NCBI GenBank assembly: GCA_025449845.1
Contig: JANWIP010000017.1
Coordinates: 1-64,000, forward strand
DNA length: 64,000 bases
Direction: 5' to 3'
Source: Solirubrobacteraceae bacterium
GTDB lineage: Bacteria; Actinomycetota; Thermoleophilia; Solirubrobacterales; Solirubrobacteraceae
The first letter of the stretch is position 1. Every line of letters starts with the position of its first letter. This document shows, piece by piece, positions 1 through 64,000 of the stretch. Under the pieces are notes generated by a model. The model saw nothing but the letters and a program-made list of their open reading frames with translations, was not told where the DNA came from and made no database searches. The position numbers and the translations under genes were made by a program.

Positions 1-3000
1 ATGGGAGCGGTGGTGGTGAGCTGCGGTTTCCGGATGGTGTGGCGGTGGATAGTGGTCTGTTGAGCGCTTCGCATGGGGATGTGTATGTGATGGACGCGGC
101 GAATGACCGGGTGGAGAAGTTCGACTCTTCCGGGAGCTTTTTGCTGGCGTTCGGGAAGGAAGTCAATGAAACGACCAGCGGGGATGTGTGTCTCGCGGGT
201 GAAGCGTGTCGGGCGGGGACGCCGGGGACGGAACCTGGTGAGTTTCAGATGGGTGAAACTGGTGGTATCGCGGTGGACGGATCGGGGGATGTGTTTGTGG
301 GGGATGTGAATCGGGTGGAGGAGTTCACCCAGGGTGGTGTGTATGTCGGGCAGATCGCGATTTCGGGTGCTGGGGCGGTCAAGGCGTTGGCAGTTGACGC
401 TGGCGGCGATGTGTATGTTCAGGCCAGCGAACTGGTGGGCGTGCACGAGTACGAAGCGTCCGGTGCGGAAGTCGGCGCGCCACGCGATGCCACTGGTTCT
501 TTCGTCTATTTCGCGCGGGATTTCCTGGCGTTGGGCTCTTTTGGGGAACTGTTCGTCGCGGAGTCAAGCGAAGGATCGGTCGCACACATTCGTGAGTACG
601 ACTCCTCGGGTGGCGAGGTCGCGAGCTTCGACCGCGTCACCGCCGGCGCCGAAAAGGACGACCGTGGTATCGCGTTCAATCAGGTCGCGGGTGCGCTAGA
701 CGTCCTCGACCGTGGACGTGTGCGGGTTGTGGGTGTGCCGGCGGCGGGGCCGCTGATCGTGAGCACCAGCGGGGAAGAAGTGCAGCCGACATCGGTCGCG
801 GTCGACGGGCTGGTGAACCCCGAGGGTCACGAAACGACCTACCACGTCGAGTACGGCACGACCGCCGCCTATGGGTCGAGCACGACGCCCGCGACGCTGG
901 GCGGCAGCGAATTCGAAGACGAACCGGTGAGCGTCCCGCTGGGCGGGTTGCAGCCGAACACGACCTACCACTTCCGTGTCGTCGCGAGCAACTCCGCGGG
1001 CACTGCCTTTGGTGAAGATGAGACGTTTGCGACGCTCCCGCCGGCGTCAATCGATAGCGAGTCGGTCTCCGGCGTCACCGCGACCGGTGCGACGCTCGCC
1101 GGGCAGATCAACCCGCTTGGCCGTGACACCTCCTACCGTTTCGAGTACGGCACCAGCACGGCATACGGGACGAGTGTCCCGCTGCCCGATGGGGATATCG
1201 GGTCGGGTAGGAGCGATGTGTCTGTGAGCGCGTTGGTGGAGGGTCTGTCGCCGAGCGTGACCTACCACTACCGCCTGGTTGCGAGCAACTCGCTTGGTGT
1301 GGCCGACGGCCCGGATCGCGTGTTCGTGGCGCAGGGCGGTGAAGCACCGGCACTGCTGGACGGTCGTGCGTGGGAGATGGTCACGCCGCCGGACAAGCGC
1401 GGTTCCCTGCTTGAGGCGATCGGCAGCATGGATGGTGCTGTGATCCAGGCGTCGGCTGATGGCAGCGCGATCGCGTATGCGGCGCACGCGCCCATCACCG
1501 CCGAAGCACAGGGCAACCGGAGCATCTTGCCGTCGGAGATCCTTGCGCGGCGTACTGGGGGTGGCTGGTCCTCGTTGGATATCTCCACCCCCCACGAAGC
1601 GGTGTCGGGAGGCGCCATATACGGGTTCAGCGAGTATCGGGTCTTCTCGCCCGACCTGTCGGTTGGTCTCGTGCAGCCCGAAGGCGATACGCCGTTGTCA
1701 GCGTCGGCGAGCGAAAGGACGCCCTATCTGCGGGAAGCCGATGGTGCATACGTGCCGTTGGTGACGGCCGCGAACGTCCCGCCGGGCACCAAGTTCGGCC
1801 AACTGGAAGCAGGCGGGTACCCACTGCGCGGGGATGCCGAATTCGCCGGCGGCGCACCTGACTTGAGGCATGTGGTCGTGCGATCGCAGCAGCCGTTGAC
1901 GGCGGGCATCGCCGTGCCTGCGGGGCACGCGGACAATCTGTTTGAGTGGTTTGGTGGTTCGCTGCAGCTGGTGAGCGTGCTGCCCAACGGCAAGGCCGCG
2001 AGCGAAGAAGGGACGGAAACGGAAGCGGAACTTGGCTACCATGGGTTCGACGTCAGGGGGGCGGTGTCTGATGATGGTTCCCGCGTCGTCTGGGAAGCCT
2101 ACGGGGCTGGTGGCTCGGGGTCGTCTCTTTATCTGCGTGATGTGGCTAGGGGTGAAACGGTGCGGTTGGATGCTGTTCAGCCGGGTGCGCGGGGGGGTAC
2201 TGGGAGCCCGGTGTTCGCGGGGGCGAGCAGCGATGGGTCGAGGGTTTTCTTCACCGATCCTAGTCACTTGACACCGGAATCCAAGGGAAACAGTCTCTAT
2301 ATGTGTGAGATGGTCGATGTGGGCGGCAAGCTGACGTGCCGGCTGAAGGATCTGTCGGTCCCTGTCAGCGCGGGAGAATCGGGTGATGTGCTGGGTACGG
2401 TGATCGGTGCGAGCGAAGACGGCAGGTATGCGTACTTTGTCGCCAACGGCGTGCTGGCTGCCGGTGGCACCCTAGGGAACTGCTTCCCTCTTGAAGGTGC
2501 TGGTGTATGCAATCTGTATGTGTATGACGCTGTGGCGGGTGAAACGAGGTTCGTCACGCAGCTCTCCAATAAGGATCGCCGGGACTGGCAAGCAGAAACC
2601 GACGGCAGTGCCTTGCAAGGTCTTGGTTTGCTGACGGCTGGTGTGTCGCCGGATGGCAGGTATCTGGCGTTCATGTCGGAAAGGAGCCTGACGGGGTATG
2701 ACAACATCGACGTGCATGGTGGTCAGCCCGATGAGGAGGTGTTCCTCTACTCTGTGGGTACGGGTCGTGTGACGTGCGTGTCGTGTGACCCGTCGGGTGC
2801 GCGTCCGTCGGGCGTGTTCGACACTGGGGCAGTCTCCGGGCCCGGGCTGCTGGTGGATCGTCCGGGTCTCTGGCCGGGTCGTTGGCTTGCGGGATCGCTC
2901 CCGGGCTGGACGAGCAGGGAAGCATTCGGTGACTATCGTGCCTTCTACCGGTCTCGTTATCTGTCTGATAGTGGCCGGTTGTTCTTCGATGGTGCGGATG

Positions 3001-3581
3001 CGTTGGTGGGGCGTGACACGAACGGCAGGGAGGATGTGTACGAGTACGAGCCCTCGGGTGTCGGTGGGTGCGCACAGGCGGGGGGTTGTGTCGGTTTGAT
3101 CTCCTCGGGCACCTCTGGTGAAGAATCGGCGTTCGTGGACGCGAGCGAATCGGGCGATGATGCGTTCTTCCTGACGGCCGCACAGTTGGCGCCGCAGGAT
3201 CTGGATCGTGCGCTTGACATTTACGATGCGCGGGTCTGTTCGCCCGCGTCGCCGTGCCTGGTGAGCCCGCCGGCGTCGCCGGTGTCGTGCGCGACGGCGG
3301 ATTCGTGTCGCGCGGCGCCTGCCTCGCAGCCGGGTGTGTTCGGCGCCCCGTCGAGCGCGACGTTCTCCGGTGCGGGGAACCCTGCAACGGGCGTGTCAAA
3401 GCCTGTGGTGAGGAAGAAGGCGCTGACTGTGGCGCAGAAGCGCGCGGCGGCGTTGCGAAAGTGCCGGGCGAAGCCAAGACGCGTGCGCGCATCGTGTGAA
3501 GCGCGGGTGCGGAGGCGTTATCGGGTTGGTGTCAAGGCGCAGCGTGCTGTGCGGTCTGCGACGAGGAAAGGGACGAGGTGA
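1..3581 (+). CDS. Giant secreted NHL / fibronectin-like / PD40-like beta-propeller protein, 5' partial
   Basis: The frame is open to the left edge and already codes NHL-repeat sequence there (ELRFPDGVAVD), so the true start is outside the window; the GTG at 39 is internal. Visible order: NHL-type repeats over the first ~230 residues, two fibronectin-III-like modules (each with a TTYHFRVVASNSAGT-type strand) to ~430, then a junction AWEMVTPPDKRG followed by a long PD40/TolB-like propeller region with repeated DGS-R-V-F motifs and paired cysteines (CVSCDPSGA). The end carries FGAPSSATFSGAGN and an Arg/Lys-rich tail. No membrane anchor or sortase motif is seen. It overlaps the next gene by GTGA and is probably cotranscribed with it. 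The paralogue at 31141-33300 shares the propeller and tail but lacks the NHL and fibronectin modules. A cell-surface or secreted role is inferred; the ligand is unknown. Confidence 0.85.
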   Translation, partial: GSGGGELRFPDGVAVDSGLLSASHGDVYVMDAANDRVEKFDSSGSFLLAFGKEVNETTSGDVCLAGEACRAGTPGTEPGEFQMGETGGIAVDGSGDVFVGDVNRVEEFTQGGVYVGQIAISGAGAVKALAVDAGGDVYVQASELVGVHEYEASGAEVGAPRDATGSFVYFARDFLALGSFGELFVAESSEGSVAHIREYDSSGGEVASFDRVTAGAEKDDRGIAFNQVAGALDVLDRGRVRVVGVPAAGPLIVSTSGEEVQPTSVAVDGLVNPEGHETTYHVEYGTTAAYGSSTTPATLGGSEFEDEPVSVPLGGLQPNTTYHFRVVASNSAGTAFGEDETFATLPPASIDSESVSGVTATGATLAGQINPLGRDTSYRFEYGTSTAYGTSVPLPDGDIGSGRSDVSVSALVEGLSPSVTYHYRLVASNSLGVADGPDRVFVAQGGEAPALLDGRAWEMVTPPDKRGSLLEAIGSMDGAVIQASADGSAIAYAAHAPITAEAQGNRSILPSEILARRTGGGWSSLDISTPHEAVSGGAIYGFSEYRVFSPDLSVGLVQPEGDTPLSASASERTPYLREADGAYVPLVTAANVPPGTKFGQLEAGGYPLRGDAEFAGGAPDLRHVVVRSQQPLTAGIAVPAGHADNLFEWFGGSLQLVSVLPNGKAASEEGTETEAELGYHGFDVRGAVSDDGSRVVWEAYGAGGSGSSLYLRDVARGETVRLDAVQPGARGGTGSPVFAGASSDGSRVFFTDPSHLTPESKGNSLYMCEMVDVGGKLTCRLKDLSVPVSAGESGDVLGTVIGASEDGRYAYFVANGVLAAGGTLGNCFPLEGAGVCNLYVYDAVAGETRFVTQLSNKDRRDWQAETDGSALQGLGLLTAGVSPDGRYLAFMSERSLTGYDNIDVHGGQPDEEVFLYSVGTGRVTCVSCDPSGARPSGVFDTGAVSGPGLLVDRPGLWPGRWLAGSLPGWTSREAFGDYRAFYRSRYLSDSGRLFFDGADALVGRDTNGREDVYEYEPSGVGGCAQAGGCVGLISSGTSGEESAFVDASESGDDAFFLTAAQLAPQDLDRALDIYDARVCSPASPCLVSPPASPVSCATADSCRAAPASQPGVFGAPSSATFSGAGNPATGVSKPVVRKKALTVAQKRAAALRKCRAKPRRVRASCEARVRRRYRVGVKAQRAVRSATRKGTR

Positions 3582-6500
3582 TCGTGTTGCGATCGCACAT
3601 GAGGAGTCTGCTGGCAGCAGTGTTCGCGGGTGTCGTGCTGGCTGGAGGTGTGGGTGTGACGCCGGCGGCCGCTGAGTCGCCGTGGTGGCGAGTGGCTTTG
3701 AGTGCGCGCCCGGCGGTGTTGGCGCCGGGTGGGGAAGGCACGATCGTCGTGCAGGCTGTGAATGCCGGTGACAGTCCGACGTCGGGTGCGGTGACGCTCA
3801 CGGATACGCTGCCCGCGGGTGTGACGGCGCAGAGCGTCGCTTTCTACGCTTCGCGGTTTAGCGACTTCGACCTGACACAGTTTGGGCTGGTGTCGTGCGA
3901 AACGTTACCGGGTAGTGTGCGGTGTGAATACCCCGAAGTCCTTCCCGGGGCGAACTCGTATGAAGAGCTCGAAATGCGTGTCGGGGTGAAGGTCGCCGCG
4001 AACACCGCGTCCGGGGTGGAGAGTCGGATGGAAGTGAGCGGGGGCGGCGGGGCGTTCGCCAGGTCGCTTGCGCGGCCGCTCACGCTCGGTGCTGGTGGGA
4101 CGCCGTTCGGTGTCGATGCTGTGGAACTGGTCCCTGAAGAAGAGGGTGGTGCGGTTGATGCGCGGGCGGGGTCCCACCCGTTTCAGCTCTCGGGCGCGAT
4201 CAGCTTCAACCAGACCGCGGACACGGCGAAGCCTCCCGCGCTGGTGAGGGATGCGCGGCTCAAGCTCCCCGCGGGACTCGTTGGTAACACCAAGGTCATA
4301 CCGCAGTGCAGCGAACAGGACTTCGCGTTCGAAGCAGGAGCAGCCAATCTCTGCCCCGACGATACGGTGCTCGGTGTCGCGGTCGTCACGTTCGACGAAC
4401 CCGCGGCCTTGCGACTGAAGTCCGCTGTGGTGCCGTTGTTCAACCTGGTTCCGTCGCGTGGTGAGCCGGCGCGGTTCGGGTTCGAGGCGCTCCACGGGGC
4501 GGTGATATTCGACACCGCTGTTCGTAACGGCAGCGACTACGGGGTCACGGCCAGCGTCAGCAACATCACGCAGCTCGTGAACCCGGTATCCGCGCAGGTC
4601 ACGTTCTGGGGCGTCCCGGGTGACCCGCGCCACGACTCCTCCCGCGGCTGGAACTGCGTCGCGGGCGGCGCCGCCGGAGTAGGCCCGTGCGTCCTGCAGG
4701 GCCAGACCAGCCCCGTGCCGCTGTTGACGCTCCCCACCTCGTGCGCGCTGCCGTTCGTGACGAGCGTCGAAGGCCGCGCGTGGCCGACCAGGAGCAACCC
4801 CGAAGGGCTGGCGCTCGTCCCCGGCGAATACTCCCTGCGGGACGATCTCGGCCGCGAAATCGGGCTCACGGGCTGCGATCAGCTGCCGTTCACCCCCTCG
4901 ATCCACGTCACTGCGGACACGAATGCGGCGAGCACCCCCACGGGGTTGACCGCCAGCGTGCACATCCCCCAGGACGCGAGCAGCAACCCCACCGGGCTGT
5001 CTGAGGCCGCGTTGAAGGACACGACGGTCGTGTTGCCCGAAGGGGTGCAGATCAACCCGTCCTCCGCGGATGGCCTGGAAGCTTGTTCGATGGGCCAGGT
5101 TGGGTATGAGGGCATGGAAGCGGGTGTCGCGCAGTTCACGTCGGACCCTGCGACGTGCCCGGATGCCTCGAAGGTCGGGACCGTCGATGAAGTCAAGACT
5201 CCGTTGCTGTCGGAGCCGTTGACGGGCAGTATCTATCTCGCGGCGCAGGGCGCGAACCCGTTCGGGTCGCTGCTCGCGCTCTATATCGTCGCTGATGACC
5301 CGGTGTCGGGTGTCCGCGCGAAGCTCGCGGGGAACGTCAGCCTTGACCCCGTGACGGGGCGTTTGACGGCCGTGTTCAACGGCGCGCCGCAGACCCCTGT
5401 CGAAGACATCAAGCTGCACTTCTTCGGCGGGTCCCGCGCGCCTCTGGCGACCCCTGCCCTGTGTGGGAGCTACACGACGGCGGCATCGTTCACGTCGTGG
5501 TCCTCAACGACCCCGGTGGAATCCTCGTCCAGCTTCCCGATCACCTCGGGTCTGGCTGGCGGCCCCTGTCAGGGTGGCCTCGGGTTCTCCCCGTCGTTGA
5601 CGGCGGGCAGCACGAACATCCAGGCCGGCGCGTTCACGCCGTTCACGACCACCCTGGGCCGCCAGGACAACGAACAGGTCCTCAGCGGTGTGCAGTTGCA
5701 TCTCCCGCCGGGTCTCCTCGGCGATCTGGCGTCGGCTACGCAGTGCCCCGAACCACAAGCGGCTCTGGGTACGTGCGGCCCGGACAGCCTGATCGGGCAC
5801 ACCACCGTCAGCGCCGGGTTGGGGACCGACCCGTTCACGGTCCCCACGGGCCAGGTGTTCATCACCGGCCCCTACCATGGCGCCCCGTTTGGGTTGTCGA
5901 TCGCGGTGCCCGCGAAGGCCGGCCCGTTCGACATCGGCTCGGGCCCCTGCGACTGTGTGGTCGTACGCGCGAAGGTGCAGGTGGACCCCCATACCGCGCA
6001 GATCACGGTGGATACCGATCCGTTGCCGACGATCCTGCAGGGCATCCCGCTGCAGGTCAAGCACGTCAACGTGACGGTCGACCGGCCCGGGTTCATGTTC
6101 AACCCCACCAGCTGCAACCCCATGAGCGCGACGGGAACCCTCACCGGCGGGTCCGGTGGGATTTCCACGGCGAGCGTGCCGTTCCAGGTCACGAACTGTG
6201 GGAGCCTGCCGTTCAAACCGACGTTCAAGGTCTCAACCCAAGCGAACACGAGCAAGAAGAACGGTGCGAGCCTCGACGTCAAGGTCACCTCCGGTCAGGG
6301 GCAGGTGAACCTCGGGAAGGTCGCCGTGACGCTCCCCAAGGCCTTGCCGTCCCGGCTCACCACGATCCAGCAGGCCTGTCCGCAGGCGACGTTCAACGCG
6401 AACCCCGCTTCGTGCCCGGCGGGGTCGAACATCGGAACCGCCATCGCCCATACCCCTGTGCTGAGTAGTGCGGTGACGGGGCCGGCGTACCTCGTGTCCC

Positions 6501-6889
6501 ACGGTGGTGCCGCGTTCCCGGACCTCGTGCTGATCCTCCAGGGCGAAGGCGTCACGCTCGAACTCGTCGGGAGCATCGACATCAAGAAGGGCATCACCTC
6601 GAGCACGTTCGCGCGTGTCCCCGACGCGCCCATCAGCTCCTTCGAGCTGAAGCTGCCCGAGGGGCCGCACTCCGGGCTCGCGGCGGTCCTGCCGCCCAAG
6701 GCGAAGGGCAGCCTGTGTGGCACCAGTCTCGTGATGCCCACCACCCTCACCGGGCAGAACGGGGCGGTGCTCAAGCAGAACACGAAGATCGCTGTCACCG
6801 GCTGCGCCAAGGCTACCCGAAGGGCACACGGCAAGAAGACGAAGGCGAAGGCGCATAAGAAATCAAAGCACGGCAAGAAGGGGAAGTAG
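3578..6889 (+). CDS. Giant secreted DUF11-like repeat protein
   Basis: 1103 residues. The GTG start overlaps the upstream stop by 4 bp, an arrangement repeated in the second cassette. A signal peptide is evident (RSLLAAVFAGVVLAGGVGV, then AAAES). Residues ~40-140 look like a DUF11-type Ig-like module (LTDTLPAGVTAQSV). The rest is a beta-rich series with recurrent PEGVQINPSS, GSIYLAAQGANPFGSLLA and cysteine-containing (SCNP, SCPAGSNIG) motifs. The C-terminal third ends in TLTGQNGAVLKQNTKIAVTGC followed by a Lys/His-rich tail. No transmembrane anchor, LPXTG or SLH motif is seen, so retention could depend on the basic tail (inference). The closest relative in the window is 33297-36488, most alike over the last ~250 residues. 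Envelope protein, function unknown. Confidence 0.8.
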   Translation: MIVLRSHMRSLLAAVFAGVVLAGGVGVTPAAAESPWWRVALSARPAVLAPGGEGTIVVQAVNAGDSPTSGAVTLTDTLPAGVTAQSVAFYASRFSDFDLTQFGLVSCETLPGSVRCEYPEVLPGANSYEELEMRVGVKVAANTASGVESRMEVSGGGGAFARSLARPLTLGAGGTPFGVDAVELVPEEEGGAVDARAGSHPFQLSGAISFNQTADTAKPPALVRDARLKLPAGLVGNTKVIPQCSEQDFAFEAGAANLCPDDTVLGVAVVTFDEPAALRLKSAVVPLFNLVPSRGEPARFGFEALHGAVIFDTAVRNGSDYGVTASVSNITQLVNPVSAQVTFWGVPGDPRHDSSRGWNCVAGGAAGVGPCVLQGQTSPVPLLTLPTSCALPFVTSVEGRAWPTRSNPEGLALVPGEYSLRDDLGREIGLTGCDQLPFTPSIHVTADTNAASTPTGLTASVHIPQDASSNPTGLSEAALKDTTVVLPEGVQINPSSADGLEACSMGQVGYEGMEAGVAQFTSDPATCPDASKVGTVDEVKTPLLSEPLTGSIYLAAQGANPFGSLLALYIVADDPVSGVRAKLAGNVSLDPVTGRLTAVFNGAPQTPVEDIKLHFFGGSRAPLATPALCGSYTTAASFTSWSSTTPVESSSSFPITSGLAGGPCQGGLGFSPSLTAGSTNIQAGAFTPFTTTLGRQDNEQVLSGVQLHLPPGLLGDLASATQCPEPQAALGTCGPDSLIGHTTVSAGLGTDPFTVPTGQVFITGPYHGAPFGLSIAVPAKAGPFDIGSGPCDCVVVRAKVQVDPHTAQITVDTDPLPTILQGIPLQVKHVNVTVDRPGFMFNPTSCNPMSATGTLTGGSGGISTASVPFQVTNCGSLPFKPTFKVSTQANTSKKNGASLDVKVTSGQGQVNLGKVAVTLPKALPSRLTTIQQACPQATFNANPASCPAGSNIGTAIAHTPVLSSAVTGPAYLVSHGGAAFPDLVLILQGEGVTLELVGSIDIKKGITSSTFARVPDAPISSFELKLPEGPHSGLAAVLPPKAKGSLCGTSLVMPTTLTGQNGAVLKQNTKIAVTGCAKATRRAHGKKTKAKAHKKSKHGKKGK

Positions 6890-6897
6890 GCGGAGAG

Positions 6898-7968
6898 GTG
6901 CCAGTGTCCTCCCGTGAGCGTAGGCCCGGGGTGCGTCAGGGCGCGCGTCCCGGCTTGGCCGGGTCCTCCGGGGCGCGTAAAGGCGCACGTCCCAGTTCGG
7001 ATGGGCTGCCCCGTGAGCATGTGACAGAGATCCAGCGAGTCAGGATCTTGAGCGCGATGGCGGAGGTCGCTGCCGAGCGTGGGGCGGGGGCCGCGAGCGT
7101 GGCGCATATCGTGGCGCGCGCCGGCGTTTCGCGTCGCACGTTCTATGACCTTTTCGAGGACAGGCAGGACTGCTTCCTCGCCGCGTTCGACGAGGCCATC
7201 GCGCAGGCCGCGCAGACGGTGCTCCCGGCTTACGAAGCCGAGGTCAAGTGGCGTGAGCGCATCAGGGCGGGGCTGTTGGCGCTGCTGGTGTTCTTCGAGG
7301 AGGAGCCATCGTTGGCGAGGCTCTGCGTGGTGGAGGCGCTTGCGGCTGGTCCGAATGCGCTCAAGCGGCGCGCTGAGGTGCTCGACCGGCTCCTGTGGGC
7401 CGTCGATCAGGGCCGCGCGGAGCGCCCGGCGAGGGTTCCCGACCCGCCGCCCTTGGCGGCAGAGGGCGCGGTTGGTGCGGTGCTGTCTGTCATCCATCGC
7501 CGGCTGGCGGCGGACGGCGGCGAACCGGGCGGGGGCGAGCCTCTTACGGGCCTGTTGGGTGAGCTGATGAGCGCGATCGTGCTGCCCTACCTTGGAGCTT
7601 CCTCGGCGCAGAAGGAGCTGCGGCGCGCGGCCCCCCAAATCAAAAAGATCAAGCCGAGCCCGCATGGCGATCCGCTGGAGGGATTGGACATGCGCATCAC
7701 CTACCGCACCGTCAGGGTGCTGATAGTGATCGGCTCCGGTCCGGGCGCCAGCAACCGCGAGATCGCCACCGAGGCGGGCATCGCCGATCAGGGGCAGGTC
7801 TCCAAGCTGCTCACGCGCCTGGAGAGCCTGGGGCTGGTGCGCAACGACGGCAGCGGGCACGCCAAGGGCGCCCCCAACGCATGGGCGCTTACGCCACGCG
7901 GGCTCGACGTCGAGCGCGCCATCCGCGTGCAAACTGCCTCCGGGCACGCGCTTCCCACGACCTACTAG
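6898..7968 (+). CDS. TetR-family regulator fused to a C-terminal MarR-like winged helix
   Basis: 356 residues, GTG start preceded by GGAGAG. Residues ~40-95 form a TetR helix-turn-helix (VTEIQRVRIL ... GAASVAHIVARAGVSRRTFYDLF). A TetR-like helical ligand or dimerisation region follows. Residues ~265-345 form a second, MarR-like winged helix (SNREIATEAGIADQGQVSKLLTRLESLGLV), so there are two DNA-binding modules in one chain. It lies 8 bp after the secreted-protein gene and is very similar to 36499-37515, which sits in the same place in the second cassette. It is likely the local regulator of the two surface genes (inference from position). The N-terminal ~40 residues are low-complexity and basic. 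Confidence 0.85.
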   Translation: MPVSSRERRPGVRQGARPGLAGSSGARKGARPSSDGLPREHVTEIQRVRILSAMAEVAAERGAGAASVAHIVARAGVSRRTFYDLFEDRQDCFLAAFDEAIAQAAQTVLPAYEAEVKWRERIRAGLLALLVFFEEEPSLARLCVVEALAAGPNALKRRAEVLDRLLWAVDQGRAERPARVPDPPPLAAEGAVGAVLSVIHRRLAADGGEPGGGEPLTGLLGELMSAIVLPYLGASSAQKELRRAAPQIKKIKPSPHGDPLEGLDMRITYRTVRVLIVIGSGPGASNREIATEAGIADQGQVSKLLTRLESLGLVRNDGSGHAKGAPNAWALTPRGLDVERAIRVQTASGHALPTTY

Positions 7969-8001
7969 CGCACAGGGCGTCCCTCGATAGTGCACGGGGC
8001 T

Positions 8002-8033
8002 GGTGCAGGTCGGACCTGCGCCCTACTTATGCT
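8002..8033 (+). promoter_or_regulatory. vapBC-1 promoter with overlapping operator palindrome
   Basis: Two 7-bp arms, GCAGGTC (8005-8011) and GACCTGC (8013-8019), flank a single base; a further GG/CC pair extends the symmetry after one mismatch. A -10-like TATGCT sits at 8028-8033, 12 bp before the antitoxin ATG, so the palindrome occupies the -35 region. This fits autorepression by the VapBC complex. Confidence 0.5.
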
Positions 8034-8045
8034 ACCTTCGTGTAC

Positions 8046-8318
8046 ATGAGCGAGGTCGTTGGAGTCGCGGAGCTGCGTCAGAACCTCAGCCGCTATCTGC
8101 GACGCGTCGAGCGGGGCGAGCGGCTGGTCGTGACCGATCGCAACCGGCCCGTTGCGGAGCTTGGGCCACCCGCCAGCACGGGAGCGGCGCTCGATCGGCT
8201 CATCGCCGAAGCTCGCGTGTCGCGGCCCGTGCGCCGTGGGCTGCCCGAGCCGCTGGAGCTCAAAGGCGATCCGCATGCGCTCAGCCGCGCGCTGGATGAG
8301 GTCCGCGGCGAGCGCTGA
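8046..8318 (+). CDS. vapB: Antitoxin, Phd/YefM (VapB-type)
   Basis: 90 residues from ATG 8046. The N-terminus has the Phd/YefM signature: VAELRQNLSRYLRRVERGE followed by LVVTDRNRPVAEL, the usual DNA-binding and dimerisation fold. The C-terminal ~45 residues would wrap the toxin. A longer in-frame reading from 7881 overlaps the TetR-MarR gene and lacks family similarity, so the later ATG was chosen; it also follows a -10-like TATGCT and an operator-like palindrome. The PIN toxin gene begins 2 bp after the stop, giving a compact type II toxin-antitoxin operon. Confidence 0.8.
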   Translation: MSEVVGVAELRQNLSRYLRRVERGERLVVTDRNRPVAELGPPASTGAALDRLIAEARVSRPVRRGLPEPLELKGDPHALSRALDEVRGER

Positions 8319-8320
8319 GA

Positions 8321-8734
8321 GTGGCGCTCTTCTACGCCGACGCCTCCGCGCTCGTCAAACTCGTGCGCGATGAGCCCGAGAGCGCCGCGCTGCGTGCTTT
8401 CCTCGTGGACGCCGATCTCGTCTCGTGCGAGCTGGCGCTCACCGAGGTGCCGCGCGCGATCCGCCGCGCCGTGGCGCACGACCCGCGCCTGGCGCTTGAG
8501 CCGCTCATCGAGCGGGCGGGGGAGCTGTTGGAGGCCGTTGCGCTTGTCGCACTCGATCGCGGGCTGCTTCAGGTCGCCGGGGCGCTGGCCGAGCCGGGTT
8601 TACGGGCACTGGACGCAATTCACGTCAGCGCCGCCGTATCCGTCTCGCCGCTCGATGCCTTTCTCAGCTACGACGAGCGTCAGAGTGCCGCCGCGCGTCT
8701 GGCGGGACTGCGCACCATAAATCCTGGGGCCTGA
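8321..8734 (+). CDS. vapC: VapC-type PIN-domain ribonuclease toxin
   Basis: 137 residues, GTG start 2 bp after the antitoxin stop. PIN acidic residues are visible in order: Asp in FYADASALVKL near the N-terminus, Glu in ELALTEVPRAI, Asp in LRALDAIHVSAAV and Asp in LSYDERQ. These correspond to the metal-binding quartet of VapC RNases. The expected action is endoribonucleolytic cleavage of specific RNAs when free of antitoxin. Length and architecture are normal, so the module looks intact. Confidence 0.82.
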   Translation: MALFYADASALVKLVRDEPESAALRAFLVDADLVSCELALTEVPRAIRRAVAHDPRLALEPLIERAGELLEAVALVALDRGLLQVAGALAEPGLRALDAIHVSAAVSVSPLDAFLSYDERQSAAARLAGLRTINPGA

Positions 8735-8924
8735 CGGCCCATCGTGCATCGCACCATCTGGGTCTTTGAATCCTAGGTCAGAAACGTTTGGACCATCGGG
8801 CACAAGTCCTAAGCTTGGAAAAACACAGTTGTCTCGAAAAATTGCCGGTTGTTGCTGCCACGTGACCGGCTCCACCCAGGTTTTGGGATACGGTCTTCCC
8901 ATGGCAGCCCGAAGGGGATCGGAC

Positions 8925-9659
8925 ATGTCGGCCGGGAAGGCGGTTCTGGGCCTTGTGATCCAGCGTCCCGGCTACGGCTATCAGCTCGAGCAGCGCGTCA
9001 AGGAGCGCTTCGGCTCGGCGCAGTTCGTGGCGTCGAGCATCTACAAGGCCCTGGGTCGTCTGGAGAAGGACAACCTGATCCGCGTCGTCGGCGAGGACGA
9101 GCCCGAGCTGGCCGATGCCGAGCGTCAGCGGCGCATCAAATACGAGGCCACGCAGCGCGGCGTGGGCTACTTCAGAGAGTGGCTGCGTGCCTCCTCTTCG
9201 GTGCCGCTCGTACGCGAGGAGTTGCAACTGCGGATCGCCTTCTGTGAGCCTCATGAGCTGCCGCGGCTGATCGAGATCATCCACGGTGAGGAGCAGGTAT
9301 GTCTGGCGATGCTCAATGATTTCCAGCGCAGCTTGCGCGAGACCGAGCGCTTTGATGGCCGGCGGGAGTGGGCGCGGCTGATGGATATGGCCGTCGACAA
9401 CGCCGAGGCTGGCTTCTGGGACGCCCGCATCAGGTGGCTGCAGAACGTGCGCATCTTCCTGGAGGGGTTGCGCGAGGAGGCCGAGCGAGCGATCGGGCAG
9501 CCTGCGCTGCGTTCGGAGCGATCGGTTAACGGCCAGCCGGCGCTGCGAGCGATCAATGGCCAGCCGGCGATGGGCATGATCAACGGCCAGCCGCCAGTGC
9601 GATCTGAGCGATCTACGGACGACCAGCCCGCGGTGCGGCCGCTGCGGGGTATGCAATGA
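8925..9659 (+). CDS. PadR-family transcriptional regulator with repeat-bearing tail
   Basis: 244 residues from ATG 8925, chosen over ATG 8901 because AAGGGG lies 7 bp upstream. The PadR winged helix spans residues ~1-85 (AVLGLVIQRPGYGYQLEQRV ... SSIYKALGRLEKDNLI); a helical Vir-type C-terminal domain follows to ~190. The last ~55 residues contain five imperfect copies of a (N)GQPA(L/V)R motif, not expected for PadR. The stop overlaps the next ATG (ATGA), so it heads the operon with the ABC/FtsX genes and probably controls that exporter. An imperfect symmetry around AAACGTTT at 8776-8794 could be its operator, but the evidence is weak. Confidence 0.8.
   Translation: MSAGKAVLGLVIQRPGYGYQLEQRVKERFGSAQFVASSIYKALGRLEKDNLIRVVGEDEPELADAERQRRIKYEATQRGVGYFREWLRASSSVPLVREELQLRIAFCEPHELPRLIEIIHGEEQVCLAMLNDFQRSLRETERFDGRREWARLMDMAVDNAEAGFWDARIRWLQNVRIFLEGLREEAERAIGQPALRSERSVNGQPALRAINGQPAMGMINGQPPVRSERSTDDQPAVRPLRGMQ
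9490..9650 (+). repeat. In-frame degenerate repeats encoding (N)GQPA motifs in the PadR tail
   Basis: Five imperfect copies of a segment coding roughly R-S/A-x-N-G-Q-P-A-L/V-R occur at the 3' end of the PadR gene, with spacings of about 30-50 bp. The cognate DNA (cgatc-aacggccagccggc) is itself repeated, suggesting recent local duplication. Confidence 0.6.
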
Positions 9660-10414
9660 CGGGGCCGCTGCTGTCGCTGAGCAGTGTCAGTCGCAGCTAC
9701 CGGCGCGGGCGTCATGAGCTACGGGTGCTGATTGAAGCCTCGCTGCAAGTCAGCGCGGGCGAGATCGTGGCCGTGCAGGGGCAGCGCGGAGCGGGCAAGA
9801 CCACGCTGCTGAAGATCGCCGCCGGCATGGAGCTGCCCGATAGTGGGCAGGTCAGCTTTGACGGCTGGGATCTGACGGACCTCTCTGACGTGCAGCTCTC
9901 GCGCCTATTGGGCGAACAGATCGGCTGGGTCCAGAACAGTGGGCCCGAGAGCAGAGTGCGGGTGATCGATTACGTGGCGTTGCCGCTGCTGATCTCTTTG
10001 GGAGATCGCGCGGCCTACACGCGCGCGACGCAGGCGCTTGAGCGCGTCGGCGCAGCGGAGTGTGCCCAGCAGCACTGGGAGACGCTCTCCGATGGCGAGC
10101 GGGGCCTCGTGGAGATTGCCCACGCGATCGTACGCAGCCCGCGCCTGCTTTTGATCGATGACCTCACGACGATTCTCGGCATGCGCGAGACCGACACGCT
10201 CACGCGCCTTTTGCGCTCGATTGCCAGCGAGTCGGCGATCGGCGTCCTGATGACCGTCTCAGACAGCACCGCTGCCTTGCAGGCAGATCGCACCCTCTCG
10301 CTTGCCGGCGGCCGTCTCTCCGGGCCTGCCGCGCAGCAGTATCAGGAGCCCGATCCCGATGGTGAGGCCAAGGGCGACGTGATCGACCTCTCCAGCCGGG
10401 AACGGCTGGCTTGA
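9656..10414 (+). CDS. ABC transporter ATP-binding protein with degenerate catalytic motifs
   Basis: 252 residues. Walker A is GQRGAGKT (42-49), the signature is LSDGE (144-148) and Walker B is LLLIDD (164-169), so the catalytic Glu of the usual LLLDE is Asp. Where the switch histidine (THD) is expected the sequence is TVSDS (201-205), so the H-loop His is absent. It is of the LolD/MacB-like class by gene context. The neighbour at 10506 has intact motifs, so the pair may form an asymmetric dimer with one weak site, or each may dimerise alone. ATGA overlap with PadR. Confidence 0.8.
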   Translation: MTGPLLSLSSVSRSYRRGRHELRVLIEASLQVSAGEIVAVQGQRGAGKTTLLKIAAGMELPDSGQVSFDGWDLTDLSDVQLSRLLGEQIGWVQNSGPESRVRVIDYVALPLLISLGDRAAYTRATQALERVGAAECAQQHWETLSDGERGLVEIAHAIVRSPRLLLIDDLTTILGMRETDTLTRLLRSIASESAIGVLMTVSDSTAALQADRTLSLAGGRLSGPAAQQYQEPDPDGEAKGDVIDLSSRERLA

Positions 10415-10437
10415 GGATGCCCGTTGCGGCTGGGTCG

Positions 10438-10495
10438 GCGATGGGGGATGCGGTGGCCCCCGCGATGTGGGGTGCCGTGGCCCCAGCGATGGGGG
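10438..10495 (+). repeat. Two and a half copies of a 24-bp tandem repeat between the ABC genes
   Basis: Units at 10438-10461 and 10462-10485 (GCGATGGGGGATGCGGTGGC type, four mismatches) and a partial unit at 10486-10495. It fills most of the 91-bp spacer between the two ATPase genes and ends at the ribosome-binding site of the second. Confidence 0.65.
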
Positions 10496-10505
10496 AAAGA
10501 TTTTA

Positions 10506-11237
10506 GTGCTCGAGCTGCGTAACCTCGTCAAGCACTACCAGGTCGGGGACGGCGAGTTGGTGCGCGCCGTGGATGGCGTCTCGCTGTCGATCGCGCGGGG
10601 AGAACTGGTGGCCCTGTATGGCCCCAGCGGCTCGGGCAAGACGACACTGCTGATGCTGATCGCGGCGCTCCTACGCCCCGACAGCGGCGCGGTGTTCGTG
10701 GACGGCCGCGAGGTGTCGGCGCTGTCTGACGACGAAGGCGCGCGCTATCGCCTGGAGGATCTGGGCTACGTGGATCAGTCGCTGGACCTGCTGCCGGGTG
10801 CGAGGGTGATCGAGAACGCGGCCGTCAAGCTGTGGCTGACCGACGCGCGTGGCGCCGAGAAGCGCGTAAAGCCGTTGCTTGAACGTCTGGGCCTGGGCGA
10901 GCGACTGCGCCACCGTCCCCATCAACTCTCAATGGGCGAGCGCCAGCGGGTGATGATCGCGCGGGCGCTATCCACCGACCCCAAGCTGGTGCTGGCCGAT
11001 GAGCCCACCGGTAACCTCGACACCGGCCGTGGGCGCGAAGTGCTGGGACTGCTGCGCGAGCTCTGCCACGAGCGCGAAGTGGCGATCCTGCTTGTCACCC
11101 ACGACCCGCAGGCGGCGGCATTTGCCGATCGCGCGCACGCCATGTGCGACGGGCACCTGGTCGAGTACGAGCCCGACCAGCTGTTCGCGGCGCCGGCGCC
11201 GGCGAGCACTGCCGAACTGCGCTACGCCGAGGGATGA
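10506..11237 (+). CDS. ABC transporter ATP-binding protein, LolD/MacB family
   Basis: 243 residues from GTG 10506, preceded by GGGGGAAAG. Complete motif set: Walker A GPSGSGKT (39-46), signature LSMGE (141-145), Walker B LVLADE (161-166) and switch His in LLVTHD (H199). LADEPTGNLD is typical of ATPases that power FtsX/MacB-type permeases. The stop overlaps the start of the permease gene by ATGA, so the two products very likely form one complex at the cytoplasmic membrane. Confidence 0.88.
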   Translation: MLELRNLVKHYQVGDGELVRAVDGVSLSIARGELVALYGPSGSGKTTLLMLIAALLRPDSGAVFVDGREVSALSDDEGARYRLEDLGYVDQSLDLLPGARVIENAAVKLWLTDARGAEKRVKPLLERLGLGERLRHRPHQLSMGERQRVMIARALSTDPKLVLADEPTGNLDTGRGREVLGLLRELCHEREVAILLVTHDPQAAAFADRAHAMCDGHLVEYEPDQLFAAPAPASTAELRYAEG

Positions 11238-13762
11238 GGCTGTCGAGCATCCTGCGCCTCTACCGCGCGCGCCTGCGGGCACGGGTGGTGCTGGTGCAGG
11301 AGCTGTTCGCGATCCTGGGGATAGCCGTGGGTGTGGCGCTGCTGTTCGCCTCACAGGTTGCCAGCGTGAGCCTGAATGGCTCCGTTCGAGCGCTCACGGG
11401 CGGCATCGTCGGCCAGTCGCGACTGCAGCTGGTGGCGCGCGACCCCAGCGGCTTTGACTCCCGCCTGCTGGCGGACGTGCAGCGCATCCCCGGGGTGCAG
11501 GCGGCGGTGCCTGTGCTGGAGGAGCGCGCCGAGGTGAGCGGGCCCCAGGGTGAGCAGCCGGTCGACCTGATCGCCAGCGATCCGCGCTACGCCCATCTTG
11601 CCGGGCCGCTACTGCGGCATTTCAGCGCCTCGCAGCTGGCCCATCAGCAGGCCTTGGCGCTACCGACATCGGTCGCCCAGGCCGTGGGCGTGGCGCCGCT
11701 GCAGACGGTGACGCTGCAGGTGGGGGCGATCGGCACGCATGTCCTGGTGGGAGCCGAGCTGGGAGTGGCGGAAATCGGTGGCCTGGTACACAGCCCGCTG
11801 GCGCTGGCGCCGCTGGGCTATGTCCAGCAGCTGGCGGGGATGCGAGGGCGGATCACGCGCATCCTGGTGCGCCCTGAGGCGGGGCATGACGGCGCGGTGC
11901 GGGCGGGGCTGATGCGGCTGGCGGCGGGGCATCTGAATGTGCAGGCGGCCAGCGCCGATGCGGCTTTCTTCGGCGAGGCCGCGGGGCCGATCAACCAGGC
12001 GACCACGCTGTTCTCCGCGATCAGCGCGTTGGTGGGCTTCATGTTCGCCTACTGCGCGATGCTGCTGACGGTGCCGCTGCGCCGCGGTCTCGTGCGGGAC
12101 CTACGCCGCGATGGCGCCACGCGCTGGATGACCATCAAAACGCTGCTGTTCGACGCGGCGGTGCTGGGTGGGGTGGCGTCGCTGCTGGGACTGGTCCTGG
12201 GCGATGTGCTCTCGCTCACCTTGTTTCACTCCAACCCCGGCTATCTGTCTTTTGCCTTCCCCGTGGGCTCGCAGCGCATCGTCAACGGACAGAGCATCGC
12301 CTTGGCCATCGGGGCTGGACTGTTGGCGGCGTGCATTGGCGTGCTGACGCCGTTGCGCGACATCTTCTCGCGCCCTCTACGCGGGCCCGCGCCAGCGGCG
12401 CGGCGTTTCAAGGTAGCTCCGCGGGCGCTGTGGCTGCTGGCGGGGGGCATCGTCTTTCTGGGGGTTAGTACCGCGAGCTTGCTCTCTCACACCGTCAGCC
12501 TGGCCGGTGCGATTGCCGGCATCGTCAGCCTCGTCGTTGCGCTGTTGTTGCTGCTGCCACTGTTGCTGGGCGCCATCATCGAGCTGTTCGACCGCCTCCA
12601 GCGGCGCCTAATGTCCGGTGCCGCACGGCTGGCGGCGATCGAGCTGCGCTCGCCGACGACGATGGCGCGTTCGCTGGCGATCGCCGCGACGGGGGCGATC
12701 GCCGTGTTCGCGGGAGTCACCAGCCAGGGGGCCACAGGGAATCTGCAACGGGGACTTGACCGCCTCTTCACGAACGTCACCTCGGTTGCCGATCTGTGGG
12801 TGGCCGCACCGGGCAATCAGAACCTACTCGCGACCATTCCGCTGCTGGACAGGGCGGAAGCCAGGCTGTCGCACTTGCCGGGGGTGCGGGCCGTGGGGGC
12901 CTATCACGCGGGCTTCCTCGACTACGGCGAACGTCGTGTGTGGGTGCTTGCGCCACCGTCGACAGCGGCCAGCCCGATTCCCTCCAGCCAGTTGTTGGGA
13001 GGTGACGTGGCGCATGCAACGGCGCTGCTGCGCAACGGTGGCTGGGCCGTCATATCGCAGGTGGTGGCCGATCAGCAGCACCTGCATGTGGGGCAGAGCT
13101 TCATCTTGCCCGCGCCTATCCCCGAGCGGCTGCGCGTGGCGGCGCTCAGCACCAACCTCGGCTGGCCGCCAGGGGCAATCGTGCTCAGCACGCGTGACTA
13201 TGTGCGCGGCTGGGGTCCGGTGAGCGCCAGCGCCTACAACGTGATGCTCGGCCCCCGAGCCTCGGCGGTAGCGGTGCGCGAAGCGATTCATGGGGCACTT
13301 GGGCCGGCTGCGGGATTGGCGGTGGAAACCGCGGCCCAACGCGACGCGCTCCAGCGCGTTGCCTCTCGCAAGGGCCTTGAACGGCTCAGCCAGATCGCGA
13401 AGCTGGTGTTGATCGCAGGCGCCTTGGCGATCGCCGCGGCGATGAGCGCGATGATCTCGCAGCGCCGGCCTCAACTGGCACGGATGAAGTTGGAAGGGTT
13501 CCCCAAGCGCGGACTGTGGCGCTCTCTGATCCTGGAGAGTGCGCTGCTGCTCGGCGCTGGCTGCTCAATTGGGGCCGTGTTTGGCGTCTATGGCCAGCTT
13601 GTGCTCAGCCATGACCTATTGGCGGTTACGGGTTTCCCTGTGGTCTACTCGTTTGCCGCCTTGGCGGCTTTGGGCAGCTTTGCACTGGTTGCCGGCGCTG
13701 CCGCGGCAATTGTCGCGGTACCCGGCTATCGCGCTGCTGGCGTACGTCCCTACCCGGTCTGA
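11234..13762 (+). CDS. FtsX/MacB-type ABC permease
   Basis: 842 residues from ATG 11234 (ATGA overlap). A first membrane helix near residues 15-45 is followed by an extracytoplasmic domain (~45-240), then several helices (~250-470), a second large external domain (~490-720) and a C-terminal helix group. This is the duplicated-FtsX layout of long MacB-like permeases. LLSH...LKLEGFPKRGLWRSLILESALL near the end is the conserved cytoplasmic coupling region. It probably exports or extracts a lipid, lipoprotein or peptide; the substrate is not evident. It belongs to the PadR operon. Confidence 0.82.
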   Translation: MRLSSILRLYRARLRARVVLVQELFAILGIAVGVALLFASQVASVSLNGSVRALTGGIVGQSRLQLVARDPSGFDSRLLADVQRIPGVQAAVPVLEERAEVSGPQGEQPVDLIASDPRYAHLAGPLLRHFSASQLAHQQALALPTSVAQAVGVAPLQTVTLQVGAIGTHVLVGAELGVAEIGGLVHSPLALAPLGYVQQLAGMRGRITRILVRPEAGHDGAVRAGLMRLAAGHLNVQAASADAAFFGEAAGPINQATTLFSAISALVGFMFAYCAMLLTVPLRRGLVRDLRRDGATRWMTIKTLLFDAAVLGGVASLLGLVLGDVLSLTLFHSNPGYLSFAFPVGSQRIVNGQSIALAIGAGLLAACIGVLTPLRDIFSRPLRGPAPAARRFKVAPRALWLLAGGIVFLGVSTASLLSHTVSLAGAIAGIVSLVVALLLLLPLLLGAIIELFDRLQRRLMSGAARLAAIELRSPTTMARSLAIAATGAIAVFAGVTSQGATGNLQRGLDRLFTNVTSVADLWVAAPGNQNLLATIPLLDRAEARLSHLPGVRAVGAYHAGFLDYGERRVWVLAPPSTAASPIPSSQLLGGDVAHATALLRNGGWAVISQVVADQQHLHVGQSFILPAPIPERLRVAALSTNLGWPPGAIVLSTRDYVRGWGPVSASAYNVMLGPRASAVAVREAIHGALGPAAGLAVETAAQRDALQRVASRKGLERLSQIAKLVLIAGALAIAAAMSAMISQRRPQLARMKLEGFPKRGLWRSLILESALLLGAGCSIGAVFGVYGQLVLSHDLLAVTGFPVVYSFAALAALGSFALVAGAAAAIVAVPGYRAAGVRPYPV

Positions 13763-13894
13763 GCAAGGCTGGCTTATGGGGGATGGGGACTATTGCCGCG
13801 AGCCCTCAGCTGTGTCGTGGTTAGGCGTCGGGAAGCCGCCGATCGCGAACGTAGACTCGACAGGCTCGCAGGCGCATCTTGATCTCCAGGGGAA

Positions 13895-15052
13895 ATGGAT
13901 CCAACGCCTCTGCGCTGCAGACAGGTGTGGGCGCTCGCAGTGGCCGCTAGACGCGAGCTGCTGTGGGGGCTGCCGGCTGTCTCGCGCGAGGTCGATGCCT
14001 GGCGCAATCGTGCGCGCGCCATCCCCGACGCCTCGCTGCGGCAGGACGCGCTGGGAGCGATCGTGCACAAGCGTGCTCACGCCGATGGTGCTGCGCTGTT
14101 CTGGACGCTGCCGCGCCGTCGCCACCTGAGGCTGCTCGCGCTGCTTGTCGCCTACCAGACAGCGTGGGACTTCCTTGACAATGCCAGCGAGCGTGGTGCC
14201 TGCATCGGTGAGCACAACGGTCGGCAGCTGCACCGCGCGCTGGTCGAGGGCCTCGACCCTGGTGGCCTGCTCTCGGACTACTACCGCCACCACCTCTGTG
14301 GGGGCGACGGTGGTTATCTGCGCATGCTCGCCGAGGCCTGTCGCGAGGTATGTGCGGCATTGCCTTCCTATCCCCACGTGCGCTCGCGCGTGCTCGCCGA
14401 GGCGCAGCGTTGCGCCATCCAGAGCATCAACCACAACCCCAACCCCGCCGACCGCGACATCGCGCTGAAAAGCTGGGCCGAACGGGAGCGCGACGCAGCG
14501 CGAGTGCTTGAGGTTGCGCTGGAGGGCGACACGGCACTGGGAGACGACATCGCGCGGGGGTCGGCGCAGCGCGACATGAGCTGGTTTGAGTTGACCGCTG
14601 CCGCGAGTGCTTCGCTGGTGCCCCACGTGCTGCTGGCGCTTGCGGCTGATCCGGCGTGCCAGCCCGGCGACGTGGTGGCGGCGCACGCCGCCTATCTGCC
14701 GTGGGCGTCGCTGGCGACGGCCATGCTGGACAGCTATGCCGATCGCCTTGAGGACGATAAGGCTGGCGAGCACAGCTACATCGCGCACTATCGCGACGGC
14801 GAGGAGGCCGTGCAGCGCGTGGGAGAGATCGTGGCACGTGCCACCAGCGAGGCCCAGGGCCTGCGGGCGGGACACCGGCACGCCGTGATCGTGGCGTCAA
14901 TGGTGGCGATGTATCTCTCGAAGGACAGCGCGCGGGCGCCCGCGGGGCAGGACGGGACGGCCGACCTGGTGCGCTGTGGCGGCTCGTTGGCACGTCTGCT
15001 GTTGCCGGTGCTGCGCGTATGGCGTCTCGCCTATGGCCAGCGCGCCGCGTGA
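13895..15052 (+). CDS. DUF2600 family terpene synthase (tetraprenyl-beta-curcumene synthase-like)
   Basis: 385 residues. It shows the two acidic motifs of the DUF2600/YtpB family: WDFLDN (91-96) and DSYADRLEDD (279-288), with SDYYRHH and SINHNPNP between. Characterised members are class IB-like synthases that cyclise long linear prenyl diphosphates. No prenyl transferase, squalene-hopene-type cyclase or carotenoid gene lies nearby, so it is an orphan here and the substrate is unknown. The 132-bp upstream gap separates it from the FtsX gene. The spacing of AGGGG to ATG 13895 is short, so a later GTG start near 13925 is possible. Confidence 0.8.
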   Translation: MDPTPLRCRQVWALAVAARRELLWGLPAVSREVDAWRNRARAIPDASLRQDALGAIVHKRAHADGAALFWTLPRRRHLRLLALLVAYQTAWDFLDNASERGACIGEHNGRQLHRALVEGLDPGGLLSDYYRHHLCGGDGGYLRMLAEACREVCAALPSYPHVRSRVLAEAQRCAIQSINHNPNPADRDIALKSWAERERDAARVLEVALEGDTALGDDIARGSAQRDMSWFELTAAASASLVPHVLLALAADPACQPGDVVAAHAAYLPWASLATAMLDSYADRLEDDKAGEHSYIAHYRDGEEAVQRVGEIVARATSEAQGLRAGHRHAVIVASMVAMYLSKDSARAPAGQDGTADLVRCGGSLARLLLPVLRVWRLAYGQRAA

Positions 15053-15231
15053 GCAAGGGCGAGGCGACAAATGAGCTGAGCACGCGTGGTGGCGTGAGCA
15101 AGGGCGAGGCGACGAATGAGCTGAGCACGTGTGGTGGCGTGAGCAAGGGCGAGGCGACGAATGAGCTGAGCACGCGTGGTGGCGTGAGCAGAGGCAAGTC
15201 GTGGCATGAGCTGACCGAGTATCCGCGCTAA
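15049..15231 (+). repeat. 45-bp tandem repeat, three copies plus a diverged fourth
   Basis: Copies at 15049-15093, 15094-15138 and 15139-15183 are almost identical; a diverged fourth runs to 15231. The period is a multiple of three, so one frame stays open and would code VSKGEATNELSTRGG three times, then VSRGKSWHELTEYPR and a stop at 15231. Copy 1 begins on the last bases of the terpene synthase gene. No ribosome-binding site specific to a separate ORF is obvious. It may be an extension of the gene end, a structured RNA or an expanding minisatellite. Confidence 0.8.
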
Positions 15232-15271
15232 AAGCGGGTAGAACCCGAAGAGCACATAGTTCGAACGCGTT

Positions 15272-15287
15272 TACTCTCATGAGAGTA
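15272..15287. promoter_or_regulatory. Perfect 16-bp palindrome upstream of the IclR gene
   Basis: TACTCTCATGAGAGTA lies 92 bp before the IclR start. Perfect symmetry in the leader of a regulator gene suggests an autoregulatory operator. The rest of 15232-15378 shows only a short CGGGT/ACCCG hairpin next to the repeat and the Shine-Dalgarno before the gene. Confidence 0.45.
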
Positions 15288-15378
15288 GTTGCTTGGCGGC
15301 TTATCCGTCACGATCGATGTCTGCGTAATGTCATTGCTGAGGCGGCCCTTGCGGCGTCTCGGCCGAGCGGGAGGGTTC

Positions 15379-16257
15379 ATGCCAACGAGAAGTTCAAGTG
15401 CCGTCAGTTACTACGAGCCTGAGCCGGAAGGCGAGGCCTGGTCGATTCCGAGCCTGCGCGAACCGCGCTACTCGCAGTCGCTGGAGCGCGGTCTGGCGAT
15501 CCTCTCAAGCTTTACGCCCGAGCACCCCATCCGCGGGATCGCTGAGGTGGCTGATGAGCTGGGCATGCGGCGCAGTACGACCCATCGCTACATGTCGACG
15601 CTGGTGGCGCTGGGCTACCTGGAACAGGGCGCGGCTCGCAAGTACCGCCTGGGCTTGCGCGTGACCGACCTGGGCATGTCGGCATTGAACTCGACGGCGC
15701 TGCGTGAGCATGCGCGCCCCTACCTGGAGGAGCTATGCCGTCAATCCTCCTACACCGTGAGTCTCTCGGTGCTCGATGGGCCGGAGATCGTCTACATCGA
15801 CCGCGTGCGCAGCGCCCGTCGCGGCCAGGGCAAGGTCGACCTGGATCTGGCCCCCGGCGCGCGGCTGCCGGCCTATTGCACGGCGATGGGCAAGCTGCTG
15901 CTGGCGCATCTTCCCGAGGAGGAGCAGCGCAATCTGCTGGCCGATCTGAAGCTGACGAAGATGGGGCCCGACACGATCACCAGCAAGACGGCACTGCGCT
16001 CAGAGCTTGAGCACGTGCGCGAGGAGGGCTTCGCGGTCAACGATCAGGAGCTCGCTCCCGAGTTGTATGCGATCGCTGCACCGGTGCGCTCCGAGTCCCA
16101 CGAGGTCGTCGCGGCCGTAAGCATGTCGGCGCATAGTTCGATGATCTCGTTGGAGGAGATGGTTGAGCACTTGGGGCCGCACCTGGTGGCAGCCGCCGAC
16201 CGCATTTCCGCGCGCCTGGGTTACCGGCGCGAGGACGAGCGCGTCAACGGCCGGTAG
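15379..16257 (+). CDS. IclR-family transcriptional regulator
   Basis: 292 residues from ATG 15379, chosen because GGGAGGG lies just upstream; the longer in-frame reading from 15289 has no family similarity. The N-terminal winged helix spans ~35-95 (RGIAEVADELGMRRSTTHRYMSTLVALGYL). The C-terminal IclR effector domain (~110-285) shows YIDRVRS, the LPAYCTAMGKLLLAHLP core and FAVNDQELAPELYAIAAPV. The residues before ~25 are a polar extension. No catabolic operon adjoins it, so the regulon is unknown; two hairpins follow the gene and probably terminate it. Confidence 0.87.
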   Translation: MPTRSSSAVSYYEPEPEGEAWSIPSLREPRYSQSLERGLAILSSFTPEHPIRGIAEVADELGMRRSTTHRYMSTLVALGYLEQGAARKYRLGLRVTDLGMSALNSTALREHARPYLEELCRQSSYTVSLSVLDGPEIVYIDRVRSARRGQGKVDLDLAPGARLPAYCTAMGKLLLAHLPEEEQRNLLADLKLTKMGPDTITSKTALRSELEHVREEGFAVNDQELAPELYAIAAPVRSESHEVVAAVSMSAHSSMISLEEMVEHLGPHLVAAADRISARLGYRREDERVNGR

Positions 16258-16310
16258 CTGCCGCTCGCCGGTCGCGGAGGGTCGGACGCGGTCTGGGGTG
16301 CGATGGGGTA

Positions 16311-16334
16311 GACGCGGTGCAGGGGCACCGCGTC
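16311..16334 (+). terminator. Stem-loop downstream of the IclR gene
   Basis: Perfect 10-bp arms GACGCGGTGC and GCACCGCGTC around a 4-base loop, ~55 bp after the IclR stop. There is no U-run, so it may stabilise the 3' end rather than terminate on its own. Confidence 0.5.
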
Positions 16335-16341
16335 TCTAGCT

Positions 16342-16381
16342 AAGGGGAGTGGCGCCATCTCGTGTTGGCGCCACTGCCCTT
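16342..16381. terminator. Second, longer hairpin with T-rich end; likely terminator
   Basis: Arms AGTGGCGCCA (16348-16357) and TGGCGCCACT (16366-16375) pair perfectly around 8 bases. An outer AAGGG/CCCTT pairing extends the stem past one G-G mismatch, giving A-rich and T-rich shoulders. With the previous hairpin this explains most of the 344-bp gap 16258-16601. Confidence 0.6.
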
Positions 16382-16540
16382 TAGTGCTTTATGTCGCAAA
16401 GTTCCGTGCGAGCTGCAAGACCTGTGTCTCATGTGGCCCGATCCGCTGAACGGACGGCTGTGCGGCTCATCTTGGCTAGTCCGCCGAATGAGTGCGTTTC
16501 GGTGGCGTGAACTTTCGTGTGCGAATGGGTGAATCGGGGG

Positions 16541-16567
16541 GTTGGTGTAATATTGAATCGCACCAAC
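16541..16567. promoter_or_regulatory. Dyad overlapping a -10-like element before the AT-hook protein gene
   Basis: GTTGGTG (16541-16547) and CACCAAC (16561-16567) flank an AT-rich core holding TAATAT. The gene starts 34 bp later. A dyad placed on the -10 region suggests repression, perhaps by the encoded protein itself. Confidence 0.45.
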
Positions 16568-16601
16568 AGATCACACAACCCCAAGCGAAGAGGATGCGCT
16601 C

Positions 16602-17249
16602 GTGACTGACTTTCTTGACGAAAAGCGCGATGAGATCGACCATCGGCTGACCGAGCTGAAGCCGTTGGTTGAGGAATACAACCGCCTCCAGGCGGCGGCC
16701 GCTGCGCTGCGGGGAGTCGACGGTTCCAGCATGGGTGTGGTTATGAGTGCCCCGAGTCTCGAGTCGAGCGTTGTGAGTTTGGACGGGAGCGGTGTCGAGG
16801 GGGTCGCGGACGCTGAGAATGAAAGCCTGAGCGCCTCTGCTTCGGAGCCCAGCTCGGCGGATCCCGGCCCAGGGCTTGTCTCCCCGGCGATACGCCGTGG
16901 CCCGGGTCGTCCGCGTGGCAGTGGCAGTGGCAGCAGCAGAAGCGGCGAGGACAACGGCGGTGATGTTTCCAGCGGCGATGACACTGAGGCAGATGACAGC
17001 AGCGCGGCAGCGGCGCCATCGGTGCCACGGGCGAGTGGCACCCCGCGTCGAGCGGGTCGTCCCAAGGGGAGCGGTACGCGCGCGGCGGAGGCGCTGAGGA
17101 TCGTGCGCGAACACCCCGGAGTGACGATCCCAGAGTTGGCTGACCGCATGGGAATCAAGCAGAACTATCTCTACCGCGTGCTGCCCGAGTTGGTGCAGGA
17201 AGGCAAGGTTGCCAAGCAGGGTCGCGGCTGGCATCCGAGGGCCGCCTGA
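16602..17249 (+). CDS. DNA-binding protein with AT-hook-like motifs and a C-terminal winged helix
   Basis: 215 residues, GTG start. Residues 1-45 are amphipathic and likely coiled coil (DEIDHRLTELKPLVEEYNRL). The middle is low-complexity Ser/Gly/Asp with two AT-hook-like sites, RGPGRPRGSG and RAGRPKGSG. Residues ~165-212 form a small helix-turn-helix (ALRIVREHPGVTIPELADRM, then NYLYRVLPELVQEGKV). This resembles a minor-groove anchor plus sequence reader and could be nucleoid-associated or a regulator. The gene stands alone between a terminator and a membrane-protein gene, with a dyad on its promoter. Target unknown. Confidence 0.7.
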   Translation: MTDFLDEKRDEIDHRLTELKPLVEEYNRLQAAAAALRGVDGSSMGVVMSAPSLESSVVSLDGSGVEGVADAENESLSASASEPSSADPGPGLVSPAIRRGPGRPRGSGSGSSRSGEDNGGDVSSGDDTEADDSSAAAAPSVPRASGTPRRAGRPKGSGTRAAEALRIVREHPGVTIPELADRMGIKQNYLYRVLPELVQEGKVAKQGRGWHPRAA

Positions 17250-17295
17250 CCTGGCATTGCGCACGCGTCGGGACGCGCCGCTAGGGTTTGCGCGG

Positions 17296-17793
17296 ATGAT
17301 GAGATCTGTGAGGCGAGGATTGGGAGCGCTCGCGGCGTGTGTCGTTGCGCTGGCGCCGGTGCTGCCGGTGGCAAGCGCGGTGGGCGCCGTGACGGTGATC
17401 CACTACAAGCACGAGAGCTACCAGGCGTTCCAGCGGCAGTTGGCAGCGGGGCAGATTCGTGCGGTGACCTTCAATAAGAAGCCGCACAGCGTGCGGGTGA
17501 CATTGAAGGACGGAAGTCACGTGCTGGCGATCTATCCCTCGCATGATGAGCCCCAGCTGGCGGCGCAGTTGACGGGCAAGGGCGTAACGGTGGCTGTGCT
17601 CAAGCCGAAGGTGAAGGCGAAGCCGGCGGTCCACCACACGCTGCGCTACATCGCCGGAGGCATCCTTGTGATCGTGATTTTCGCGATCTTGGCGGTGCTG
17701 CTGATCGGTCGCAGGCGCAACATGGCGCAGCCGCCTGGCGATGGCGCGGGGCAGGCGGGCGATCCGTCTTCCGCTCCGCCTGCGGCAGGCTAA
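17296..17793 (+). CDS. Small membrane protein resembling an isolated FtsH extracytoplasmic domain
   Basis: 165 residues from ATG 17296 (another ATG at 17299). A signal or anchor segment (GLGALAACVVALAPVLPVA) is followed by an ~80-residue domain: SYQAFQRQLAAGQIRAVTF, VRVTLKDGSHVLAIYP, then LAAQLTGKGVTVAVLKP. This is the pattern of the FtsH_ext domain (Y-x-x-F-x-x-x-L-x-x-G-x-V, a strand, T-x-x-x-DG). A membrane helix follows (~119-140) and then a short Pro/Gly tail. No AAA or protease domain is present. It could bind FtsH (one is encoded at 53048) or be a paralogous fragment with its own role. The similarity was judged by eye. Confidence 0.6.
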   Translation: MMRSVRRGLGALAACVVALAPVLPVASAVGAVTVIHYKHESYQAFQRQLAAGQIRAVTFNKKPHSVRVTLKDGSHVLAIYPSHDEPQLAAQLTGKGVTVAVLKPKVKAKPAVHHTLRYIAGGILVIVIFAILAVLLIGRRRNMAQPPGDGAGQAGDPSSAPPAAG

Positions 17794-17885
17794 GCCGCGC
17801 GGGCGATTTGTCCAGGACCTGCCCGCGGCAAGTTGAGCTACGCGGGCGATCCGTCTTTGGCCTGGCCAGTGGCGAGCTGAACCGC
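17755..17885 (+). repeat. Degenerate 43-44 bp repeat spanning the end of the FtsH_ext-like gene
   Basis: GCGGGCGAT-anchored units start at 17755, 17799 and 17842. Each ends near a TAA or TGA in the register of the gene above, as if its last codons and stop had been duplicated twice. It occupies most of the gap before the CDF gene. Confidence 0.55.
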
Positions 17886-17918
17886 GCAGAGCTCCCAGGA
17901 AACCCCTAAATTCGTAGG

Positions 17919-18854
17919 GTGAGTCACCACCACCATCACCACTCGCACGCCGGACACGGGGAGACCTCGATGCCTCGTCTGCTGGTGGCGCTCGGGTTGA
18001 TAGTGACGTTCATGGTTGTGGAGGTGGTGGTTGGCGTGCTGGCCCAATCGCTGGCGGTGGTCTCCGATGCGGCACATATGCTCACCGATGCGGCCGCCAT
18101 TGGGCTGTCGGTGGTTGCGGTGCGGATGGCGCGCAGGCCAGCGACAGGAGCGATGACCTTCGGCTGGCGGCGGGTGGAGATCATGGCGGCGCAGGTGAAT
18201 GGCGCGACGCTGCTGGTGCTGGCACTGGCAATCGTATGGTCCGCGGTCGGCAGGCTGATCTCCCCGCAGGCGGTGTCGGCTTGGTGGATGATCGGTGTGG
18301 CGCTGGTAGGGATCGCGGTAAACGCGGTGGCGAGCGTGACACTGGCAGGGGCTGGGCGGGAAAGCCTGAACGTGGAGGGCGTCTACCAGCACGTGCTGAC
18401 CGACCTGTTCGCGTTCATCGGCACCGCGCTGGCGGGCGTCGTCATCCTGCTGAGTGGCTTCAACCAGGCCGATCCGATCGCTTCGCTGGCGGTCGCGGGG
18501 CTGATGGGGCTGTCGGCGTACCGGCTTTTGCGCGACTCGGGCAGGGTGTTCCTGGAGGCCGCGCCGCGAGGGCTTGATCCGCAGGAGATCGGTGAGGCGC
18601 TGGCGGCTTGGCCGCAGGTGGTGGAGGTGCACGATCTGCACGTATGGGAGGTGTCCTCCGGCTTTCCGGCACTCTCGGCGCATGTGCTGGTCGCGCGTAA
18701 GGTCGATTGCCACGCGGTGCGCTGGGAGCTGGAGGGGCTGCTGCGCGAGCGGTTCGCGCTGGAGCACACCACGCTGCAGGTCGACCACGAGGCGGATGGG
18801 GAGCTGATCGAGCTGAAAGTACCTCACTCGCCATCCTCGCCGGGCGTCTCCTAG
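17919..18854 (+). CDS. Cation diffusion facilitator (Zn/Co/Cd efflux), CzcD-type
   Basis: 311 residues, GTG start. A His-rich N-terminus (HHHHHH and further His) precedes six membrane helices. Transport-site residues of the CDF family are visible: SDAAHMLTD in helix 2 and HVLTD in helix 5. The cytoplasmic C-terminal domain (~210-300) has VHDLHVWEVSSGFPALSAHV and a final HTTLQVDH, matching the CDF regulatory ferredoxin-like fold. It sits directly upstream of the ABC metal importer genes, so import and efflux of the same metal (probably Zn) are neighbours. Exchange is expected to be metal for proton. Confidence 0.9.
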   Translation: MSHHHHHHSHAGHGETSMPRLLVALGLIVTFMVVEVVVGVLAQSLAVVSDAAHMLTDAAAIGLSVVAVRMARRPATGAMTFGWRRVEIMAAQVNGATLLVLALAIVWSAVGRLISPQAVSAWWMIGVALVGIAVNAVASVTLAGAGRESLNVEGVYQHVLTDLFAFIGTALAGVVILLSGFNQADPIASLAVAGLMGLSAYRLLRDSGRVFLEAAPRGLDPQEIGEALAAWPQVVEVHDLHVWEVSSGFPALSAHVLVARKVDCHAVRWELEGLLRERFALEHTTLQVDHEADGELIELKVPHSPSSPGVS

Positions 18855-18877
18855 CCTGGGACATCCTCGTCATCCTC

Positions 18878-18890
18878 GGGGGGGGGGGGG
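18878..18890 (+). repeat. Run of 13 G
   Basis: A homopolymer of 13 G lies between the CDF stop and the importer binding-protein start. It could be slippage-prone and alter promoter spacing, or its length may simply be uncertain in the assembly. Confidence 0.8.
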
Positions 18891-18905
18891 TGCTCCTTCT
18901 AGCCA

Positions 18906-18928
18906 ATAACAAGACTTAGTCTTGATAT
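18906..18928. promoter_or_regulatory. Metal-regulator operator candidate before the importer operon
   Basis: CAAGACT (18910-18916) and AGTCTTG (18918-18924) flank one base. After one mismatch the symmetry extends by ATA/TAT, giving a near-perfect 23-bp dyad that touches the ATG at 18927. The operon encodes a Fur-family protein (22632), its likely binder. The position implies a very short leader, or a site that blocks elongation or translation. Confidence 0.5.
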
Positions 18929-19853
18929 GGTCTCCGATGTGAGGCGGCGATTGAGCATAATCGTGCTGGTGGCGCTCGGGTTGGGCGGTGCGCTGTGGAC
19001 CGCCGGCTGCGGCTCTGTGACCGTCGCGGGCAACGGCAGGCTGCAAGTGGTGGCGGCAGAGAACTTCTGGGGCAGCATCGCGGCGCAGCTCGGAGGCGAG
19101 AAAGTGCAGGTGCGCAGCATCGTGGTTAATGCCGACACCGATCCGCACAGCTACGAGCCGACGGCAAAGGACGCACGCACGATGGCAGGCGCGAAGTTGG
19201 CGATCGTGAATGGCATCGGCTATGACGAATGGGCGAGCAGGCTGCTGAAGGCGAACCCCGTGGGCGGCAGGGTGGCGCTGAACGTGGGGGACACCTTGGG
19301 TCTGAAGGCGGGAGATAACCCACACCAGTGGTACGCACCCATTACGGTGCGGCGGATAGTCGCGCAGATCACGGCCGCCTACGAGCGGCTTGAGCCGCAG
19401 GCTGCCAGCTACTTCGCCCAGCAGAGGCGACTTTTTGAAAGCCGCGGCCTGGCGCGCTATGACCAGCTGCGCGCGGAGATTCGTGCGCGCTACGCGGGCG
19501 TGCCTGTCGGCTACAGCGAGAGCATCTTCGCGCCGCTGGGCGAAGACCTGGGCCTGAAGCTGCTGACGCCCTACAGCTTTGCGACGGCCATCGCCGAGGG
19601 CAGCGAAGTCAGCGCAGAGGACAAGCAGACGGTTGACAGCCAGGCGCAGAATCGTGCAATCAAGGTGTGGGTATTCAATACGCAGAACGTGACGCCAGAC
19701 GTGCAGCGAGTGAGTGAACTTGCGCGGGCTCAGCACATTCCGATCACGACCGTGACGGAGACGCTTTCGCCCGCAAGTGACAGCTTCGAGCAGTGGCAGG
19801 TGGCGCAGCTTGAAAGGCTTGCGCGGGCGCTGCATGAAGCGACGGGCAGGTAG
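18927..19853 (+). CDS. znuA: Zinc/manganese ABC transporter substrate-binding lipoprotein
   Basis: 308 residues with a lipoprotein signal ending TAGC (Cys28). The cluster 9/A-I metal-binding fold is indicated by DPHSYEPT (H74), NPHQW (H133) and a third ligand position reading GYSES (E198). Zn-specific ZnuA usually has His at that third place and Mn-type PsaA/MntC has Glu, so metal preference cannot be fixed; the Zn name rests mainly on the neighbouring CDF and Fur/Zur-like genes. There is no His-rich loop. It is first in the importer operon. Confidence 0.8.
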   Translation: MVSDVRRRLSIIVLVALGLGGALWTAGCGSVTVAGNGRLQVVAAENFWGSIAAQLGGEKVQVRSIVVNADTDPHSYEPTAKDARTMAGAKLAIVNGIGYDEWASRLLKANPVGGRVALNVGDTLGLKAGDNPHQWYAPITVRRIVAQITAAYERLEPQAASYFAQQRRLFESRGLARYDQLRAEIRARYAGVPVGYSESIFAPLGEDLGLKLLTPYSFATAIAEGSEVSAEDKQTVDSQAQNRAIKVWVFNTQNVTPDVQRVSELARAQHIPITTVTETLSPASDSFEQWQVAQLERLARALHEATGR

Positions 19854-19892
19854 GACGATGGACGCCGCTGAGCAAAGCGATGGGCAGTTGAG

Positions 19893-20780
19893 GTGAGCGG
19901 CGCTGGGAGCGCGCGAGGGGGCGAGGTGGGCGGGGCAGATCCTGCCGAGAGTGCGCAATGGGCCGTCGAGATGAGCGACGCGGCGGTGCGCCTGGGCGGC
20001 AGCGAGATCTGGAGTGGCGTGGATTTCCAGGCGCGAGAGGGGGAACTGGTGGCGGTGCTGGGGCCGAACGGCGCAGGCAAGTCGACGCTGCTGCATGTAC
20101 TGCTGGGGTTGCTGGCACCTTCGAAAGGGAGCGTTAGAGTTCTAGGTGGCGCACCGGGGGCCCACAACGAGCAGATCGGCTACCTGCCCCAGCGCCGCGT
20201 ATTTGATGAGACGACGAGAGTGCGCGGGGTGGACCTGGTGCGGATGGGCCTGGATGGGAGCCGCTGGGGCGTGCCGCTGCCGGCGGTAGGACCTTGGGCG
20301 TCACGCGCGCGAGCAGCGCGGGCCCGCGTGCAGGAGGCGATCGGGCAGGTGGGCGCCGAGGAATACGCAAGGCGACCGATAGGCGAGTGCTCGGGGGGAG
20401 AGCAGCAGCGGCTGCTGATCGCGCAGGCTCTGGTGCGCCGGCCGCGGATGCTGATCCTGGATGAGCCGCTGGACGGCTTGGATATTCCCAATCAGGTTGC
20501 CGTCACGGCGCTCGTCCAGCGCATCTGCCGCGAGCAGGGCGTGGCGGTGCTGCTGGTGGCGCACGACGTCAACCCGCTACTGCCCTACCTCGATCGCATT
20601 CTCTACCTGGCAGGCGGCAAGGCGCTGGCAGGCACGCCTGAGCAGGTGATCACGGGGGAGACATTGAGCGCACTCTACGGGACGCCGATCGAGGTGCTGC
20701 GCACAGCCGATGGGCGGATGGTCGTGGTGGGCCATCCCGAGGGCCATCACGCTCACGGACCTCGCCACGTGCTGGGGTGA
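19893..20780 (+). CDS. znuC: Metal ABC transporter ATP-binding protein
   Basis: 295 residues, GTG start; the first ~25 residues are a non-conserved extension. Walker A GPNGAGKS (57-64), signature CSGGE (167-171), Walker B LILDE (188-192) and a switch His in LLVAHDVNPLLPYLDR are all intact. The latter phrase is typical of ZnuC/MntB-like ATPases. The tail ends in a His-containing segment (GHPEGHHAHGPRH). GTGA overlap with the following permease gene. Confidence 0.87.
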   Translation: MSGAGSARGGEVGGADPAESAQWAVEMSDAAVRLGGSEIWSGVDFQAREGELVAVLGPNGAGKSTLLHVLLGLLAPSKGSVRVLGGAPGAHNEQIGYLPQRRVFDETTRVRGVDLVRMGLDGSRWGVPLPAVGPWASRARAARARVQEAIGQVGAEEYARRPIGECSGGEQQRLLIAQALVRRPRMLILDEPLDGLDIPNQVAVTALVQRICREQGVAVLLVAHDVNPLLPYLDRILYLAGGKALAGTPEQVITGETLSALYGTPIEVLRTADGRMVVVGHPEGHHAHGPRHVLG

Positions 20781-21673
20781 TTATGGAACCGCACCTGTCA
20801 ATCAACCCGGTGAGTGACATCGAAGCGCTGTTTAGCTACCCCTTCATGGTGAACGCGCTGGAGGCCGGCACGATCGTGGCCGTGATGGCCGCGATGGTTG
20901 GATGGCTGATGGTGGTGCGGCGCGAGAGCTTCGCTGGACATACGCTGTCGCTGATGTCCTTCCCGGGCGCGGCGCTGGCGGCGCTGGTGGGGTGGCCGCT
21001 AGTTTCGGGGTATTACGTGTTCTGTGTGGGGGGCGCCTTGGCGATTGCGGTTGGTGGCGAAGGCGGCGCGCTTTCTGGCGGGCATTCAGCAGGAGACAGG
21101 CGGGCACGCGGCAGGCGCGAGCGCACGCAGGAGTCCGCCGCGACAGGGGCGGTGCAGGCGGGCGCGCTGGCGCTGGGATTCGTCTTTCTGAGCCTCTATG
21201 GAGGCGTGCTTGAGGACTTGGAAACGCTCATGTTTGGCTCGTTTTTGGGGATCGACTCCGCTCAGGTATTGACGTTGGGGGTTGTGGCGCTCGTGGTTTT
21301 GGCGGGATTGGCGCTGGCGGGTAGGCCGCTGTTGCTGGCCTCGGTGGACGAGACGGTCGCGCGCGCGCGAGGAGTGCCTGTGCAGGCGCTGTCGGTGGCC
21401 TTCCTGGTGATGCTGGGGCTGGCGGTGGCGGCGACGGCGCAGATCACAGGTGCGCTGCTGGTATTCGCGCTGCTGGTGGCGCCGGCGGCCAGCGCGCAGC
21501 AGCTGACGGCGCGCATTGGACTGGGCCTGGCTTTGAGCGTGGCGCTGGCGGTGGCGGTGACCTGGGTAGGGCTGGGACTGTCGTACTTCACCAATCTGCC
21601 AGTTGGGTTTCTGATTACAACGCTGGCATTTCTCGTCTATCTGGCGGCGCGCGTGAGGGGGCGCGCGGCGTGA
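20777..21673 (+). CDS. znuB: Metal ABC transporter permease (first of two)
   Basis: 298 residues, ABC-3 permease family. Overlaps the ATPase stop by GTGA. About eight membrane helices; conserved LMSFPGAALAAL and DETVARARGVPVQALS motifs are present. A hydrophilic insertion at residues ~94-125 (GGEGGALSGGHSAGDRRARG and following) lengthens a cytoplasmic loop. The next gene codes a different ABC-3 permease, so the channel is probably a heterodimer. Confidence 0.83.
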   Translation: MIMEPHLSINPVSDIEALFSYPFMVNALEAGTIVAVMAAMVGWLMVVRRESFAGHTLSLMSFPGAALAALVGWPLVSGYYVFCVGGALAIAVGGEGGALSGGHSAGDRRARGRRERTQESAATGAVQAGALALGFVFLSLYGGVLEDLETLMFGSFLGIDSAQVLTLGVVALVVLAGLALAGRPLLLASVDETVARARGVPVQALSVAFLVMLGLAVAATAQITGALLVFALLVAPAASAQQLTARIGLGLALSVALAVAVTWVGLGLSYFTNLPVGFLITTLAFLVYLAARVRGRAA

Positions 21674-21687
21674 TGAGGTCCGCTTAG

Positions 21688-22635
21688 ATGCTCGCACACG
21701 AATTCATCCGCAACGCGCTGTTGGCGGGTTCCGCCATTGCTCTGGCAAGCGGGGCAATTGGCTGGTTCGTCGTGCTGCGCGGCCAGGTGTTCGCGGGCGA
21801 CGCACTGAGTCACGTCGCGTTTACCGGAGCGCTGGCGGCAGCGGCCGCGGGCTGGGATCTGCGCTTGGGCGTGTTCCTGGCGACGGTGGCCGTGGCGATG
21901 GGACTGGCAGCGCTGGGCGGTGGCACAGGGTCCGGCGGAGCCGCGGGAGCCGCGGGAGCCGGCGGGGTCGGGTCTGGCGGGGTCGGGTCTGGCGGGGTCG
22001 GGTCTGGCGGGGTCGGGTCTGGCGGGGCGCGTTTCTCGCCTGCTGATGACACGACGATCGGGGTGCTCTTCAGTTGGGTGCTGGGGCTGGGGGTCCTGTT
22101 CCTGTACCTCTACAGCTCGGGTAGTGCGGGTGGCGACGGTACCGTGGCAGCGCGCACGCTCTTTGGCTCGATCTTTGGCCTGAGTGCCGGCGACGCGTGG
22201 GGTGCGGCAGCTGTGGCCGTCGGCCTGCTGGTCGGGCTGGGAGCAATTGCGCGACCGCTGCTGTTCGCAACGCTCGATCCGCTCGTGGCCCGGGTGCGGG
22301 GTGTGCCGGTGCGGTGGTTGGGCCTCGTGTTCCTTGTGCTGCTGGGCATTGATGCGGGCGAGGCCACACAGGCGGTCGGCGCGCTGCTGTTGCTGGGCCT
22401 GCTGGCGGCACCTGCGGGGGCCGCGCAGCGGCTGACGGCCAGCCCGCGACTGGGGATGGCATTGTCGATGGCAATCGCCTTGGGGTCGGTTTGGATCGGG
22501 GTTACGCTGAGCTACGAGATCCCCTCGTTGCCACCGGGCAGCGCGATCGTGGCGGTGGCGGTGGGTTGCTATGTGCTGGCGACGTTGGCTGGCGGGCGAG
22601 GGCTGCGCGGAAGGGCAATACCATCGAGGGCATGA
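21688..22635 (+). CDS. znuB: Metal ABC transporter permease (second of two)
   Basis: 315 residues, ABC-3 family, with GDALSHVAFTGALAA and DPLVARVRGVPVRWLG as family landmarks. It carries a Gly-rich insert coded by four perfect 15-bp repeats (GVGSG units) in the loop corresponding to the hydrophilic insert of the first permease. ATGA overlap with the Fur-family gene. Confidence 0.83.
   Translation: MLAHEFIRNALLAGSAIALASGAIGWFVVLRGQVFAGDALSHVAFTGALAAAAAGWDLRLGVFLATVAVAMGLAALGGGTGSGGAAGAAGAGGVGSGGVGSGGVGSGGVGSGGARFSPADDTTIGVLFSWVLGLGVLFLYLYSSGSAGGDGTVAARTLFGSIFGLSAGDAWGAAAVAVGLLVGLGAIARPLLFATLDPLVARVRGVPVRWLGLVFLVLLGIDAGEATQAVGALLLLGLLAAPAGAAQRLTASPRLGMALSMAIALGSVWIGVTLSYEIPSLPPGSAIVAVAVGCYVLATLAGGRGLRGRAIPSRA
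21961..22020 (+). repeat. Four perfect copies of a 15-bp repeat inside the second permease gene
   Basis: Unit GGCGGGGTCGGGTCT at 21961-21975, 21976-21990, 21991-22005 and 22006-22020, followed by a partial unit. It is in frame, coding Gly-Val-Gly-Ser-Gly. Copy-number change would alter loop length without a frameshift. Confidence 0.9.
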
Positions 22636-23084
22636 GCGACACCACGATGGACCCCTGGGTGGCACAGGCTGAGAGGACACTCGCGGGTGCCGGCCGCAAG
22701 CGCGGGGGCGCCCGACGCGCTGTACTGGAGCTGCTGGCGGCGGAGAGCTGCGCGCTGACGGCGGTGCAGATCGAGGACACCCTGCGCTCGCAACGCCGCG
22801 CGGTGAGCCGCGCGAGCATCTATCGCATCCTTGAGGAGCTGGAGCGCGTGCAGCTGGTCCAGCGCGTGGAGACGGGCCAGGCGATGGTGCGCTATGAGCG
22901 CGTCCGCGGGGACTCCGAGGAGCACCACCACCATCTGGTGTGCGACAGCTGCGGCGTGGTGATGCCGTTCTCCGACCCTGCCTTGGAGCGGGCGATCGCG
23001 AAGGTCAGCGAGCGAGTGCCCCTGGCGGTGGTGTCCGAGCACGAGATCGTGCTGCACGGCGCGTGTCGTCAGTGCGCTGCCTAG
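22632..23084 (+). CDS. zur: Fur-family metalloregulator (probably Zur)
   Basis: 150 residues from ATG 22632. Winged helix ~25-85 (SRASIYRILEELERVQLVQRV). Metal sites: HHHH (98-101) and CDSC (104-107), plus a C-terminal CRQC (145-148) that pairs with CDSC as the structural zinc site. Last gene of the importer operon, hence likely a zinc-responsive repressor of it; the dyad at 18906-18928 is the candidate operator. The last 80 bp overlap the convergent gene on the opposite strand. Confidence 0.82.
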   Translation: MSDTTMDPWVAQAERTLAGAGRKRGGARRAVLELLAAESCALTAVQIEDTLRSQRRAVSRASIYRILEELERVQLVQRVETGQAMVRYERVRGDSEEHHHHLVCDSCGVVMPFSDPALERAIAKVSERVPLAVVSEHEIVLHGACRQCAA

Positions 23085-25206
23085 GGTCACCGCGCCGCGA
23101 CTCGGGCGGTTGACCTGCGAGATAGCCGAGCAAGCAGATGAGGACGAAGACGGCGACGACGAACAGGACCGGGCCAGAGTCCTCGGTGAGTGCGCCGACG
23201 ACGCCTGCGGTTAGCCCACCGGCAAGGGCCGCCAGCCAGGCTGGATCGCCGCCGACAGGCGCGAGCAGACGCTCGCGGGCGCGCAGGCCGAAGCCTGCGG
23301 CGAGTAGGCCGAGCGCTGTTGCCACAGGCATCGCGCCGTGCTTGAGCTCGTCGTAGGCGGCCGCGTAGCGACGTTCGATGACATCGCGCAGATCGCCGCC
23401 CGAGCGCGCGTGCAGAATGCTGCCGGTGAAATGCCCGGAGCCATGAGCGCTGAGGAGGTCAAGCGCGGCAAGCGCGATCAGCCCCACCACGGGAGCGATC
23501 AGCACGAACAGCGCGCGCCGGCGGGTGAGCTGACCGGGAAGCAGCATGACCGTCGCCACTGCGGTGCCGGCGCTCACAAGGATGACGCCACCGACGCCTG
23601 CGCCGATCCGCGCCGAGCCCTCCACGACCGCCAGGGCGATGCCGGCAAGCGCCATTGCGGTGGCGCTGCGGCGCCCGCGTACGGCGGGATACAACACGGC
23701 GGCCACCGCGGCGAACACGAGCACGGCGAGCGCCGACTTGAGCTCGTTGCCGATGCCATAGAAGCGCGCGCCGAAGATCGGGTTGGGGCCGAGCAGGGAG
23801 CGGATCAGAAGCTGCGTATGCAGCAGGGAGTCAGCGCTGAGCGCGAGAACCGCGAGCAGCGCAGGGGCGAGTGGCGCGCGCGGCCACGGCAGCAGGCGGT
23901 CGGTGAGTAAGCCCAGCAGGAAGCAGCTGAGCACGAGGATCGTGTATTCGACGGGACGGCTCGGCTCAAGCGCGGCGGGCAGCAGCTCGGCGACGGGCGT
24001 CCACAGCAGGGCCAGCGCGCCGACGCGCATCGCTGCGGCACGGCGCCGCGCGGGATCGCCGCGCGGGATGGGGATTAGGGCGGCGAGCAGCAGCACGGCC
24101 CAGGCCACCAGCAGCCACGCCAGGGCGGGCAGCCGCCGCGAGTAGACCACCCCCAGGCGGGCCTTTAGCGTGCGCAGATAGGCGCCGTCGAAGGAGCCAT
24201 CGGTGCGCACCGGCTCGCCGCGCATGGCTGCCGGGATCGGCAGAGCCAGGTGGCGCAGGATCGTGGGAGCCAGGTCGATCGCGGCGATCAGCCCCCGCTG
24301 ATTGGTGGTGGAGGAGGTGAGGGCGTGTCCGCCGCCTAGGCCCGCAAGTGAGGTCCAGAGAAGTTCATAGCCGCGCCTGTCGGGGGCCCGCTGCAGGACC
24401 AGCAGCAGCTGCTGTGCCGGCCGGCGCATGGCGAGCAGGTGCAACTGGGTCTCACCGGCTGGGCCGGCGGGCAGATCGGCTACGACCAGCGAGTAGCGCC
24501 GGCTGAGGCGGGCGATGCGCGTGGGCAGGCTTGTGGCTGGCCCTAGCGAGACAGCCGCAACGTGTCCAGCGCGGTTGGCTGCGATGACGCCGTCCGCGTG
24601 GTTGCTCCCAGCGTCGGCCGCGCTGACTGCGCTGCCTGCGCCTTCCGCGCTGACTGCGCTGCCTGTGCCTCCCGCGCTGCCTGCATAGGCGCCGCCGCCG
24701 GGGATCGTCGTGGCGAGCAGCCCTGGCTGAAGGATCTGCGGCGCGCCGTAGGCGCGCTTGAGCGCCTGAGGCCAGCCCGTCACCAGTCCGCTGCTCGTGA
24801 GCGAAAGCGCGGGGGGCTTCCCCGGGGTGTAGGCGGAGTAGGACACTCGCGCGCCCTGCGTGATGTCGAGCAGCAACTGGGTGGTCCTGTAGTTGCCCTG
24901 CGTAGCGCTCATCAGGCCCGTGGAGAGGGATGGCACGCCCGCCAGCTTGGACTCGATGGCGTCCGAATCGGAAGGCAGGAACAGCAGCAGGGCCGTAGGT
25001 CGCTCCGCGGTGGCGCGCGCGGTGGCGGGGGCATGGGTGGCGGCGGCAGCAGCATGGGCGGTGGCAGCATGCGCGGCGACTGGGGCGGTGGCAGCATGCG
25101 CGGCGACTGGGGCGCCAGCATGCGCGCTTGCGGGGGCTACGATGCCCAGCCCGACGGTGCCCAGCAGCAGGCCAAGGCCGCGGAGCAAGCCGGGGAGGAC
25201 ACGCAC
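23005..25206 (-). CDS. Membrane protein with an extracytoplasmic alkaline-phosphatase-like domain
   Basis: 733 residues. GTG 25206 was chosen because GGGAGGG lies 5 bp upstream and a signal segment (LLRGLGLLLGTVGLGIVAP) follows at once; the longer open frame overlaps the MMPL gene. An Ala/His repeat stretch follows the signal. The ectodomain (~65-375) has the AlkP/sulfatase core feature GLIAAIDLAPTILRHLALPIP (written here as two adjoining pieces, GLIAAIDLAPTIL and RHLALPIP), but the nucleophile motif is not obvious. About nine to ten helices follow. It may act on an envelope glycan or phospho-polymer, or be a non-catalytic relative. It overlaps the Fur gene by 80 bp tail to tail. Confidence 0.65.
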   Translation of the reverse strand: MRVLPGLLRGLGLLLGTVGLGIVAPASAHAGAPVAAHAATAPVAAHAATAHAAAAATHAPATARATAERPTALLLFLPSDSDAIESKLAGVPSLSTGLMSATQGNYRTTQLLLDITQGARVSYSAYTPGKPPALSLTSSGLVTGWPQALKRAYGAPQILQPGLLATTIPGGGAYAGSAGGTGSAVSAEGAGSAVSAADAGSNHADGVIAANRAGHVAAVSLGPATSLPTRIARLSRRYSLVVADLPAGPAGETQLHLLAMRRPAQQLLLVLQRAPDRRGYELLWTSLAGLGGGHALTSSTTNQRGLIAAIDLAPTILRHLALPIPAAMRGEPVRTDGSFDGAYLRTLKARLGVVYSRRLPALAWLLVAWAVLLLAALIPIPRGDPARRRAAAMRVGALALLWTPVAELLPAALEPSRPVEYTILVLSCFLLGLLTDRLLPWPRAPLAPALLAVLALSADSLLHTQLLIRSLLGPNPIFGARFYGIGNELKSALAVLVFAAVAAVLYPAVRGRRSATAMALAGIALAVVEGSARIGAGVGGVILVSAGTAVATVMLLPGQLTRRRALFVLIAPVVGLIALAALDLLSAHGSGHFTGSILHARSGGDLRDVIERRYAAAYDELKHGAMPVATALGLLAAGFGLRARERLLAPVGGDPAWLAALAGGLTAGVVGALTEDSGPVLFVVAVFVLICLLGYLAGQPPESRRGDPRQRTDDTRRAARSRARTPPPGALAR

Positions 25207-25226
25207 CGGCCCTCCCGCTCTGTGTC

Positions 25227-27482
25227 TCAGCCCTCTACTCCTCCGCCTACGGCGTCGCGGCGCCGAGGGTCGCGATCGGCCTCGTCCTCGCCCTGCTCCT
25301 CGGAGTCCTCCAGCGGCGTGGCAACGGTGACGGTCGCTGCGGTGCCCTCGATGTTCAGGTGCGGCAGCGTGCGATCCAGCCACGCCGGGATCTGCCAGGT
25401 GCGCGGGCCGAGGATGGTGAGCACCGCTGGCAGCAGCAGACAGCGCACCACGACGGCATCGAGGAACACGGCGGAGGCGAGGCTGAGACCGAACTCCTTG
25501 ATGACGCGGTTTTCGCCGAGCATGAAGGACAGGAATACGCAGATCATGATGGCGGCGGCGGCCGTGACGACGCGGCCGGTCAGCGCAAGACCCTCGCCGA
25601 CAGCCTGCCTGCTGTCGCTGCCGCGCGCCCACTGCTCGTGGATGCGCGAGATGAGGAACACCTCGTAATCCATCGAGAGGCCGAAAACGATTGCGAAGAG
25701 CATCACCGGGATGAAGGACTCGATCGGGCCCTTGCTGATTTCGATGATCCCATCGAGCCAGCCCCACTGGAAGACGACGACGATCACACCGAGCGCCGCG
25801 CCGATACTGAGCAGGTTCATGAAGGCCGCCTGCAGCGGGATGACCAGCGAGCGGAAGACGACCATCAGCAGCAGCGCCGAGAGCAGCACCACCACACCGA
25901 TGAACAGCGGCAGCTTATGGCCGAGAGTCGTGGCGAAGTCAACTGAGCCGGCGGTGACACCGCCGACGTAGACGTTCATGTGATTCTGCGCCGCCAGGGG
26001 CGGGATGACGTCACTGCGCAGGTGGGAGACGAGCTGGCTGGTGGCGTAGTCCTGCGGGGCGGACTTAGGATAGACCGAGAGCGTCGCCACCTGGCCGCTG
26101 GGGTTCACACGCGGGGGCGTGACCGAGACCACGTTGGGGGCAGTGGCGATCGTGCCCTGCAACTGGTGCAGCGCGGCAGGGGTGCCATTCTGTGCCACGA
26201 CCAGCAGCGGCCCGCTGAAGCCCTTGCCGAAACCCTCGGCGAGCAGGTCATAAGCGCGGCGGGCGGTGAAGCTCTGGGGATCGTTGCCGGCGTCGCTTGA
26301 GCCCAGTCGCAGCGCGAGCGCCGGGGCGGCGATGGCCAGCATCACCAGTGTGGAGACGATCGCGATCGTCCACGGGCGGCGCTGCACGAAGCGGCTCCAG
26401 GCCAACCAGCGACCGGCGCCGGCCGGCGCGGCGGTCTGCTCGCCGCGACGCCGTGCACGCCGGCTGGGCCTGACCAGACGCGAGCCCGCGAAGGCGAGCA
26501 GCGCGGGCAGCAGCGTGAGTGAGCCGAGCATCACCATCAGCACGGCGATCGACGCGGAGATGGCGACCCCGTAGAGGAAGCTGACGCCGAGCACCATCAT
26601 GCCCAGCAGCGCGATCACCACGGTGCAGCCGGCGAACAGCACGGCACGCCCGGCGGTGTCCATTGCCTGCACCACCGACTCCTTGACGAGGCCCGTGGCG
26701 GGGCCGGGGCCGGCATAAGCCTCGCGGAAGCGCGTGAGGATGAAGAGCGAGTAGTCGATCCCCACGCCCAGGCCGATCATGGCCGCGAGCTCGGAGGAGA
26801 AGTCGGGCGTGTCCACGACGTGCGTGAACAGCGCGATCATGCCGAGGCCGGTGCCGAGGCCGAAGAGCGCGGTGACAATCGGTAGGCCCATGGCGATCAG
26901 TGAGCCGAAGGTGATCAGCAGCACCACGATCGCGGCGAGCAGGCCAACGGCCGTGGACAGCCCAAAGCCTTCCCGCTGAGTCGCCTCGATCGCGAAACCG
27001 CCGAGCTCCACCTGCAAGCCGGGCTGGCGTGCTGCGGTGGCGACCTTTACGACGCCTTCGCCGGCGGACTTAGGCAGATCGTTGGCCTTTTCATTGAACA
27101 GCACCGTGGCGAAGGCGATGCGACCGTCCTTGGAGATCGCCTGCCCCGCGCTCGCGCCGGCATAGGGACTGACAACGCTTGCCACATGCGGCAGCTTGGC
27201 GACCTTGGCGAAGGTCTCTTCCATGCGCGCTCGCACGGCGGGATCGGTGACCTGGCCGTTGCTGACGCGGAAGACGATCGTGTCGCGGTCGCCGGCCTGC
27301 ACCGGAAAGCTCTTCTGCAACAGGTCGGCGGCGCGCTGGGAGTCTGAGCCGGGCAGCGTGAAGTTGTTTGAGTAGGAGGTCCCTGCCGACTGGGCGATGA
27401 CGTTGACGACGACGATCAGGGCGAGCCAGCCAAGGACGACGTACAGGCGATGCGTGGTGGACCAGCGGGCGAGCTTGAGCAT
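25227..27482 (-). CDS. MMPL/RND-family membrane transporter
   Basis: 751 residues, ATG start. N-terminal helix (LYVVLGWLALIVVVNVIA), external domain ~40-180, five helices, then GSSDAGNDPQSFTARRAYDL and a second external domain, then five helices. MMPL landmarks are visible: GLGVGIDYSLFILTRFRE in helix 4 and VFGLSMDYEVFLISRIHEQW in helix 10, the acidic/tyrosine proton-relay pairs. It probably exports lipids or hydrophobic compounds using proton motive force. It ends 20 bp upstream of the AlkP-like gene start, so the two may be cotranscribed. Confidence 0.9.
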   Translation of the reverse strand: MLKLARWSTTHRLYVVLGWLALIVVVNVIAQSAGTSYSNNFTLPGSDSQRAADLLQKSFPVQAGDRDTIVFRVSNGQVTDPAVRARMEETFAKVAKLPHVASVVSPYAGASAGQAISKDGRIAFATVLFNEKANDLPKSAGEGVVKVATAARQPGLQVELGGFAIEATQREGFGLSTAVGLLAAIVVLLITFGSLIAMGLPIVTALFGLGTGLGMIALFTHVVDTPDFSSELAAMIGLGVGIDYSLFILTRFREAYAGPGPATGLVKESVVQAMDTAGRAVLFAGCTVVIALLGMMVLGVSFLYGVAISASIAVLMVMLGSLTLLPALLAFAGSRLVRPSRRARRRGEQTAAPAGAGRWLAWSRFVQRRPWTIAIVSTLVMLAIAAPALALRLGSSDAGNDPQSFTARRAYDLLAEGFGKGFSGPLLVVAQNGTPAALHQLQGTIATAPNVVSVTPPRVNPSGQVATLSVYPKSAPQDYATSQLVSHLRSDVIPPLAAQNHMNVYVGGVTAGSVDFATTLGHKLPLFIGVVVLLSALLLMVVFRSLVIPLQAAFMNLLSIGAALGVIVVVFQWGWLDGIIEISKGPIESFIPVMLFAIVFGLSMDYEVFLISRIHEQWARGSDSRQAVGEGLALTGRVVTAAAAIMICVFLSFMLGENRVIKEFGLSLASAVFLDAVVVRCLLLPAVLTILGPRTWQIPAWLDRTLPHLNIEGTAATVTVATPLEDSEEQGEDEADRDPRRRDAVGGGVEG

Positions 27483-27542
27483 GGCTAGAGAGCTTAGAAG
27501 GGTCTGCCGCGGAAGGCGGCAAGCGACTTGTGAAGAAGTGGC

Positions 27543-27598
27543 CTGATCGCCCGGTCACTGCCGGCGACGGCACGCGGTCGTGACCGGCACGCGATCAG
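27543..27598 (-). terminator. Stem-loop at the 3' end of the AlgH-like gene
   Basis: Outer arms CTGATCGC/GCGATCAG (27543-27550, 27591-27598) and inner arms CCGGTCAC/GTGACCGG (27551-27558, 27580-27587) stack with a 3-base bulge. It overlaps the stop codon at 27595 and sits before the MMPL gene, so it probably ends the AlgH transcript. A U-run is lacking. Confidence 0.5.
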
Positions 27599-28143
27599 TT
27601 GACGCTCGGGTCCTGGGGCATGCGCGCGATCAGGACGTAGGAGCCGCCCTTGCGGGCCATGACGGTGCTCCAGAGCTCATCGGGGGCTTCGGTGAAGACA
27701 TCGTCGGGGAGCGCGGGGTGGGCGATCCAGTCTCCCTGCTCAAGCTCCGAGTCGAGCTGTCCCTCGCCCCAGCCGGCGTAGCCGGCGAAGACGCGGCGGC
27801 GGGCCGTGGCCTGCGCCAGCTCCTCGATGCCGGCCTCGGGTGCGGGGAAGCCGATGCGGCCGAGCACCAGCAGGCCGGCGGGGGAGGGGTCGAGGAACTC
27901 GCCGAGCAGCACGATCGAGCTGGTCTGCACGGGACCGCCGAGGTATACCGGCTCCTCGTCGTCGATCGCCGGCTCAAGCTGGGGCACGGCCTCGCCGACC
28001 GTGACCTCGGAAGGGCGGTTGAGCACCACGCCCATCGCTCCCTCCTCGCTGTGCGCGCCGACGAGCACCACGGCACGCCGGAAGTTCGGGTCGTGCAGCG
28101 CGGGCGAGGCCAACAGCAGCTGGCCGCTGAGCGATTCCTCCAT
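27595..28143 (-). CDS. YqgE/AlgH family protein (UPF0301)
   Basis: 182 residues. Family landmarks in order: GQLLLASPALHDPNFRRAVV, GAMGVVLNRP, YLGGPVQ, RRRVFAGYAGWGEGQLDSEL and GDWI. The length is typical. The biochemical role of the family is unsettled; AlgH was named from alginate regulation in Pseudomonas, which should not be carried over. Monocistronic by appearance. Confidence 0.92.
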   Translation of the reverse strand: MEESLSGQLLLASPALHDPNFRRAVVLVGAHSEEGAMGVVLNRPSEVTVGEAVPQLEPAIDDEEPVYLGGPVQTSSIVLLGEFLDPSPAGLLVLGRIGFPAPEAGIEELAQATARRRVFAGYAGWGEGQLDSELEQGDWIAHPALPDDVFTEAPDELWSTVMARKGGSYVLIARMPQDPSVN

Positions 28144-28250
28144 GAGTTGAGGCTAGCGCGCGGAGGTGCCCGCCGCACAAGGGATTGTTGGTGAGAACAC
28201 CTCCGGCAGGAGGGAATACGCGATGCTCGCCCCTAGGGCGCCGCTAGGCG

Positions 28251-29798
28251 CTAGTGAGTCGAGAAGAGATCGAGTGTGCCGCTCAGCGCATGGTCATTGG
28301 CGTTGCCCTCGGGCTCCAGCACGTGGCCATCCACGACGATCGGGCTATTCCAGTGCCCGGGCGCGCCGGGCAGCTGGGCGATGGGGTGCGGCGAGCGCGG
28401 CTCATACACATTGATCCCCCCTGCTTCGGGGTCATACACGTACAGCAGCCCTCCCGCCAGCACCGGACTCGTGCCCGGGGTGCTGTTCTGCCACACCAGG
28501 CGCAGACGGCCGCCACCATTCAGGGTGTAGGCGCCGGTGCCGTGTTCGCCGCCTACGAACATGGTGGTATGCGATCCCTGCTGCCATACGGCGGGTGCCG
28601 TGAACAGCATGCCGCCGCCGGGCAGCGGCAGCTTCTGCAGCTCCCCGCCCAGACGCTCGCGGGGCTGTGTCACCCCCGCGCCGCCCGCCCGCGGGCCGTG
28701 CCCGTCCAGGCGCGAGAGGGACAGCACGCGCAGGATGCCGTCCTTGCCCGCCAGCACAATGCGGTCGTGGCCGAGCAGTGCGGGGGCGCTTGAGCCAAGG
28801 TCGCTGTCACTTTCGTTCAACTGCGCCTGATTCACCGGGGTGTAGGCCTGGTGCAGCGTGAGCGTTGGGAAGTTCAGCTCGATCACGCTGTCGCCGAAGT
28901 TGGTCAGGCCATTCCAAGGTGCATTGCCCGTGGAGAGGAGGATGCGCCCTCCGGGCTCCACCACGGGCCCCGAGCGCGAGAGGATCGCGGAGTCGCTCGC
29001 GGAGCAGCTGCTGGGCACGATCACCGCGCGGCGATCGGAGCAGAGCGTGTTGAAGACCGCGTGAATATGTCCGCTTGAACGTTCGATCAGCACCACATGG
29101 CCTTGATAGGGGGGAGCATCGCCGATGTAGCCGCCTGTGGTGGCGATCACATAAGGACCCTCGATATTGAGCGAGGCCGTGAGCTTCTCGTGCGTGGCAT
29201 CGCGCGTGATCGACACCGGCCAGGCGCCAGTGCCTTCCTCCTGGCCGCTGGCGAGCGAGAGTTTGTGGACCAGGCCGTTGGGCGAGGTGGCGTAGATGGC
29301 GCTGCCGTCGGGGTCGGCGATCGGGCTGGCGGTGGTGATCTGCGAACTGGCCGCCCAGCGCGAGTAGCCGGGCGGGGTAAAGACCCACAGGATGCGGCCG
29401 CTGTCAGCGTCGAGGGCCAGCGTCCTGCCGTAGGCGGTGCTGAGCACGGCGACGTTGTGCGTCGCGCCGGCGACCGTCACGCCATGCAGGTAGATGGGGG
29501 AGGAGTCGACCGTGCCGGGGAGGTCGATCCGCTGGCGGCGCAGATGACCGACGTTCGCGGCGTTTATCCCGGTCGTGGCCAGACTGACGTTCGAGCGCTG
29601 CGGGTTCAGGCCGAACTCGGGCCAGTTCAGCAGCGGCGCCGCGGCGGTATGGGCGTGCGTGGCGGCGGGGATGCTGGAGGAAGAGGCGCTGGGCGGCGGG
29701 CTGACGCTGACGGTGGGCGCGCCCGCACTGCCGCAGGCGCTCACCAGCAGACACAGGATCATCGCGATGGTAAGGCGCGGGAGGCGGCCGGGGATCAT
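28251..29798 (-). CDS. PQQ-like beta-propeller lipoprotein
   Basis: 515 residues from ATG 29798. The lipoprotein signal MIPGRLPRLTIAMILCLLVS leads into ACGS, so Cys22 would be lipidated. After a Ser/Ala linker comes a propeller with quinoprotein-like blades (LALDADSGRILWVFTP, IYATSPNGLVHKLSLASGQE, LYVYDPEAGGINVYEP). PQQ-liganding residues cannot be confirmed, so it may be a structural propeller. Divergent from the peroxiredoxin gene with ~80 bp between starts. Confidence 0.78.
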   Translation of the reverse strand: MIPGRLPRLTIAMILCLLVSACGSAGAPTVSVSPPPSASSSSIPAATHAHTAAAPLLNWPEFGLNPQRSNVSLATTGINAANVGHLRRQRIDLPGTVDSSPIYLHGVTVAGATHNVAVLSTAYGRTLALDADSGRILWVFTPPGYSRWAASSQITTASPIADPDGSAIYATSPNGLVHKLSLASGQEEGTGAWPVSITRDATHEKLTASLNIEGPYVIATTGGYIGDAPPYQGHVVLIERSSGHIHAVFNTLCSDRRAVIVPSSCSASDSAILSRSGPVVEPGGRILLSTGNAPWNGLTNFGDSVIELNFPTLTLHQAYTPVNQAQLNESDSDLGSSAPALLGHDRIVLAGKDGILRVLSLSRLDGHGPRAGGAGVTQPRERLGGELQKLPLPGGGMLFTAPAVWQQGSHTTMFVGGEHGTGAYTLNGGGRLRLVWQNSTPGTSPVLAGGLLYVYDPEAGGINVYEPRSPHPIAQLPGAPGHWNSPIVVDGHVLEPEGNANDHALSGTLDLFSTH

Positions 29799-29876
29799 TC
29801 CCGTGGTGTTGTATCGCACCGGACGGTATCCTGACCTTCGGCATTTGAGTTGTCCAAATTGGAAGGAGGGTCGAGT

Positions 29877-30344
29877 ATGGCTAGGACTCCGCAGGTGGGT
29901 GAGCAGGCGCCGGACTTCGAGCTGCCTGGCACGGATGGTCCCTTCAAGCTCTCCGAGCATCGCGGCGAGCGGGTCGTGCTGCTGTTCTATCCGGGCGACA
30001 ACACGCTGGTGTGCACCAGGCAGTTCTGCTCCTACCGCGACCGCGCGGAGGACTTCGCGGCGCTGCCGGCCACGGTCGTGGGTATCTCCTCGCAGGACCT
30101 TGAGTCCCATGAGGCGTTCTCCGCCAAGCACGGGCTCAACGTGCCGCTGTTGGCCGATGTGGACAAGCAGGTGGCCAAGACCTACAGCGCCTTCGCGCCG
30201 CGCCTGGGCGCCACCAAGCGCTCGGTGGTCGTGATCGACGAGCAGGGCGTCGTGCGTCACCGCCACGATCATCTGCTGGGGCTCGACTATCAGTCGGTGG
30301 ATGACCTCCAGCAGGCGCTCGACGGGCTCGGCGCGGCGGCGTAA
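29877..30344 (+). CDS. bcp: Peroxiredoxin, Bcp/AhpC-TSA family
   Basis: 155 residues from ATG 29877, with AAGGAGGG 6 bp upstream. The thioredoxin-fold motif FYPGDNTLVCTRQFCSYRD holds the peroxidatic Cys46 and a candidate resolving Cys51 five residues later, as in atypical 2-Cys Bcp proteins. The C-terminal half has KRSVVVIDEQGVVRHRH. It reduces hydroperoxides using thioredoxin-type donors. The Leu-Val in place of the more common Pro-Gly before the active Cys is a small deviation. Confidence 0.87.
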   Translation: MARTPQVGEQAPDFELPGTDGPFKLSEHRGERVVLLFYPGDNTLVCTRQFCSYRDRAEDFAALPATVVGISSQDLESHEAFSAKHGLNVPLLADVDKQVAKTYSAFAPRLGATKRSVVVIDEQGVVRHRHDHLLGLDYQSVDDLQQALDGLGAAA

Positions 30345-30372
30345 CCAGTCGCCAGTCGCGCCTGGCAGGTCC

Positions 30373-30498
30373 TCAGGTAGGGGGTGAGACGTCGACCACC
30401 TCTAGCCCCAGGACGTGCTGGAAGCCTTGGTCACGCGTGGCGAGGGCGAAGCCATGTTGCTTGCACAGGGCGGCGATCCATATGTCGTTTTGCTGAAT
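30373..30498 (-). pseudogene. Remnant of a VapC PIN toxin (C-terminal ~41 residues)
   Basis: In this minus-strand frame the sequence reads QQNDIWIAALCKQHGFALAT, then RDQGFQHVLGLEVVDV and a stop. This matches the last third of VapC proteins, including the N-D-x-W-I-A and T-R-D motifs. Upstream in the same frame there is no plausible start and a stop near 30555, and the N-terminal PIN strand is missing. It looks like a decayed toxin gene rather than a working one. Confidence 0.65.
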
Positions 30499-30657
30499 GG
30501 CGGATATCTTCGGCGAGCTGTTTGGTCGCCTTCGCCGAGCGCCTTGTGCTGGTCATGCCTGCAGCATAGGCATTGAGAGCAGACATCCGAAGGTGGGGCG
30601 TCGTCCGGCTCTCACGGGGGCTTGACAGCTCATAAGCGCCAAAGTTTCTTTTGGGGC

Positions 30658-30687
30658 TTGACAACACTTACGGCTTGTGCTTATAGT
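30658..30687 (+). promoter_or_regulatory. Strong sigma-70-like promoter upstream of the second surface cassette
   Basis: -35 TTGACA (30658-30663) and -10 TATAGT (30682-30687) with an 18-bp spacer (TTATAG gives 17). A second TTGACA at 30622-30627 lacks a good -10. Transcription would begin near 30694, leaving a leader of about 450 nt before the gene at 31141. Confidence 0.6.
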
Positions 30688-30821
30688 GCTCTTGCCATGT
30701 CGCTCCGTCAGGGCGCCAGGCATTGCATAGGTCGGGTCAGGGTCCTCCCGCTGTGTGCGGGTTCCATGGGACCGCAAGGGAATGTCGGAGAGGGATTTCG
30801 ATCGCTTCAGAGGGTATTGAG

Positions 30822-30953
30822 ATGAGTGATCTTCTTTTCACCGCGCCAGGCGCGGCCAGTGGTCTTACGGCTCCGTTCGGGGCTGTAACTAGATGCGTCA
30901 GCATCACTGACGCATCTCTCTCTCTCTCTCTCTCTCTTGGCCCGGTTGGCTAG
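30822..30953 (+). CDS. Possible 43-residue leader peptide
   Basis: ATG 30822 after an AGAGGG-type site opens a 43-codon frame beginning MSDLLFTAPGAASGLTAPFG and ending in alternating Ser-Leu coded by a TC-dinucleotide tract. It lies between a strong promoter and the surface genes. It has no recognised family. Slippage in the tract would shift its frame. It could be a regulatory leader or chance. Confidence 0.25.
   Translation: MSDLLFTAPGAASGLTAPFGAVTRCVSITDASLSLSLSLGPVG
30892..30936 (+). promoter_or_regulatory. Leader hairpin followed by (TC)11
   Basis: Arms GATGCGTCAG and CTGACGCATC pair perfectly around five bases (30892-30916). A TC dinucleotide tract of eleven units runs 30915-30936. 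A GC-containing stem followed by a pyrimidine tract resembles an attenuator or RNA-binding platform. This and the 31020-31046 hairpin are the main content of the ~800-bp stretch 30345-31140, besides the toxin remnant and promoter. Confidence 0.5.
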
Positions 30954-31019
30954 CTTCTAGGGCCTTTCGCCGCCGTCGTCTCGCGGCGTCCTCCGGTCGT
31001 GCCGGCCGGGTTGGTTACT

Positions 31020-31046
31020 CGCGCATGTTAAGCGCGCTTGGTTTTT
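31020..31046 (+). terminator. Weak stem followed by a T-run in the leader
   Basis: CGCGC (31020-31024) and GCGCG (31032-31036) form a short stem, followed by CTTGGTTTTT. It may act as a conditional terminator about 95 bp before the gene at 31141. Confidence 0.3.
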
Positions 31047-31140
31047 CTGCCGTCTCGGGCTGGGTGCCCGGGGCGGGTCTCTGCTGCCCGGGCTCGGTGG
31101 GCGGTCTTGTTCTCGATCGTTTTGGGAGGGGATGGGTTTG

Positions 31141-33300
31141 ATGCTGCGTCGATGCTTGTTCTTGCTGGTCGGGCTGGTCGTGTTGGGGTTGCCGGCGGGG
31201 GCCGCGGCTGATGAAGGGTGTGCGAATGAAGCGCAGCGACCCGCCGGGTCATACTCCTCGCGGTTGCCGGATTGCCGGGCGTTTGAGCAGGCTACGCCGG
31301 TGAACAAGGACGGGTCGAGTCCGTCGGGGTATGAAAATGCAGTTCATGCCTCGCCGTCGGGTGATCGCATCGTGTTCTTCGCCCCGGCGAATATGCCAGG
31401 CGCCGAAGGGTCCGAATCTCCGACGTTCTTTCTTGCCGGTAGGCAGGGGGAAGTCTGGTCGAACCAGGGGCTGGAGGCTCCGTTCCAGCCGCATGGGTTC
31501 AACCTAGTGGATGGTTGGAGTGACGATCTTTCGGAGTCGCTGGACCTGGTGGGGGAAAACAGCCCTGGTTCTGGTGTCGGCTTGTATCTGCGTGACAGCG
31601 CGACCGGCAGCTTGCGTTTGGTGGCCGATCATCTTGGGCGCTACTCGTCGGTCGGTTTGGCGGGGTTCAGCTCGGATGACTCGCATATGATCTTCGAGAC
31701 GTCCGACCAGCTGCTGCCGAGTGCGGTTGCGGGCCAGACGAATCTCTATGAATGGCACAATGGCGCTTTGAGTTTGGCTGGTGTGTTGCCGGATGGCAGC
31801 ACACCACCTGGGGGTTCTTTCGCGGGACCCTACGACTTCCAAAACAACAACACCGAAGGTGGTGGTGCCAGTCGGCATTACTATACGCAGGGCACGATCT
31901 CGGGCGATGGGTCGCGTGCGTTCTTCACGGCTGGGGGGACCGGGCAGCTGTATGTGCGTGAGAACGGGGCCAGCACGGTGCGGGTGTCCGCGTCTCAGCG
32001 GACGGTCCCGGATCCCAACGGTGTGAAGCCTGCCGCGTTCATGGCCGCGACGCCGGATGGTTCGCGGGTGTTCTTCACGAGTTGTGAGAAGCTGACCAAC
32101 GACTCTACGGCCGTATCGACCGCCGAACCGTCCTGCGGGCGCAGCGAAGGCGAGGATCTCTACGAGTACGACGTGGACAGCGGTGCGCTGTCCGATCTCA
32201 CCGTCGATAGCAACGCCGGCGACGTCCTTGGCGCCAACGTGCAGGGCGTGCTGGGCGTGGGCAGCGGTCCTAGGGGCACGTATGTCTATTTTGCTGCTCA
32301 GGGTGCTCTCGCTGGCGGCTCTTCGCCTGCCACCTGCGGACTAACCGGCCAAGTTACCTGCAATCTCTACTTGTGGCACGATGACACGGTCAAGCTGATC
32401 GCGGTACTCAGACCTGAAGGAGGAGAAGGAGACTCCTACAACTGGAAGGCCACCTCCGGCAACGGTTTTGGCGAAGAGCGGACGTCGCGGGTCTCGACGA
32501 TCGGTGAAGCGTTGTTGTTCAGCTCTCAGCTGAAGCTGACGAGCTATGACAATGACGGGCAGGTTGAGCTGTACCGTTATGACGCGGCAAGCAGTCGCCT
32601 CGTGTGTGTCTCGTGCGATCCGAGCGGCGCTCCGCCGACTGGCAGAGCGTTGCTGCGAAGCATTTCCGGCGGCCAGACCTTCACCGAGCCCTCGGTCGTG
32701 ACGCGGAATATCTCGGCTGATGGTGGCCGGGTATTTTTCGAGTCGTCCGATGCGCTTGTGCCGCAGGACACGAATGGTGTTAAGGATGTGTATGAGTGGG
32801 AGCAGGTTGGTGCCGGCAGCTGTGGTGAATCCAGCGCGGGCTTCAGCGCGGTGTCGGGTGGCTGTCTGTATCTGATCTCCACCGGCCGCAGCCCCGATAA
32901 CTCGTCTTTTGCTGACGCGAGTGTGAATGGCGACGATGTGTTTGTTTTCACCGATCAGCCGTTGGTTGGCCAGGACCAGGATGGCGTGATCGATATTTAC
33001 GATGCGCGTGTGGGTGGTGGGATAGCGGCGCAGAGCCCTGCGGTGTCCGCTCCGTGTGGTGGTGAAGCGTGCCGGGGGCCGGCGGGTTCGCAGCCGGTGT
33101 TCGGCGCCCCGTCGAGCAGTGTGTTCTCCGGTGCTGGGAACCTCGCGGCGGCATCTGTGCCTGTGGAGAGGGCCAAGGCGAAGAAGGCGAAGCCGAAGAA
33201 GAGGAAGCACAAGCCCGCCAGAAAGAAGCGGGCGAAGAAGGCCCGAGGATCGGCGAGGCATGTGGTGGGTAAGCAGACGGCGACCAGGGGGGGTAAGTGA
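31141..33300 (+). CDS. Secreted PD40-like beta-propeller protein (cassette 2)
   Basis: 719 residues from ATG 31141. GGGAGGGG lies 9 bp upstream, while it directly abuts the alternative ATG at 31132. A signal peptide (CLFLLVGLVVLGLPAGAAAD) is followed by DCRAFEQATPVNKDGSSPSG, then a propeller with repeated DGSR-VFFT elements and CVSCDPSGAPP. It ends with FGAPSSSVFSGAGN and a Lys-rich tail. It is the paralogue of the C-terminal two thirds of the protein at 1-3581 but has no NHL or fibronectin modules. Its stop overlaps the next gene (GTGA), as in cassette 1. Confidence 0.82.
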   Translation: MLRRCLFLLVGLVVLGLPAGAAADEGCANEAQRPAGSYSSRLPDCRAFEQATPVNKDGSSPSGYENAVHASPSGDRIVFFAPANMPGAEGSESPTFFLAGRQGEVWSNQGLEAPFQPHGFNLVDGWSDDLSESLDLVGENSPGSGVGLYLRDSATGSLRLVADHLGRYSSVGLAGFSSDDSHMIFETSDQLLPSAVAGQTNLYEWHNGALSLAGVLPDGSTPPGGSFAGPYDFQNNNTEGGGASRHYYTQGTISGDGSRAFFTAGGTGQLYVRENGASTVRVSASQRTVPDPNGVKPAAFMAATPDGSRVFFTSCEKLTNDSTAVSTAEPSCGRSEGEDLYEYDVDSGALSDLTVDSNAGDVLGANVQGVLGVGSGPRGTYVYFAAQGALAGGSSPATCGLTGQVTCNLYLWHDDTVKLIAVLRPEGGEGDSYNWKATSGNGFGEERTSRVSTIGEALLFSSQLKLTSYDNDGQVELYRYDAASSRLVCVSCDPSGAPPTGRALLRSISGGQTFTEPSVVTRNISADGGRVFFESSDALVPQDTNGVKDVYEWEQVGAGSCGESSAGFSAVSGGCLYLISTGRSPDNSSFADASVNGDDVFVFTDQPLVGQDQDGVIDIYDARVGGGIAAQSPAVSAPCGGEACRGPAGSQPVFGAPSSSVFSGAGNLAAASVPVERAKAKKAKPKKRKHKPARKKRAKKARGSARHVVGKQTATRGGK

Positions 33301-36300
33301 TGTTGCGCAAGGGGTTGTCGTTCTCGCTGGTTGTTCTCGTGGTGTCGTGTGCGGCGCCGGCTGTGGCGGGTGCGGTGGCGGCGAGGCCGGCGTTCACGGT
33401 CACGGTGGTGTCCGCGCCGACGAACTTCGCCCCGGGCGATGGCACGGAATCTTTTGACGTGTATGCCGTGCGGGTGACCAACAGCGGTGGGGCGCCGACG
33501 GATGGCTCGCCGATCGTGTTCAGCGACTCCGTGCCGGCCCCGCTGGCCTATGACCCCGTCGGCAGTTTTGCGGGGGCTGGCGTGGAAGGCAGGAACGACA
33601 ACGGGTCCGAAGAATTCCCGTGCAGTGCGGGGCCGCCTGTGACGTGTACGGATGCGGGTGTGTTGCAGCCGGGGCATTCGCTTGTGATGCGCGTCCCGGT
33701 GGATGTGCCGCTGATCGCACCGGCCAGTGTGGTCGATGAGGTGAGCGTCAGCGGGGGTGGCGCGCCACCCGTCTCGGCCAGCGGCACGACGGCGATCAGC
33801 GCGGCGCAGCCCAAGTTCGGTTTCCAGGCGTTCGACGGGTCGATCGTCGGTCAGGACGGGCTGCCCGACACCCAGGCCGGGTCGCACCCCTATGCGCTGA
33901 ACCTCGCCTTCAACCTCAACACCCTCTCGCGCATCGGAATCCCCGGCGCACCTCTCGATCCGGCGGGGAACCCGAAGGAGATCGTCACGAACCTCCCGGC
34001 GGGTCTCGTCGCGAACCCCAACGCGACGCTCACGCGCTGCACCGAGGCGCAACTCGAGAGCACCAGGTGCCCGGATTCCTCCGCGGTCGGCACGGTCACC
34101 GCCGTGGTCGGGATCTTCGGAGTTCCGTCTGGTAGGCCGGCGGCGCTGTACAACATGGTGCCCCCGGCGGGCGTGCCCGCGGAGTTCGCCTTCGACCCCA
34201 ACCAGCTGCCGGGGCTGTTCGTGCACCTGTTCGGCGGTGTGCGCACGGGCGGCGACTACGGGCTGTCCTCGACCGCGAGCGACGTCCTGCAGCACGGAGC
34301 GATCCAGGCAGTCAGCGTGGAACTGTGGGGCGACCCGTCCGACCCCAGCCACGACGAAATGCGCGGACACTGCGCTGATTTGAGTTACGGTCCGCGTCCG
34401 TGTTCGACACCCCAGGCGGGGAGGCCGGCGTTCCTGACGTTGCCGAGCGCCTGCTCGGGGCCGCTCGTCTCATCGGTCAGCGCGAACTCGTGGCAGGAAC
34501 CCGATAACTTCATCAGCGACAACGTCGCCACGCACGATGCGAGCGGGAATCCTGTTGGTGTGACGGGTTGTGCCTCGCTTGATTTCAGCCCGTCGTTGAG
34601 TGTGCAGCCCGATACGCCGGTCGCGGGCTCGCCGACGGGACTTGGTGTGGATCTGCGTGTTCCGCAGAACGAAAGCCCCGAAGGGCTCGCGGAGGCGAAC
34701 CTGAAGAAGGCCGTCGTCACACTGCCGCAGGGGATGGTCGTCTCGCCGTCCGCGGCGAATGGATTGGGCGCCTGTTCTGAAGCACAGATCGGGTTGGATA
34801 ACGCCGGTAAGCCTTCGTGCCCGGATTCCTCGAAGGTGGGGTCCGCGGAAGTCATCACCCCGTTGTTGGGGCATTCGTTGCAGGGTTCGGTGTATGTGGC
34901 GCAGCAGGGCAGCAACCCGTTCGGGTCGCTTCTCGCGCTGTATCTGGTCGTGGAAGCCGACGGGGCGATCATCAAGCTCCCCGGCCAGGTGTCCCTGAAC
35001 CCTCTCACGGGCCAGGTCACCACCACGTTCGACAAGAGCCCGCAGTTGCCGTTCAGCGAGTTGAAGCTCAATTTCTTTGGTGGTCCCCGCGCAGCATTGG
35101 TCACGCCGTCTGGGTGCGGGTCGTATACGACGACCTCGCGGTTGACGCCGTGGAGCAGCGAAACGCCCGTGGAACCGAACAGCTCCTTCCAGATCGCCTC
35201 CGGGTGTGCCGGGCAGGGGTTCAGCCCGTCGTTCACCGCGGGGACCTTGAGTAACCAGGCTGGTGGGTTCAGCCCGTTCAGCGTCACCATCTCCCGCTCC
35301 GATCAGGATCAGGATCTTGGTGGGATACAAGTCAAGGCGCCCCCAGGAATGTTGGGGATGCTCAAGAGTGTCCCGTTGTGCGGGGAACCACAGGCAGCGC
35401 AGGGCACCTGCGGGCAGGCGAGCTCGATCGGGCATACGACCGTCGGTGCGGGCGCCGGGCCGGACCCATTCTTCCTGGGTGGCCAGGTGTATCTGACGGG
35501 GCCATACAAGGGCTCGCCGTTCGGGCTCAGCGTCGTCGTCCCGGCCATAGCGGGCCCCTTTGACCTCGGGACCGTGGTTGTCCGTGCGGCTGTGAGCGTG
35601 GACCCGCACACGGCGCAGATCACCGTCACCAGCGACCCACTGCCGAGCATCCTGCAAGGCGTTCCGTTGCAAATCAAGACGGTGAACGTCACGATCGACA
35701 GGGAAGGGTTCACGTTCAACCCGACCAACTGCGAACCGCTCAGCGTGGGTGGGACGCTGTCGAGTGTGCAGGGTGTGACCGTGGGGGTGTCTTCGCGTTT
35801 TGAGGCCGCGAATTGCGCGGCGCTCGCGTTCAAGCCGTCGTTCACGGTCTCTACGCAGGCGGGTACGAGCAAGAAGAACGGCGCGAGCCTGGATGTGAAG
35901 GTGGGCTTTCCCGCGGGCGCCGAGGCGAACATTCGCAGTGTGGCGGTGACATTGCCCAAGCAATTGCCGGCGCGGCTTACGACGATTCAGCAGGCGTGTT
36001 TGCAAGCGACGTTCGCGGTGAACCCGGCGTCGTGCCCGGCGGGCTCGAACATCGGTATTGGCACTGCCAGGACGCCTGTGCTCGCGAACCCCGTGACGGG
36101 TCCGGCGTACCTGGTGTCTCACGGGGGCGCGTCGTTCCCCGACCTCGTCGTGGTCCTTCAGGGCGAAGGGGTGACCCTGGATCTGACCGGAAGCATCAAC
36201 ATCAAGAAGAGCATCACAAGCAGCACGTTCGCGAGCGTCCCCGACGCGCCGATCAGCTCGTTCGAGCTGAAGCTGCCCGAGGGGCCGCACTCGGGTTTGG

Positions 36301-36488
36301 CGGCGGTCGTCCCGGCGAAGGCGAAGGGCAATCTCTGCGGACAGGCGTTGACGATGCCCACGACGCTCACCGGCCAGAACGGGGCGCAGATCAAGCAGAG
36401 CACCAAGATTGCCGTCACAGGGTGCCCCAAGAGCAAGAAGACCAAGGCGAAGGCGAAGAAGCACAAGAGCAAGAGGAAGAGGAAGTAG
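33297..36488 (+). CDS. Giant secreted DUF11-like repeat protein (cassette 2)
   Basis: 1063 residues; GTG start overlapping the stop above, with an in-frame ATG at 33300. Signal peptide (GLSFSLVVLVVSCAAPAVAG). The N-terminal Ig-like module has VRVTNSGGAPTDGSPIVFSD. Later segments match 3578-6889 closely, including GSVYVAQQGSNPFGSLLALY, ACLQATFAVNPASCPAGSNI and PDAPISSFELKLPEGPHSGL. The tail is Lys/Arg-rich after AVTGC. The N-terminal halves have diverged more than the C-terminal quarter. Likely an envelope or matrix protein; function unknown. Confidence 0.8.
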   Translation: MMLRKGLSFSLVVLVVSCAAPAVAGAVAARPAFTVTVVSAPTNFAPGDGTESFDVYAVRVTNSGGAPTDGSPIVFSDSVPAPLAYDPVGSFAGAGVEGRNDNGSEEFPCSAGPPVTCTDAGVLQPGHSLVMRVPVDVPLIAPASVVDEVSVSGGGAPPVSASGTTAISAAQPKFGFQAFDGSIVGQDGLPDTQAGSHPYALNLAFNLNTLSRIGIPGAPLDPAGNPKEIVTNLPAGLVANPNATLTRCTEAQLESTRCPDSSAVGTVTAVVGIFGVPSGRPAALYNMVPPAGVPAEFAFDPNQLPGLFVHLFGGVRTGGDYGLSSTASDVLQHGAIQAVSVELWGDPSDPSHDEMRGHCADLSYGPRPCSTPQAGRPAFLTLPSACSGPLVSSVSANSWQEPDNFISDNVATHDASGNPVGVTGCASLDFSPSLSVQPDTPVAGSPTGLGVDLRVPQNESPEGLAEANLKKAVVTLPQGMVVSPSAANGLGACSEAQIGLDNAGKPSCPDSSKVGSAEVITPLLGHSLQGSVYVAQQGSNPFGSLLALYLVVEADGAIIKLPGQVSLNPLTGQVTTTFDKSPQLPFSELKLNFFGGPRAALVTPSGCGSYTTTSRLTPWSSETPVEPNSSFQIASGCAGQGFSPSFTAGTLSNQAGGFSPFSVTISRSDQDQDLGGIQVKAPPGMLGMLKSVPLCGEPQAAQGTCGQASSIGHTTVGAGAGPDPFFLGGQVYLTGPYKGSPFGLSVVVPAIAGPFDLGTVVVRAAVSVDPHTAQITVTSDPLPSILQGVPLQIKTVNVTIDREGFTFNPTNCEPLSVGGTLSSVQGVTVGVSSRFEAANCAALAFKPSFTVSTQAGTSKKNGASLDVKVGFPAGAEANIRSVAVTLPKQLPARLTTIQQACLQATFAVNPASCPAGSNIGIGTARTPVLANPVTGPAYLVSHGGASFPDLVVVLQGEGVTLDLTGSINIKKSITSSTFASVPDAPISSFELKLPEGPHSGLAAVVPAKAKGNLCGQALTMPTTLTGQNGAQIKQSTKIAVTGCPKSKKTKAKAKKHKSKRKRK

Positions 36489-36498
36489 GGGGGAGGGG

Positions 36499-37515
36499 AT
36501 GCCGGTGTCCTCTCGTCAACGTAAGGTCGGGGCGCGCGATGGGGCGCGCCCCGGCCCGGACGCGTTGCCTCGGGCGCATGTGACCGAGATTCAGCGCGTG
36601 CGCATCTTGACCGCGATGGCTGAGGTCGCGGCCGAGCGTGGGGCCGGTGCGGCGAGCGTTGCGCATATCGTCGCGCGCGCGGGTGTTTCGCGCAGGACGT
36701 TTTATGACCTCTTCGAGGACCGTGAGGATTGCTTTCTCGCGACCTTCGATGAGGCAGTCGCGCAGGCCGCCGGGAAGGTGCTCCCGGCGTATGAGGGGCA
36801 GCTGAGGTGGCGGGAGCGCATCCGGGGAGCTTTGTTGGCATTGCTCGTGTTCTGTGAGGAAGAGCCCGCGCTTGCAAGGTTGTGTGTCGTGGAGGCGTTG
36901 GCCGCCGGGCCGCGGGCGCTTGAGCGTCGCGCGCAGGTACTCGACCGGCTCGTGTGGGCCGTCGACCAGGGCCGCGCGGAGCGGCCTGCGCGGGTTCCCG
37001 AGCCGCCGCCCCTGGCGGCGGAGGGTGCCGTCGGGGCGGTGCTCTCGGTCGTTCACCGCCGCCTGGTTGGAGGTGGTGTTGAGCCTCTTATGGGCCTTTT
37101 GGGTGAGCTCATGAGCGCGATCGTGCTGCCTTACCTCGGCGTCTCGGCGGCACAGAAGGAGCTGCACAGGCCAACCCCACAAATTAAAAAGATTAACAAG
37201 AGCCCGCCTGGAGATCCGCTTGATGGTTTGGATATGCGCATTACTTACAGGACTGTTCGTGTTTTGATCGTCATTGGCTCCGGGCCCGGTGCCAGTAACC
37301 GTGAGATCGCCACCGAGGCTGGTATCGCCGATCAGGGGCAGGTCTCCAAGCTGCTCACGCGGCTTGAGAGTCTTGGCTTGGTGCGCAACGATGGCGTGGG
37401 GCATGCCAAGGGTGCTCCTAATGCCTGGGTGCTCACGCCGCGCGGCCTTGAGGTCGAGCGCGCCATCCGCGTGCAGACCGCCTCGCGCGCTCAGCCCGCC
37501 AGTCCGCTCTCCTGA
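36499..37515 (+). CDS. TetR-MarR fusion regulator (cassette 2)
   Basis: 338 residues from ATG 36499, with GGGGAGGGG just upstream. The earlier in-frame start at 36409 lies inside the previous gene and codes a basic non-homologous stretch. Domain order is as in 6898-7968: TetR helix-turn-helix (GVSRRTFYDLFEDREDCFLA), helical core, then the MarR-like wing (EAGIADQGQVSKLLTRLESL), nearly identical to its paralogue. Its 3' end overlaps the convergent ppk gene by 25 bp. Probable regulator of the upstream surface genes. Confidence 0.85.
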   Translation: MPVSSRQRKVGARDGARPGPDALPRAHVTEIQRVRILTAMAEVAAERGAGAASVAHIVARAGVSRRTFYDLFEDREDCFLATFDEAVAQAAGKVLPAYEGQLRWRERIRGALLALLVFCEEEPALARLCVVEALAAGPRALERRAQVLDRLVWAVDQGRAERPARVPEPPPLAAEGAVGAVLSVVHRRLVGGGVEPLMGLLGELMSAIVLPYLGVSAAQKELHRPTPQIKKINKSPPGDPLDGLDMRITYRTVRVLIVIGSGPGASNREIATEAGIADQGQVSKLLTRLESLGLVRNDGVGHAKGAPNAWVLTPRGLEVERAIRVQTASRAQPASPLS

Positions 37516-39701
37516 CGCTCGCGCGGGCGGTCCTCCGCCGCGCGGCGCGCGTGCATCTCGATCAGCTCCAGCTGCAGGCTGCGGGGCTTTTCGCCCGGGG
37601 CCGGCTTGCGGCGGGTCCACGTGCCATCGCTGCCTAGCTGCCAGCTGTTCTGGTTGTCCGCGAACGCGCGTTCCAGGGTGTCCATCAGCTCGTCCTGCAG
37701 CTCCTTTGCCTCGATCGGCACCGCCATCTCCACGCGGTGGTCCAGGTTGCGCGGCATCAGGTCCGCGGAGGCGATGTAGACCGTGCGCTCGCCTGCGCCT
37801 TCGAACGCGTACACGCGCGCGTGCTCCAGCAGCCGGCCGATGATCGAGACCACCGTGATGTTCTCCGAGATGCCTTCCACGCCTGGGCGCAGGCAGCAGA
37901 TGCCGCGCACGTTCAGCTGCACCTTCACGCCTGCCTGCGAGGCCTTGTACAGGGCGCGTATGCAGTGGCCGTCGACCAGTGCGTTCATCTTCATCGCGAT
38001 CCGTCCCGGCTGCTCCGGGGAATGGCTTGCGATCGTGCGCTCGATTTCCTCCAGCAGGCCGTCGCGCAGCTGGTTGGGGGCCGTCAGCACCTTGCGGTAG
38101 TGCAGCGGGCGGCCGTAGCCCGTGAGGTAGTTGAACATATCCGTCACATCCGCGCCGATCTGCGGGTCCGTCGTGAACAGGCCGAAATCGGTGTACAGCC
38201 GTGCGGTCGTCGAGTGGTAGTTGCCCGTGCCGATGTGCACGTAATTGCGCACCCCATCGCCCTCGCGGCGCACCACCAGCACGCACTTGCAGTGCGTCTT
38301 CAGGGCAGGCTGACCGTAGACCACGTGCACGCCCGCCTCCTCCAGCGCCTTCGCCCAGTGGATGTTCGCGCGCTCATCAAAGCGCGCCTTCAGCTCCACC
38401 AGCGCCACCGCCTGCTTGCCGCTCTCCGTCGCGTCGATCAGCGCCGGTACCAGCGGCGAGTCGTCGCTCGTGCGGTACACCGTCTGCTTGATCGCCAGCA
38501 CATTGGGGTCCGCCACCGCCTGCTGCACGAAGCGCTCCACCGACGTCGCGAACGAGTCATACGGGTGGTGCACCAGCAGGTCGCCGTCGCGCATCGCCGC
38601 CAGCACATCCGGGCGCTCGCCCTCGTGGCGCAAGAGGCGCGGGTGGGTGATGCCCACCATCGGCGGATCGCGCAGCTCCACCATGCCCGGCAGGCGATAG
38701 ATCTGCCACAGCGCGCCCATGTCCAGCAGGCCATCCACCGGGTAGATCGCCTCGTCTTCCATCTCCAGCAGGCCCGCCAGCTCCGCGCGTAGCTGCGGCG
38801 AGCAGTTGGTGCCTAGCTCCACGCGCACCACCCCGCCGAAGCGGCGGCGGCGCAGCTCGTCCTCCACCGCCTGCAGCAGGTCTGCCGCGTCGTCGCTCAC
38901 CTCCAAGTCCGCGTCCCGAGTTACCCGGAAGAACTCGCAGTCGACGATCTCCATGCCCGGGAACAGCTGCTCCAGGTGGTGAGCGATGATGTCCTCGAGC
39001 GGCACCAGCACCGTCCCCGGGTGTTTGCTGCTGCTGTTGTTGGCGGCGGCTGTGTCGGCGCCTGCGCCGGTAGGTGAGCTCTCGGGGTGGGGGCGCACCG
39101 CCAGGAAACGCGGCAGGATCTCCGTCGGCACCTTCACGCGCGCGAACACCGTCTGGTCGCTCATCGGATCGCGCACCAGCACCGCCAGGCTCAGCGACAG
39201 GTTTGAGATGTAGGGGAACGGCCGGCCCGGGGCCACCGCCAGTGGGGTCAGCGCGGGGAAGATCACCTTCTCAAAGCGCTCCGCCACATACGCGCGCTGC
39301 GCTTCGTCCAGCTGCTCATAGGAGACCACGTGGATGCCCTGTTTGGCCAGCGCCGGGCGCAGCTCGCGGTCAAAGCAGCTGCTCAGACGCGACCCCAGCT
39401 CCTGCACCCGTCGGCGGATGCCCGCGATCGTCTGCGACGGCGTGCTGCCGTCCTGGCTCGGGTTCTCCACGCCTGCCTCGATCTGGTCGTGCAGGCCCGC
39501 CACGCGCACCATGTAGTACTCATCGAGGTTCGTCGTGTAGATCGCGCAGTACTTCACCCGCTCCAGCAGCGGCACCTGCTTGTCCTCCGCCAGCTGCAGC
39601 ACCCGTTCGTTGAAGTCCAGCCACGACAGCTCGCGGTTCAGGTACAGCGCGGGGTCGTGCAGCTTGTGGTGCTTGTGGTGATGGTCGTCGTGCTTGCTCA
39701 T
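37491..39701 (-). CDS. ppk1: Polyphosphate kinase 1
   Basis: 736 residues. After a His-rich start (HDDHHHKHHK) comes the PPK1 N-terminal domain (YLNRELSWLDFNERVL, NLDEYYMVRVAGL), the head domain, and PLD-like catalytic domains. The autophosphorylated His is expected at ~470 in LKTHCKCVLV, followed by HIGTGNYHSTTARLYTDFGL, and the second conserved His lies in LMPRNLDHRVEMAVP. It reversibly polymerises the ATP gamma-phosphate into polyphosphate. Divergent from the SixA-type gene and next to the phosphate regulon. No PHO-type repeat is seen in the 54-bp gap. Confidence 0.95.
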   Translation of the reverse strand: MSKHDDHHHKHHKLHDPALYLNRELSWLDFNERVLQLAEDKQVPLLERVKYCAIYTTNLDEYYMVRVAGLHDQIEAGVENPSQDGSTPSQTIAGIRRRVQELGSRLSSCFDRELRPALAKQGIHVVSYEQLDEAQRAYVAERFEKVIFPALTPLAVAPGRPFPYISNLSLSLAVLVRDPMSDQTVFARVKVPTEILPRFLAVRPHPESSPTGAGADTAAANNSSSKHPGTVLVPLEDIIAHHLEQLFPGMEIVDCEFFRVTRDADLEVSDDAADLLQAVEDELRRRRFGGVVRVELGTNCSPQLRAELAGLLEMEDEAIYPVDGLLDMGALWQIYRLPGMVELRDPPMVGITHPRLLRHEGERPDVLAAMRDGDLLVHHPYDSFATSVERFVQQAVADPNVLAIKQTVYRTSDDSPLVPALIDATESGKQAVALVELKARFDERANIHWAKALEEAGVHVVYGQPALKTHCKCVLVVRREGDGVRNYVHIGTGNYHSTTARLYTDFGLFTTDPQIGADVTDMFNYLTGYGRPLHYRKVLTAPNQLRDGLLEEIERTIASHSPEQPGRIAMKMNALVDGHCIRALYKASQAGVKVQLNVRGICCLRPGVEGISENITVVSIIGRLLEHARVYAFEGAGERTVYIASADLMPRNLDHRVEMAVPIEAKELQDELMDTLERAFADNQNSWQLGSDGTWTRRKPAPGEKPRSLQLELIEMHARRAAEDRPRERQESGLAG

Positions 39702-39755
39702 TTCGGTCGCTGCTCAAAGCTAGCGTGTCAGTCGCTACTGTGCTGTTAGAGAAGC

Positions 39756-40274
39756 ATGGGAGGCACGGCTCGCCAACTCTGGTTGTTACGTCACGCCGAC
39801 GCGGAGCCGCACGGCGCTCGCGCCGATGCCGAGCGCGTGCTCACCGCGCGGGGTGAACGCCAGGCGCGCCTGGCCGGGGCCGCCTTGGGGCGTGCCGAAG
39901 TGGGCTTCGATGCGGTCTTGGTCAGTCCTAAGGTGCGCGCTCAGCAGACCGCTCGGCTGGCCGCCGAGGCTTGGGGTGAGGAGCGGGGAGAACAGCAGCC
40001 CGTGCTGCACACCCACGCTCCGCTGGCCGGTGGCTTTTATGCCTCGCAGGCGCTTGACGCGCTGGCTGGCACCGGCGCCGATGCGCGTGTCCTGTTCGTT
40101 GGGCACGAGCCCGACCTTTCGAGCGTCGTTGCCGAACTGACCGGGGCGCGGATCGATCTTAAGAAGGGTGGGCTGGCGGTGGTGCGCCTAGAGGGTGCTA
40201 GTGGCGAGCTCGTGATCCTGCTGCGGCCCCGCGAGCTGGCTCTCATCGCCAACCTCGCTACTGCCGACGTCTGA
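39756..40274 (+). CDS. sixA: SixA-type histidine phosphatase
   Basis: 172 residues. Histidine-phosphatase fold: the RHA motif near the N-terminus (LWLLRHADAEPHG, catalytic H13), an Arg in LVSPKVRAQQTA, and LFVGHEPDLSSVV with the second His. The length matches SixA, which dephosphorylates phosphohistidine on signalling proteins. Next to a PhoB-like regulator, it could modulate phosphotransfer or act on small phosphoesters; the substrate is not shown. The 3' end overlaps the convergent regulator by 87 bp. Confidence 0.82.
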   Translation: MGGTARQLWLLRHADAEPHGARADAERVLTARGERQARLAGAALGRAEVGFDAVLVSPKVRAQQTARLAAEAWGEERGEQQPVLHTHAPLAGGFYASQALDALAGTGADARVLFVGHEPDLSSVVAELTGARIDLKKGGLAVVRLEGASGELVILLRPRELALIANLATADV

Positions 40275-41099
40275 CGCGCTCGTCGCGGTGGCGACTTCGA
40301 CGCCGGCTTCCGCCACTTCTGCTGCCTTCGCCGCGCCTGCGGTGGCCTCCGCCGCGAAGCGGTAGCCGATGCCGAAGTGCGTATGGATGTAGCGCCACTT
40401 CGGGGATGCCTTCTCAAGCTTCTGACGCAGCTTGCGCACGAACACATCGACCGAGCGGTCTCCGCGCACCATCGCGTAACCCCACAGGCGCGAGTAGATC
40501 TCCTCGCGCTCCAGCACGCGTCCCTCGGCCTGCGCCAGCAGCTCGATCAGCTCGAACTCGCGGCGCGTCAGGTCGATGCTTGCGCCATTCACGAACGCCT
40601 GGAAGCGGTCGCTGCGGATCTCCACCTCGCCTGCCAATACCGGTTTCACATCGCCGCGGCTTGAGCTGCGACGGCGGCGGCGCACCACGCTTTGCACGCG
40701 TGCGATCACCTCCTCCGGGTGACATGGCTTGGTGATCCAGTCGTCCGCGCCCAGGCGCAGGCCGCGCACGCGCTGCGCCACCGTGGAGGGGCCTGTGCAG
40801 ACAACGATGCCGAGCTCCGGCAGGGCGTCGCACAGGCGCTCAAGCCACGCCCACGCCTGTGGGCCGAGGATCGCCAGGTCCACCACCAGCGCGCTCAGGC
40901 GCATCGCGACGACCGCGTCTGTGGGCACTGGCGAGCCGAGCACGCGGTGCTCCCAGCCGAGGCGATCGAGCCGCTTGCTCAATACCTGGATGAAACCGCT
41001 GTCGCGGTCGAGTACGGCGATACGCAGGGGGGAGCCGTTCGAGGATGCACTACGAGCTTCCGGTGTGCCCCCTTGCTCCTCGCGGGTGCTCTCCATCAT
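40188..41099 (-). CDS. OmpR/PhoB-family response regulator
   Basis: 303 residues from ATG 41099; the longer start at 41150 has no ribosome site, and TACACT in 41100-41150 resembles a -10. The receiver domain (~25-140) keeps the key residues: D31/D33 in VLDRDS, phospho-acceptor D74 in LVVDLAI, T102 and K124 in ITKP. The winged helix (~155-250) ends YIHTHFGIGYRFAA. An Ala/Glu-rich tail of ~50 residues follows, read through the region antisense to the SixA gene. The winged helix resembles those at 46836 and 56994. No sensor kinase is nearby. Confidence 0.85.
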   Translation of the reverse strand: MMESTREEQGGTPEARSASSNGSPLRIAVLDRDSGFIQVLSKRLDRLGWEHRVLGSPVPTDAVVAMRLSALVVDLAILGPQAWAWLERLCDALPELGIVVCTGPSTVAQRVRGLRLGADDWITKPCHPEEVIARVQSVVRRRRRSSSRGDVKPVLAGEVEIRSDRFQAFVNGASIDLTRREFELIELLAQAEGRVLEREEIYSRLWGYAMVRGDRSVDVFVRKLRQKLEKASPKWRYIHTHFGIGYRFAAEATAGAAKAAEVAEAGVEVATATSASDVGSSEVGDESQLAGPQQDHELATSTL

Positions 41100-41203
41100 C
41101 GAAACGGAAGTGTATGGCAGCAACGCGGCCTTGTGGTGTGCGTAAGGCATTGGTCACAGAATGGTTACAGGTGTTTTCGCAAACAGCGCGGATGGGGGAG
41201 CCC

Positions 41204-41635
41204 TCAGTCGATCGATCCGGGCGCGGCGATCCATACGCTCTCGATCCCCAGTGCCCGGCACAGGGGATCGAAATGGCGGTCGTAGTGCAGGACCCCCGCG
41301 CCACGCCCAGCGGCCGCGGCGGCGATCAGATAATCGGCGGCAGGTATGCGTCGTTCACCGCGTAGCTCACGTGAGGCGCCGATGGCTGCTGTGCCTGCAC
41401 TGCGCGTGACCGGGGCTGGCGGCAGAGACGCAAGGGTTCGATCCAGATCGGCGAACGCCTCCTCATTGCGGGCGCCCGCAAGCAGCTCAAGTGCGACCAC
41501 CGGGCACACCGCAAGCCGGTGAGAACGTGCGGTTGCCAGCCAACGGGGCAGCACGACCGGGTCTCGCTGGCGGTTCCAGGCTGAGGTGTCGAATACGAGT
41601 GGTCCGCCGGAGCCGTAGGGCTCAGCGGGCGGCAT
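41204..41635 (-). CDS. vapC: VapC-type PIN-domain toxin
   Basis: 143 residues from ATG 41635, which lies inside the antitoxin gene (14-bp overlap). PIN acidic positions: D16 in LVFDTSAWNRQ, Glu in VALELLAGARN, Asp in IPAADYLIAAAA and Asp in LHYDRHFD. WIAAPG near the end is typical. With the upstream ribbon-helix-helix antitoxin it forms a complete type II module between the response regulator and phoU. Confidence 0.82.
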   Translation of the reverse strand: MPPAEPYGSGGPLVFDTSAWNRQRDPVVLPRWLATARSHRLAVCPVVALELLAGARNEEAFADLDRTLASLPPAPVTRSAGTAAIGASRELRGERRIPAADYLIAAAAAGRGAGVLHYDRHFDPLCRALGIESVWIAAPGSID

Positions 41636-41867
41636 GGAGGCTCTCGGAAACGGCGAAGTCATAGCGGTCATCATCGCCGGCGGCTATCCGCAGCAGGTGC
41701 TCTTGGGCGTCGCTTTCGCCGGCTCGCTCTGCGCGCATTGCCTCGGCGCCGCGCAGCGCCAGGTCGCGTACGGCACGTGACCTTGGCTCTGTACCCCCGA
41801 ACTCCGCCACCGCGTCAGCCAGCTCGGAGTCGAGCGTGACCTGTATGCGGGGGGTGGTGGGAGGCAC
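41622..41867 (-). CDS. vapB: Ribbon-helix-helix antitoxin (VapB-type)
   Basis: 81 residues, GTG start. The N-terminus RIQVTLDSELADAVAEFGG followed by PRSRAVRDLALRGAEAM is a ribbon-helix-helix DNA-binding pattern; the C-terminus (DDDRYDFAVSESLHAAR) should bind the toxin. A perfect inverted repeat directly upstream (41873-41898) is a fitting autoregulatory operator. Confidence 0.78.
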   Translation of the reverse strand: MPPTTPRIQVTLDSELADAVAEFGGTEPRSRAVRDLALRGAEAMRAERAGESDAQEHLLRIAAGDDDRYDFAVSESLHAAR

Positions 41868-41872
41868 AGGCC

Positions 41873-41898
41873 AAGTGTACCAGATGGCTGGTACACTT
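41873..41898. promoter_or_regulatory. Operator of the second vapBC module
   Basis: Perfect 11-bp arms AAGTGTACCAG (41873-41883) and CTGGTACACTT (41888-41898) around ATGG, starting 5 bp upstream of the antitoxin GTG. It lies between vapB and the end of phoU. Confidence 0.7.
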
Positions 41899-41918
41899 GA
41901 TGAGGAGGTCGGTTGCCG

Positions 41919-42728
41919 CTAAACCGTGCCGGCGTCCGAGGCCCCGCCCACGCCCATCGTGTGCGAGGAGTCGCTGAACTCGCGGAACAGGCCCGTCACC
42001 ACGAACGCCACCTGCTCGCCGATGTCTACCGCGTTATCACCTACGCGCTCCAGCGCGCGTGCCACCAGCGTCATCAGCATCGCCCATTCGCGCGTGTCCG
42101 GGTCTTCGCCGATCTCGATCGCCATGCGGAAGATGTCCCGGTTCAGGCGATTGATCTCGCGGTCCTGGCGCACCAGGTCCTCGGCCAGTTCCACGTCGCG
42201 GCCCGCGAACGCCGACTTGGACTGGGTCACCTCCGAGCGCGCATACGCGCCCATTTTCAGCAGCGCATCCAGCAGTTCGCGGCGCACCGGCGGCTCGTGG
42301 CCTGAGAGGGGGATCAGCTTGGCGATGTTCACGCACTGATCGCCCATCCGCTCGATGCATTTCATCACGTGCAACAGTGCTGCTACCACGCGTAGGTCTC
42401 CTGCCACCGGCGCCTGCAGCGCCAGCAGCGAGAGGATGCCCTGGTGGACTTCCAGGTAGCGCCCGTCCACGCGGTCGTCGTCGACGATCACCATCTGCGC
42501 CAGCTCCACGTCCTGGTGGTTCAGTGCCTCCAGCACGCGGTCGAGCTGCTCCACGATCAGGTCCAGGCCGCCCAGCGCGCGCGTCTCCAGTTCCTGCAGC
42601 TGTTGCTGGAAGTGTTGACGCCCCTGCTGGCGGCTGGGGCTGCCGGGGTCGAGTGGGGATACGGAGGAGCCTTGCTCGCCGGCATCGGGCCGGCCGCGCC
42701 AGCCTTTAGCCGAACTTTCCGGTGACAT
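41919..42728 (-). CDS. phoU: PhoU, phosphate signalling protein
   Basis: 269 residues; a ~35-residue polar N-terminal extension precedes the two PhoU helical repeats. First repeat: [20 protein letters not shown] ... [22 protein letters not shown]. Second repeat: [17 protein letters not shown] ... [20 protein letters not shown]. The E/D-RMGD and ERVGDNA motifs are the metal-binding segments. It damps Pst transport and signalling in other bacteria. The start overlaps pstB by 23 bp, closing pst operon 1. Confidence 0.92.
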
Positions 42729-43620
42729 ATTCCTCGGTGCGTGGGTCGTTGGGTGTGGTGAAGATCTCCTGCGTCGGGCCGACCTCGACCATCTCGCCGC
42801 TCAACATGAAAGCCGTGCGGTCGGCCACGCGCGCGGCCTGCTGCATGTTGTGGGTCACGATCACGATCGTCACGCGCTGTTTGAGCGTCGCGATCAGCTC
42901 CTCGATCTTTAGCGTTGCGATCGGGTCGAGTGCCGAGCAAGGCTCGTCCATCAGCAGCACCTCGGGGTCCACCGCCAGCGAGCGTGCGATGCACAGTCGC
43001 TGCTGCTGGCCGCCGCTGAGGCCCATGCCGGGCTCGGACAGGCGGTCGGCGACCTCCTCCCACAGGCCCGCGCTGCGCAGTGCCGACTCAACCTTGCCGC
43101 GCAGTTCGCCGCGGCCTATGCCGCTCAGGCGCAGGCCCGAGGCGACGTTGTCGTAGATCGACATCGTCGGGAACGGGTTGGGCTTCTGGAAGACCATCCC
43201 GATCGCCCGCCGCACCGCGATCACATCCACCGAGCTGTCGTACAGGTCGATGTCGTCCAGCAGCACCTTGCCCTCTGCGCGCGCGCCTGGGATCTCCTCA
43301 TGCATACGATTGATGCAGCGCACCATCGTCGACTTGCCACAGCCGCTGGGGCCGATGATCGCCGTCACCTTGTTCGCCGGGAACTCCAGGTCGACGCCCT
43401 TGACCTGCTCCGCCGAGCCATAGAAGGCCCGCAGGGCCTGCAGGCGCACCTGCGGGCCCTGCTTGACGATGCTCGCCGCGCTTGGGGGTGCCGAGGCGGT
43501 TGTGTCGGGGGGAGGCGCCGGCTGCTGCGGCTGCGAAGGCTGCAGCATCTTCTCAGCCTTTATATCCGCCGCAGGCGGGGAAGCGCCCGCTGTTATGTGG
43601 GGCGATGCGTCGGGTGTCAT
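42706..43620 (-). CDS. pstB: Phosphate ABC transporter ATP-binding protein PstB (operon 1)
   Basis: 304 residues from ATG 43620 (4-bp overlap with pstA; AAGGAG upstream). A Pro/Ala-rich extension of ~55 residues precedes the ATPase domain. Walker [13 protein letters not shown]-loop [18 protein letters not shown], signature [16 protein letters not shown], Walker [14 protein letters not shown] and switch [19 protein letters not shown] are diagnostic of PstB. It powers high-affinity phosphate uptake. Confidence 0.95.
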
Positions 43621-44513
43621 GCAAGGCGGCTCCTTCGGGAAACCAGGCGGGCCACGAGGTTGAGGATCAAGATAAGCACAACCAGCGTCAACGCCGCGCC
43701 CCAAGCGCGGTTGACCACCGACTGCGTGGGTGAGATCACGTCGTTATAGATCTGCACCGGCAATGAATTCATGAACTCGCCGAGGTTCGAGCTCGTCTTG
43801 TTGGTGGCTCCCGACGTGAACAGCAGCGGCGCCGTCTCGCCGGCCGCGCGTGCGATCGCCAGTAGTACGCCGGTGACTAGGCCGCTTACTGCTGTCGGCA
43901 GCACGATGCGGAAGATCACCTTCCAGCGCTCCGCGCCTAGCGCCAGCGCGGATTCGCGCAGCGCATTCGGGACCAGCAGCAGCACCACCTCGGCTGAGCG
44001 CGTGATCACCGGCAGCATCAGCAGCGAGAGCGCCAGTGCGCCCTTGTAGCCGGCGAACGTCGAGCCTGTGCCGATGATCAGCACGATGTAGATGAACAGT
44101 CCGAACACGATCGACGGTACACCGGTCAGCACGTCCACGAAGAAGCGCACCAGCTGCGCGAACCAGTGCCCTTTCCCGTACTCCACCAGCCATACCGCCA
44201 CGCCGATGCCGATCGGCACCGCGATCAGCGAGGCCAGCGCGACCATCTCGATCGTGCCTAGCATCGCGCTCCTGATGCCGCCGATGTCCGAGTTCTTGAA
44301 GAACGTATTGCCGGTCGGATCGGTCGTGAAGAAGTGCGGGCTCCACGCCTTCAGGCCCTCGTGCAGTAGGTAGTAGATCACCAGCACCAGGGGGATCAGC
44401 GCGATGATCGTGCCCGTCAGTACCAGCGCGCGTGCAAGCTTGTCTGAGCGCCGTCGCCTTGGGCTGACCGCGAAGCGCTCGATGCGATTGGGGGTCGCGC
44501 CGTGTGCGCTCAT
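43617..44513 (-). CDS. pstA: Phosphate ABC permease PstA (operon 1)
   Basis: 298 residues from ATG 44513 (AAGGA 9 bp upstream). About six helices; the permease EAA-type region reads [20 protein letters not shown], with [10 protein letters not shown] before it and [14 protein letters not shown] after, all typical of Pst[13 protein letters not shown] corresponds to the conserved cytoplasmic stretch. The stop overlaps the pstB start. Confidence 0.93.
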
Positions 44514-44544
44514 TGCGTCCGTCCTTCGATTGCCCGTACTGTCA

Positions 44545-45582
44545 TCACGCCCCCATCGCCGCGGTCTCGGCCAGATCGGCCACGTTTGACCTGGACCCAC
44601 CCAACCCGCTCTGCCGCGGCTGGTTGCGGCTGCGATTGGCGCGCATCACGACCAGGCGTGCCACTGCGTTGACCAGCAGCGTCAGCACGAATAGCACCAG
44701 CGCCGCGGCGAACAGCGCCGAGCGGTGCAGGCCTGTGGCCTCGCCGAACTCATTCGCGATTACTGCCGCCAGCGTGTAGCCCTGACTGAACAGGTGGCCG
44801 CTCAATTGGGGGGCGTCGCCGATCACGAGCGTCACCGCGATCGTCTCGCCGATCGCGCGGCCTAGACCTAGCATCGAGCCGCCGACGATGCCTGTGCGGC
44901 AGTAGGGCAGCACCGCTATGCGAATCATCTCCCAGCGCGTTGCGCCTAGGCCCAGTGCTGCCTCCTTGTGATCGAGTGGCACCGTGGCCATCACCTCGCG
45001 CGAGATCGCGCTCACGATCGGCAGGATCATGATCGCCAGGATCAGGCCCGCCACGAAGTAGTTGGGGATCGTTACCGTGCCGCCGCCGATGAACGGTATG
45101 AAGCTCAGCTTGTTCGCCACCCACTGCTCCGCCGGCTGCAGTTTGGGGGCGAGGAAGAAGATGCCCCACAGGCCGTACACCACTGATGGCACGGCTGCCA
45201 GCAGCTCGATCAGGATCGTGATCGGCGCCTTTATGCGTCGTGGGCATAGCTCGGTTATGTACAACGCCGTCGCCACCGCCACCGGCACTCCCATCAGCAG
45301 CGCCAAGACCGAAGTGATCAGCGTACCTACCACCAGCGGCAGCGCCCCGAAGTGTTCGGAGCTCACGTCCCAGTTGTTGGTGAACGTGAACCCGAGTACG
45401 CCTTCCTTGGCGAAAGCCGGCCGTGCTTCGCCGACCAGCCGCACGAAGAAGAAGACGATCAGCGCCAGGATCAGCGCCGCCAGCAGCGTCAGGCCATAGC
45501 GCAGTGCGCGATCTGGAAACCGCGCAAGCGGTGATCGCTCGAGCTTCGAGCGATCACCGCCGGGTATTGACGCGGCCTCCAA
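44545..45582 (-). CDS. pstC: Phosphate ABC permease PstC (operon 1)
   Basis: 345 residues, TTG start, with no better start in frame before the first helix. Landmarks: AAVPSVVYGLWGIFFLAP, EAALGLGATRWEMIRIAVLP and GLGRAIGETIAVTLVIGD. Codons ~8-18 lie in a perfect 15-bp hairpin (45528-45560) that could limit expression of the permease genes relative to pstS. It ends 31 bp before pstA. Confidence 0.92.
   Translation of the reverse strand: MEAASIPGGDRSKLERSPLARFPDRALRYGLTLLAALILALIVFFFVRLVGEARPAFAKEGVLGFTFTNNWDVSSEHFGALPLVVGTLITSVLALLMGVPVAVATALYITELCPRRIKAPITILIELLAAVPSVVYGLWGIFFLAPKLQPAEQWVANKLSFIPFIGGGTVTIPNYFVAGLILAIMILPIVSAISREVMATVPLDHKEAALGLGATRWEMIRIAVLPYCRTGIVGGSMLGLGRAIGETIAVTLVIGDAPQLSGHLFSQGYTLAAVIANEFGEATGLHRSALFAAALVLFVLTLLVNAVARLVVMRANRSRNQPRQSGLGGSRSNVADLAETAAMGA
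45528..45560 (-). promoter_or_regulatory. Perfect 15-bp hairpin at the pstS-pstC junction
   Basis: Arms GCGGTGATCGCTCGA (45528-45542) and TCGAGCGATCACCGC (45546-45560) around a 3-base loop, inside the first codons of pstC and ~95 bp downstream of the pstS stop. Such intercistronic stems protect binding-protein mRNA ends or attenuate downstream genes in other ABC operons. No U-run is present. Confidence 0.65.
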
Positions 45583-45654
45583 CGTGTCTCGGAGGCTAGA
45601 GGGTGGCGCAGCCGGCTGCAGGCCGGCGAGCCGGGCCCCTCGTTGTCCCGATCA

Positions 45655-46734
45655 TCAGAGAGCGGCGCCGTTGCACTGTAGGCCGGCTGCTGCTTCCTTG
45701 GACTTGGCCAGGATCGATGCAGGCAATGCCGCGTAGTCGGCCTGTGCCAACACGCTCTGGCCTGCTCCGAGCCCATAGTCGATGAACTGCTTCACGCCCT
45801 TGGCGGCCGCTTCGCCACCGGGGATGCCGGCCTTGCAGAGGTCCTTATTGACCACGATAAACGTCTGCGAGGCGATCGGGTAGGCCGTGGGGCCTGCTGG
45901 GTTCTTGATTGCGAAGCCCAGGTTGGCCGGTACTTCGATGCCTTCGGCCGCCGCGCTCGTGGAGGCCAGGCTCGGCACGATGTAGCTGCCCGCCTTGTTC
46001 TTCACGCTGGCGTAGGTGAATTTGTGCTGCAGCGCGTATGCCTGCTCGACGTAGCCAACGGCGCCCGTCGTCTGCTGGATCGCGCCGGCCACGCCCGCGT
46101 TGCCCTTCGCGCCTGTGCCCGTCGGCCATGGCACGTCCTTGCCTGAGCCGACGCTAGCCGGCCACGTCGGATCAGCGGCCACCAGCCAGCCGGTGAAGCC
46201 GGCCGTAGTGCCCGAGGAGTCCGAGCGGTGGATCACGGTGATCGCCGTGCTCGGCAGGTTGACCGTGGGGTTCAGCGCCTTGATCGCGGCGTTGTTCCAG
46301 GTCTTGATCTTGCCCAGGAAGATGTTCCCGGCGACCGTCGCGTTGAGCTTCAGGCCGGTCTGCACGCCTGGCAGGTTGTAGGAGATCGTGATCGCGCCTA
46401 AGAACATCGGGATCTGCTGTGCCGGCGAGCCGTTCGCGGCCAGCGCTGCTTCTTCAGGGGCCTTCAGCGGCGGGTCGCTGGCGCCGAAGTCGACCGTCTT
46501 GCTCTCAAGCGACGTGATGCCCGCGCCGCTGCCGACGGACTGGTAGTTGACGGTGAGCCCCGAGATCGCCGAGCCCCACTGCTGGTAGACCGGTGCGGCG
46601 AAGGTGGAGCCCGCGCCGGAGATGGTGGCGCTTGAACTTGAGCTGTTGGTGGTGCTCGAGCTGCTGCCACACGCCGCAACGGCCAGCGACAGCACCGCTG
46701 CGCCCAGGAAAGCGCCTGCCTTTTTGTTGATCAC
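45655..46734 (-). CDS. pstS: Phosphate-binding lipoprotein PstS (operon 1)
   Basis: 359 residues, GTG start with AGGAG 6 bp upstream. Lipoprotein signal ending VAACGS (Cys22), Ser/Thr linker, then the PstS fold: ISGAGSTFAAPVYQQW, VNYQSVGSGAGI, VDFGASDPPL and IHRSDSSGTTAGFTGWL, which carry the phosphate-contacting residues. Full length. A two-unit PHO-type repeat lies ~125 bp upstream, inside the end of the preceding regulator gene. Confidence 0.95.
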   Translation of the reverse strand: MINKKAGAFLGAAVLSLAVAACGSSSSTTNSSSSSATISGAGSTFAAPVYQQWGSAISGLTVNYQSVGSGAGITSLESKTVDFGASDPPLKAPEEAALAANGSPAQQIPMFLGAITISYNLPGVQTGLKLNATVAGNIFLGKIKTWNNAAIKALNPTVNLPSTAITVIHRSDSSGTTAGFTGWLVAADPTWPASVGSGKDVPWPTGTGAKGNAGVAGAIQQTTGAVGYVEQAYALQHKFTYASVKNKAGSYIVPSLASTSAAAEGIEVPANLGFAIKNPAGPTAYPIASQTFIVVNKDLCKAGIPGGEAAAKGVKQFIDYGLGAGQSVLAQADYAALPASILAKSKEAAAGLQCNGAAL

Positions 46735-46835
46735 TACGTCTCCTCTGACTGGTTGTTGACGGCGGCGGCTGGAGCGCCCAGCCCACTTTGCGGGCAGGGG
46801 ACTGGTTCCGCCATCCGACTGTGCTTGCAGTTTTC

Positions 46836-47291
46836 TCAGTTGCCTACTGCCTGCGTGTGAACATCTCGTGAAAGCTGCTCGGGCGAGGGTTGCGGCTGAG
46901 GGTCGCGTGAGGGCGGCGGCTGAGGTGGCCGATGTTCGCGTGAGGGTTGTGGCTGGAAGCGATAGCCGAAGCCGGGGTGCGTGTGGATGAAGCGTCGATC
47001 TGGCATCGCGGCTTCGAGCTTGGTGCGCAGCTTGCTCACGTACACGTCAACCGAGCGGTCGCCGTGGCGCAGTTCGCGCTTCCACACTGTCTCGAACAGC
47101 TCCTCGCGTGTGACTATTGCCCCTGGGCGGCTGGCCATCGCCACCAGCAGCTCGAACTCCCGCACCGACAGCGTCAGGGCTCTGCCCGTGGCCAGCACGA
47201 GCCCCTCGCCGACCCTGATCTCGAGCTCGCCCGCGTACAGCGTGCCATTGTTCTCGCCGCGCGTGCCGTCGTTCTCGCCGTGCTCCTCCAC
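46836..47291 (-). CDS. Receiver-less OmpR/PhoB-type winged-helix protein (heads pst operon 1)
   Basis: 151 residues. Only the trans_reg_C winged helix is present: LEIRVGEGLVLATGRALTLS, VREFELLVAMASRPGAIVTR, DRSVDVYVSKLRTKLEAAMP and RRFIHTHPGFGYRF. There is no room for a receiver; the first ~15 residues (EEHGENDGTRGENNGT) are polar. A Pro/Gln/Arg-rich tail follows. A four-unit 11-bp repeat lies 47-90 bp upstream in the correct orientation, so the gene is probably phosphate-controlled and may feed back on pst. It resembles 56994-57449 and the DNA-binding half of 40188-41099. It cannot be phosphorylated in the usual way. Confidence 0.85.
   Translation of the reverse strand: MEEHGENDGTRGENNGTLYAGELEIRVGEGLVLATGRALTLSVREFELLVAMASRPGAIVTREELFETVWKRELRHGDRSVDVYVSKLRTKLEAAMPDRRFIHTHPGFGYRFQPQPSREHRPPQPPPSRDPQPQPSPEQLSRDVHTQAVGN
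46857..46878 (-). promoter_or_regulatory. PHO-box-like direct repeat upstream of pstS
   Basis: On the + strand GTGAACATCTC and GTGAAAGCTGC are adjacent 11-bp units. In the sense of pstS this reads CTTTCACGAGA-TGTTCACACG, resembling the actinobacterial PHO box (GTTCACC-type repeats). It lies within the end of the upstream regulator gene. Confidence 0.6.
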
Positions 47292-47337
47292 AGCGTCGCA
47301 TCATCGATCTCGCGCGCGCGGCTGGAGTTGCCAAGTC

Positions 47338-47381
47338 GTGATCCGTTCGTGAAAAAGCGGTGAAAGGATCGTTAGCGCTCG
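47338..47381 (-). promoter_or_regulatory. Four-unit PHO-box-like array before pst operon 1
   Basis: Contiguous 11-bp units on the + strand begin GTGAT (47338), GTGAA (47349), GTGAA (47360) and GTTAG (47371). In the minus sense the core reads TTTCACC and TTTCACG. It is 47 bp upstream of the receiver-less regulator and 65 bp upstream of the divergent DUF47 gene, so it may serve both. Confidence 0.7.
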
Positions 47382-47445
47382 CGAGGCGTCAATATTCTTC
47401 GCCGATGACTTTCCCTCGCCTACTCCGTCGTCTGCGCGTCGGTCG

Positions 47446-48081
47446 ATGAGCTTTCTGCGTCGCAGCCCTGACGGGGCCTTGATGGAGTTGGTCGAGGAGG
47501 CCGGGCGCAACGTTCAACGCTCTGGCCTGCTGATGCGCGATCTGCTGGCGGACTTCCCCGAGCACGCCTCGCTCGCCCGCGATCTCAAGGTCTGCGAGCA
47601 GGAGGGCGATCGCATCACCCACGACATCATCCACCGCCTCACCGGTCGCGGGCGCGTGGCCGCCCCTTTCGACACCGGCGATGGCTATGCGCTAGCCACC
47701 GCGCTCGATGACATCGTCGATCACACCGAGCAGGCCGCCGCGCAGCTCGGGCTCTATGGGGTCGAAGCGCCCATGGAGCAGTCGCTGGAGTTCGCCGAGG
47801 TGCTCGTCGGCGCCGGCGAGCAGATTGCCCGTGCGCTGCGCTGCCTGCGCACAGGCACCGAGCTGGCGCCTCATCTCGTCGAGATCCACCGCCTTGAGAA
47901 CGAGGGCGATCGCTTGCAGCGCGATGCCGTGGCCTCGCTGTTCGTGGGGGGCATCGATCCGATGGTCGTCATCCGCTGGAAGGACATCTTCGAGTCCCTT
48001 GAGGCTGCCGTCGATGCTTGCGAGACCGTCGCTCATGTACTTGAGGGGATCACGCTCAAGCAGCGCGGGCGGCGACGCTGA
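47446..48081 (+). CDS. DUF47 / PhoU-like phosphate accessory protein
   Basis: 211 residues. All-helical PhoU-divergent family: GRNVQRSGLLMRDLLADFPE, KVCEQEGDRITHDIIHRL, TALDDIVDHTEQAAAQL and HRLENEGDRLQRDAVASLF. The E-x-x-x-D metal-type motifs (EQEGD, ENEGD) are present. Such proteins usually adjoin a Pit-type transporter; none is here. It diverges from pst operon 1 across a PHO-type array, which suggests a role in low-phosphate control of transport. Confidence 0.82.
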   Translation: MSFLRRSPDGALMELVEEAGRNVQRSGLLMRDLLADFPEHASLARDLKVCEQEGDRITHDIIHRLTGRGRVAAPFDTGDGYALATALDDIVDHTEQAAAQLGLYGVEAPMEQSLEFAEVLVGAGEQIARALRCLRTGTELAPHLVEIHRLENEGDRLQRDAVASLFVGGIDPMVVIRWKDIFESLEAAVDACETVAHVLEGITLKQRGRRR

Positions 48082-48093
48082 GGGCTGCAAAAG

Positions 48094-48143
48094 ATCTCAT
48101 TGCAGAAGAACTTATTGCGCAATAAGTTATGGCGTCATGAGAT
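48094..48143. other. 50-bp nested dyad with a perfect 20-bp palindromic core
   Basis: Core AACTTATTGCGCAATAAGTT (48109-48128). Outer arms ATCTCAT (48094-48100) and ATGAGAT (48137-48143) are each exactly 8 bp from the core, so two dyads share one centre. It is AT-rich against its surroundings and lies in the 147-bp gap between the DUF47 gene and the convergent lipoprotein gene. It may be a bidirectional terminator, a recombinase or mobile-element site, or a protein-binding site. There is no U-run. Confidence 0.7.
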
Positions 48144-48228
48144 GTCTCGCGGCGGACGAGCTGCACAACATCGCCCGCACAGATCTGTACAGGTAGGCCT
48201 TGCATGGGCGGCTTCGTACAGACGGCCC

Positions 48229-48966
48229 TCACCCGAGCGTCGTCGGTGGAGCGCTCGCTTCGAGTTGTGTGCCTTTGGGGCTGCCGATGAAGAACACCTG
48301 AAAGGGCACGTGCTGCTTCGCTCCAACTTCCGGCAGCACCGCGCGACCTGCCGCGACTATGTGGCCCCCGCGCCGTCCCACCACATATACCACCAGCTTC
48401 TGCTGAGGTATTTGCGAGCGGTTGCTCACGGTGCCTTCGGCGCCTAGGCCGTTGCTGGGGTCTGCAAAGGTGTGCACACCACTGATGCTCAGCTGGGGCA
48501 GCGCGCCGTTGGCGGCAGCGGCTTCACCCACCAGCGCACTCGCCTTTGCCGGCACGCCCGCGGCCTGGATCTGGTCATCGATCCATATGGTTGCCGCGTG
48601 GGGTCTCAGCAATGGGACCGACACAAGCGTCGTGTCCAGTCCCGGAGCATTGTTCCGGTAGAGCACTGCGCCTCTGCCATCGTTCACCGTAATTGCGATC
48701 GGCGCTTCGTGCAGCGTCTTTGAGGATTCATTGCGCAGCGCGACCACTGCCGCGACGCCGTTTTCATCGTGCACCACGTACGTTGCCACCACCTTCACTT
48801 GCGGGTTCTCGCGCGTCACCGCCACGCCTTTCTGGGCCGCTTCCGGGTGCGCCAGACGTTGCTCGCGCGCGGCCTTTTCCAGCTTCGCGCTCCGCTGCGC
48901 GTTGGTCTCGCAGCCGCTTAGGGCAAGCGTTGCCACGGCGAACGCCGCCACCAACCGAATGCTCAC
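48229..48966 (-). CDS. Lipoprotein of pst operon 2
   Basis: 245 residues, GTG start overlapping the pstB-2 stop (GTGA). Lipoprotein signal MSIRLVAAFAVATLALSGC (Cys19). The mature part begins with a charged helix (RSAKLEKAAREQRLAHPE) and then looks beta-rich (VVATYVVHDENGVAAVVALR, ISGVHTFADPSNGLGAEGTV), like FxLYD-type immunoglobulin-fold lipoproteins. It is not a known Pst subunit; coupling to pstB suggests a role on the outer face of the transporter (inference). Confidence 0.7.
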   Translation of the reverse strand: MSIRLVAAFAVATLALSGCETNAQRSAKLEKAAREQRLAHPEAAQKGVAVTRENPQVKVVATYVVHDENGVAAVVALRNESSKTLHEAPIAITVNDGRGAVLYRNNAPGLDTTLVSVPLLRPHAATIWIDDQIQAAGVPAKASALVGEAAAANGALPQLSISGVHTFADPSNGLGAEGTVSNRSQIPQQKLVVYVVGRRGGHIVAAGRAVLPEVGAKQHVPFQVFFIGSPKGTQLEASAPPTTLG

Positions 48967-49874
48967 CCAAACGCTCCGCTGATGTACTCGCGCGTGCGCT
49001 GCTGGCGGGGGTTGTCGAATACCTGGTCGCTCGATCCATACTCGACCAGCTCGCCCAGGTGCATGAAGGCCACGTGATCGGCCACCCTGAACGCCTGCTG
49101 CAGGTTGTGTGTGACGATCACGATCGCCACGCTCTCGCGCAACCTGGAGATCAGTTGCTCGATCGTGGCTGTGGAGATGGGGTCAAGCGCGGAGCATGGC
49201 TCGTCCAGCAGCAGCACCTCCGGGTTGGCCGCCAGTGCGCGCGCGATGCACAGGCGCTGCTGCTGGCCCCCCGACAGGCGCAGCGCCGGATGGTTGAGAT
49301 CGGCCTTCACCTCCTCGTACAGGCCGGCCCTTTGCAGTGCTTCCACCACCGCCGGTTCAAGCTCCTTGCGCCCGGCTCTGCGACGACCGCGCCAGCCACC
49401 CCGATGCTCCTCGTCTCGTCCGCCGCGACGCTCCTCGCGCAACGCGTAGGCCACGTTCTCAAACACGCTCATCGGGAAGGGGTTGGGCTGCTGAAAGACC
49501 ATCGAAATGCGCCGGCGCAGAGCCGTCACCTCAAGGTCGCTGATCTCCTGGCCATCCAGCGTGACCCGGCCGGCCCTCGTCGCTCCCGCCGTCACCTCCG
49601 TCAGGCGATTGAGCGAGCGCAGCAGCGTTGTCTTACCCGAGCCTGAGGCGCCGATCAGGGCCAGCACCTCGCCTTCGCGCACCGGCAGCGTCACATCTCG
49701 CACCACCCAGCGATCGCCATACGCGAGTGACACATTCTCGATACGCATTCTCTCGGTCACCTTTGCCCCCATGGGAGCATCCGGCAGTGGTGCGGGCCTG
49801 CCGTTGCTGGGCGGGGGCGCCACCACGGTCGGCTCGCGCTCCACCACGATTCTCCGCACAGGTGGCGGTCCCAT
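48963..49874 (-). CDS. pstB: Phosphate ABC transporter ATP-binding protein PstB (operon 2)
   Basis: 303 residues from ATG 49874, sharing one base with the pstA-2 stop (TGATG). Walker [64 protein letters not shown] and VIVTHNLQQAFRVADHVAFM. There is an Arg/Gly-rich insertion (REERRGGRDEEHRGGWRGRR) after the Q-loop and an N-terminal extension of ~40 residues. It differs from operon 1 PstB in both, so it is not a recent copy. Confidence 0.93.
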   Translation of the reverse strand: MGPPPVRRIVVEREPTVVAPPPSNGRPAPLPDAPMGAKVTERMRIENVSLAYGDRWVVRDVTLPVREGEVLALIGASGSGKTTLLRSLNRLTEVTAGATRAGRVTLDGQEISDLEVTALRRRISMVFQQPNPFPMSVFENVAYALREERRGGRDEEHRGGWRGRRRAGRKELEPAVVEALQRAGLYEEVKADLNHPALRLSGGQQQRLCIARALAANPEVLLLDEPCSALDPISTATIEQLISRLRESVAIVIVTHNLQQAFRVADHVAFMHLGELVEYGSSDQVFDNPRQQRTREYISGAFG

Positions 49875-50938
49875 CAGTCCCTCCACGGCATCCACCTCCA
49901 CAGCATCGGCCCTGTCAGACCCGCCAGCCAACGCGGCTTGCCCGAGCTCAGGCGCGTCACCACCATGTTCAGCGCCAGCACCATCATCAGCAGCACGAAC
50001 GCCGCCGCATAGGCCTTCTCGGGCGCATTGCCTTCTCCGGCCGGGGAGTTTTCGAACACATAGCTCGTCAGCGTCGAGCCTGTGCCGCGCAGTGTGGAGA
50101 GCCCGGGTGTGCCTCCGGCCCCTTCCAGATGCAGCGAGGCACCCAGCAGAATCACCACGATCGCCGTGTCGCCGATGATCCGGCCCATGCCCAGCGTCGT
50201 GCCGCTGGCGATGCTGGGGCGGATCGAGGGCAGCAGCACCCTGCGGATCGTCGTCGCCCGCGTCTTGCCCAGCGCGTAGGACGCCTCGCGCATGTGCGCG
50301 GGTATCTGTGCCAGGCCCTCGCGCGTAGCGCTCACCACCAGTGGCAGCGCCAGCAGCGACATCATCGCGCCGGCTGCGAAGAATGAGCGCCCATAAACCG
50401 CTCCGCCTGCCGAGGTCTGTGAGAGGAACGCCAGGCTGGGGCGGGCGAAGATCAGCAGGCCGAAGAACGCCAACACCACGCTCGGCGCTCCGGCGATCAT
50501 TTCGATCCCCGACTCCACCGCTTGTGCCAGCGCCGCCGGACGGCGGTACTCCGAAAGCCACACCGCCACTGCCACACCGATCGGTGCTGCCAGCGCGATG
50601 CCGATCGCCGTCAACAGCAGCGTGCCCTCGATCGGGTCCAGGAAGCCTCCCGATCCGCTCTGGCTCTGCGAGGCGCTTGGGTGTTCCAGCAACAGCCCCG
50701 GACGCAGATAGGAGATGCCCTTCACAAACATCACCAGCACGATCCCTGCCGCCAGTGCGCACAGCAGCAGGCCCGCTGCCCAGCACAACAGGTAGCCCAC
50801 ACGGTCCATCAGCGGCCACGAGGAGATCGAGTCCTGCCCGTGGCCTGTGCTCTGGCGGGCGGGCCTGCTGGGGCTCGCCGTGGGGCTCGGCAGAGGACGG
50901 GGGCTTGGCGCGGCCGGCCCCATGGGCGTGTGTATCAT
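49874..50938 (-). CDS. pstA: Phosphate ABC permease PstA (operon 2)
   Basis: 354 residues from ATG 50938, preceded by an AGGCGAG site; an earlier ATG at 50986 would overlap pstC-2 by 17 bp and lacks a ribosome site. Pro/Ser-rich cytoplasmic start, then helices. Landmarks: GAPSVVLAFFGLLIFA, REASYALGKTRATTIRRVLL and GRIIGDTAIVVILLG. The latter replaces the usual R-A-x-G-E-T-A with R-I-I-G-D-T-A. Confidence 0.88.
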   Translation of the reverse strand: MIHTPMGPAAPSPRPLPSPTASPSRPARQSTGHGQDSISSWPLMDRVGYLLCWAAGLLLCALAAGIVLVMFVKGISYLRPGLLLEHPSASQSQSGSGGFLDPIEGTLLLTAIGIALAAPIGVAVAVWLSEYRRPAALAQAVESGIEMIAGAPSVVLAFFGLLIFARPSLAFLSQTSAGGAVYGRSFFAAGAMMSLLALPLVVSATREGLAQIPAHMREASYALGKTRATTIRRVLLPSIRPSIASGTTLGMGRIIGDTAIVVILLGASLHLEGAGGTPGLSTLRGTGSTLTSYVFENSPAGEGNAPEKAYAAAFVLLMMVLALNMVVTRLSSGKPRWLAGLTGPMLWRWMPWRD

Positions 50939-50969
50939 CGGGCGCTCGCCTCGTGCGGCGCGCTGGACA

Positions 50970-51968
50970 TCAGGTGCGGATCCCATAGCGCTTGAGCGGC
51001 TGCTTGACCGACCACGCGGCCAGCGACAAGGCGGCGGTGGACACCAGCACCACCGCCGCCATCGCGTACAGCGTCTGGCTCAACGGCACCACCGATAGGT
51101 TGTCCTTGTAGGTGATGATCGTCGCCGCCAAGGGCCTCACCGGCTCAAACAGCGCCGTGCGTCCGTCGAGCAGATTCACTGGGAATGAGCGGCTTCCGCC
51201 TACCAACGCCAACATGATCGCCTCACCCAGCGCTCGCGCGGTGGCCAGCACGGCGCCCGCAATGATCGCGGGTCGCGCGGTGCGCACCGACACTCGCCAC
51301 ATCGTGCGCCAGCGATTGACCCCCAACGCCGCCGAGCCCTCGGTCCACGAGTTGGGCACCGCCGAAAGCGCATTGACCGTGATCGCCACCATGATCGGCA
51401 CGATCATCACCATCAGGATCAGGCTCGCCACCAACAGGCCCGCGCCGTTGAGCTGCACTACGTAGGACACCGACAGCTTGCGGCCTTGCGAGATCAGATG
51501 CTGGTTGATCCACGGCACTACCAGCAATATCCCGATCAGGCCGAAGATCACCGATGGCACCGCCGCCAGCAAGCGCACTACAGGTTCCAGTATCCGCTTC
51601 ATGCTCTGAGGCGCGAACTCAACGATGAAGATGGCGCTCAGCACTGACAGCACCAGCCCGAGTACGACCGCGATGCCCGTCGTGAGGGCCGTATCCCACA
51701 GGAGTGGCCACGCGCGCAGGTGATAGACGTAATGGGCCGGGTCGGGAGGACTGTTGACGATCGCCTTGATCTGCTGATCGACATCGCCCCCTGGGAAAAA
51801 CCACTTGATGTATCCGTTGTGCGCAAACGACGGCCAGGCCTTGACGAACACCGTCACCAGCATCGCCACCACGAAGGCCAGCACGGCCACCGAAACCGCG
51901 CCGAGCGCGAGCTCGGCGCGGCGTTCCGCTGAGAGGTTCAGCCGCTGCCACCTGGAGTGCCTAAGCAT
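50970..51968 (-). CDS. pstC: Phosphate ABC permease PstC (operon 2)
   Basis: 332 residues. Landmarks: LAAVPSVIFGLIGILLVVPW, EGSAALGVNRWRTMWRVSV and TARALGEAIMLALVGGS. The external loop between helices 1 and 2 (NGYIKWFFPGGDVDQQIKAI) is longer than in operon 1. It follows pstS-2 across a 67-bp spacer rich in GGTGGAG-type repeats. Confidence 0.88.
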   Translation of the reverse strand: MLRHSRWQRLNLSAERRAELALGAVSVAVLAFVVAMLVTVFVKAWPSFAHNGYIKWFFPGGDVDQQIKAIVNSPPDPAHYVYHLRAWPLLWDTALTTGIAVVLGLVLSVLSAIFIVEFAPQSMKRILEPVVRLLAAVPSVIFGLIGILLVVPWINQHLISQGRKLSVSYVVQLNGAGLLVASLILMVMIVPIMVAITVNALSAVPNSWTEGSAALGVNRWRTMWRVSVRTARPAIIAGAVLATARALGEAIMLALVGGSRSFPVNLLDGRTALFEPVRPLAATIITYKDNLSVVPLSQTLYAMAAVVLVSTAALSLAAWSVKQPLKRYGIRT

Positions 51969-52035
51969 GCTGGGGCTGGCGTTAGCGGTGGAGGCGGGGT
52001 TGGCGGTGGAGGGGGGTTAGTGGTGGAGGGGGCCG

Positions 52036-52854
52036 TTAGTGGATCGGAATCCACTGGCTGCCGACGATCTTCACGACCGCGGCATTGTGCGGCTTGATGA
52101 CCCACTTGATGAACTTGGCAGCCGCGCCCTTGGGTGCGCCTTTGGTCACCATCCAGAAATTACGCACGCCCTGGTACTGGCCGGACTTCGCGTTACGCAA
52201 CGTGCACGGTATGCCCTGGTAGCTCACCGCGTTTGTGCCGGGGGTGAAGGCGAAGGAGGCGAAGCCGATCGCGTTCTTGTCCCCGATGACCGCCTGGCGC
52301 ATCGTTCCATTGGATTCCTCAGCCGAAGCGCTCGGCGAGATCTTCAGGCTTTCGCCGAGGAAGATGTTCTGGAAAGCATCCTGCGTACCGGAGGAAGCTA
52401 CGCGCTGGAAGAGGTCGATCGGCCCCGTCACGCTGGCGCCGGGAACTTCGCTCCAGTTGCGTACCTGGCCCGTGAAGATCTGCTGCACCGTCTGCTGGTT
52501 GAGGTTGCTCAGAGGGTTGCCGGGGTTGGTGATCACGCAAACACCGTCCCGTGCAATCTTTGTGAACACCAGACCATGGGGGTCCACGCCGAGGATCGGG
52601 TCGCGCGAGACATCGCCGATGTCGACGCGGCCTGAGTTCACATCGCTGATGCCCACGCCGGAGGTACCCTGGCCGACTTTGGGGGTAGGCGCGTGGGTGG
52701 ACTTGTGGTAGGCCGCCGCCAGCTGGTTCATCAAGGGGAAGATCGAGGTCGATCCGTCGATCAGCAGCGCCCGTCCCTGGGCCATGGCGGGCACGCTTGC
52801 CAGCGCCAGTGCGGCAAGCAGCGAAACGGTTAGTGAGCGGTTGATTCTGCGCAC
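52036..52854 (-). CDS. pstS: PstS-like phosphate-binding protein without lipobox (operon 2)
   Basis: 272 residues from GTG 52854; AAAGGAGT lies upstream and the signal RSLTVSLLAALALASVPAMA follows at once. No Cys is present at the cleavage site, so the product is probably secreted or loosely held rather than a lipoprotein. PBP-like phosphate-binding features: LLIDGSTSIFPLMNQLAAAY, VGQGTSGVGISDVNSG, VDIGDVSRDP and RVASSGTQDAF. It is shorter than PstS-1. A six-unit PHO-type array lies 80-150 bp upstream. Confidence 0.88.
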   Translation of the reverse strand: MRRINRSLTVSLLAALALASVPAMAQGRALLIDGSTSIFPLMNQLAAAYHKSTHAPTPKVGQGTSGVGISDVNSGRVDIGDVSRDPILGVDPHGLVFTKIARDGVCVITNPGNPLSNLNQQTVQQIFTGQVRNWSEVPGASVTGPIDLFQRVASSGTQDAFQNIFLGESLKISPSASAEESNGTMRQAVIGDKNAIGFASFAFTPGTNAVSYQGIPCTLRNAKSGQYQGVRNFWMVTKGAPKGAAAKFIKWVIKPHNAAVVKIVGSQWIPIH

Positions 52855-52935
52855 GGTGCGTTGACTCCTTTGGTGAACACCCGGGGCAGGCAGCCCCGGA
52901 GGGACCCGGAGTGTCGATTGCTCACCTTTGGAGGG

Positions 52936-53001
52936 GGTGAACGAGCGGTGTCTCTCTGGAGAAAATCTGGATAACACACGTGACGGATTTGTGAACAGCC
53001 A
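52936..53001 (-). promoter_or_regulatory. Six-unit PHO-box-like array between pstS-2 and ftsH
   Basis: Units with cores GTGAA (52937), GTGTC (52948), GAGAA (52959), GATAA (52970), GTGAC (52980) and GTGAA (52991) on the + strand; spacing is 11 bp except 10 bp between the fourth and fifth. In the pstS-2 sense the outer ones read GTTCAC. It could also influence the divergent ftsH, whose ATG is 46 bp away. Confidence 0.65.
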
Positions 53002-53047
53002 TTGCTTTCGCCTCGGGGCGCTGTGACACTGCCGGCGCTCCCCTGCC

Positions 53048-55195
<2,148 letters not shown>

Positions 55196-56062
55196 ATGCG
55201 CGGGCGCTTCTCCCGCCGCAGCGCCTCCACCGAGGCTCCCCGCTCCTCCCGCCCCGTCTCGGCTGCCGAGGCTCGCGGCTCCGGCGTGCTCTCCAGGGCG
55301 TCGCTCGTCATCTCCATCCTGGCGCTGATCCTCTCCACGACGGGCCTTGCCGATGCGGCGCGCAAAGCCGTAGGCCATGCAGTCTCCGGTCTCGTGGCTG
55401 GGCACCGTGTCAGCGCCAAGCCGCTGGCGGGGGGCATCCTCGTGCTTGGCAAGAATCGCAAGTTCCCCGTCGCCGCGATTCCCACCGTCAAGAACGCCAG
55501 TGCCGTGGGCGGGCTGACCGTGGCAGGTCTCTCGGCCTGTCCTCCCACCACCGCCGACCTCGGCACGTGGTGCTTGGAAGAGTCGCCTTACCCATTGACC
55601 ACGCAGGATGCGGGCAAGAACAACTACTTCTGGGCGAGCCAGGCGTGCGTTGAACGGGGCGGCTATCTGCCCAGCGCGGCGCAGCTAATCGGCGCCGCCA
55701 AGCGGGTCAAGCTTGAGTCCACGATCCACGACAACCAGGACACCGCCACGATCCAGCTGGACCCGACCGTGGGTCTCAAGGATCAGCGCGAGATGTCGGC
55801 CTCGCTGACCACTACCGCTGCCGGCTCCGACGCGGCAGGCTTCGAGGGGGTCAGTCAGGGTTCCACCGGCAATCCCCGCACGGGCGAACCGAACCCGGTG
55901 CCGCTGCCGGCGGTGCCCCAGCCGGCCACGCTGCAGTACATCACCGTCTACTCCAACGGGCAGCAGGGTGGCTTCGCGGGGTCCGAGCCGGTGTCCCAGC
56001 CGGAGAACTTCCGCTGCGCCTACAACCGGGCTCCGGGAGCCAACAAGAACGAAAACGGCTGA
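55196..56062 (+). CDS. Membrane-anchored extracytoplasmic protein, unknown function
   Basis: 288 residues; the ATG immediately follows the ftsH stop, so probably cotranscribed. Arg-rich cytoplasmic start, one helix (~33-52, LVISILALILSTTGLADAA), then an external domain with four Cys: SACPPTTADLGTWCLEES, WASQACVERGGYLPSAAQL and ENFRCAYNRAP. The tryptophan-cysteine arrangement faintly recalls C-type-lectin-like surface domains, but I do not assign it. It may be an FtsH partner or client. Confidence 0.6.
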   Translation: MRGRFSRRSASTEAPRSSRPVSAAEARGSGVLSRASLVISILALILSTTGLADAARKAVGHAVSGLVAGHRVSAKPLAGGILVLGKNRKFPVAAIPTVKNASAVGGLTVAGLSACPPTTADLGTWCLEESPYPLTTQDAGKNNYFWASQACVERGGYLPSAAQLIGAAKRVKLESTIHDNQDTATIQLDPTVGLKDQREMSASLTTTAAGSDAAGFEGVSQGSTGNPRTGEPNPVPLPAVPQPATLQYITVYSNGQQGGFAGSEPVSQPENFRCAYNRAPGANKNENG

Positions 56063-56130
56063 CGACGTGGGGCGGGTCGCGCTGACCCCGCCCCAATGTC
56101 GTTACCTCCAGAAGGGAGGCCGTCAGCGGC

Positions 56131-56727
56131 CTATACCTCTTTGAGTCCTATGCCGGTGATGGTTGCTTTCTGTTTCGCTTCTTTGGTTTCTTTGATGCCC
56201 AGGCAAAAACCACTGGGTTTGGTGGTGATGCCTGTGTCTTCCGCAACGGTCAGAAGATTTGAGCCGCTGTTTGACAGGGTGTTTTTTTCAAGACCCGTCT
56301 GGCCCCCAGGCACTTTGATGGTGCAGGTGCCAAGGACTTTAACTTCAACCGTGCATTCGGTTACTGTCGAACCGACTGCTTTGGTCGAGCCAGCTGCTTG
56401 TTTGAGTTCAAAGGTGCATGCTTTGACGGTGGCGGCTGCCCCGTTGATAATGCTGCTTTTAGCTTTGCAGCCATTGAATTTTTTGGACTTGATCTGCATC
56501 GAGGTGCCTTTTGTTGCTTCGACTCCTCCGGAGAGGATCTCCCATTCACCTTCGGCGCTGGTACATTCAAGCGTCGCGCCTCCACCTTCAAGGACGACGG
56601 CGCCGGAGTTGCCTTCGCCGTGACCCACGCCCGTGTTGGACTGGAATTCGGCGAAAGCCGGGGCTGCCGAGACGGCGAGCACCGCGACCATGACGGAGAA
56701 GACCGCCACTAGCTTTGCTTTGATCAT
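56131..56727 (-). CDS. Small secreted protein, unknown function
   Basis: 198 residues. Clear signal peptide (LVAVFSVMVAVLAVSAAPAF, then AEF). The mature protein is beta-rich with six cysteines (ATLECTSAEG, FNGCKAK, VKACTFEL, VTECTVEV, LGTCTIKV and GFCLGIK), probably disulfide-bonded. The DNA is visibly more AT-rich than its neighbours, as is the 266-bp upstream stretch, which may indicate separate origin or strong expression. GC-poor TTTT tracts follow the gene on its own strand but no clean terminator is seen. Confidence 0.7.
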   Translation of the reverse strand: MIKAKLVAVFSVMVAVLAVSAAPAFAEFQSNTGVGHGEGNSGAVVLEGGGATLECTSAEGEWEILSGGVEATKGTSMQIKSKKFNGCKAKSSIINGAAATVKACTFELKQAAGSTKAVGSTVTECTVEVKVLGTCTIKVPGGQTGLEKNTLSNSGSNLLTVAEDTGITTKPSGFCLGIKETKEAKQKATITGIGLKEV

Positions 56728-56993
56728 GCTGCTTGCTCCTTATTTTGATTGATGGGTCAGGAAGCGCCAAAGACGCTCCGCTGGAAAGGGCGCTAGCCGT
56801 CCCGAAGGCGTCGGCTGGCCCTGAGTCCTCCCTCGGAGGCTCTGTGCCATCGTGTCCCTTGGAGCAGGATTCGTCAAGGTAAATATCGGAAACATTTTGA
56901 TGAATCGACGAGGGTTGGAACGGTCGCCGTCGAGAAAGGCCCGTAGGACAAGGGTTCCTGTAGGGATATATTTTCTGACGAAGTCGGAGACGG

Positions 56994-57449
56994 TCAGCGA
57001 TCGGAAACGTTTCCGATCGCAATATTCGAACCGCCGGCACTCGGCGGTGTGGCCGCAAAGCGGTAGCCGACGCCAAAGTGGGTGTGGATATAGGCCCAAC
57101 CGGGCGCTACGTGGGCCAGCTTCGTCCGGACCTTGCGCACAAACACGTCCACGGAACGATCGCGGTGCTTCATCTGGCCACCCCACACCTGGCTGTAGAT
57201 GTCGCCGCGGCGCAGCACGTGGTCCTCGCGCCGCGCCAGAACCAGCAGGACCTGGAACTCGCGCACAGTCAGGCCCACGCGACGGCCGTCCACCAGGGCC
57301 TGTATCTCCTCGGGGCGAATCTCAAGGTTGCCGTGCACCAGCGCGAAGCTGTTTTCATGCCCCCCGGGTTGGTGCATAGCGTGTTCGTGCCCCCCCGGTT
57401 GGTGCAAAGCGGTTCCCCCCTGATATGAGCGGAGCGACTGGTCGTCCAC
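56994..57449 (-). CDS. Receiver-less OmpR/PhoB-type winged-helix protein (second)
   Basis: 151 residues, GTG start. After a repeated His/Gly-rich leader (ALHQPGGHEH, AMHQPGGHEN) comes only the winged-helix domain: LEIRPEEIQALVDGRRVGLT, VREFQVLLVLARREDHVLRR, DRSVDVFVRKVRTKL and AYIHTHFGVGYRFAA. No receiver. A four-unit 11-bp array lies 38-81 bp upstream. The last eight codons and the stop coincide with a perfect 24-bp palindrome. It is closest to the winged helix of the complete regulator at 40188-41099 (IHTHFG-GYRFAA shared). Confidence 0.85.
   Translation of the reverse strand: MDDQSLRSYQGGTALHQPGGHEHAMHQPGGHENSFALVHGNLEIRPEEIQALVDGRRVGLTVREFQVLLVLARREDHVLRRGDIYSQVWGGQMKHRDRSVDVFVRKVRTKLAHVAPGWAYIHTHFGVGYRFAATPPSAGGSNIAIGNVSDR
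56997..57020. promoter_or_regulatory. Perfect 24-bp palindrome at the end of the second receiver-less regulator
   Basis: Left arm GCGATCGGAAAC, right arm GTTTCCGATCGC. The centre GGAAACGTTTCC resembles a LacI/GalR-family operator, or the hairpin could be a terminator at the gene end; it overlaps the last coding codons. A related half-site, TCGGAAACATTTT, occurs around 56886-56898 in the same intergenic stretch before the secreted-protein gene. Otherwise 56728-56993 shows only AT-rich sequence. Confidence 0.6.
57357..57416 (-). repeat. Duplicated 30-bp segment coding HQPGGHE
   Basis: Two imperfect copies of a C-run plus GGTTGGTGCA-type unit near the start of the regulator gene code (A/M)-HQPGGHE(H/N). 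The C7 run in one copy is a slippage candidate that would change the frame ahead of the DNA-binding domain. Confidence 0.65.
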
Positions 57450-57486
57450 TGGCCGCGCGAAGTTATTACGGGCCTTGTGGGGCTAG

Positions 57487-57530
57487 GTGAAAGGGCGGTG
57501 ACGTTATGGATAACAAATGGTGAACGCCCT
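57487..57530 (-). promoter_or_regulatory. Four-unit PHO-box-like array before the second receiver-less regulator
   Basis: Exact 11-bp register on the + strand: GTGAAAGGGCG (57487), GTGACGTTATG (57498), GATAACAAATG (57509), GTGAACGCCCT (57520). In the gene's sense: GTTCACC, GTTATCC, CGTCACC and TTTCACC. It is the clearest array in the window. A weaker pair (TTCACC 57569, ATTACG 57580) faces the divergent zinc-ribbon gene. Confidence 0.75.
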
Positions 57531-57625
57531 GGGCCTGGAGCCTGAACGCCATAGGCCTGAGGCTCGCGTTCACCAAATGATTACGTCCAGGCGAGCGGCT
57601 GCCTAGACCATGAGGCGTCTCGCCG

Positions 57626-58426
57626 TTGGACCGCCCTTTCTTCCCACGCGCGAGGAGATTCCCTCTGTCCGCCGACTCGACAGCAAGCCCACCGCCCAGC
57701 CGCGATCCCTCCACGGGCGATCCCTCCACGGGCGATCCCAAACCGTGCACGACCTGCGGCGCGGCGATGGATGCAGGCCAGCGTTATTGCCTGGAGTGCG
57801 GCGCGCGCAGGGCGCATCTGGGCGGTGTACGTGAGGGCTTGCGAGTCTCTGCTCCGCACGGTGAGTCTGCGGCCGGCGGTTCGTCTGGACTCAGCTCGTC
57901 TGGACTCAGCTCGTCTGGACTCAGCTCGTCTGGACGCGGGCCGGCTGGACCGGCGGGACTCGGGCCGGCTGGAGCTGGAGGTTCGCCGTCATCTTCGCCC
58001 ACGGCGCTGGTCGGCGTCGGGGTCGACCCCCTGGCTGGGACTCCCCCGCGCGGCAGCGGTGCGACGGCGATCATCGCGGGTGTTGGCGTGCTGCTGCTGG
58101 CGATGGGCATTGGCGTGCTGATCGGGCGTACCGGCTCGAGCACCGGCAAGGCGACGGCTGCGCCGCAGGTGATCGTGGCCCAACCTGGCGCCGCCGCGGC
58201 TGGCACGGGTGCGGGTACGGGTAGCACCTCAACCACGTCCACTGCGACATCCACCACCACTTCCGCCGCGGCGCCCAAGCAGAGCAAGTCCTCTTCCACC
58301 GGCGTAGGCTCAGAACCCAGCAAACCGGCGCCGCCTTCGGTGCTCAAGAACCTGCACACCGGCGGCAGCGGGCAGAGCTACGAGCAGAAGTCCAAGAACC
58401 TTCCCAACGTGGTCTCCACCGGCTGA
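57626..58426 (+). CDS. Zinc-ribbon membrane protein
   Basis: 266 residues, TTG start with no ATG or GTG in frame before the zinc ribbon, so the start is uncertain. Zinc ribbon CTTCGAAMDAGQRYCLEC near residues 41-58. A low-complexity SSGLSSSG repeat follows, then one membrane helix (~148-168, AIIAGVGVLLLAMGIGVLI) and a Ser/Thr/Pro-rich external tail ending in YEQKSKNLPNVVSTG. TGATG overlap with the next zinc-ribbon gene. Function unknown; it may sense or scaffold at the membrane. It is divergent from the PHO-array-controlled regulator. Confidence 0.65.
   Translation: MDRPFFPRARRFPLSADSTASPPPSRDPSTGDPSTGDPKPCTTCGAAMDAGQRYCLECGARRAHLGGVREGLRVSAPHGESAAGGSSGLSSSGLSSSGLSSSGRGPAGPAGLGPAGAGGSPSSSPTALVGVGVDPLAGTPPRGSGATAIIAGVGVLLLAMGIGVLIGRTGSSTGKATAAPQVIVAQPGAAAAGTGAGTGSTSTTSTATSTTTSAAAPKQSKSSSTGVGSEPSKPAPPSVLKNLHTGGSGQSYEQKSKNLPNVVSTG
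57881..57940 (+). repeat. 15-bp in-frame repeat, three perfect copies plus a partial
   Basis: Unit TCGTCTGGACTCAGC at 57881, 57896 and 57911, then a diverged copy; it codes SSGLS. Another 15-bp pair (CGATCCCTCCACGGG at 57703 and 57718) lies earlier in the same gene. Confidence 0.9.
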
Positions 58427-58815
58427 TGGCCCCGCGTGAAGGAGATGTCGCTGCCTCGTCACTGCGACGCCGTCGTGATGAGCTGGCCGAGCAGGTGGCC
58501 GAACAGCAGTGGGACCTTGGTGGGTTGGCATATGAGATGGCCATCCGCGATCACTTCCGCCTCGACGTGCTGGTGCGCAAGGCCGCTCAACTGCAGGAGC
58601 GCGACGCCGAGCTGGCCGAGCTGGAGCGCCTATTACGCCTGGAGGATTCGGCCAGCGTCGGCAACTGTCCTGCCTGCGCGGCGCCTCACAGTCGTGGCGC
58701 GCTCTTCTGTTGGCAGTGCGGCGCCACGCTGATGGAGCGCGCGCCGAGTACGGCGGTGCCTGTCGAGCGGCAGGACACGCTTGTCATGGGTCCCGTGGTC
58801 GTCGCCAGGGATTAG
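58426..58815 (+). CDS. Coiled-coil zinc-ribbon protein
   Basis: 129 residues; the ATG shares one base with the stop above. Residues ~8-75 are helical and probably coiled coil (SSLRRRRDELAEQVAEQQWD, VRKAAQLQERDAELAELERL). A zinc ribbon CPACAAPHSRGALFCWQC follows, with C-x2-C pairs. No membrane segment. Its zinc ribbon matches the type in the upstream membrane protein, so the two may interact. Function unknown. Confidence 0.7.
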   Translation: MAPREGDVAASSLRRRRDELAEQVAEQQWDLGGLAYEMAIRDHFRLDVLVRKAAQLQERDAELAELERLLRLEDSASVGNCPACAAPHSRGALFCWQCGATLMERAPSTAVPVERQDTLVMGPVVVARD

Positions 58816-58828
58816 GCGGCACTCGCCA

Positions 58829-60412
58829 GTGCTGCGCAACCTCGATCAGCTGACGCTTCCGACGCCTTGGGTGCGCGGCTTGTTGGTGCTGATCTTTCTG
58901 GGCTTCGGCGTGATGGTGGGGAGCGTCACCTCCGATTCGGCCAGCTCCGCGGCTTCGCCGCAGGCGCACCTGAAGTTGCTGCTGCCACCGGCCACGGTGG
59001 CTTCGGCAGCACCGCCCGTTACGCCGAGCAGTCCCGCGGCTCCCGCGGTGACGCCTACGCCCACCAAACCGGTCGCGGCGGGGGGAGCCGAAGGTGCTCC
59101 AAATGGCGCTTCCTCCAGCTCGGGGAGCGGGGCATCTAGTGGCAAAGCTGGTTCTTCGGGCTCCGGATCGGGCAGCGGCAGCGGCGCGGGATCGGGCAGC
59201 GGTGGCGGCTTGGGCAGCGGTGCAGGCGCGGGCAGCGGTGCAGGCGGGGGCAGCGGTACAGGATCGGGCGGGAGTCAAGGCTCAGGCGGCGGTCAAGGAT
59301 CGGGCAGCGCCAATGGGTTACCTGCCGTCAAGCACGTATTCCTGATTGTGCTCGCCAATCAACCTTACGCGGCGCTCTTCGGGCCGGCCTCCAAGGCGAC
59401 CTATCTGGCGCATACGCTGGAGAAGCGCGGAGAGCTGCTGGTGCGCTACTACGCGGTCGCCCACGACGAGCTGGCCAATGGGATCGCCTTGGTGAGCGGA
59501 CAGGGGCCGACGGCGCAGACCGCCACCAACTGCCCCACCTTCGCCGGCATCACGCCGGTGACGCTCGCCGCCGAAGGGCAGCTGACGGGGCAGGGCTGCG
59601 TCTATCCCAAATCCACCGAAACGCTGGCGGGGCAGCTTGCCGCCAAGCACCTCACCTGGCGGGCCTACGTTGAGGGGATGACGCCGGGCGCTTGCGCACA
59701 TCCTGCGCTTGGAGCCGGCGATCCGACCGTTGGGCCGGCACCGGCGCCGGCGGCGACACCGGGCACAGCCATAGGCACGCAGGGGACGCCCGCCAACCAG
59801 GCAGCCGCGGGCGCGGTATATACGACCTTCCGCAACCCTTTCATGTACTTCGAAAGCATCATCGGCGCCTCTTCGGCATGCCCCTCGAACGACGTTGAAC
59901 TGGGGCATCTGAGCTCGGATCTCAAGAACGCCCAGCACACTCCTTCGCTGTCCTACATAGTGCCTTCGCTCTGTCACGACGGCAATGTCTCGCCTTGCGC
60001 CCCTGGGCAGTCCGGCGGCCTCGCGCCGGCCGATGCCTTCCTGGAAAAGGTCGTGCCGCCGATCCTGGCCTCCAAGGCCTACAAGCAGGGCGGTCTGCTA
60101 GCGATCACCGTCGATCAGGCGCCGGCCACGGGGGTGGAAGCGGACTCCAGTTCCTGCTGCGGTCAGCCTCGCTTCCCCAATCTGCCGGCCCCCGCGCCAT
60201 TGCCCGGAGGCGGGCAGCTGCCGCCGTTAGGCGGGGGCCAGGTGGGGGCGCTGCTGCTGTCGCCTTTCGTCAAGGCTGGCAGCGTCGACCAAGAACCTTA
60301 TAACCACTTCGCGCTGCTGCGCACGATCGAGGATCTCTTCGGGCTCAAGCACCTGGGGTACGCCGGCGGCAAGGGCGTCAGCTCCTTCAATGCCGAAGTC
60401 TTCGCAAAATAG
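58829..60412 (+). CDS. Phosphoesterase-family (PF04185-like) membrane-anchored protein with altered active-site positions
   Basis: 527 residues from GTG 58829, 14 bp after the previous stop; an earlier start at 58781 would overlap it. One N-terminal helix (~12-30), then a long Gly/Ser linker (~85-165). The catalytic-type domain begins VKHVFLIVLANQPYAALFG: family members usually have E-N at the A176-N177 position, so the metal-binding Glu appears replaced by Ala. LLAITVDQAPATG stands where T-x-D-E is usual. The end, QVGALLLSPFVKAGSVDQEP followed by YNHFALLRTIEDLFGLKHLG, is strongly family-like. It may have lost or changed phosphatase/phospholipase activity. Its location fits phosphate scavenging. 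Confidence 0.7.
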   Translation: MLRNLDQLTLPTPWVRGLLVLIFLGFGVMVGSVTSDSASSAASPQAHLKLLLPPATVASAAPPVTPSSPAAPAVTPTPTKPVAAGGAEGAPNGASSSSGSGASSGKAGSSGSGSGSGSGAGSGSGGGLGSGAGAGSGAGGGSGTGSGGSQGSGGGQGSGSANGLPAVKHVFLIVLANQPYAALFGPASKATYLAHTLEKRGELLVRYYAVAHDELANGIALVSGQGPTAQTATNCPTFAGITPVTLAAEGQLTGQGCVYPKSTETLAGQLAAKHLTWRAYVEGMTPGACAHPALGAGDPTVGPAPAPAATPGTAIGTQGTPANQAAAGAVYTTFRNPFMYFESIIGASSACPSNDVELGHLSSDLKNAQHTPSLSYIVPSLCHDGNVSPCAPGQSGGLAPADAFLEKVVPPILASKAYKQGGLLAITVDQAPATGVEADSSSCCGQPRFPNLPAPAPLPGGGQLPPLGGGQVGALLLSPFVKAGSVDQEPYNHFALLRTIEDLFGLKHLGYAGGKGVSSFNAEVFAK

Positions 60413-60478
60413 CGCTGGGACTGGGCGAGCGGAGGTGTGCGGCAAGCGCCGTGGGGTTATTGGCGGCGACTCGGGCGA

Positions 60479-61357
60479 CTAGATACGCGCGGCCAGCTCG
60501 TCGTAGGTGATCGCGGTGCGCTTGGAGCCGGCTCGGCTGAGAACGTGCTCCAGCGCGAGCATATGTCGCGGCCGGTCGAGATCTGCCGGGTGCAGGTCCA
60601 GGCGCAAGGTGCGTCCTTGCAGCAGGCTGCCGGCGCGGATCAGCGAAGGTGAGAGCGCACGGCGTATGACCCCTGCGCTGCCCACGTGCCATGCGGGTGC
60701 GAGCAGCTGGTGGGTGCCTGTATTCGCGTCTGGATCGACGTCGGTGCCCATGCCCATATCTGCTCCGATGCTGCGATGCGCGCCAAAAGCACTGTGCAGG
60801 CGCAGCAGTCCGGCCCACCAACGGAAGCGCATGCTGAGCTTGCTTTCGGTCGAGAGCGTGGTGCGCAGCGCACGCGTATAGGCGTAAGCAGGCGCCACGA
60901 ATCCGTCAGGCTCCACGCCGGCGAGCTTCAGTACGCGCCAGCCGGCCTCGACCGCCCGCCGCGTCTCGGGGCCATCGAGCCCCACGAACTCGGCGGCGCG
61001 CTGATGGCCCGTGGCGGGTGCGCGCAGCCGCTGCGTCCAATCGGGACGGCGCAGACGCTCGTGTTGGAAGCCGTGTTGGGCGATCGAGTCCCCGCGCCGC
61101 CGCCGCTCGGCGAGCCACTGGATCATCTCCGGCGAACGCTCGCCAAGGGGATGCAGATCGCGGGCGGGGATCACCAGCAGGGTCACGCGATCCACGCCAT
61201 GGTCATCGAGCCAGTCGCGGATGCGAGCGCAGCGCTCGAAGGTGGCCGGCTCGACGTCGTGCAACGCCACGGCGATCGTGCCCTTGGTGCCCATCCCGCC
61301 ACGCGTAACGGTGCTCTTCGCGGCGTATCTTGCACCGAGCGCACCCTCAGGCGGCAT
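60479..61357 (-). CDS. Polysaccharide-deacetylase-like protein (DUF2334)
   Basis: 292 residues; ATG 61357 overlaps the glycosyltransferase stop by 11 bp (an alternative ATG is at 61294). NodB/DUF2334-type (beta/alpha) barrel: IAVALHDVEPATFERCARIR with the HD metal motif, LLVIPARDLHP, SIAQHGFQHERLR with the H-x3-H motif, and GFVAPAY. LRLDLHPADLDRPRH near the end carries another His. It likely removes an acyl group from a sugar made by the partner glycosyltransferase. Confidence 0.75.
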   Translation of the reverse strand: MPPEGALGARYAAKSTVTRGGMGTKGTIAVALHDVEPATFERCARIRDWLDDHGVDRVTLLVIPARDLHPLGERSPEMIQWLAERRRRGDSIAQHGFQHERLRRPDWTQRLRAPATGHQRAAEFVGLDGPETRRAVEAGWRVLKLAGVEPDGFVAPAYAYTRALRTTLSTESKLSMRFRWWAGLLRLHSAFGAHRSIGADMGMGTDVDPDANTGTHQLLAPAWHVGSAGVIRRALSPSLIRAGSLLQGRTLRLDLHPADLDRPRHMLALEHVLSRAGSKRTAITYDELAARI

Positions 61358-63833
61358 GGCGCTTTCCTTCCTTGTTGTTTCCCTGCGTGTCGTTGCCGTG
61401 CGCGTCGTTGACGATCGACAGCGCTCGCCGATAGCCCCCCGCGAGGCGCTCCAAGGCGCTCTCCCAGGTGCGCTCGCCCACGGCGCTCAGCGCGGCGGTA
61501 GCCAGGCGCTGGCGCAGCAGCGGGGAGCCGGACAGCTCCAGCAGGCACTGGGCCAGCGCCTGAGGATCGGGCTCGCAGAGCAGGCCATCGACACCGGGGC
61601 GCACCAGCGATAGCGGACCGCCTCGCGCGAGCGCCACGACCGGCAGGCCGCTGGCCTGGGCCTCGAGGATGACCTGGCCGAAGGTGTCGGTGGCACTGGG
61701 GAACAGGAAGATGTCGGCACTGGCGTAGGCCTGCGCCAGCTCACGGCCTGCGAGCCAGCCGAGGAAGGTGGCATTCTGGCCGAGGCGCTCGCGCAGGTGC
61801 TCCTGCTCGGGGCCGCCGCCGGCGAGCACCAGGTGCAGCCGCGGGTCGCGTCTGTGAGCCTCCAGGAAGGCCTCGGCCAGCAGCTCCGAGCCCTTCTCGC
61901 GCGTTATGCGCCCGGCGTACAGGACATTGATGGCGCCTGGCAGCCGCAGCTCCCCGCGCAGCGAAGGGTCGAAGCGGGCGGTGTCCACACCCCGATCCCA
62001 GCGCGCTGTGCGTTGGTCGCTCACGCCGAGCTGCGCCAGCGCCTCATCGGAGGCCGGACTGGGGGAGAGGACGAGGTTACAGGCGTTGTAGAAGGAACGC
62101 ACCGCCAGGTCCATTGCACTCGCCACGCGCGCATCTTGTGAACGCAATGCGGCGTAGGCGGTGAGCTCTGTGTGGTAACTGCCCACCAGCGGCAGTCGCA
62201 GACCGCGTGCCACTAGCGCCCCGGCGATTCCGACCGGGCCGGGAGAGCAGACGTGGATCGCGTCGAAGCGGCCTTCGGCGAGCGTCTCCACCGCGACCGT
62301 CAGGCTGGGCACGCCGATCTTGAGGCCTGGATAGAAAGGCACCTCGATCTCGGCCACGGCCGACAGGCGCCGGTCGACATCGGCGTCGGTGCCGATCACC
62401 TCGATCTCAAAGCCGCGCACTCCGCGCTCGCGGATCTCCTCGATCGTGCGCGTCACGCCGTGCGTGCTGCCGATGCCATCGGCCAGGATCGCCACGCGCG
62501 GCGTCTCGTCCTCGCGCGCGTCGAGCTTGGCCTTCTCGTTGCCCAGGAACGCGGTCGCGGGGGCGTATGGGATCGCGGCGATGCAGCCTTCGAACACGCC
62601 CGTTGCGGCGGCCATGAGATCGGGGGCGCCGTCGGGGGCGTTCTCGCAGGCGCCTTCGGGGGAGGTGTTTTCGGAGGCGCCTTCGATGGCGCAGACCACC
62701 TCACCGATCGCGGCCCGCAGTTTGCGCTCGTGTGCGCGCGAGGCCCGCCGGTAGAGGTCGGAGTGGCTGAAGTGCTCTTGCTGCATATAGGCGATCAGCC
62801 CGCGCTCGTCGAGGTGGTCGAGTTCCACGGCGCTCAGCCAGGCGCGCAGCAGCTGCCGGGCATCCTCAGGCGTCAGGTCGTTGCCGGTGGCCCCCTGACG
62901 CGCGTCGCCCTCGCACAGCAGTCGCTGCATCATCAGCATCACCGCACGGGGGTTGGGTCCGAGCTCGCCCTTGGCCATGCGCGGTTCGCCCTCGGCCGCG
63001 CGCGGTTCGCCCTTGGCCACGCCCTCGGCCATGCACGGTTCGCCCTCGTGCCCGGCCAGACGCTCCCCCACGGCGCCGCTGCCGAGCGCGCGGGCGGCGA
63101 GGGCGATGGCGGCGTGCGCCCACTTGGCGGCGCTGCCCTGGGCCCCGCGAGCAACCCCTTCGCCGGCTCGCAGGTAATCGAGATACTCAGCCGGTGTCGC
63201 AGCCCAGGGCGCTTCGGTGAAGGTGCGCCCAATATCGACCCCGGCGTGATCGTCGCTACCGCCGATGCCGATCCCCTCGCGCGTGCCGATGTAGATGGCG
63301 GCCGGCCGATTGAGCTCACGGGCGCGCGAGCCGTTGCGTACCTCCCAGATTCCGAATAGGTCGGCCAGATGCCGGCGGTGGCGCGCCGTCAGTGGGGCGC
63401 CGACGTTGTAGTAAGGGTGCGCAAGCGCACAGACGATGTCGTTGCCGTGCAGATACTCGGCGCACTCCTCAACATTGCCGCTGTGAGCCTGTAGCCATTC
63501 GTGGTCTTCGGGCGTAATGCCGTAACAAAGCACGTGCACCGCCTGAGGCTGGCCGCGAAAAGAGGTCGTCAGCTCCTCTGAGATGAATACGTCGCAGCGC
63601 TCGGCGATCTGCAGCACCCCGTCGATGGTGTCGTGGTCGGTGATCGTGACGAAGTCCATACCGCGCCGCTTGGCCAGCTCGTAGACCTCTTCGGGCGGGG
63701 TGGCACACTCGGGCAGTCCAACAGCGCGCTGCACGCCTAGCCGCGATTCCTGGGAGGCCGTGGAGTGACAGTGCAGATCCACGCGCGACCTTGAAGGCTC
63801 GCTTGCCGTTAGCTTGAGATCCGAGGCTGTCAT
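61347..63833 (-). CDS. PHP-domain / GT4 glycosyltransferase fusion
   Basis: 828 residues. N-terminal PHP metal-dependent phosphoesterase domain: VDLHCHSTAS (H21, H23), TITDHDTIDG (D66-D68), CALAHPYYN and GIGGSDDHAG keep the metal-binding set. A helical linker (~235-400) includes GEPRMAKGE-type repeats. The GT4 domain starts RVAILADGIGSTHGVTRTIE and shows GSYHTELTAYA, VLYAGRITREKGSELLAEAF and SATDTFGQVILEAQASGLPV (nucleotide-sugar site). It is coupled to the DUF2334 deacetylase and preceded by a PHO-type array, suggesting a sugar or glycolipid product made when phosphate is scarce (inference). Confidence 0.85.
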   Translation of the reverse strand: MTASDLKLTASEPSRSRVDLHCHSTASQESRLGVQRAVGLPECATPPEEVYELAKRRGMDFVTITDHDTIDGVLQIAERCDVFISEELTTSFRGQPQAVHVLCYGITPEDHEWLQAHSGNVEECAEYLHGNDIVCALAHPYYNVGAPLTARHRRHLADLFGIWEVRNGSRARELNRPAAIYIGTREGIGIGGSDDHAGVDIGRTFTEAPWAATPAEYLDYLRAGEGVARGAQGSAAKWAHAAIALAARALGSGAVGERLAGHEGEPCMAEGVAKGEPRAAEGEPRMAKGELGPNPRAVMLMMQRLLCEGDARQGATGNDLTPEDARQLLRAWLSAVELDHLDERGLIAYMQQEHFSHSDLYRRASRAHERKLRAAIGEVVCAIEGASENTSPEGACENAPDGAPDLMAAATGVFEGCIAAIPYAPATAFLGNEKAKLDAREDETPRVAILADGIGSTHGVTRTIEEIRERGVRGFEIEVIGTDADVDRRLSAVAEIEVPFYPGLKIGVPSLTVAVETLAEGRFDAIHVCSPGPVGIAGALVARGLRLPLVGSYHTELTAYAALRSQDARVASAMDLAVRSFYNACNLVLSPSPASDEALAQLGVSDQRTARWDRGVDTARFDPSLRGELRLPGAINVLYAGRITREKGSELLAEAFLEAHRRDPRLHLVLAGGGPEQEHLRERLGQNATFLGWLAGRELAQAYASADIFLFPSATDTFGQVILEAQASGLPVVALARGGPLSLVRPGVDGLLCEPDPQALAQCLLELSGSPLLRQRLATAALSAVGERTWESALERLAGGYRRALSIVNDAHGNDTQGNNKEGKRHAA
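62970..63050 (-). repeat. Degenerate ~21-bp repeats coding GEPRMAKGE-type motifs
   Basis: TCGCCCTTGGCCATGCGCGG-type units repeat three to four times between the PHP and GT4 domains, coding (A)(E/K)GEP-(R/C)-(M/A)-A. They lie in a linker, so length change should be tolerated. Confidence 0.6.
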
Positions 63834-63872
63834 GACGCTGAGACTAGATTCGGCTGCAAAGCGCCACTTTTT

Positions 63873-63916
63873 GTGACGAGCCCGAGATCAGCGTGTGAAG
63901 GAGTGGTGAACGAAAG
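63873..63916 (-). promoter_or_regulatory. Four-unit PHO-box-like array before the PHP-GT4 gene
   Basis: Contiguous 11-bp units on the + strand start GTGAC (63873), GAGAT (63884), GTGAA (63895) and GTGAA (63906). In the sense of the minus-strand gene the strongest reads GTTCACCACTC-CTTCACACG. It is 40 bp upstream of the start at 63833. Confidence 0.7.
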
Positions 63917-64000
63917 TACGCCCGAGGAGCGCGATGGGCCTCCGTTTTGCGAGCATCGCGCGGTGTCCGCGGCGCGTTACCTCTTCATCGCTGGCTGCCC
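63906..64000 (+). CDS. Possible start of a divergent gene, cut by the window edge
   Basis: From GTG 63906 an open frame reads MNESTPEERDGPPFCEHRAV then SAARYLFIAGCP to the edge, with AAGGAG just upstream but at very short spacing. The hydrophobic end could begin a membrane helix. A competing frame starts at an ATG near 63942. Too short to assign. Confidence 0.25.
   Translation, partial: MNESTPEERDGPPFCEHRAVSAARYLFIAGC

Follow-up and report, generated by a model that had tools for sequence, protein, structure and literature searches.

Which proteins read the tandem 11-bp repeats that stand in front of phosphate-uptake genes in this Solirubrobacteraceae bacterium, and is that reading switched by the two-component control for which the Pho regulon is a textbook example? 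The window, meaning the whole 64-kb stretch of DNA analysed, carries arrays A1 to A5, for which a sequence-only reading had correctly given the unit positions, the TTCAC-like reading of every unit on the minus strand and the minus-strand genes downstream. Array A1 (47323..47377, minus strand) comprises five 11-bp units upstream of the regulator gene wHTH1 (46836..47291, minus strand), those at 47338, 47349, 47360 and 47371 together with an added fifth at 47323-47333 (GGCAAC) that recurs in relatives. The two units of A5 (46853..46874, minus strand; 46857 and 46868) lie between the 3' end of wHTH1 and pstS1 (45655..46734, minus strand; TIGR00975, above cutoff). Upstream of pstS2 (52036..52854, minus strand; PF12849; TIGR02136 E 5e-46, below cutoff; GTG start at 52854 inferred from the sequence) are the six units of A2 (52933..52997, minus strand; 52937, the variant 52948, 52959, 52970, 52980 and 52991), including, between 52970 and 52980, the single 10-bp step that the earlier reading had noted in an otherwise 11-bp spacing. 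Four units each make up A3 (57483..57526, minus strand; 57487, 57498, 57509 and 57520), upstream of a second regulator gene, wHTH2 (56994..57449, minus strand), and A4 (63869..63912, minus strand; 63873, the variant 63884, 63895 and 63906), upstream of a gene for a PHP phosphoesterase-like/GT4 glycosyltransferase fusion (PHP-GT4; 61347..63833, minus strand).

The surrounding minus-strand genes include pstC1-pstA1-pstB1 (42706..45582), ORFs named by eye whose tblastn queries recover syntenic genes, pstC2-pstA2-pstB2 (48963..51968), also named by eye, with pstA2 alone searched (TIGR00974 E 3e-50, below cutoff), phoU (41919..42728), the sole PF01895 gene found in the genome, the orphan regulator gene RR1 (40188..41150) and ppk1 (37491..39701). 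No 4-unit array was found upstream of ppk1 among the 150 of 379 candidates scored, and ppk lies downstream of an array in 3 of the 11 other genomes scanned. On the plus strand, a PhoU_div gene (PF01865; 47446..48081) diverges from wHTH1 across A1. By eye, and with no statistics attached, no clear conserved -10 box was seen toward wHTH1, and several relatives share, on the PhoU_div side, a TATNCT-like box that lies some 32 nt away from the last A1 unit; as this box recurs near the last unit, A1 may serve PhoU_div too.

The arrays are real, above chance and specific to an 11-bp phase. When leave-one-array-out matrices were compared with 100 first-order Markov shuffles of the window, a check akin to one that the earlier reading had itself proposed, A1, A2, A3 and A4 scored 30.9, 25.4, 27.9 and 33.3 against top shuffle scores of 19.4, 16.6, 18.7 and 18.3, so that 0/100 shuffles reached any of the four, and the next-best site elsewhere in the window scored 9.9-15.5 with the same matrices. 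The pair at 46857 (A5) is marginal alone (20.7, reached by 1/100 shuffles), and relatives repeatedly show a 2-unit site in the gap that separates the wHTH gene from pstS. With a matrix trained on relatives and steps of 8-14, high 4-unit scores appeared at step 11 only (34.7 for A1, 29.3 for A4 and 26.8 for A3); A2 is the weakest array, since its score of 10.5 with this matrix falls below the step-9 noise of 14.4. Genome-wide, the pattern GTGAA-N6-GTGAA occurs 14 times, compared with once for the backwards pattern, and 9 of the 14 are on the window's contig (C17). Matches on contigs C28, C29, C31 and C34 showed no 2-, 3- or 4-unit array at the thresholds used. Strong 4-unit arrays were found at five places among the 150 of 379 own-genome candidates scored, all on C17 and all belonging to the training set of the model that found them, which does not fit the earlier description of the regulon as scattered; the array at C17:83452 has no evident minus-strand gene in front of it.

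A model (R2) was trained on 24 arrays from other genomes, with the own genome excluded, and used to scan 12 genomes. This gave 74 matches at E<=1, 30 of which reach E<=0.05 (6 of the 30 being the model's own training arrays), compared with 2 and 0 for a reversed control model, and it is this weight-matrix scan, also suggested by the sequence-only reading, that bears out its claim of PHO-box-like arrays marking a phosphate regulon. In the own genome, R2 recovered A1 and A4 only, among 150 of 1271 candidates scored. The best match was the array before a receiver-less wHTH gene in five of the six non-training genomes (G000, which is the own genome, G063, G135, G051 and G090), while the top match in G066 was a different one. 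Beyond the best nine matches, 13/19 loci read run into phosphate-linked genes, 6/19 have no evident phosphate gene downstream, and none of the 19 showed an evident nitrogen-metabolism gene. A receiver-less gene at the head of a pst operon has an array upstream in 28/30 loci, with a second 4-unit array before pstS in 21/30, and PHP-GT4 has an upstream array in 12 of the 13 other genomes having the gene, G048 being the exception. G092 and G012 have an array and RR1, with no receiver-less gene within the stretch read. By definition, a PHO box consists of 11-nt direct repeat units, at least two in number, that share a conserved core (PMC4415409); such units are present here, and they precede phosphate-acquisition genes genome-wide, as judged from the 13/19 further loci and the reversed-model control. 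This supports the assignment of the arrays as predicted PHO boxes marking a phosphate regulon, and they supply an operator model for the phosphate genes of poorly cultured soil bacteria. Four units are the usual extent among the relatives read, with the promoter-proximal unit often GTAAC and the remaining three TTCAC, so the extent of the arrays, which had been called unusual, is unsurprising.

To our surprise, the unusual part of the system is instead its regulators, an oddity that the earlier reading missed although its view of the two small regulators as receiver-less was upheld by domain search. Both wHTH1 (open frame 154 aa) and wHTH2 are 151 aa, with an OmpR/PhoB-type DNA-binding domain (PF00486) and no receiver; likewise, 0/30 loci have a receiver domain upstream of the DNA-binding domain of the receiver-less gene. 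RR1 carries a PF00486 domain and a pseudo-receiver (LDRDSGF) that matches PF00072 with E 2.8e-06, scoring 27.9 bits where the cutoff is 30.2, and reads D-R-D at the acidic pair. This makes it an atypical response regulator, a class whose receiver fold is missing one or more of the five conserved residues. The pst-linked response regulator is a pseudo-receiver protein in all 18 distinct Solirubrobacterales receivers read, with R (11), S (3), T (2) or L (1) at the second acidic position and, in the remaining one, N for the phospho-Asp. All five receiver residues (DD, D, T, K) are present in 0/18 of these, compared with 4/4 in two other families of the class; Asp plus Ser/Thr and Lys are retained in 17/18, and RR1 retains all three positions. 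In a tree of DNA-binding domains that took in 7 of the 10 other own regulators, RR1, wHTH1 and wHTH2 group with the pst-linked response regulators of the two other families and are split (97/98) from the other own regulators; wHTH1 forms a clade (98/94) inside this group, and wHTH2 falls outside that clade. It is this tree alone that ties RR1 to the canonical pst-linked regulators, as by full-length BLAST RR1 stands no closer to them than other own response regulators do, which does not mark it out as their full-length orthologue.

Taken together, we propose that the arrays are PHO boxes read by the RR1/wHTH family and that the phosphorelay has probably been lost in Solirubrobacterales, a reading from sequence that we regard as probable, though well short of certain. 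The tandem 11-bp units would be bound head-to-tail by PhoB/PhoP-type winged-helix domains, and the likely readers would be one pst-linked regulator family, RR1 with its receiver-less relatives wHTH1 and wHTH2. As with GlnR, RR1 might be controlled without a dedicated kinase, for example through a modification, a ligand or contact with PhoU/Pst. Once its receiver is removed, PhoB binds DNA constitutively through its effector domain (Ellison and McCleary 2000, cited in PMC4415409), and wHTH1 may similarly need no activation to bind. Because it would bind without activation, its level would, once A1 is occupied, act in turn on pstS and on the promoter of wHTH1 itself, making wHTH1 an amplifier, or a limiter if it does no more than block.

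This last option, in which the receiver-less proteins bind the arrays but fail to activate, competing with RR1 in a negative feedback, is a plausible alternative to which we give rather less than even weight. The GlnR receiver adds contacts in the activation complex (PMC10704036), contacts that proteins missing a receiver would forgo, and mixed occupancy is possible because the arrays have several units. The wHTH1 gene heads the pst operon, as would be expected of an amplifier, and its recognition-helix sequence DRSVDVYV is intact; both speak against a limiter, and neither is decisive.

The loss of the phosphorelay in our proposal bears on a second alternative, the conventional one, in which an unlinked PhoR-PhoP pair elsewhere binds the arrays, leaving an accessory role to RR1 and the receiver-less proteins. 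Kinases need not be genetically linked, other kinases are present in every genome searched, and the own genome (G000) has eight RR-kinase neighbour pairs elsewhere, as well as several kinases with no response regulator neighbour. The Asp, Ser/Thr and Lys positions kept by RR1 also favour such a pair; Asp-retaining pseudo-receivers may still receive weak phosphorylation (PMC12632262). None of the genome's 19 HATPase matches falls on the window's 257-kb contig, and of the marks of a PhoR-PhoP system neither a receiver with all five residues nor a linked PhoR-type histidine kinase was found. A kinase lies beside phoU in 3/5 pst loci of two other Thermoleophilia families, the three being L181, L183 and L187 of the sister family f9. 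By its position we call this kinase PhoR-like (a PAS match is present in one of them), and no full-length relative of it was found in any of the 12 Solirubrobacterales genomes searched. A scan for H-box/G-box motifs found a kinase at 1/16 Solirubrobacterales pst loci, in G051, where a HAMP-type kinase and its own response regulator adjoin phoU; the ppk of G145 that carries an array has a kinase about 4 kb upstream. With PhoU found at the pst locus only, and the DNA-binding domains of the other own regulators tested standing apart from the pst-linked group, we consider the conventional pair unlikely.

A fuller form of our proposal, which we hold tentatively at slightly under even confidence, is that the Solirubrobacterales phosphate regulon works with no phosphorelay at all. 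The linked PhoR would have disappeared, the PhoP receiver would have degenerated through substitutions that differ from family to family, and a copy of the DNA-binding domain would have become an array-controlled stand-alone gene heading the pst operon. How much bare DNA-binding domain is made, as dictated by the PHO arrays, would then take over the controlling role from phosphorylation.

The best PDB matches of wHTH1 include 8hig, 8hml and 8hih, labelled response regulators, which we take to be GlnR entries. These matches, and a promoter-proximal GTAAC unit reminiscent of GlnR boxes (GTnAC-n6-GaAAc in a-b-a-b order, PMC10704036), led us to consider whether the arrays are GlnR-type boxes and the regulon one for nitrogen or for nutrients in general. 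This reading was dropped as very improbable on gene content, the further loci being largely phosphate-linked and none evidently nitrogen, and TTCAC, as in the Streptomyces PHO box GTTCACC, makes up three units out of four. Chance or a compositional artefact could account for the marginal pair at 46857, but is virtually eliminated by four arrays that beat every shuffle, by a step scan that rejects phases other than 11 bp and by the recurrence of arrays across the class.

If our proposal is true, operators and targets have outlasted the receiver residues, the linked kinase and the whole receiver of one paralogue, providing a natural experiment in how a nutrient regulon survives loss of its phosphorelay and in pseudo-receiver control; how such control works is, according to a 2025 review, a mystery (PMC12632262). 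Control of phosphate uptake may be of an unfamiliar kind, since the proteins that probably bind the arrays are without the usual switch part. In the open-licence literature, we found no PHO boxes in Solirubrobacter, nothing on topic for Thermoleophilia two-component systems, phosphate or PhoR (judged from titles and abstract starts), no recognised case of comparable receiver-less regulators (judged from listings) and no recognised regulon reconstruction covering Solirubrobacterales.

Among known systems, the PHO boxes of Streptomyces PhoP share the 11-nt head-to-tail units, a nearly identical core and sites before pst, ppk and glycerophosphodiesterase genes (PMC7866108, PMC6988585). Four-unit PhoP operators, reported at pitH2, and the a-b-a-b GlnR boxes further count against an unusual extent here, though Streptomyces pstS has two units only (PMC7866108). 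The Streptomyces boxes are bound by phosphorylated PhoP with a PhoR partner (PMC6988585), whereas here the likely regulators are a pseudo-receiver orphan and its receiver-less paralogues, and the promoter-proximal unit is of TAAC type. Actinomycete GlnR is likewise an OmpR-family orphan whose phosphorylation pocket is altered and which binds 11-bp-spaced repeats in four-unit order, but it serves nitrogen genes and has a receiver, and the portions of PMC10704036 consulted mention no paralogue without one. Atypical response regulators (Bourret et al. 2025, PMC12632262) similarly lack a residue among the five that receivers conserve, whereas all 18 proteins here come from one order, are pst-linked and have a receiver-less paralogue alongside. 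Finally, the f9 kinase-RR-pst loci (L181, L183 and L187) also have arrays at pst genes and DNA-binding domains in the same region of the tree, and differ in their canonical receiver and in the HisKA/HATPase kinase adjoining phoU.

The units of the PHO-box-like arrays lie where the sequence-only reading had placed them, on the minus strand and spaced 11 bp apart, save for a single 10-bp interval in A2: before the receiver-less regulator genes wHTH1 (A1, 47338-47381) and wHTH2 (A3, 57487-57530), before pstS2 (A2, 52936-53001) and PHP-GT4 (A4, 63873-63916), and, as a pair, between wHTH1 and pstS1 (A5, 46857-46878). With each array excluded from its own matrix, A1 to A4 scored 30.9, 25.4, 27.9 and 33.3, and in the shuffle check which that reading had named, with the 64-kb window shuffled 100 times by a Markov model, no maximum came up to any of them (top shuffle, 19.4); elsewhere in the window the top leave-one-out score was at most 15.5. 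The score of A5 was reached in one of 100 shuffles, and this pair is credited because it recurs in relatives. When steps of 8-14 were tried with a matrix from other species, four-unit scores were high only at step 11 (A1 34.7, A4 29.3, A3 26.8). The least secure array is A2, which scored 10.5 with this matrix, less than the 14.4 reached at step 9; an FtsH-like AAA/M41 protease gene (PF00004, PF01434; 53048-55195) is divergent from pstS2 across it. In the whole genome (3.27 Mb, 36 contigs, 92.6% complete), GTGAA-N6-GTGAA was found 14 times, nine of them on the window's contig C17, versus once for the backwards pattern.

The arrays recur at the same genes in related genomes. The window's matrix was run over the best 30 loci from 151 genomes of the order, among them the source genome (some loci being cut by contig ends). 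An array was found upstream of the receiver-less gene in 28, with a recurring layout of TTCAC-type units followed by a gene-proximal TAAC-type unit, four in all. A second four-unit array separated this gene from pstS in 21 loci, pstS lay downstream in 21, the divergent PhoU_div gene lay across the array in 22, and a same-orientation receiver upstream of the receiver-less gene was found in 0/30. Five shuffles of these loci at equal thresholds yielded no four-unit array and a single two-unit array. All of the 11 nearest named wHTH1 relatives come from MAGs (nine Solirubrobacteraceae/Solirubrobacterales, two Actinobacteria by title). By eye, a TATTCT box is seen within 47378-47446, on the PhoU_div side of A1 and some 33 nt beyond its last GTGAA unit, and recurs in several relatives as TATCCT or TATGCT; the start codon, sometimes within a few bases of the box, suggests a leaderless PhoU_div transcript sharing A1.

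PHP-GT4 was present in 13 of 40 other genomes and preceded by a four-unit array in 12 (scores 14.6-26.8, 65-170 nt from the estimated gene start), including one of another family (G010); the exception was G048. Shuffled PHP-GT4 loci (943 kb) gave no array at the level of the real ones and two at a score of >=12. In the window, a DUF2334 gene (PF10096, 60479-61357) lies immediately downstream of PHP-GT4 and is a possible partner in glycolipid modification; the gene divergent across A4 (63915-64000 and beyond) has a sulfotransferase-like translation. In family f9, arrays are also seen before pstC and elsewhere (L181:2566-2642, L187:6443-6486, L181:8067-8110), one stretch scoring as overlapping arrays of about seven units.

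The matrix scan of the genome and its relatives proposed by the sequence-only reading supported a phosphate regulon; in the source genome, the strong arrays found are clustered rather than scattered. A model trained with the window arrays found five places in the source genome, every one on C17 and on the minus strand (150 of 379 candidates scored); the additional four-unit array, at C17:83452-83495 (L076:19452-19495), lies with its back to a plus-strand gene whose long product looks secreted, and faces the 3' end of a second gene on that strand, with no evident minus-strand target. A second model, trained on 24 arrays from other genomes, recovered A1 (E 2.2e-5) and A4 (E 0.0485) in the source genome and, at 150 candidates scored per genome, 74 matches at E<=1 in 12 genomes, 30 of them at E<=0.05 (six of which had been used to train it); the reversed control, scanned likewise, gave two and none. 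Its best match preceded a receiver-less wHTH gene in five of six non-training genomes (G000, G063, G135, G051, G090; not G066). Beyond the nine best matches (L122-L130), gene content, obtained without recourse to gene function, was read at 19 of 65, the other 46 being mostly weaker. Phosphate-linked genes were found at 13: wHTH, on its own or accompanied by pstS or phoU (L131, L132, L143), ppk (L135, L139, L147), GDPD (L136, L146), metallophosphoesterase (L134, L150), PhoU_div (L138), a phytase-like gene (L137) and the window's PHP-GT4 (L142). The link is weaker for the last two, without which the count is 11. The remainder held choice-of-anchor I (L151), TIM-barrel proteins (L141, L148) and a gene without Pfam match (L140), and at L133 and L149 no gene was identified.

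As the sequence-only reading had it, the small regulators are receiver-less: the open frames of wHTH1 (154 codons) and wHTH2 (162 codons) each encode a PF00486 domain. RR1, the orphan regulator adjoining phoU, matches PF00072 weakly and below the cutoff, and reads D-R-D at the acidic pair versus D-D-D in PrrA. Among 18 distinct Solirubrobacterales receivers (L185, L186 and a list of 19 less three duplicates), 11 have R, three S, two T and one L at the second acidic position; in L185, the last of the 18, the pair is intact and N replaces the phospho-Asp. Judged by sequence, all 18 are pseudo-receivers under the definition of PMC12632262, and all four pst-linked regulators from two other families (L181, L183, L187, L184) have a canonical receiver. 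A second pseudo-receiver regulator is seen beside PhoU_div at L010:4104-5000, with a two-unit site upstream (5083-5104); no full-length copy like it was seen in the window, but wHTH2 is present. In a midpoint-rooted tree of DNA-binding domains (29 rows), a single branch (97/98) separates RR1, wHTH1, wHTH2 and the canonical pst-linked regulators from the other regulators of the genome that the tree includes (seven of ten), and 21 of 22 rows on the RR1/wHTH side share the recognition helix DRS[VI]DV (the exception, from family f5, reads DRAVDVLV). The wHTH1 proteins group together (98/94), and the position of wHTH2 outside this clade suggests a second receiver loss in the wHTH2 line, at a weakly supported fork.

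PhoU was found in the source genome on C17 only, and none of the genome's 19 HATPase matches is on this contig. By motif scan, a kinase was present in one of 16 Solirubrobacterales pst loci (L172, HAMP-type with its own regulator) and in three of five from other families, always beside phoU, the two lacking it being cut by contig ends. The L181 kinase has near-full-length relatives in both other f9 genomes searched (54% and 66%); in all 12 Solirubrobacterales genomes searched, the best match to it spans the catalytic core only (32-40% identity, from residue 160-183 of its 405 onward). Such a pattern is consistent with loss of the linked PhoR in Solirubrobacterales, an order of the class Thermoleophilia, and leaves room for an unrelated kinase.

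PMC4415409 describes head-to-tail binding of PhoB-type domains to repeats of this kind, and constitutive DNA binding by the PhoB effector domain when its receiver is absent. In the simplest model, RR1 and wHTH1 would share the arrays, and wHTH1, needing no activation and with its level set by its own promoter, would feed back on pstS as either amplifier or limiter. The glycosyltransferase part of PHP-GT4 is nearest to NF053787 (GlcN-phosphatidylglycerol synthase), far below cutoff. By analogy with marine bacteria, in which glycolipids are described as replacing phospholipids under phosphate stress (PMC8231724, PMC4796936), a similar role for PHP-GT4 is speculation.

Streptomyces PHO boxes consist of 11-nt units with the core GTTCACC (PMC4415409), two at pstS (PMC2605767, PMC7866108). 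The four-unit extent, which the sequence-only reading had called unusual, is not unprecedented because four units are described at Streptomyces pitH2 (PMC7866108), and it is the rule in the relatives read. With stricter filters and 25 candidates scored per genome, the second model matched at E<=1e-4 in 43 of 249 genomes of the class, nine of them outside the order. PHO-box-type operators are already known as a kind, to which the Solirubrobacterales arrays are newly added; for a phosphate regulon, kinase-poor and receiver-less control is apparently new, as far as searches of the open-licence literature show.
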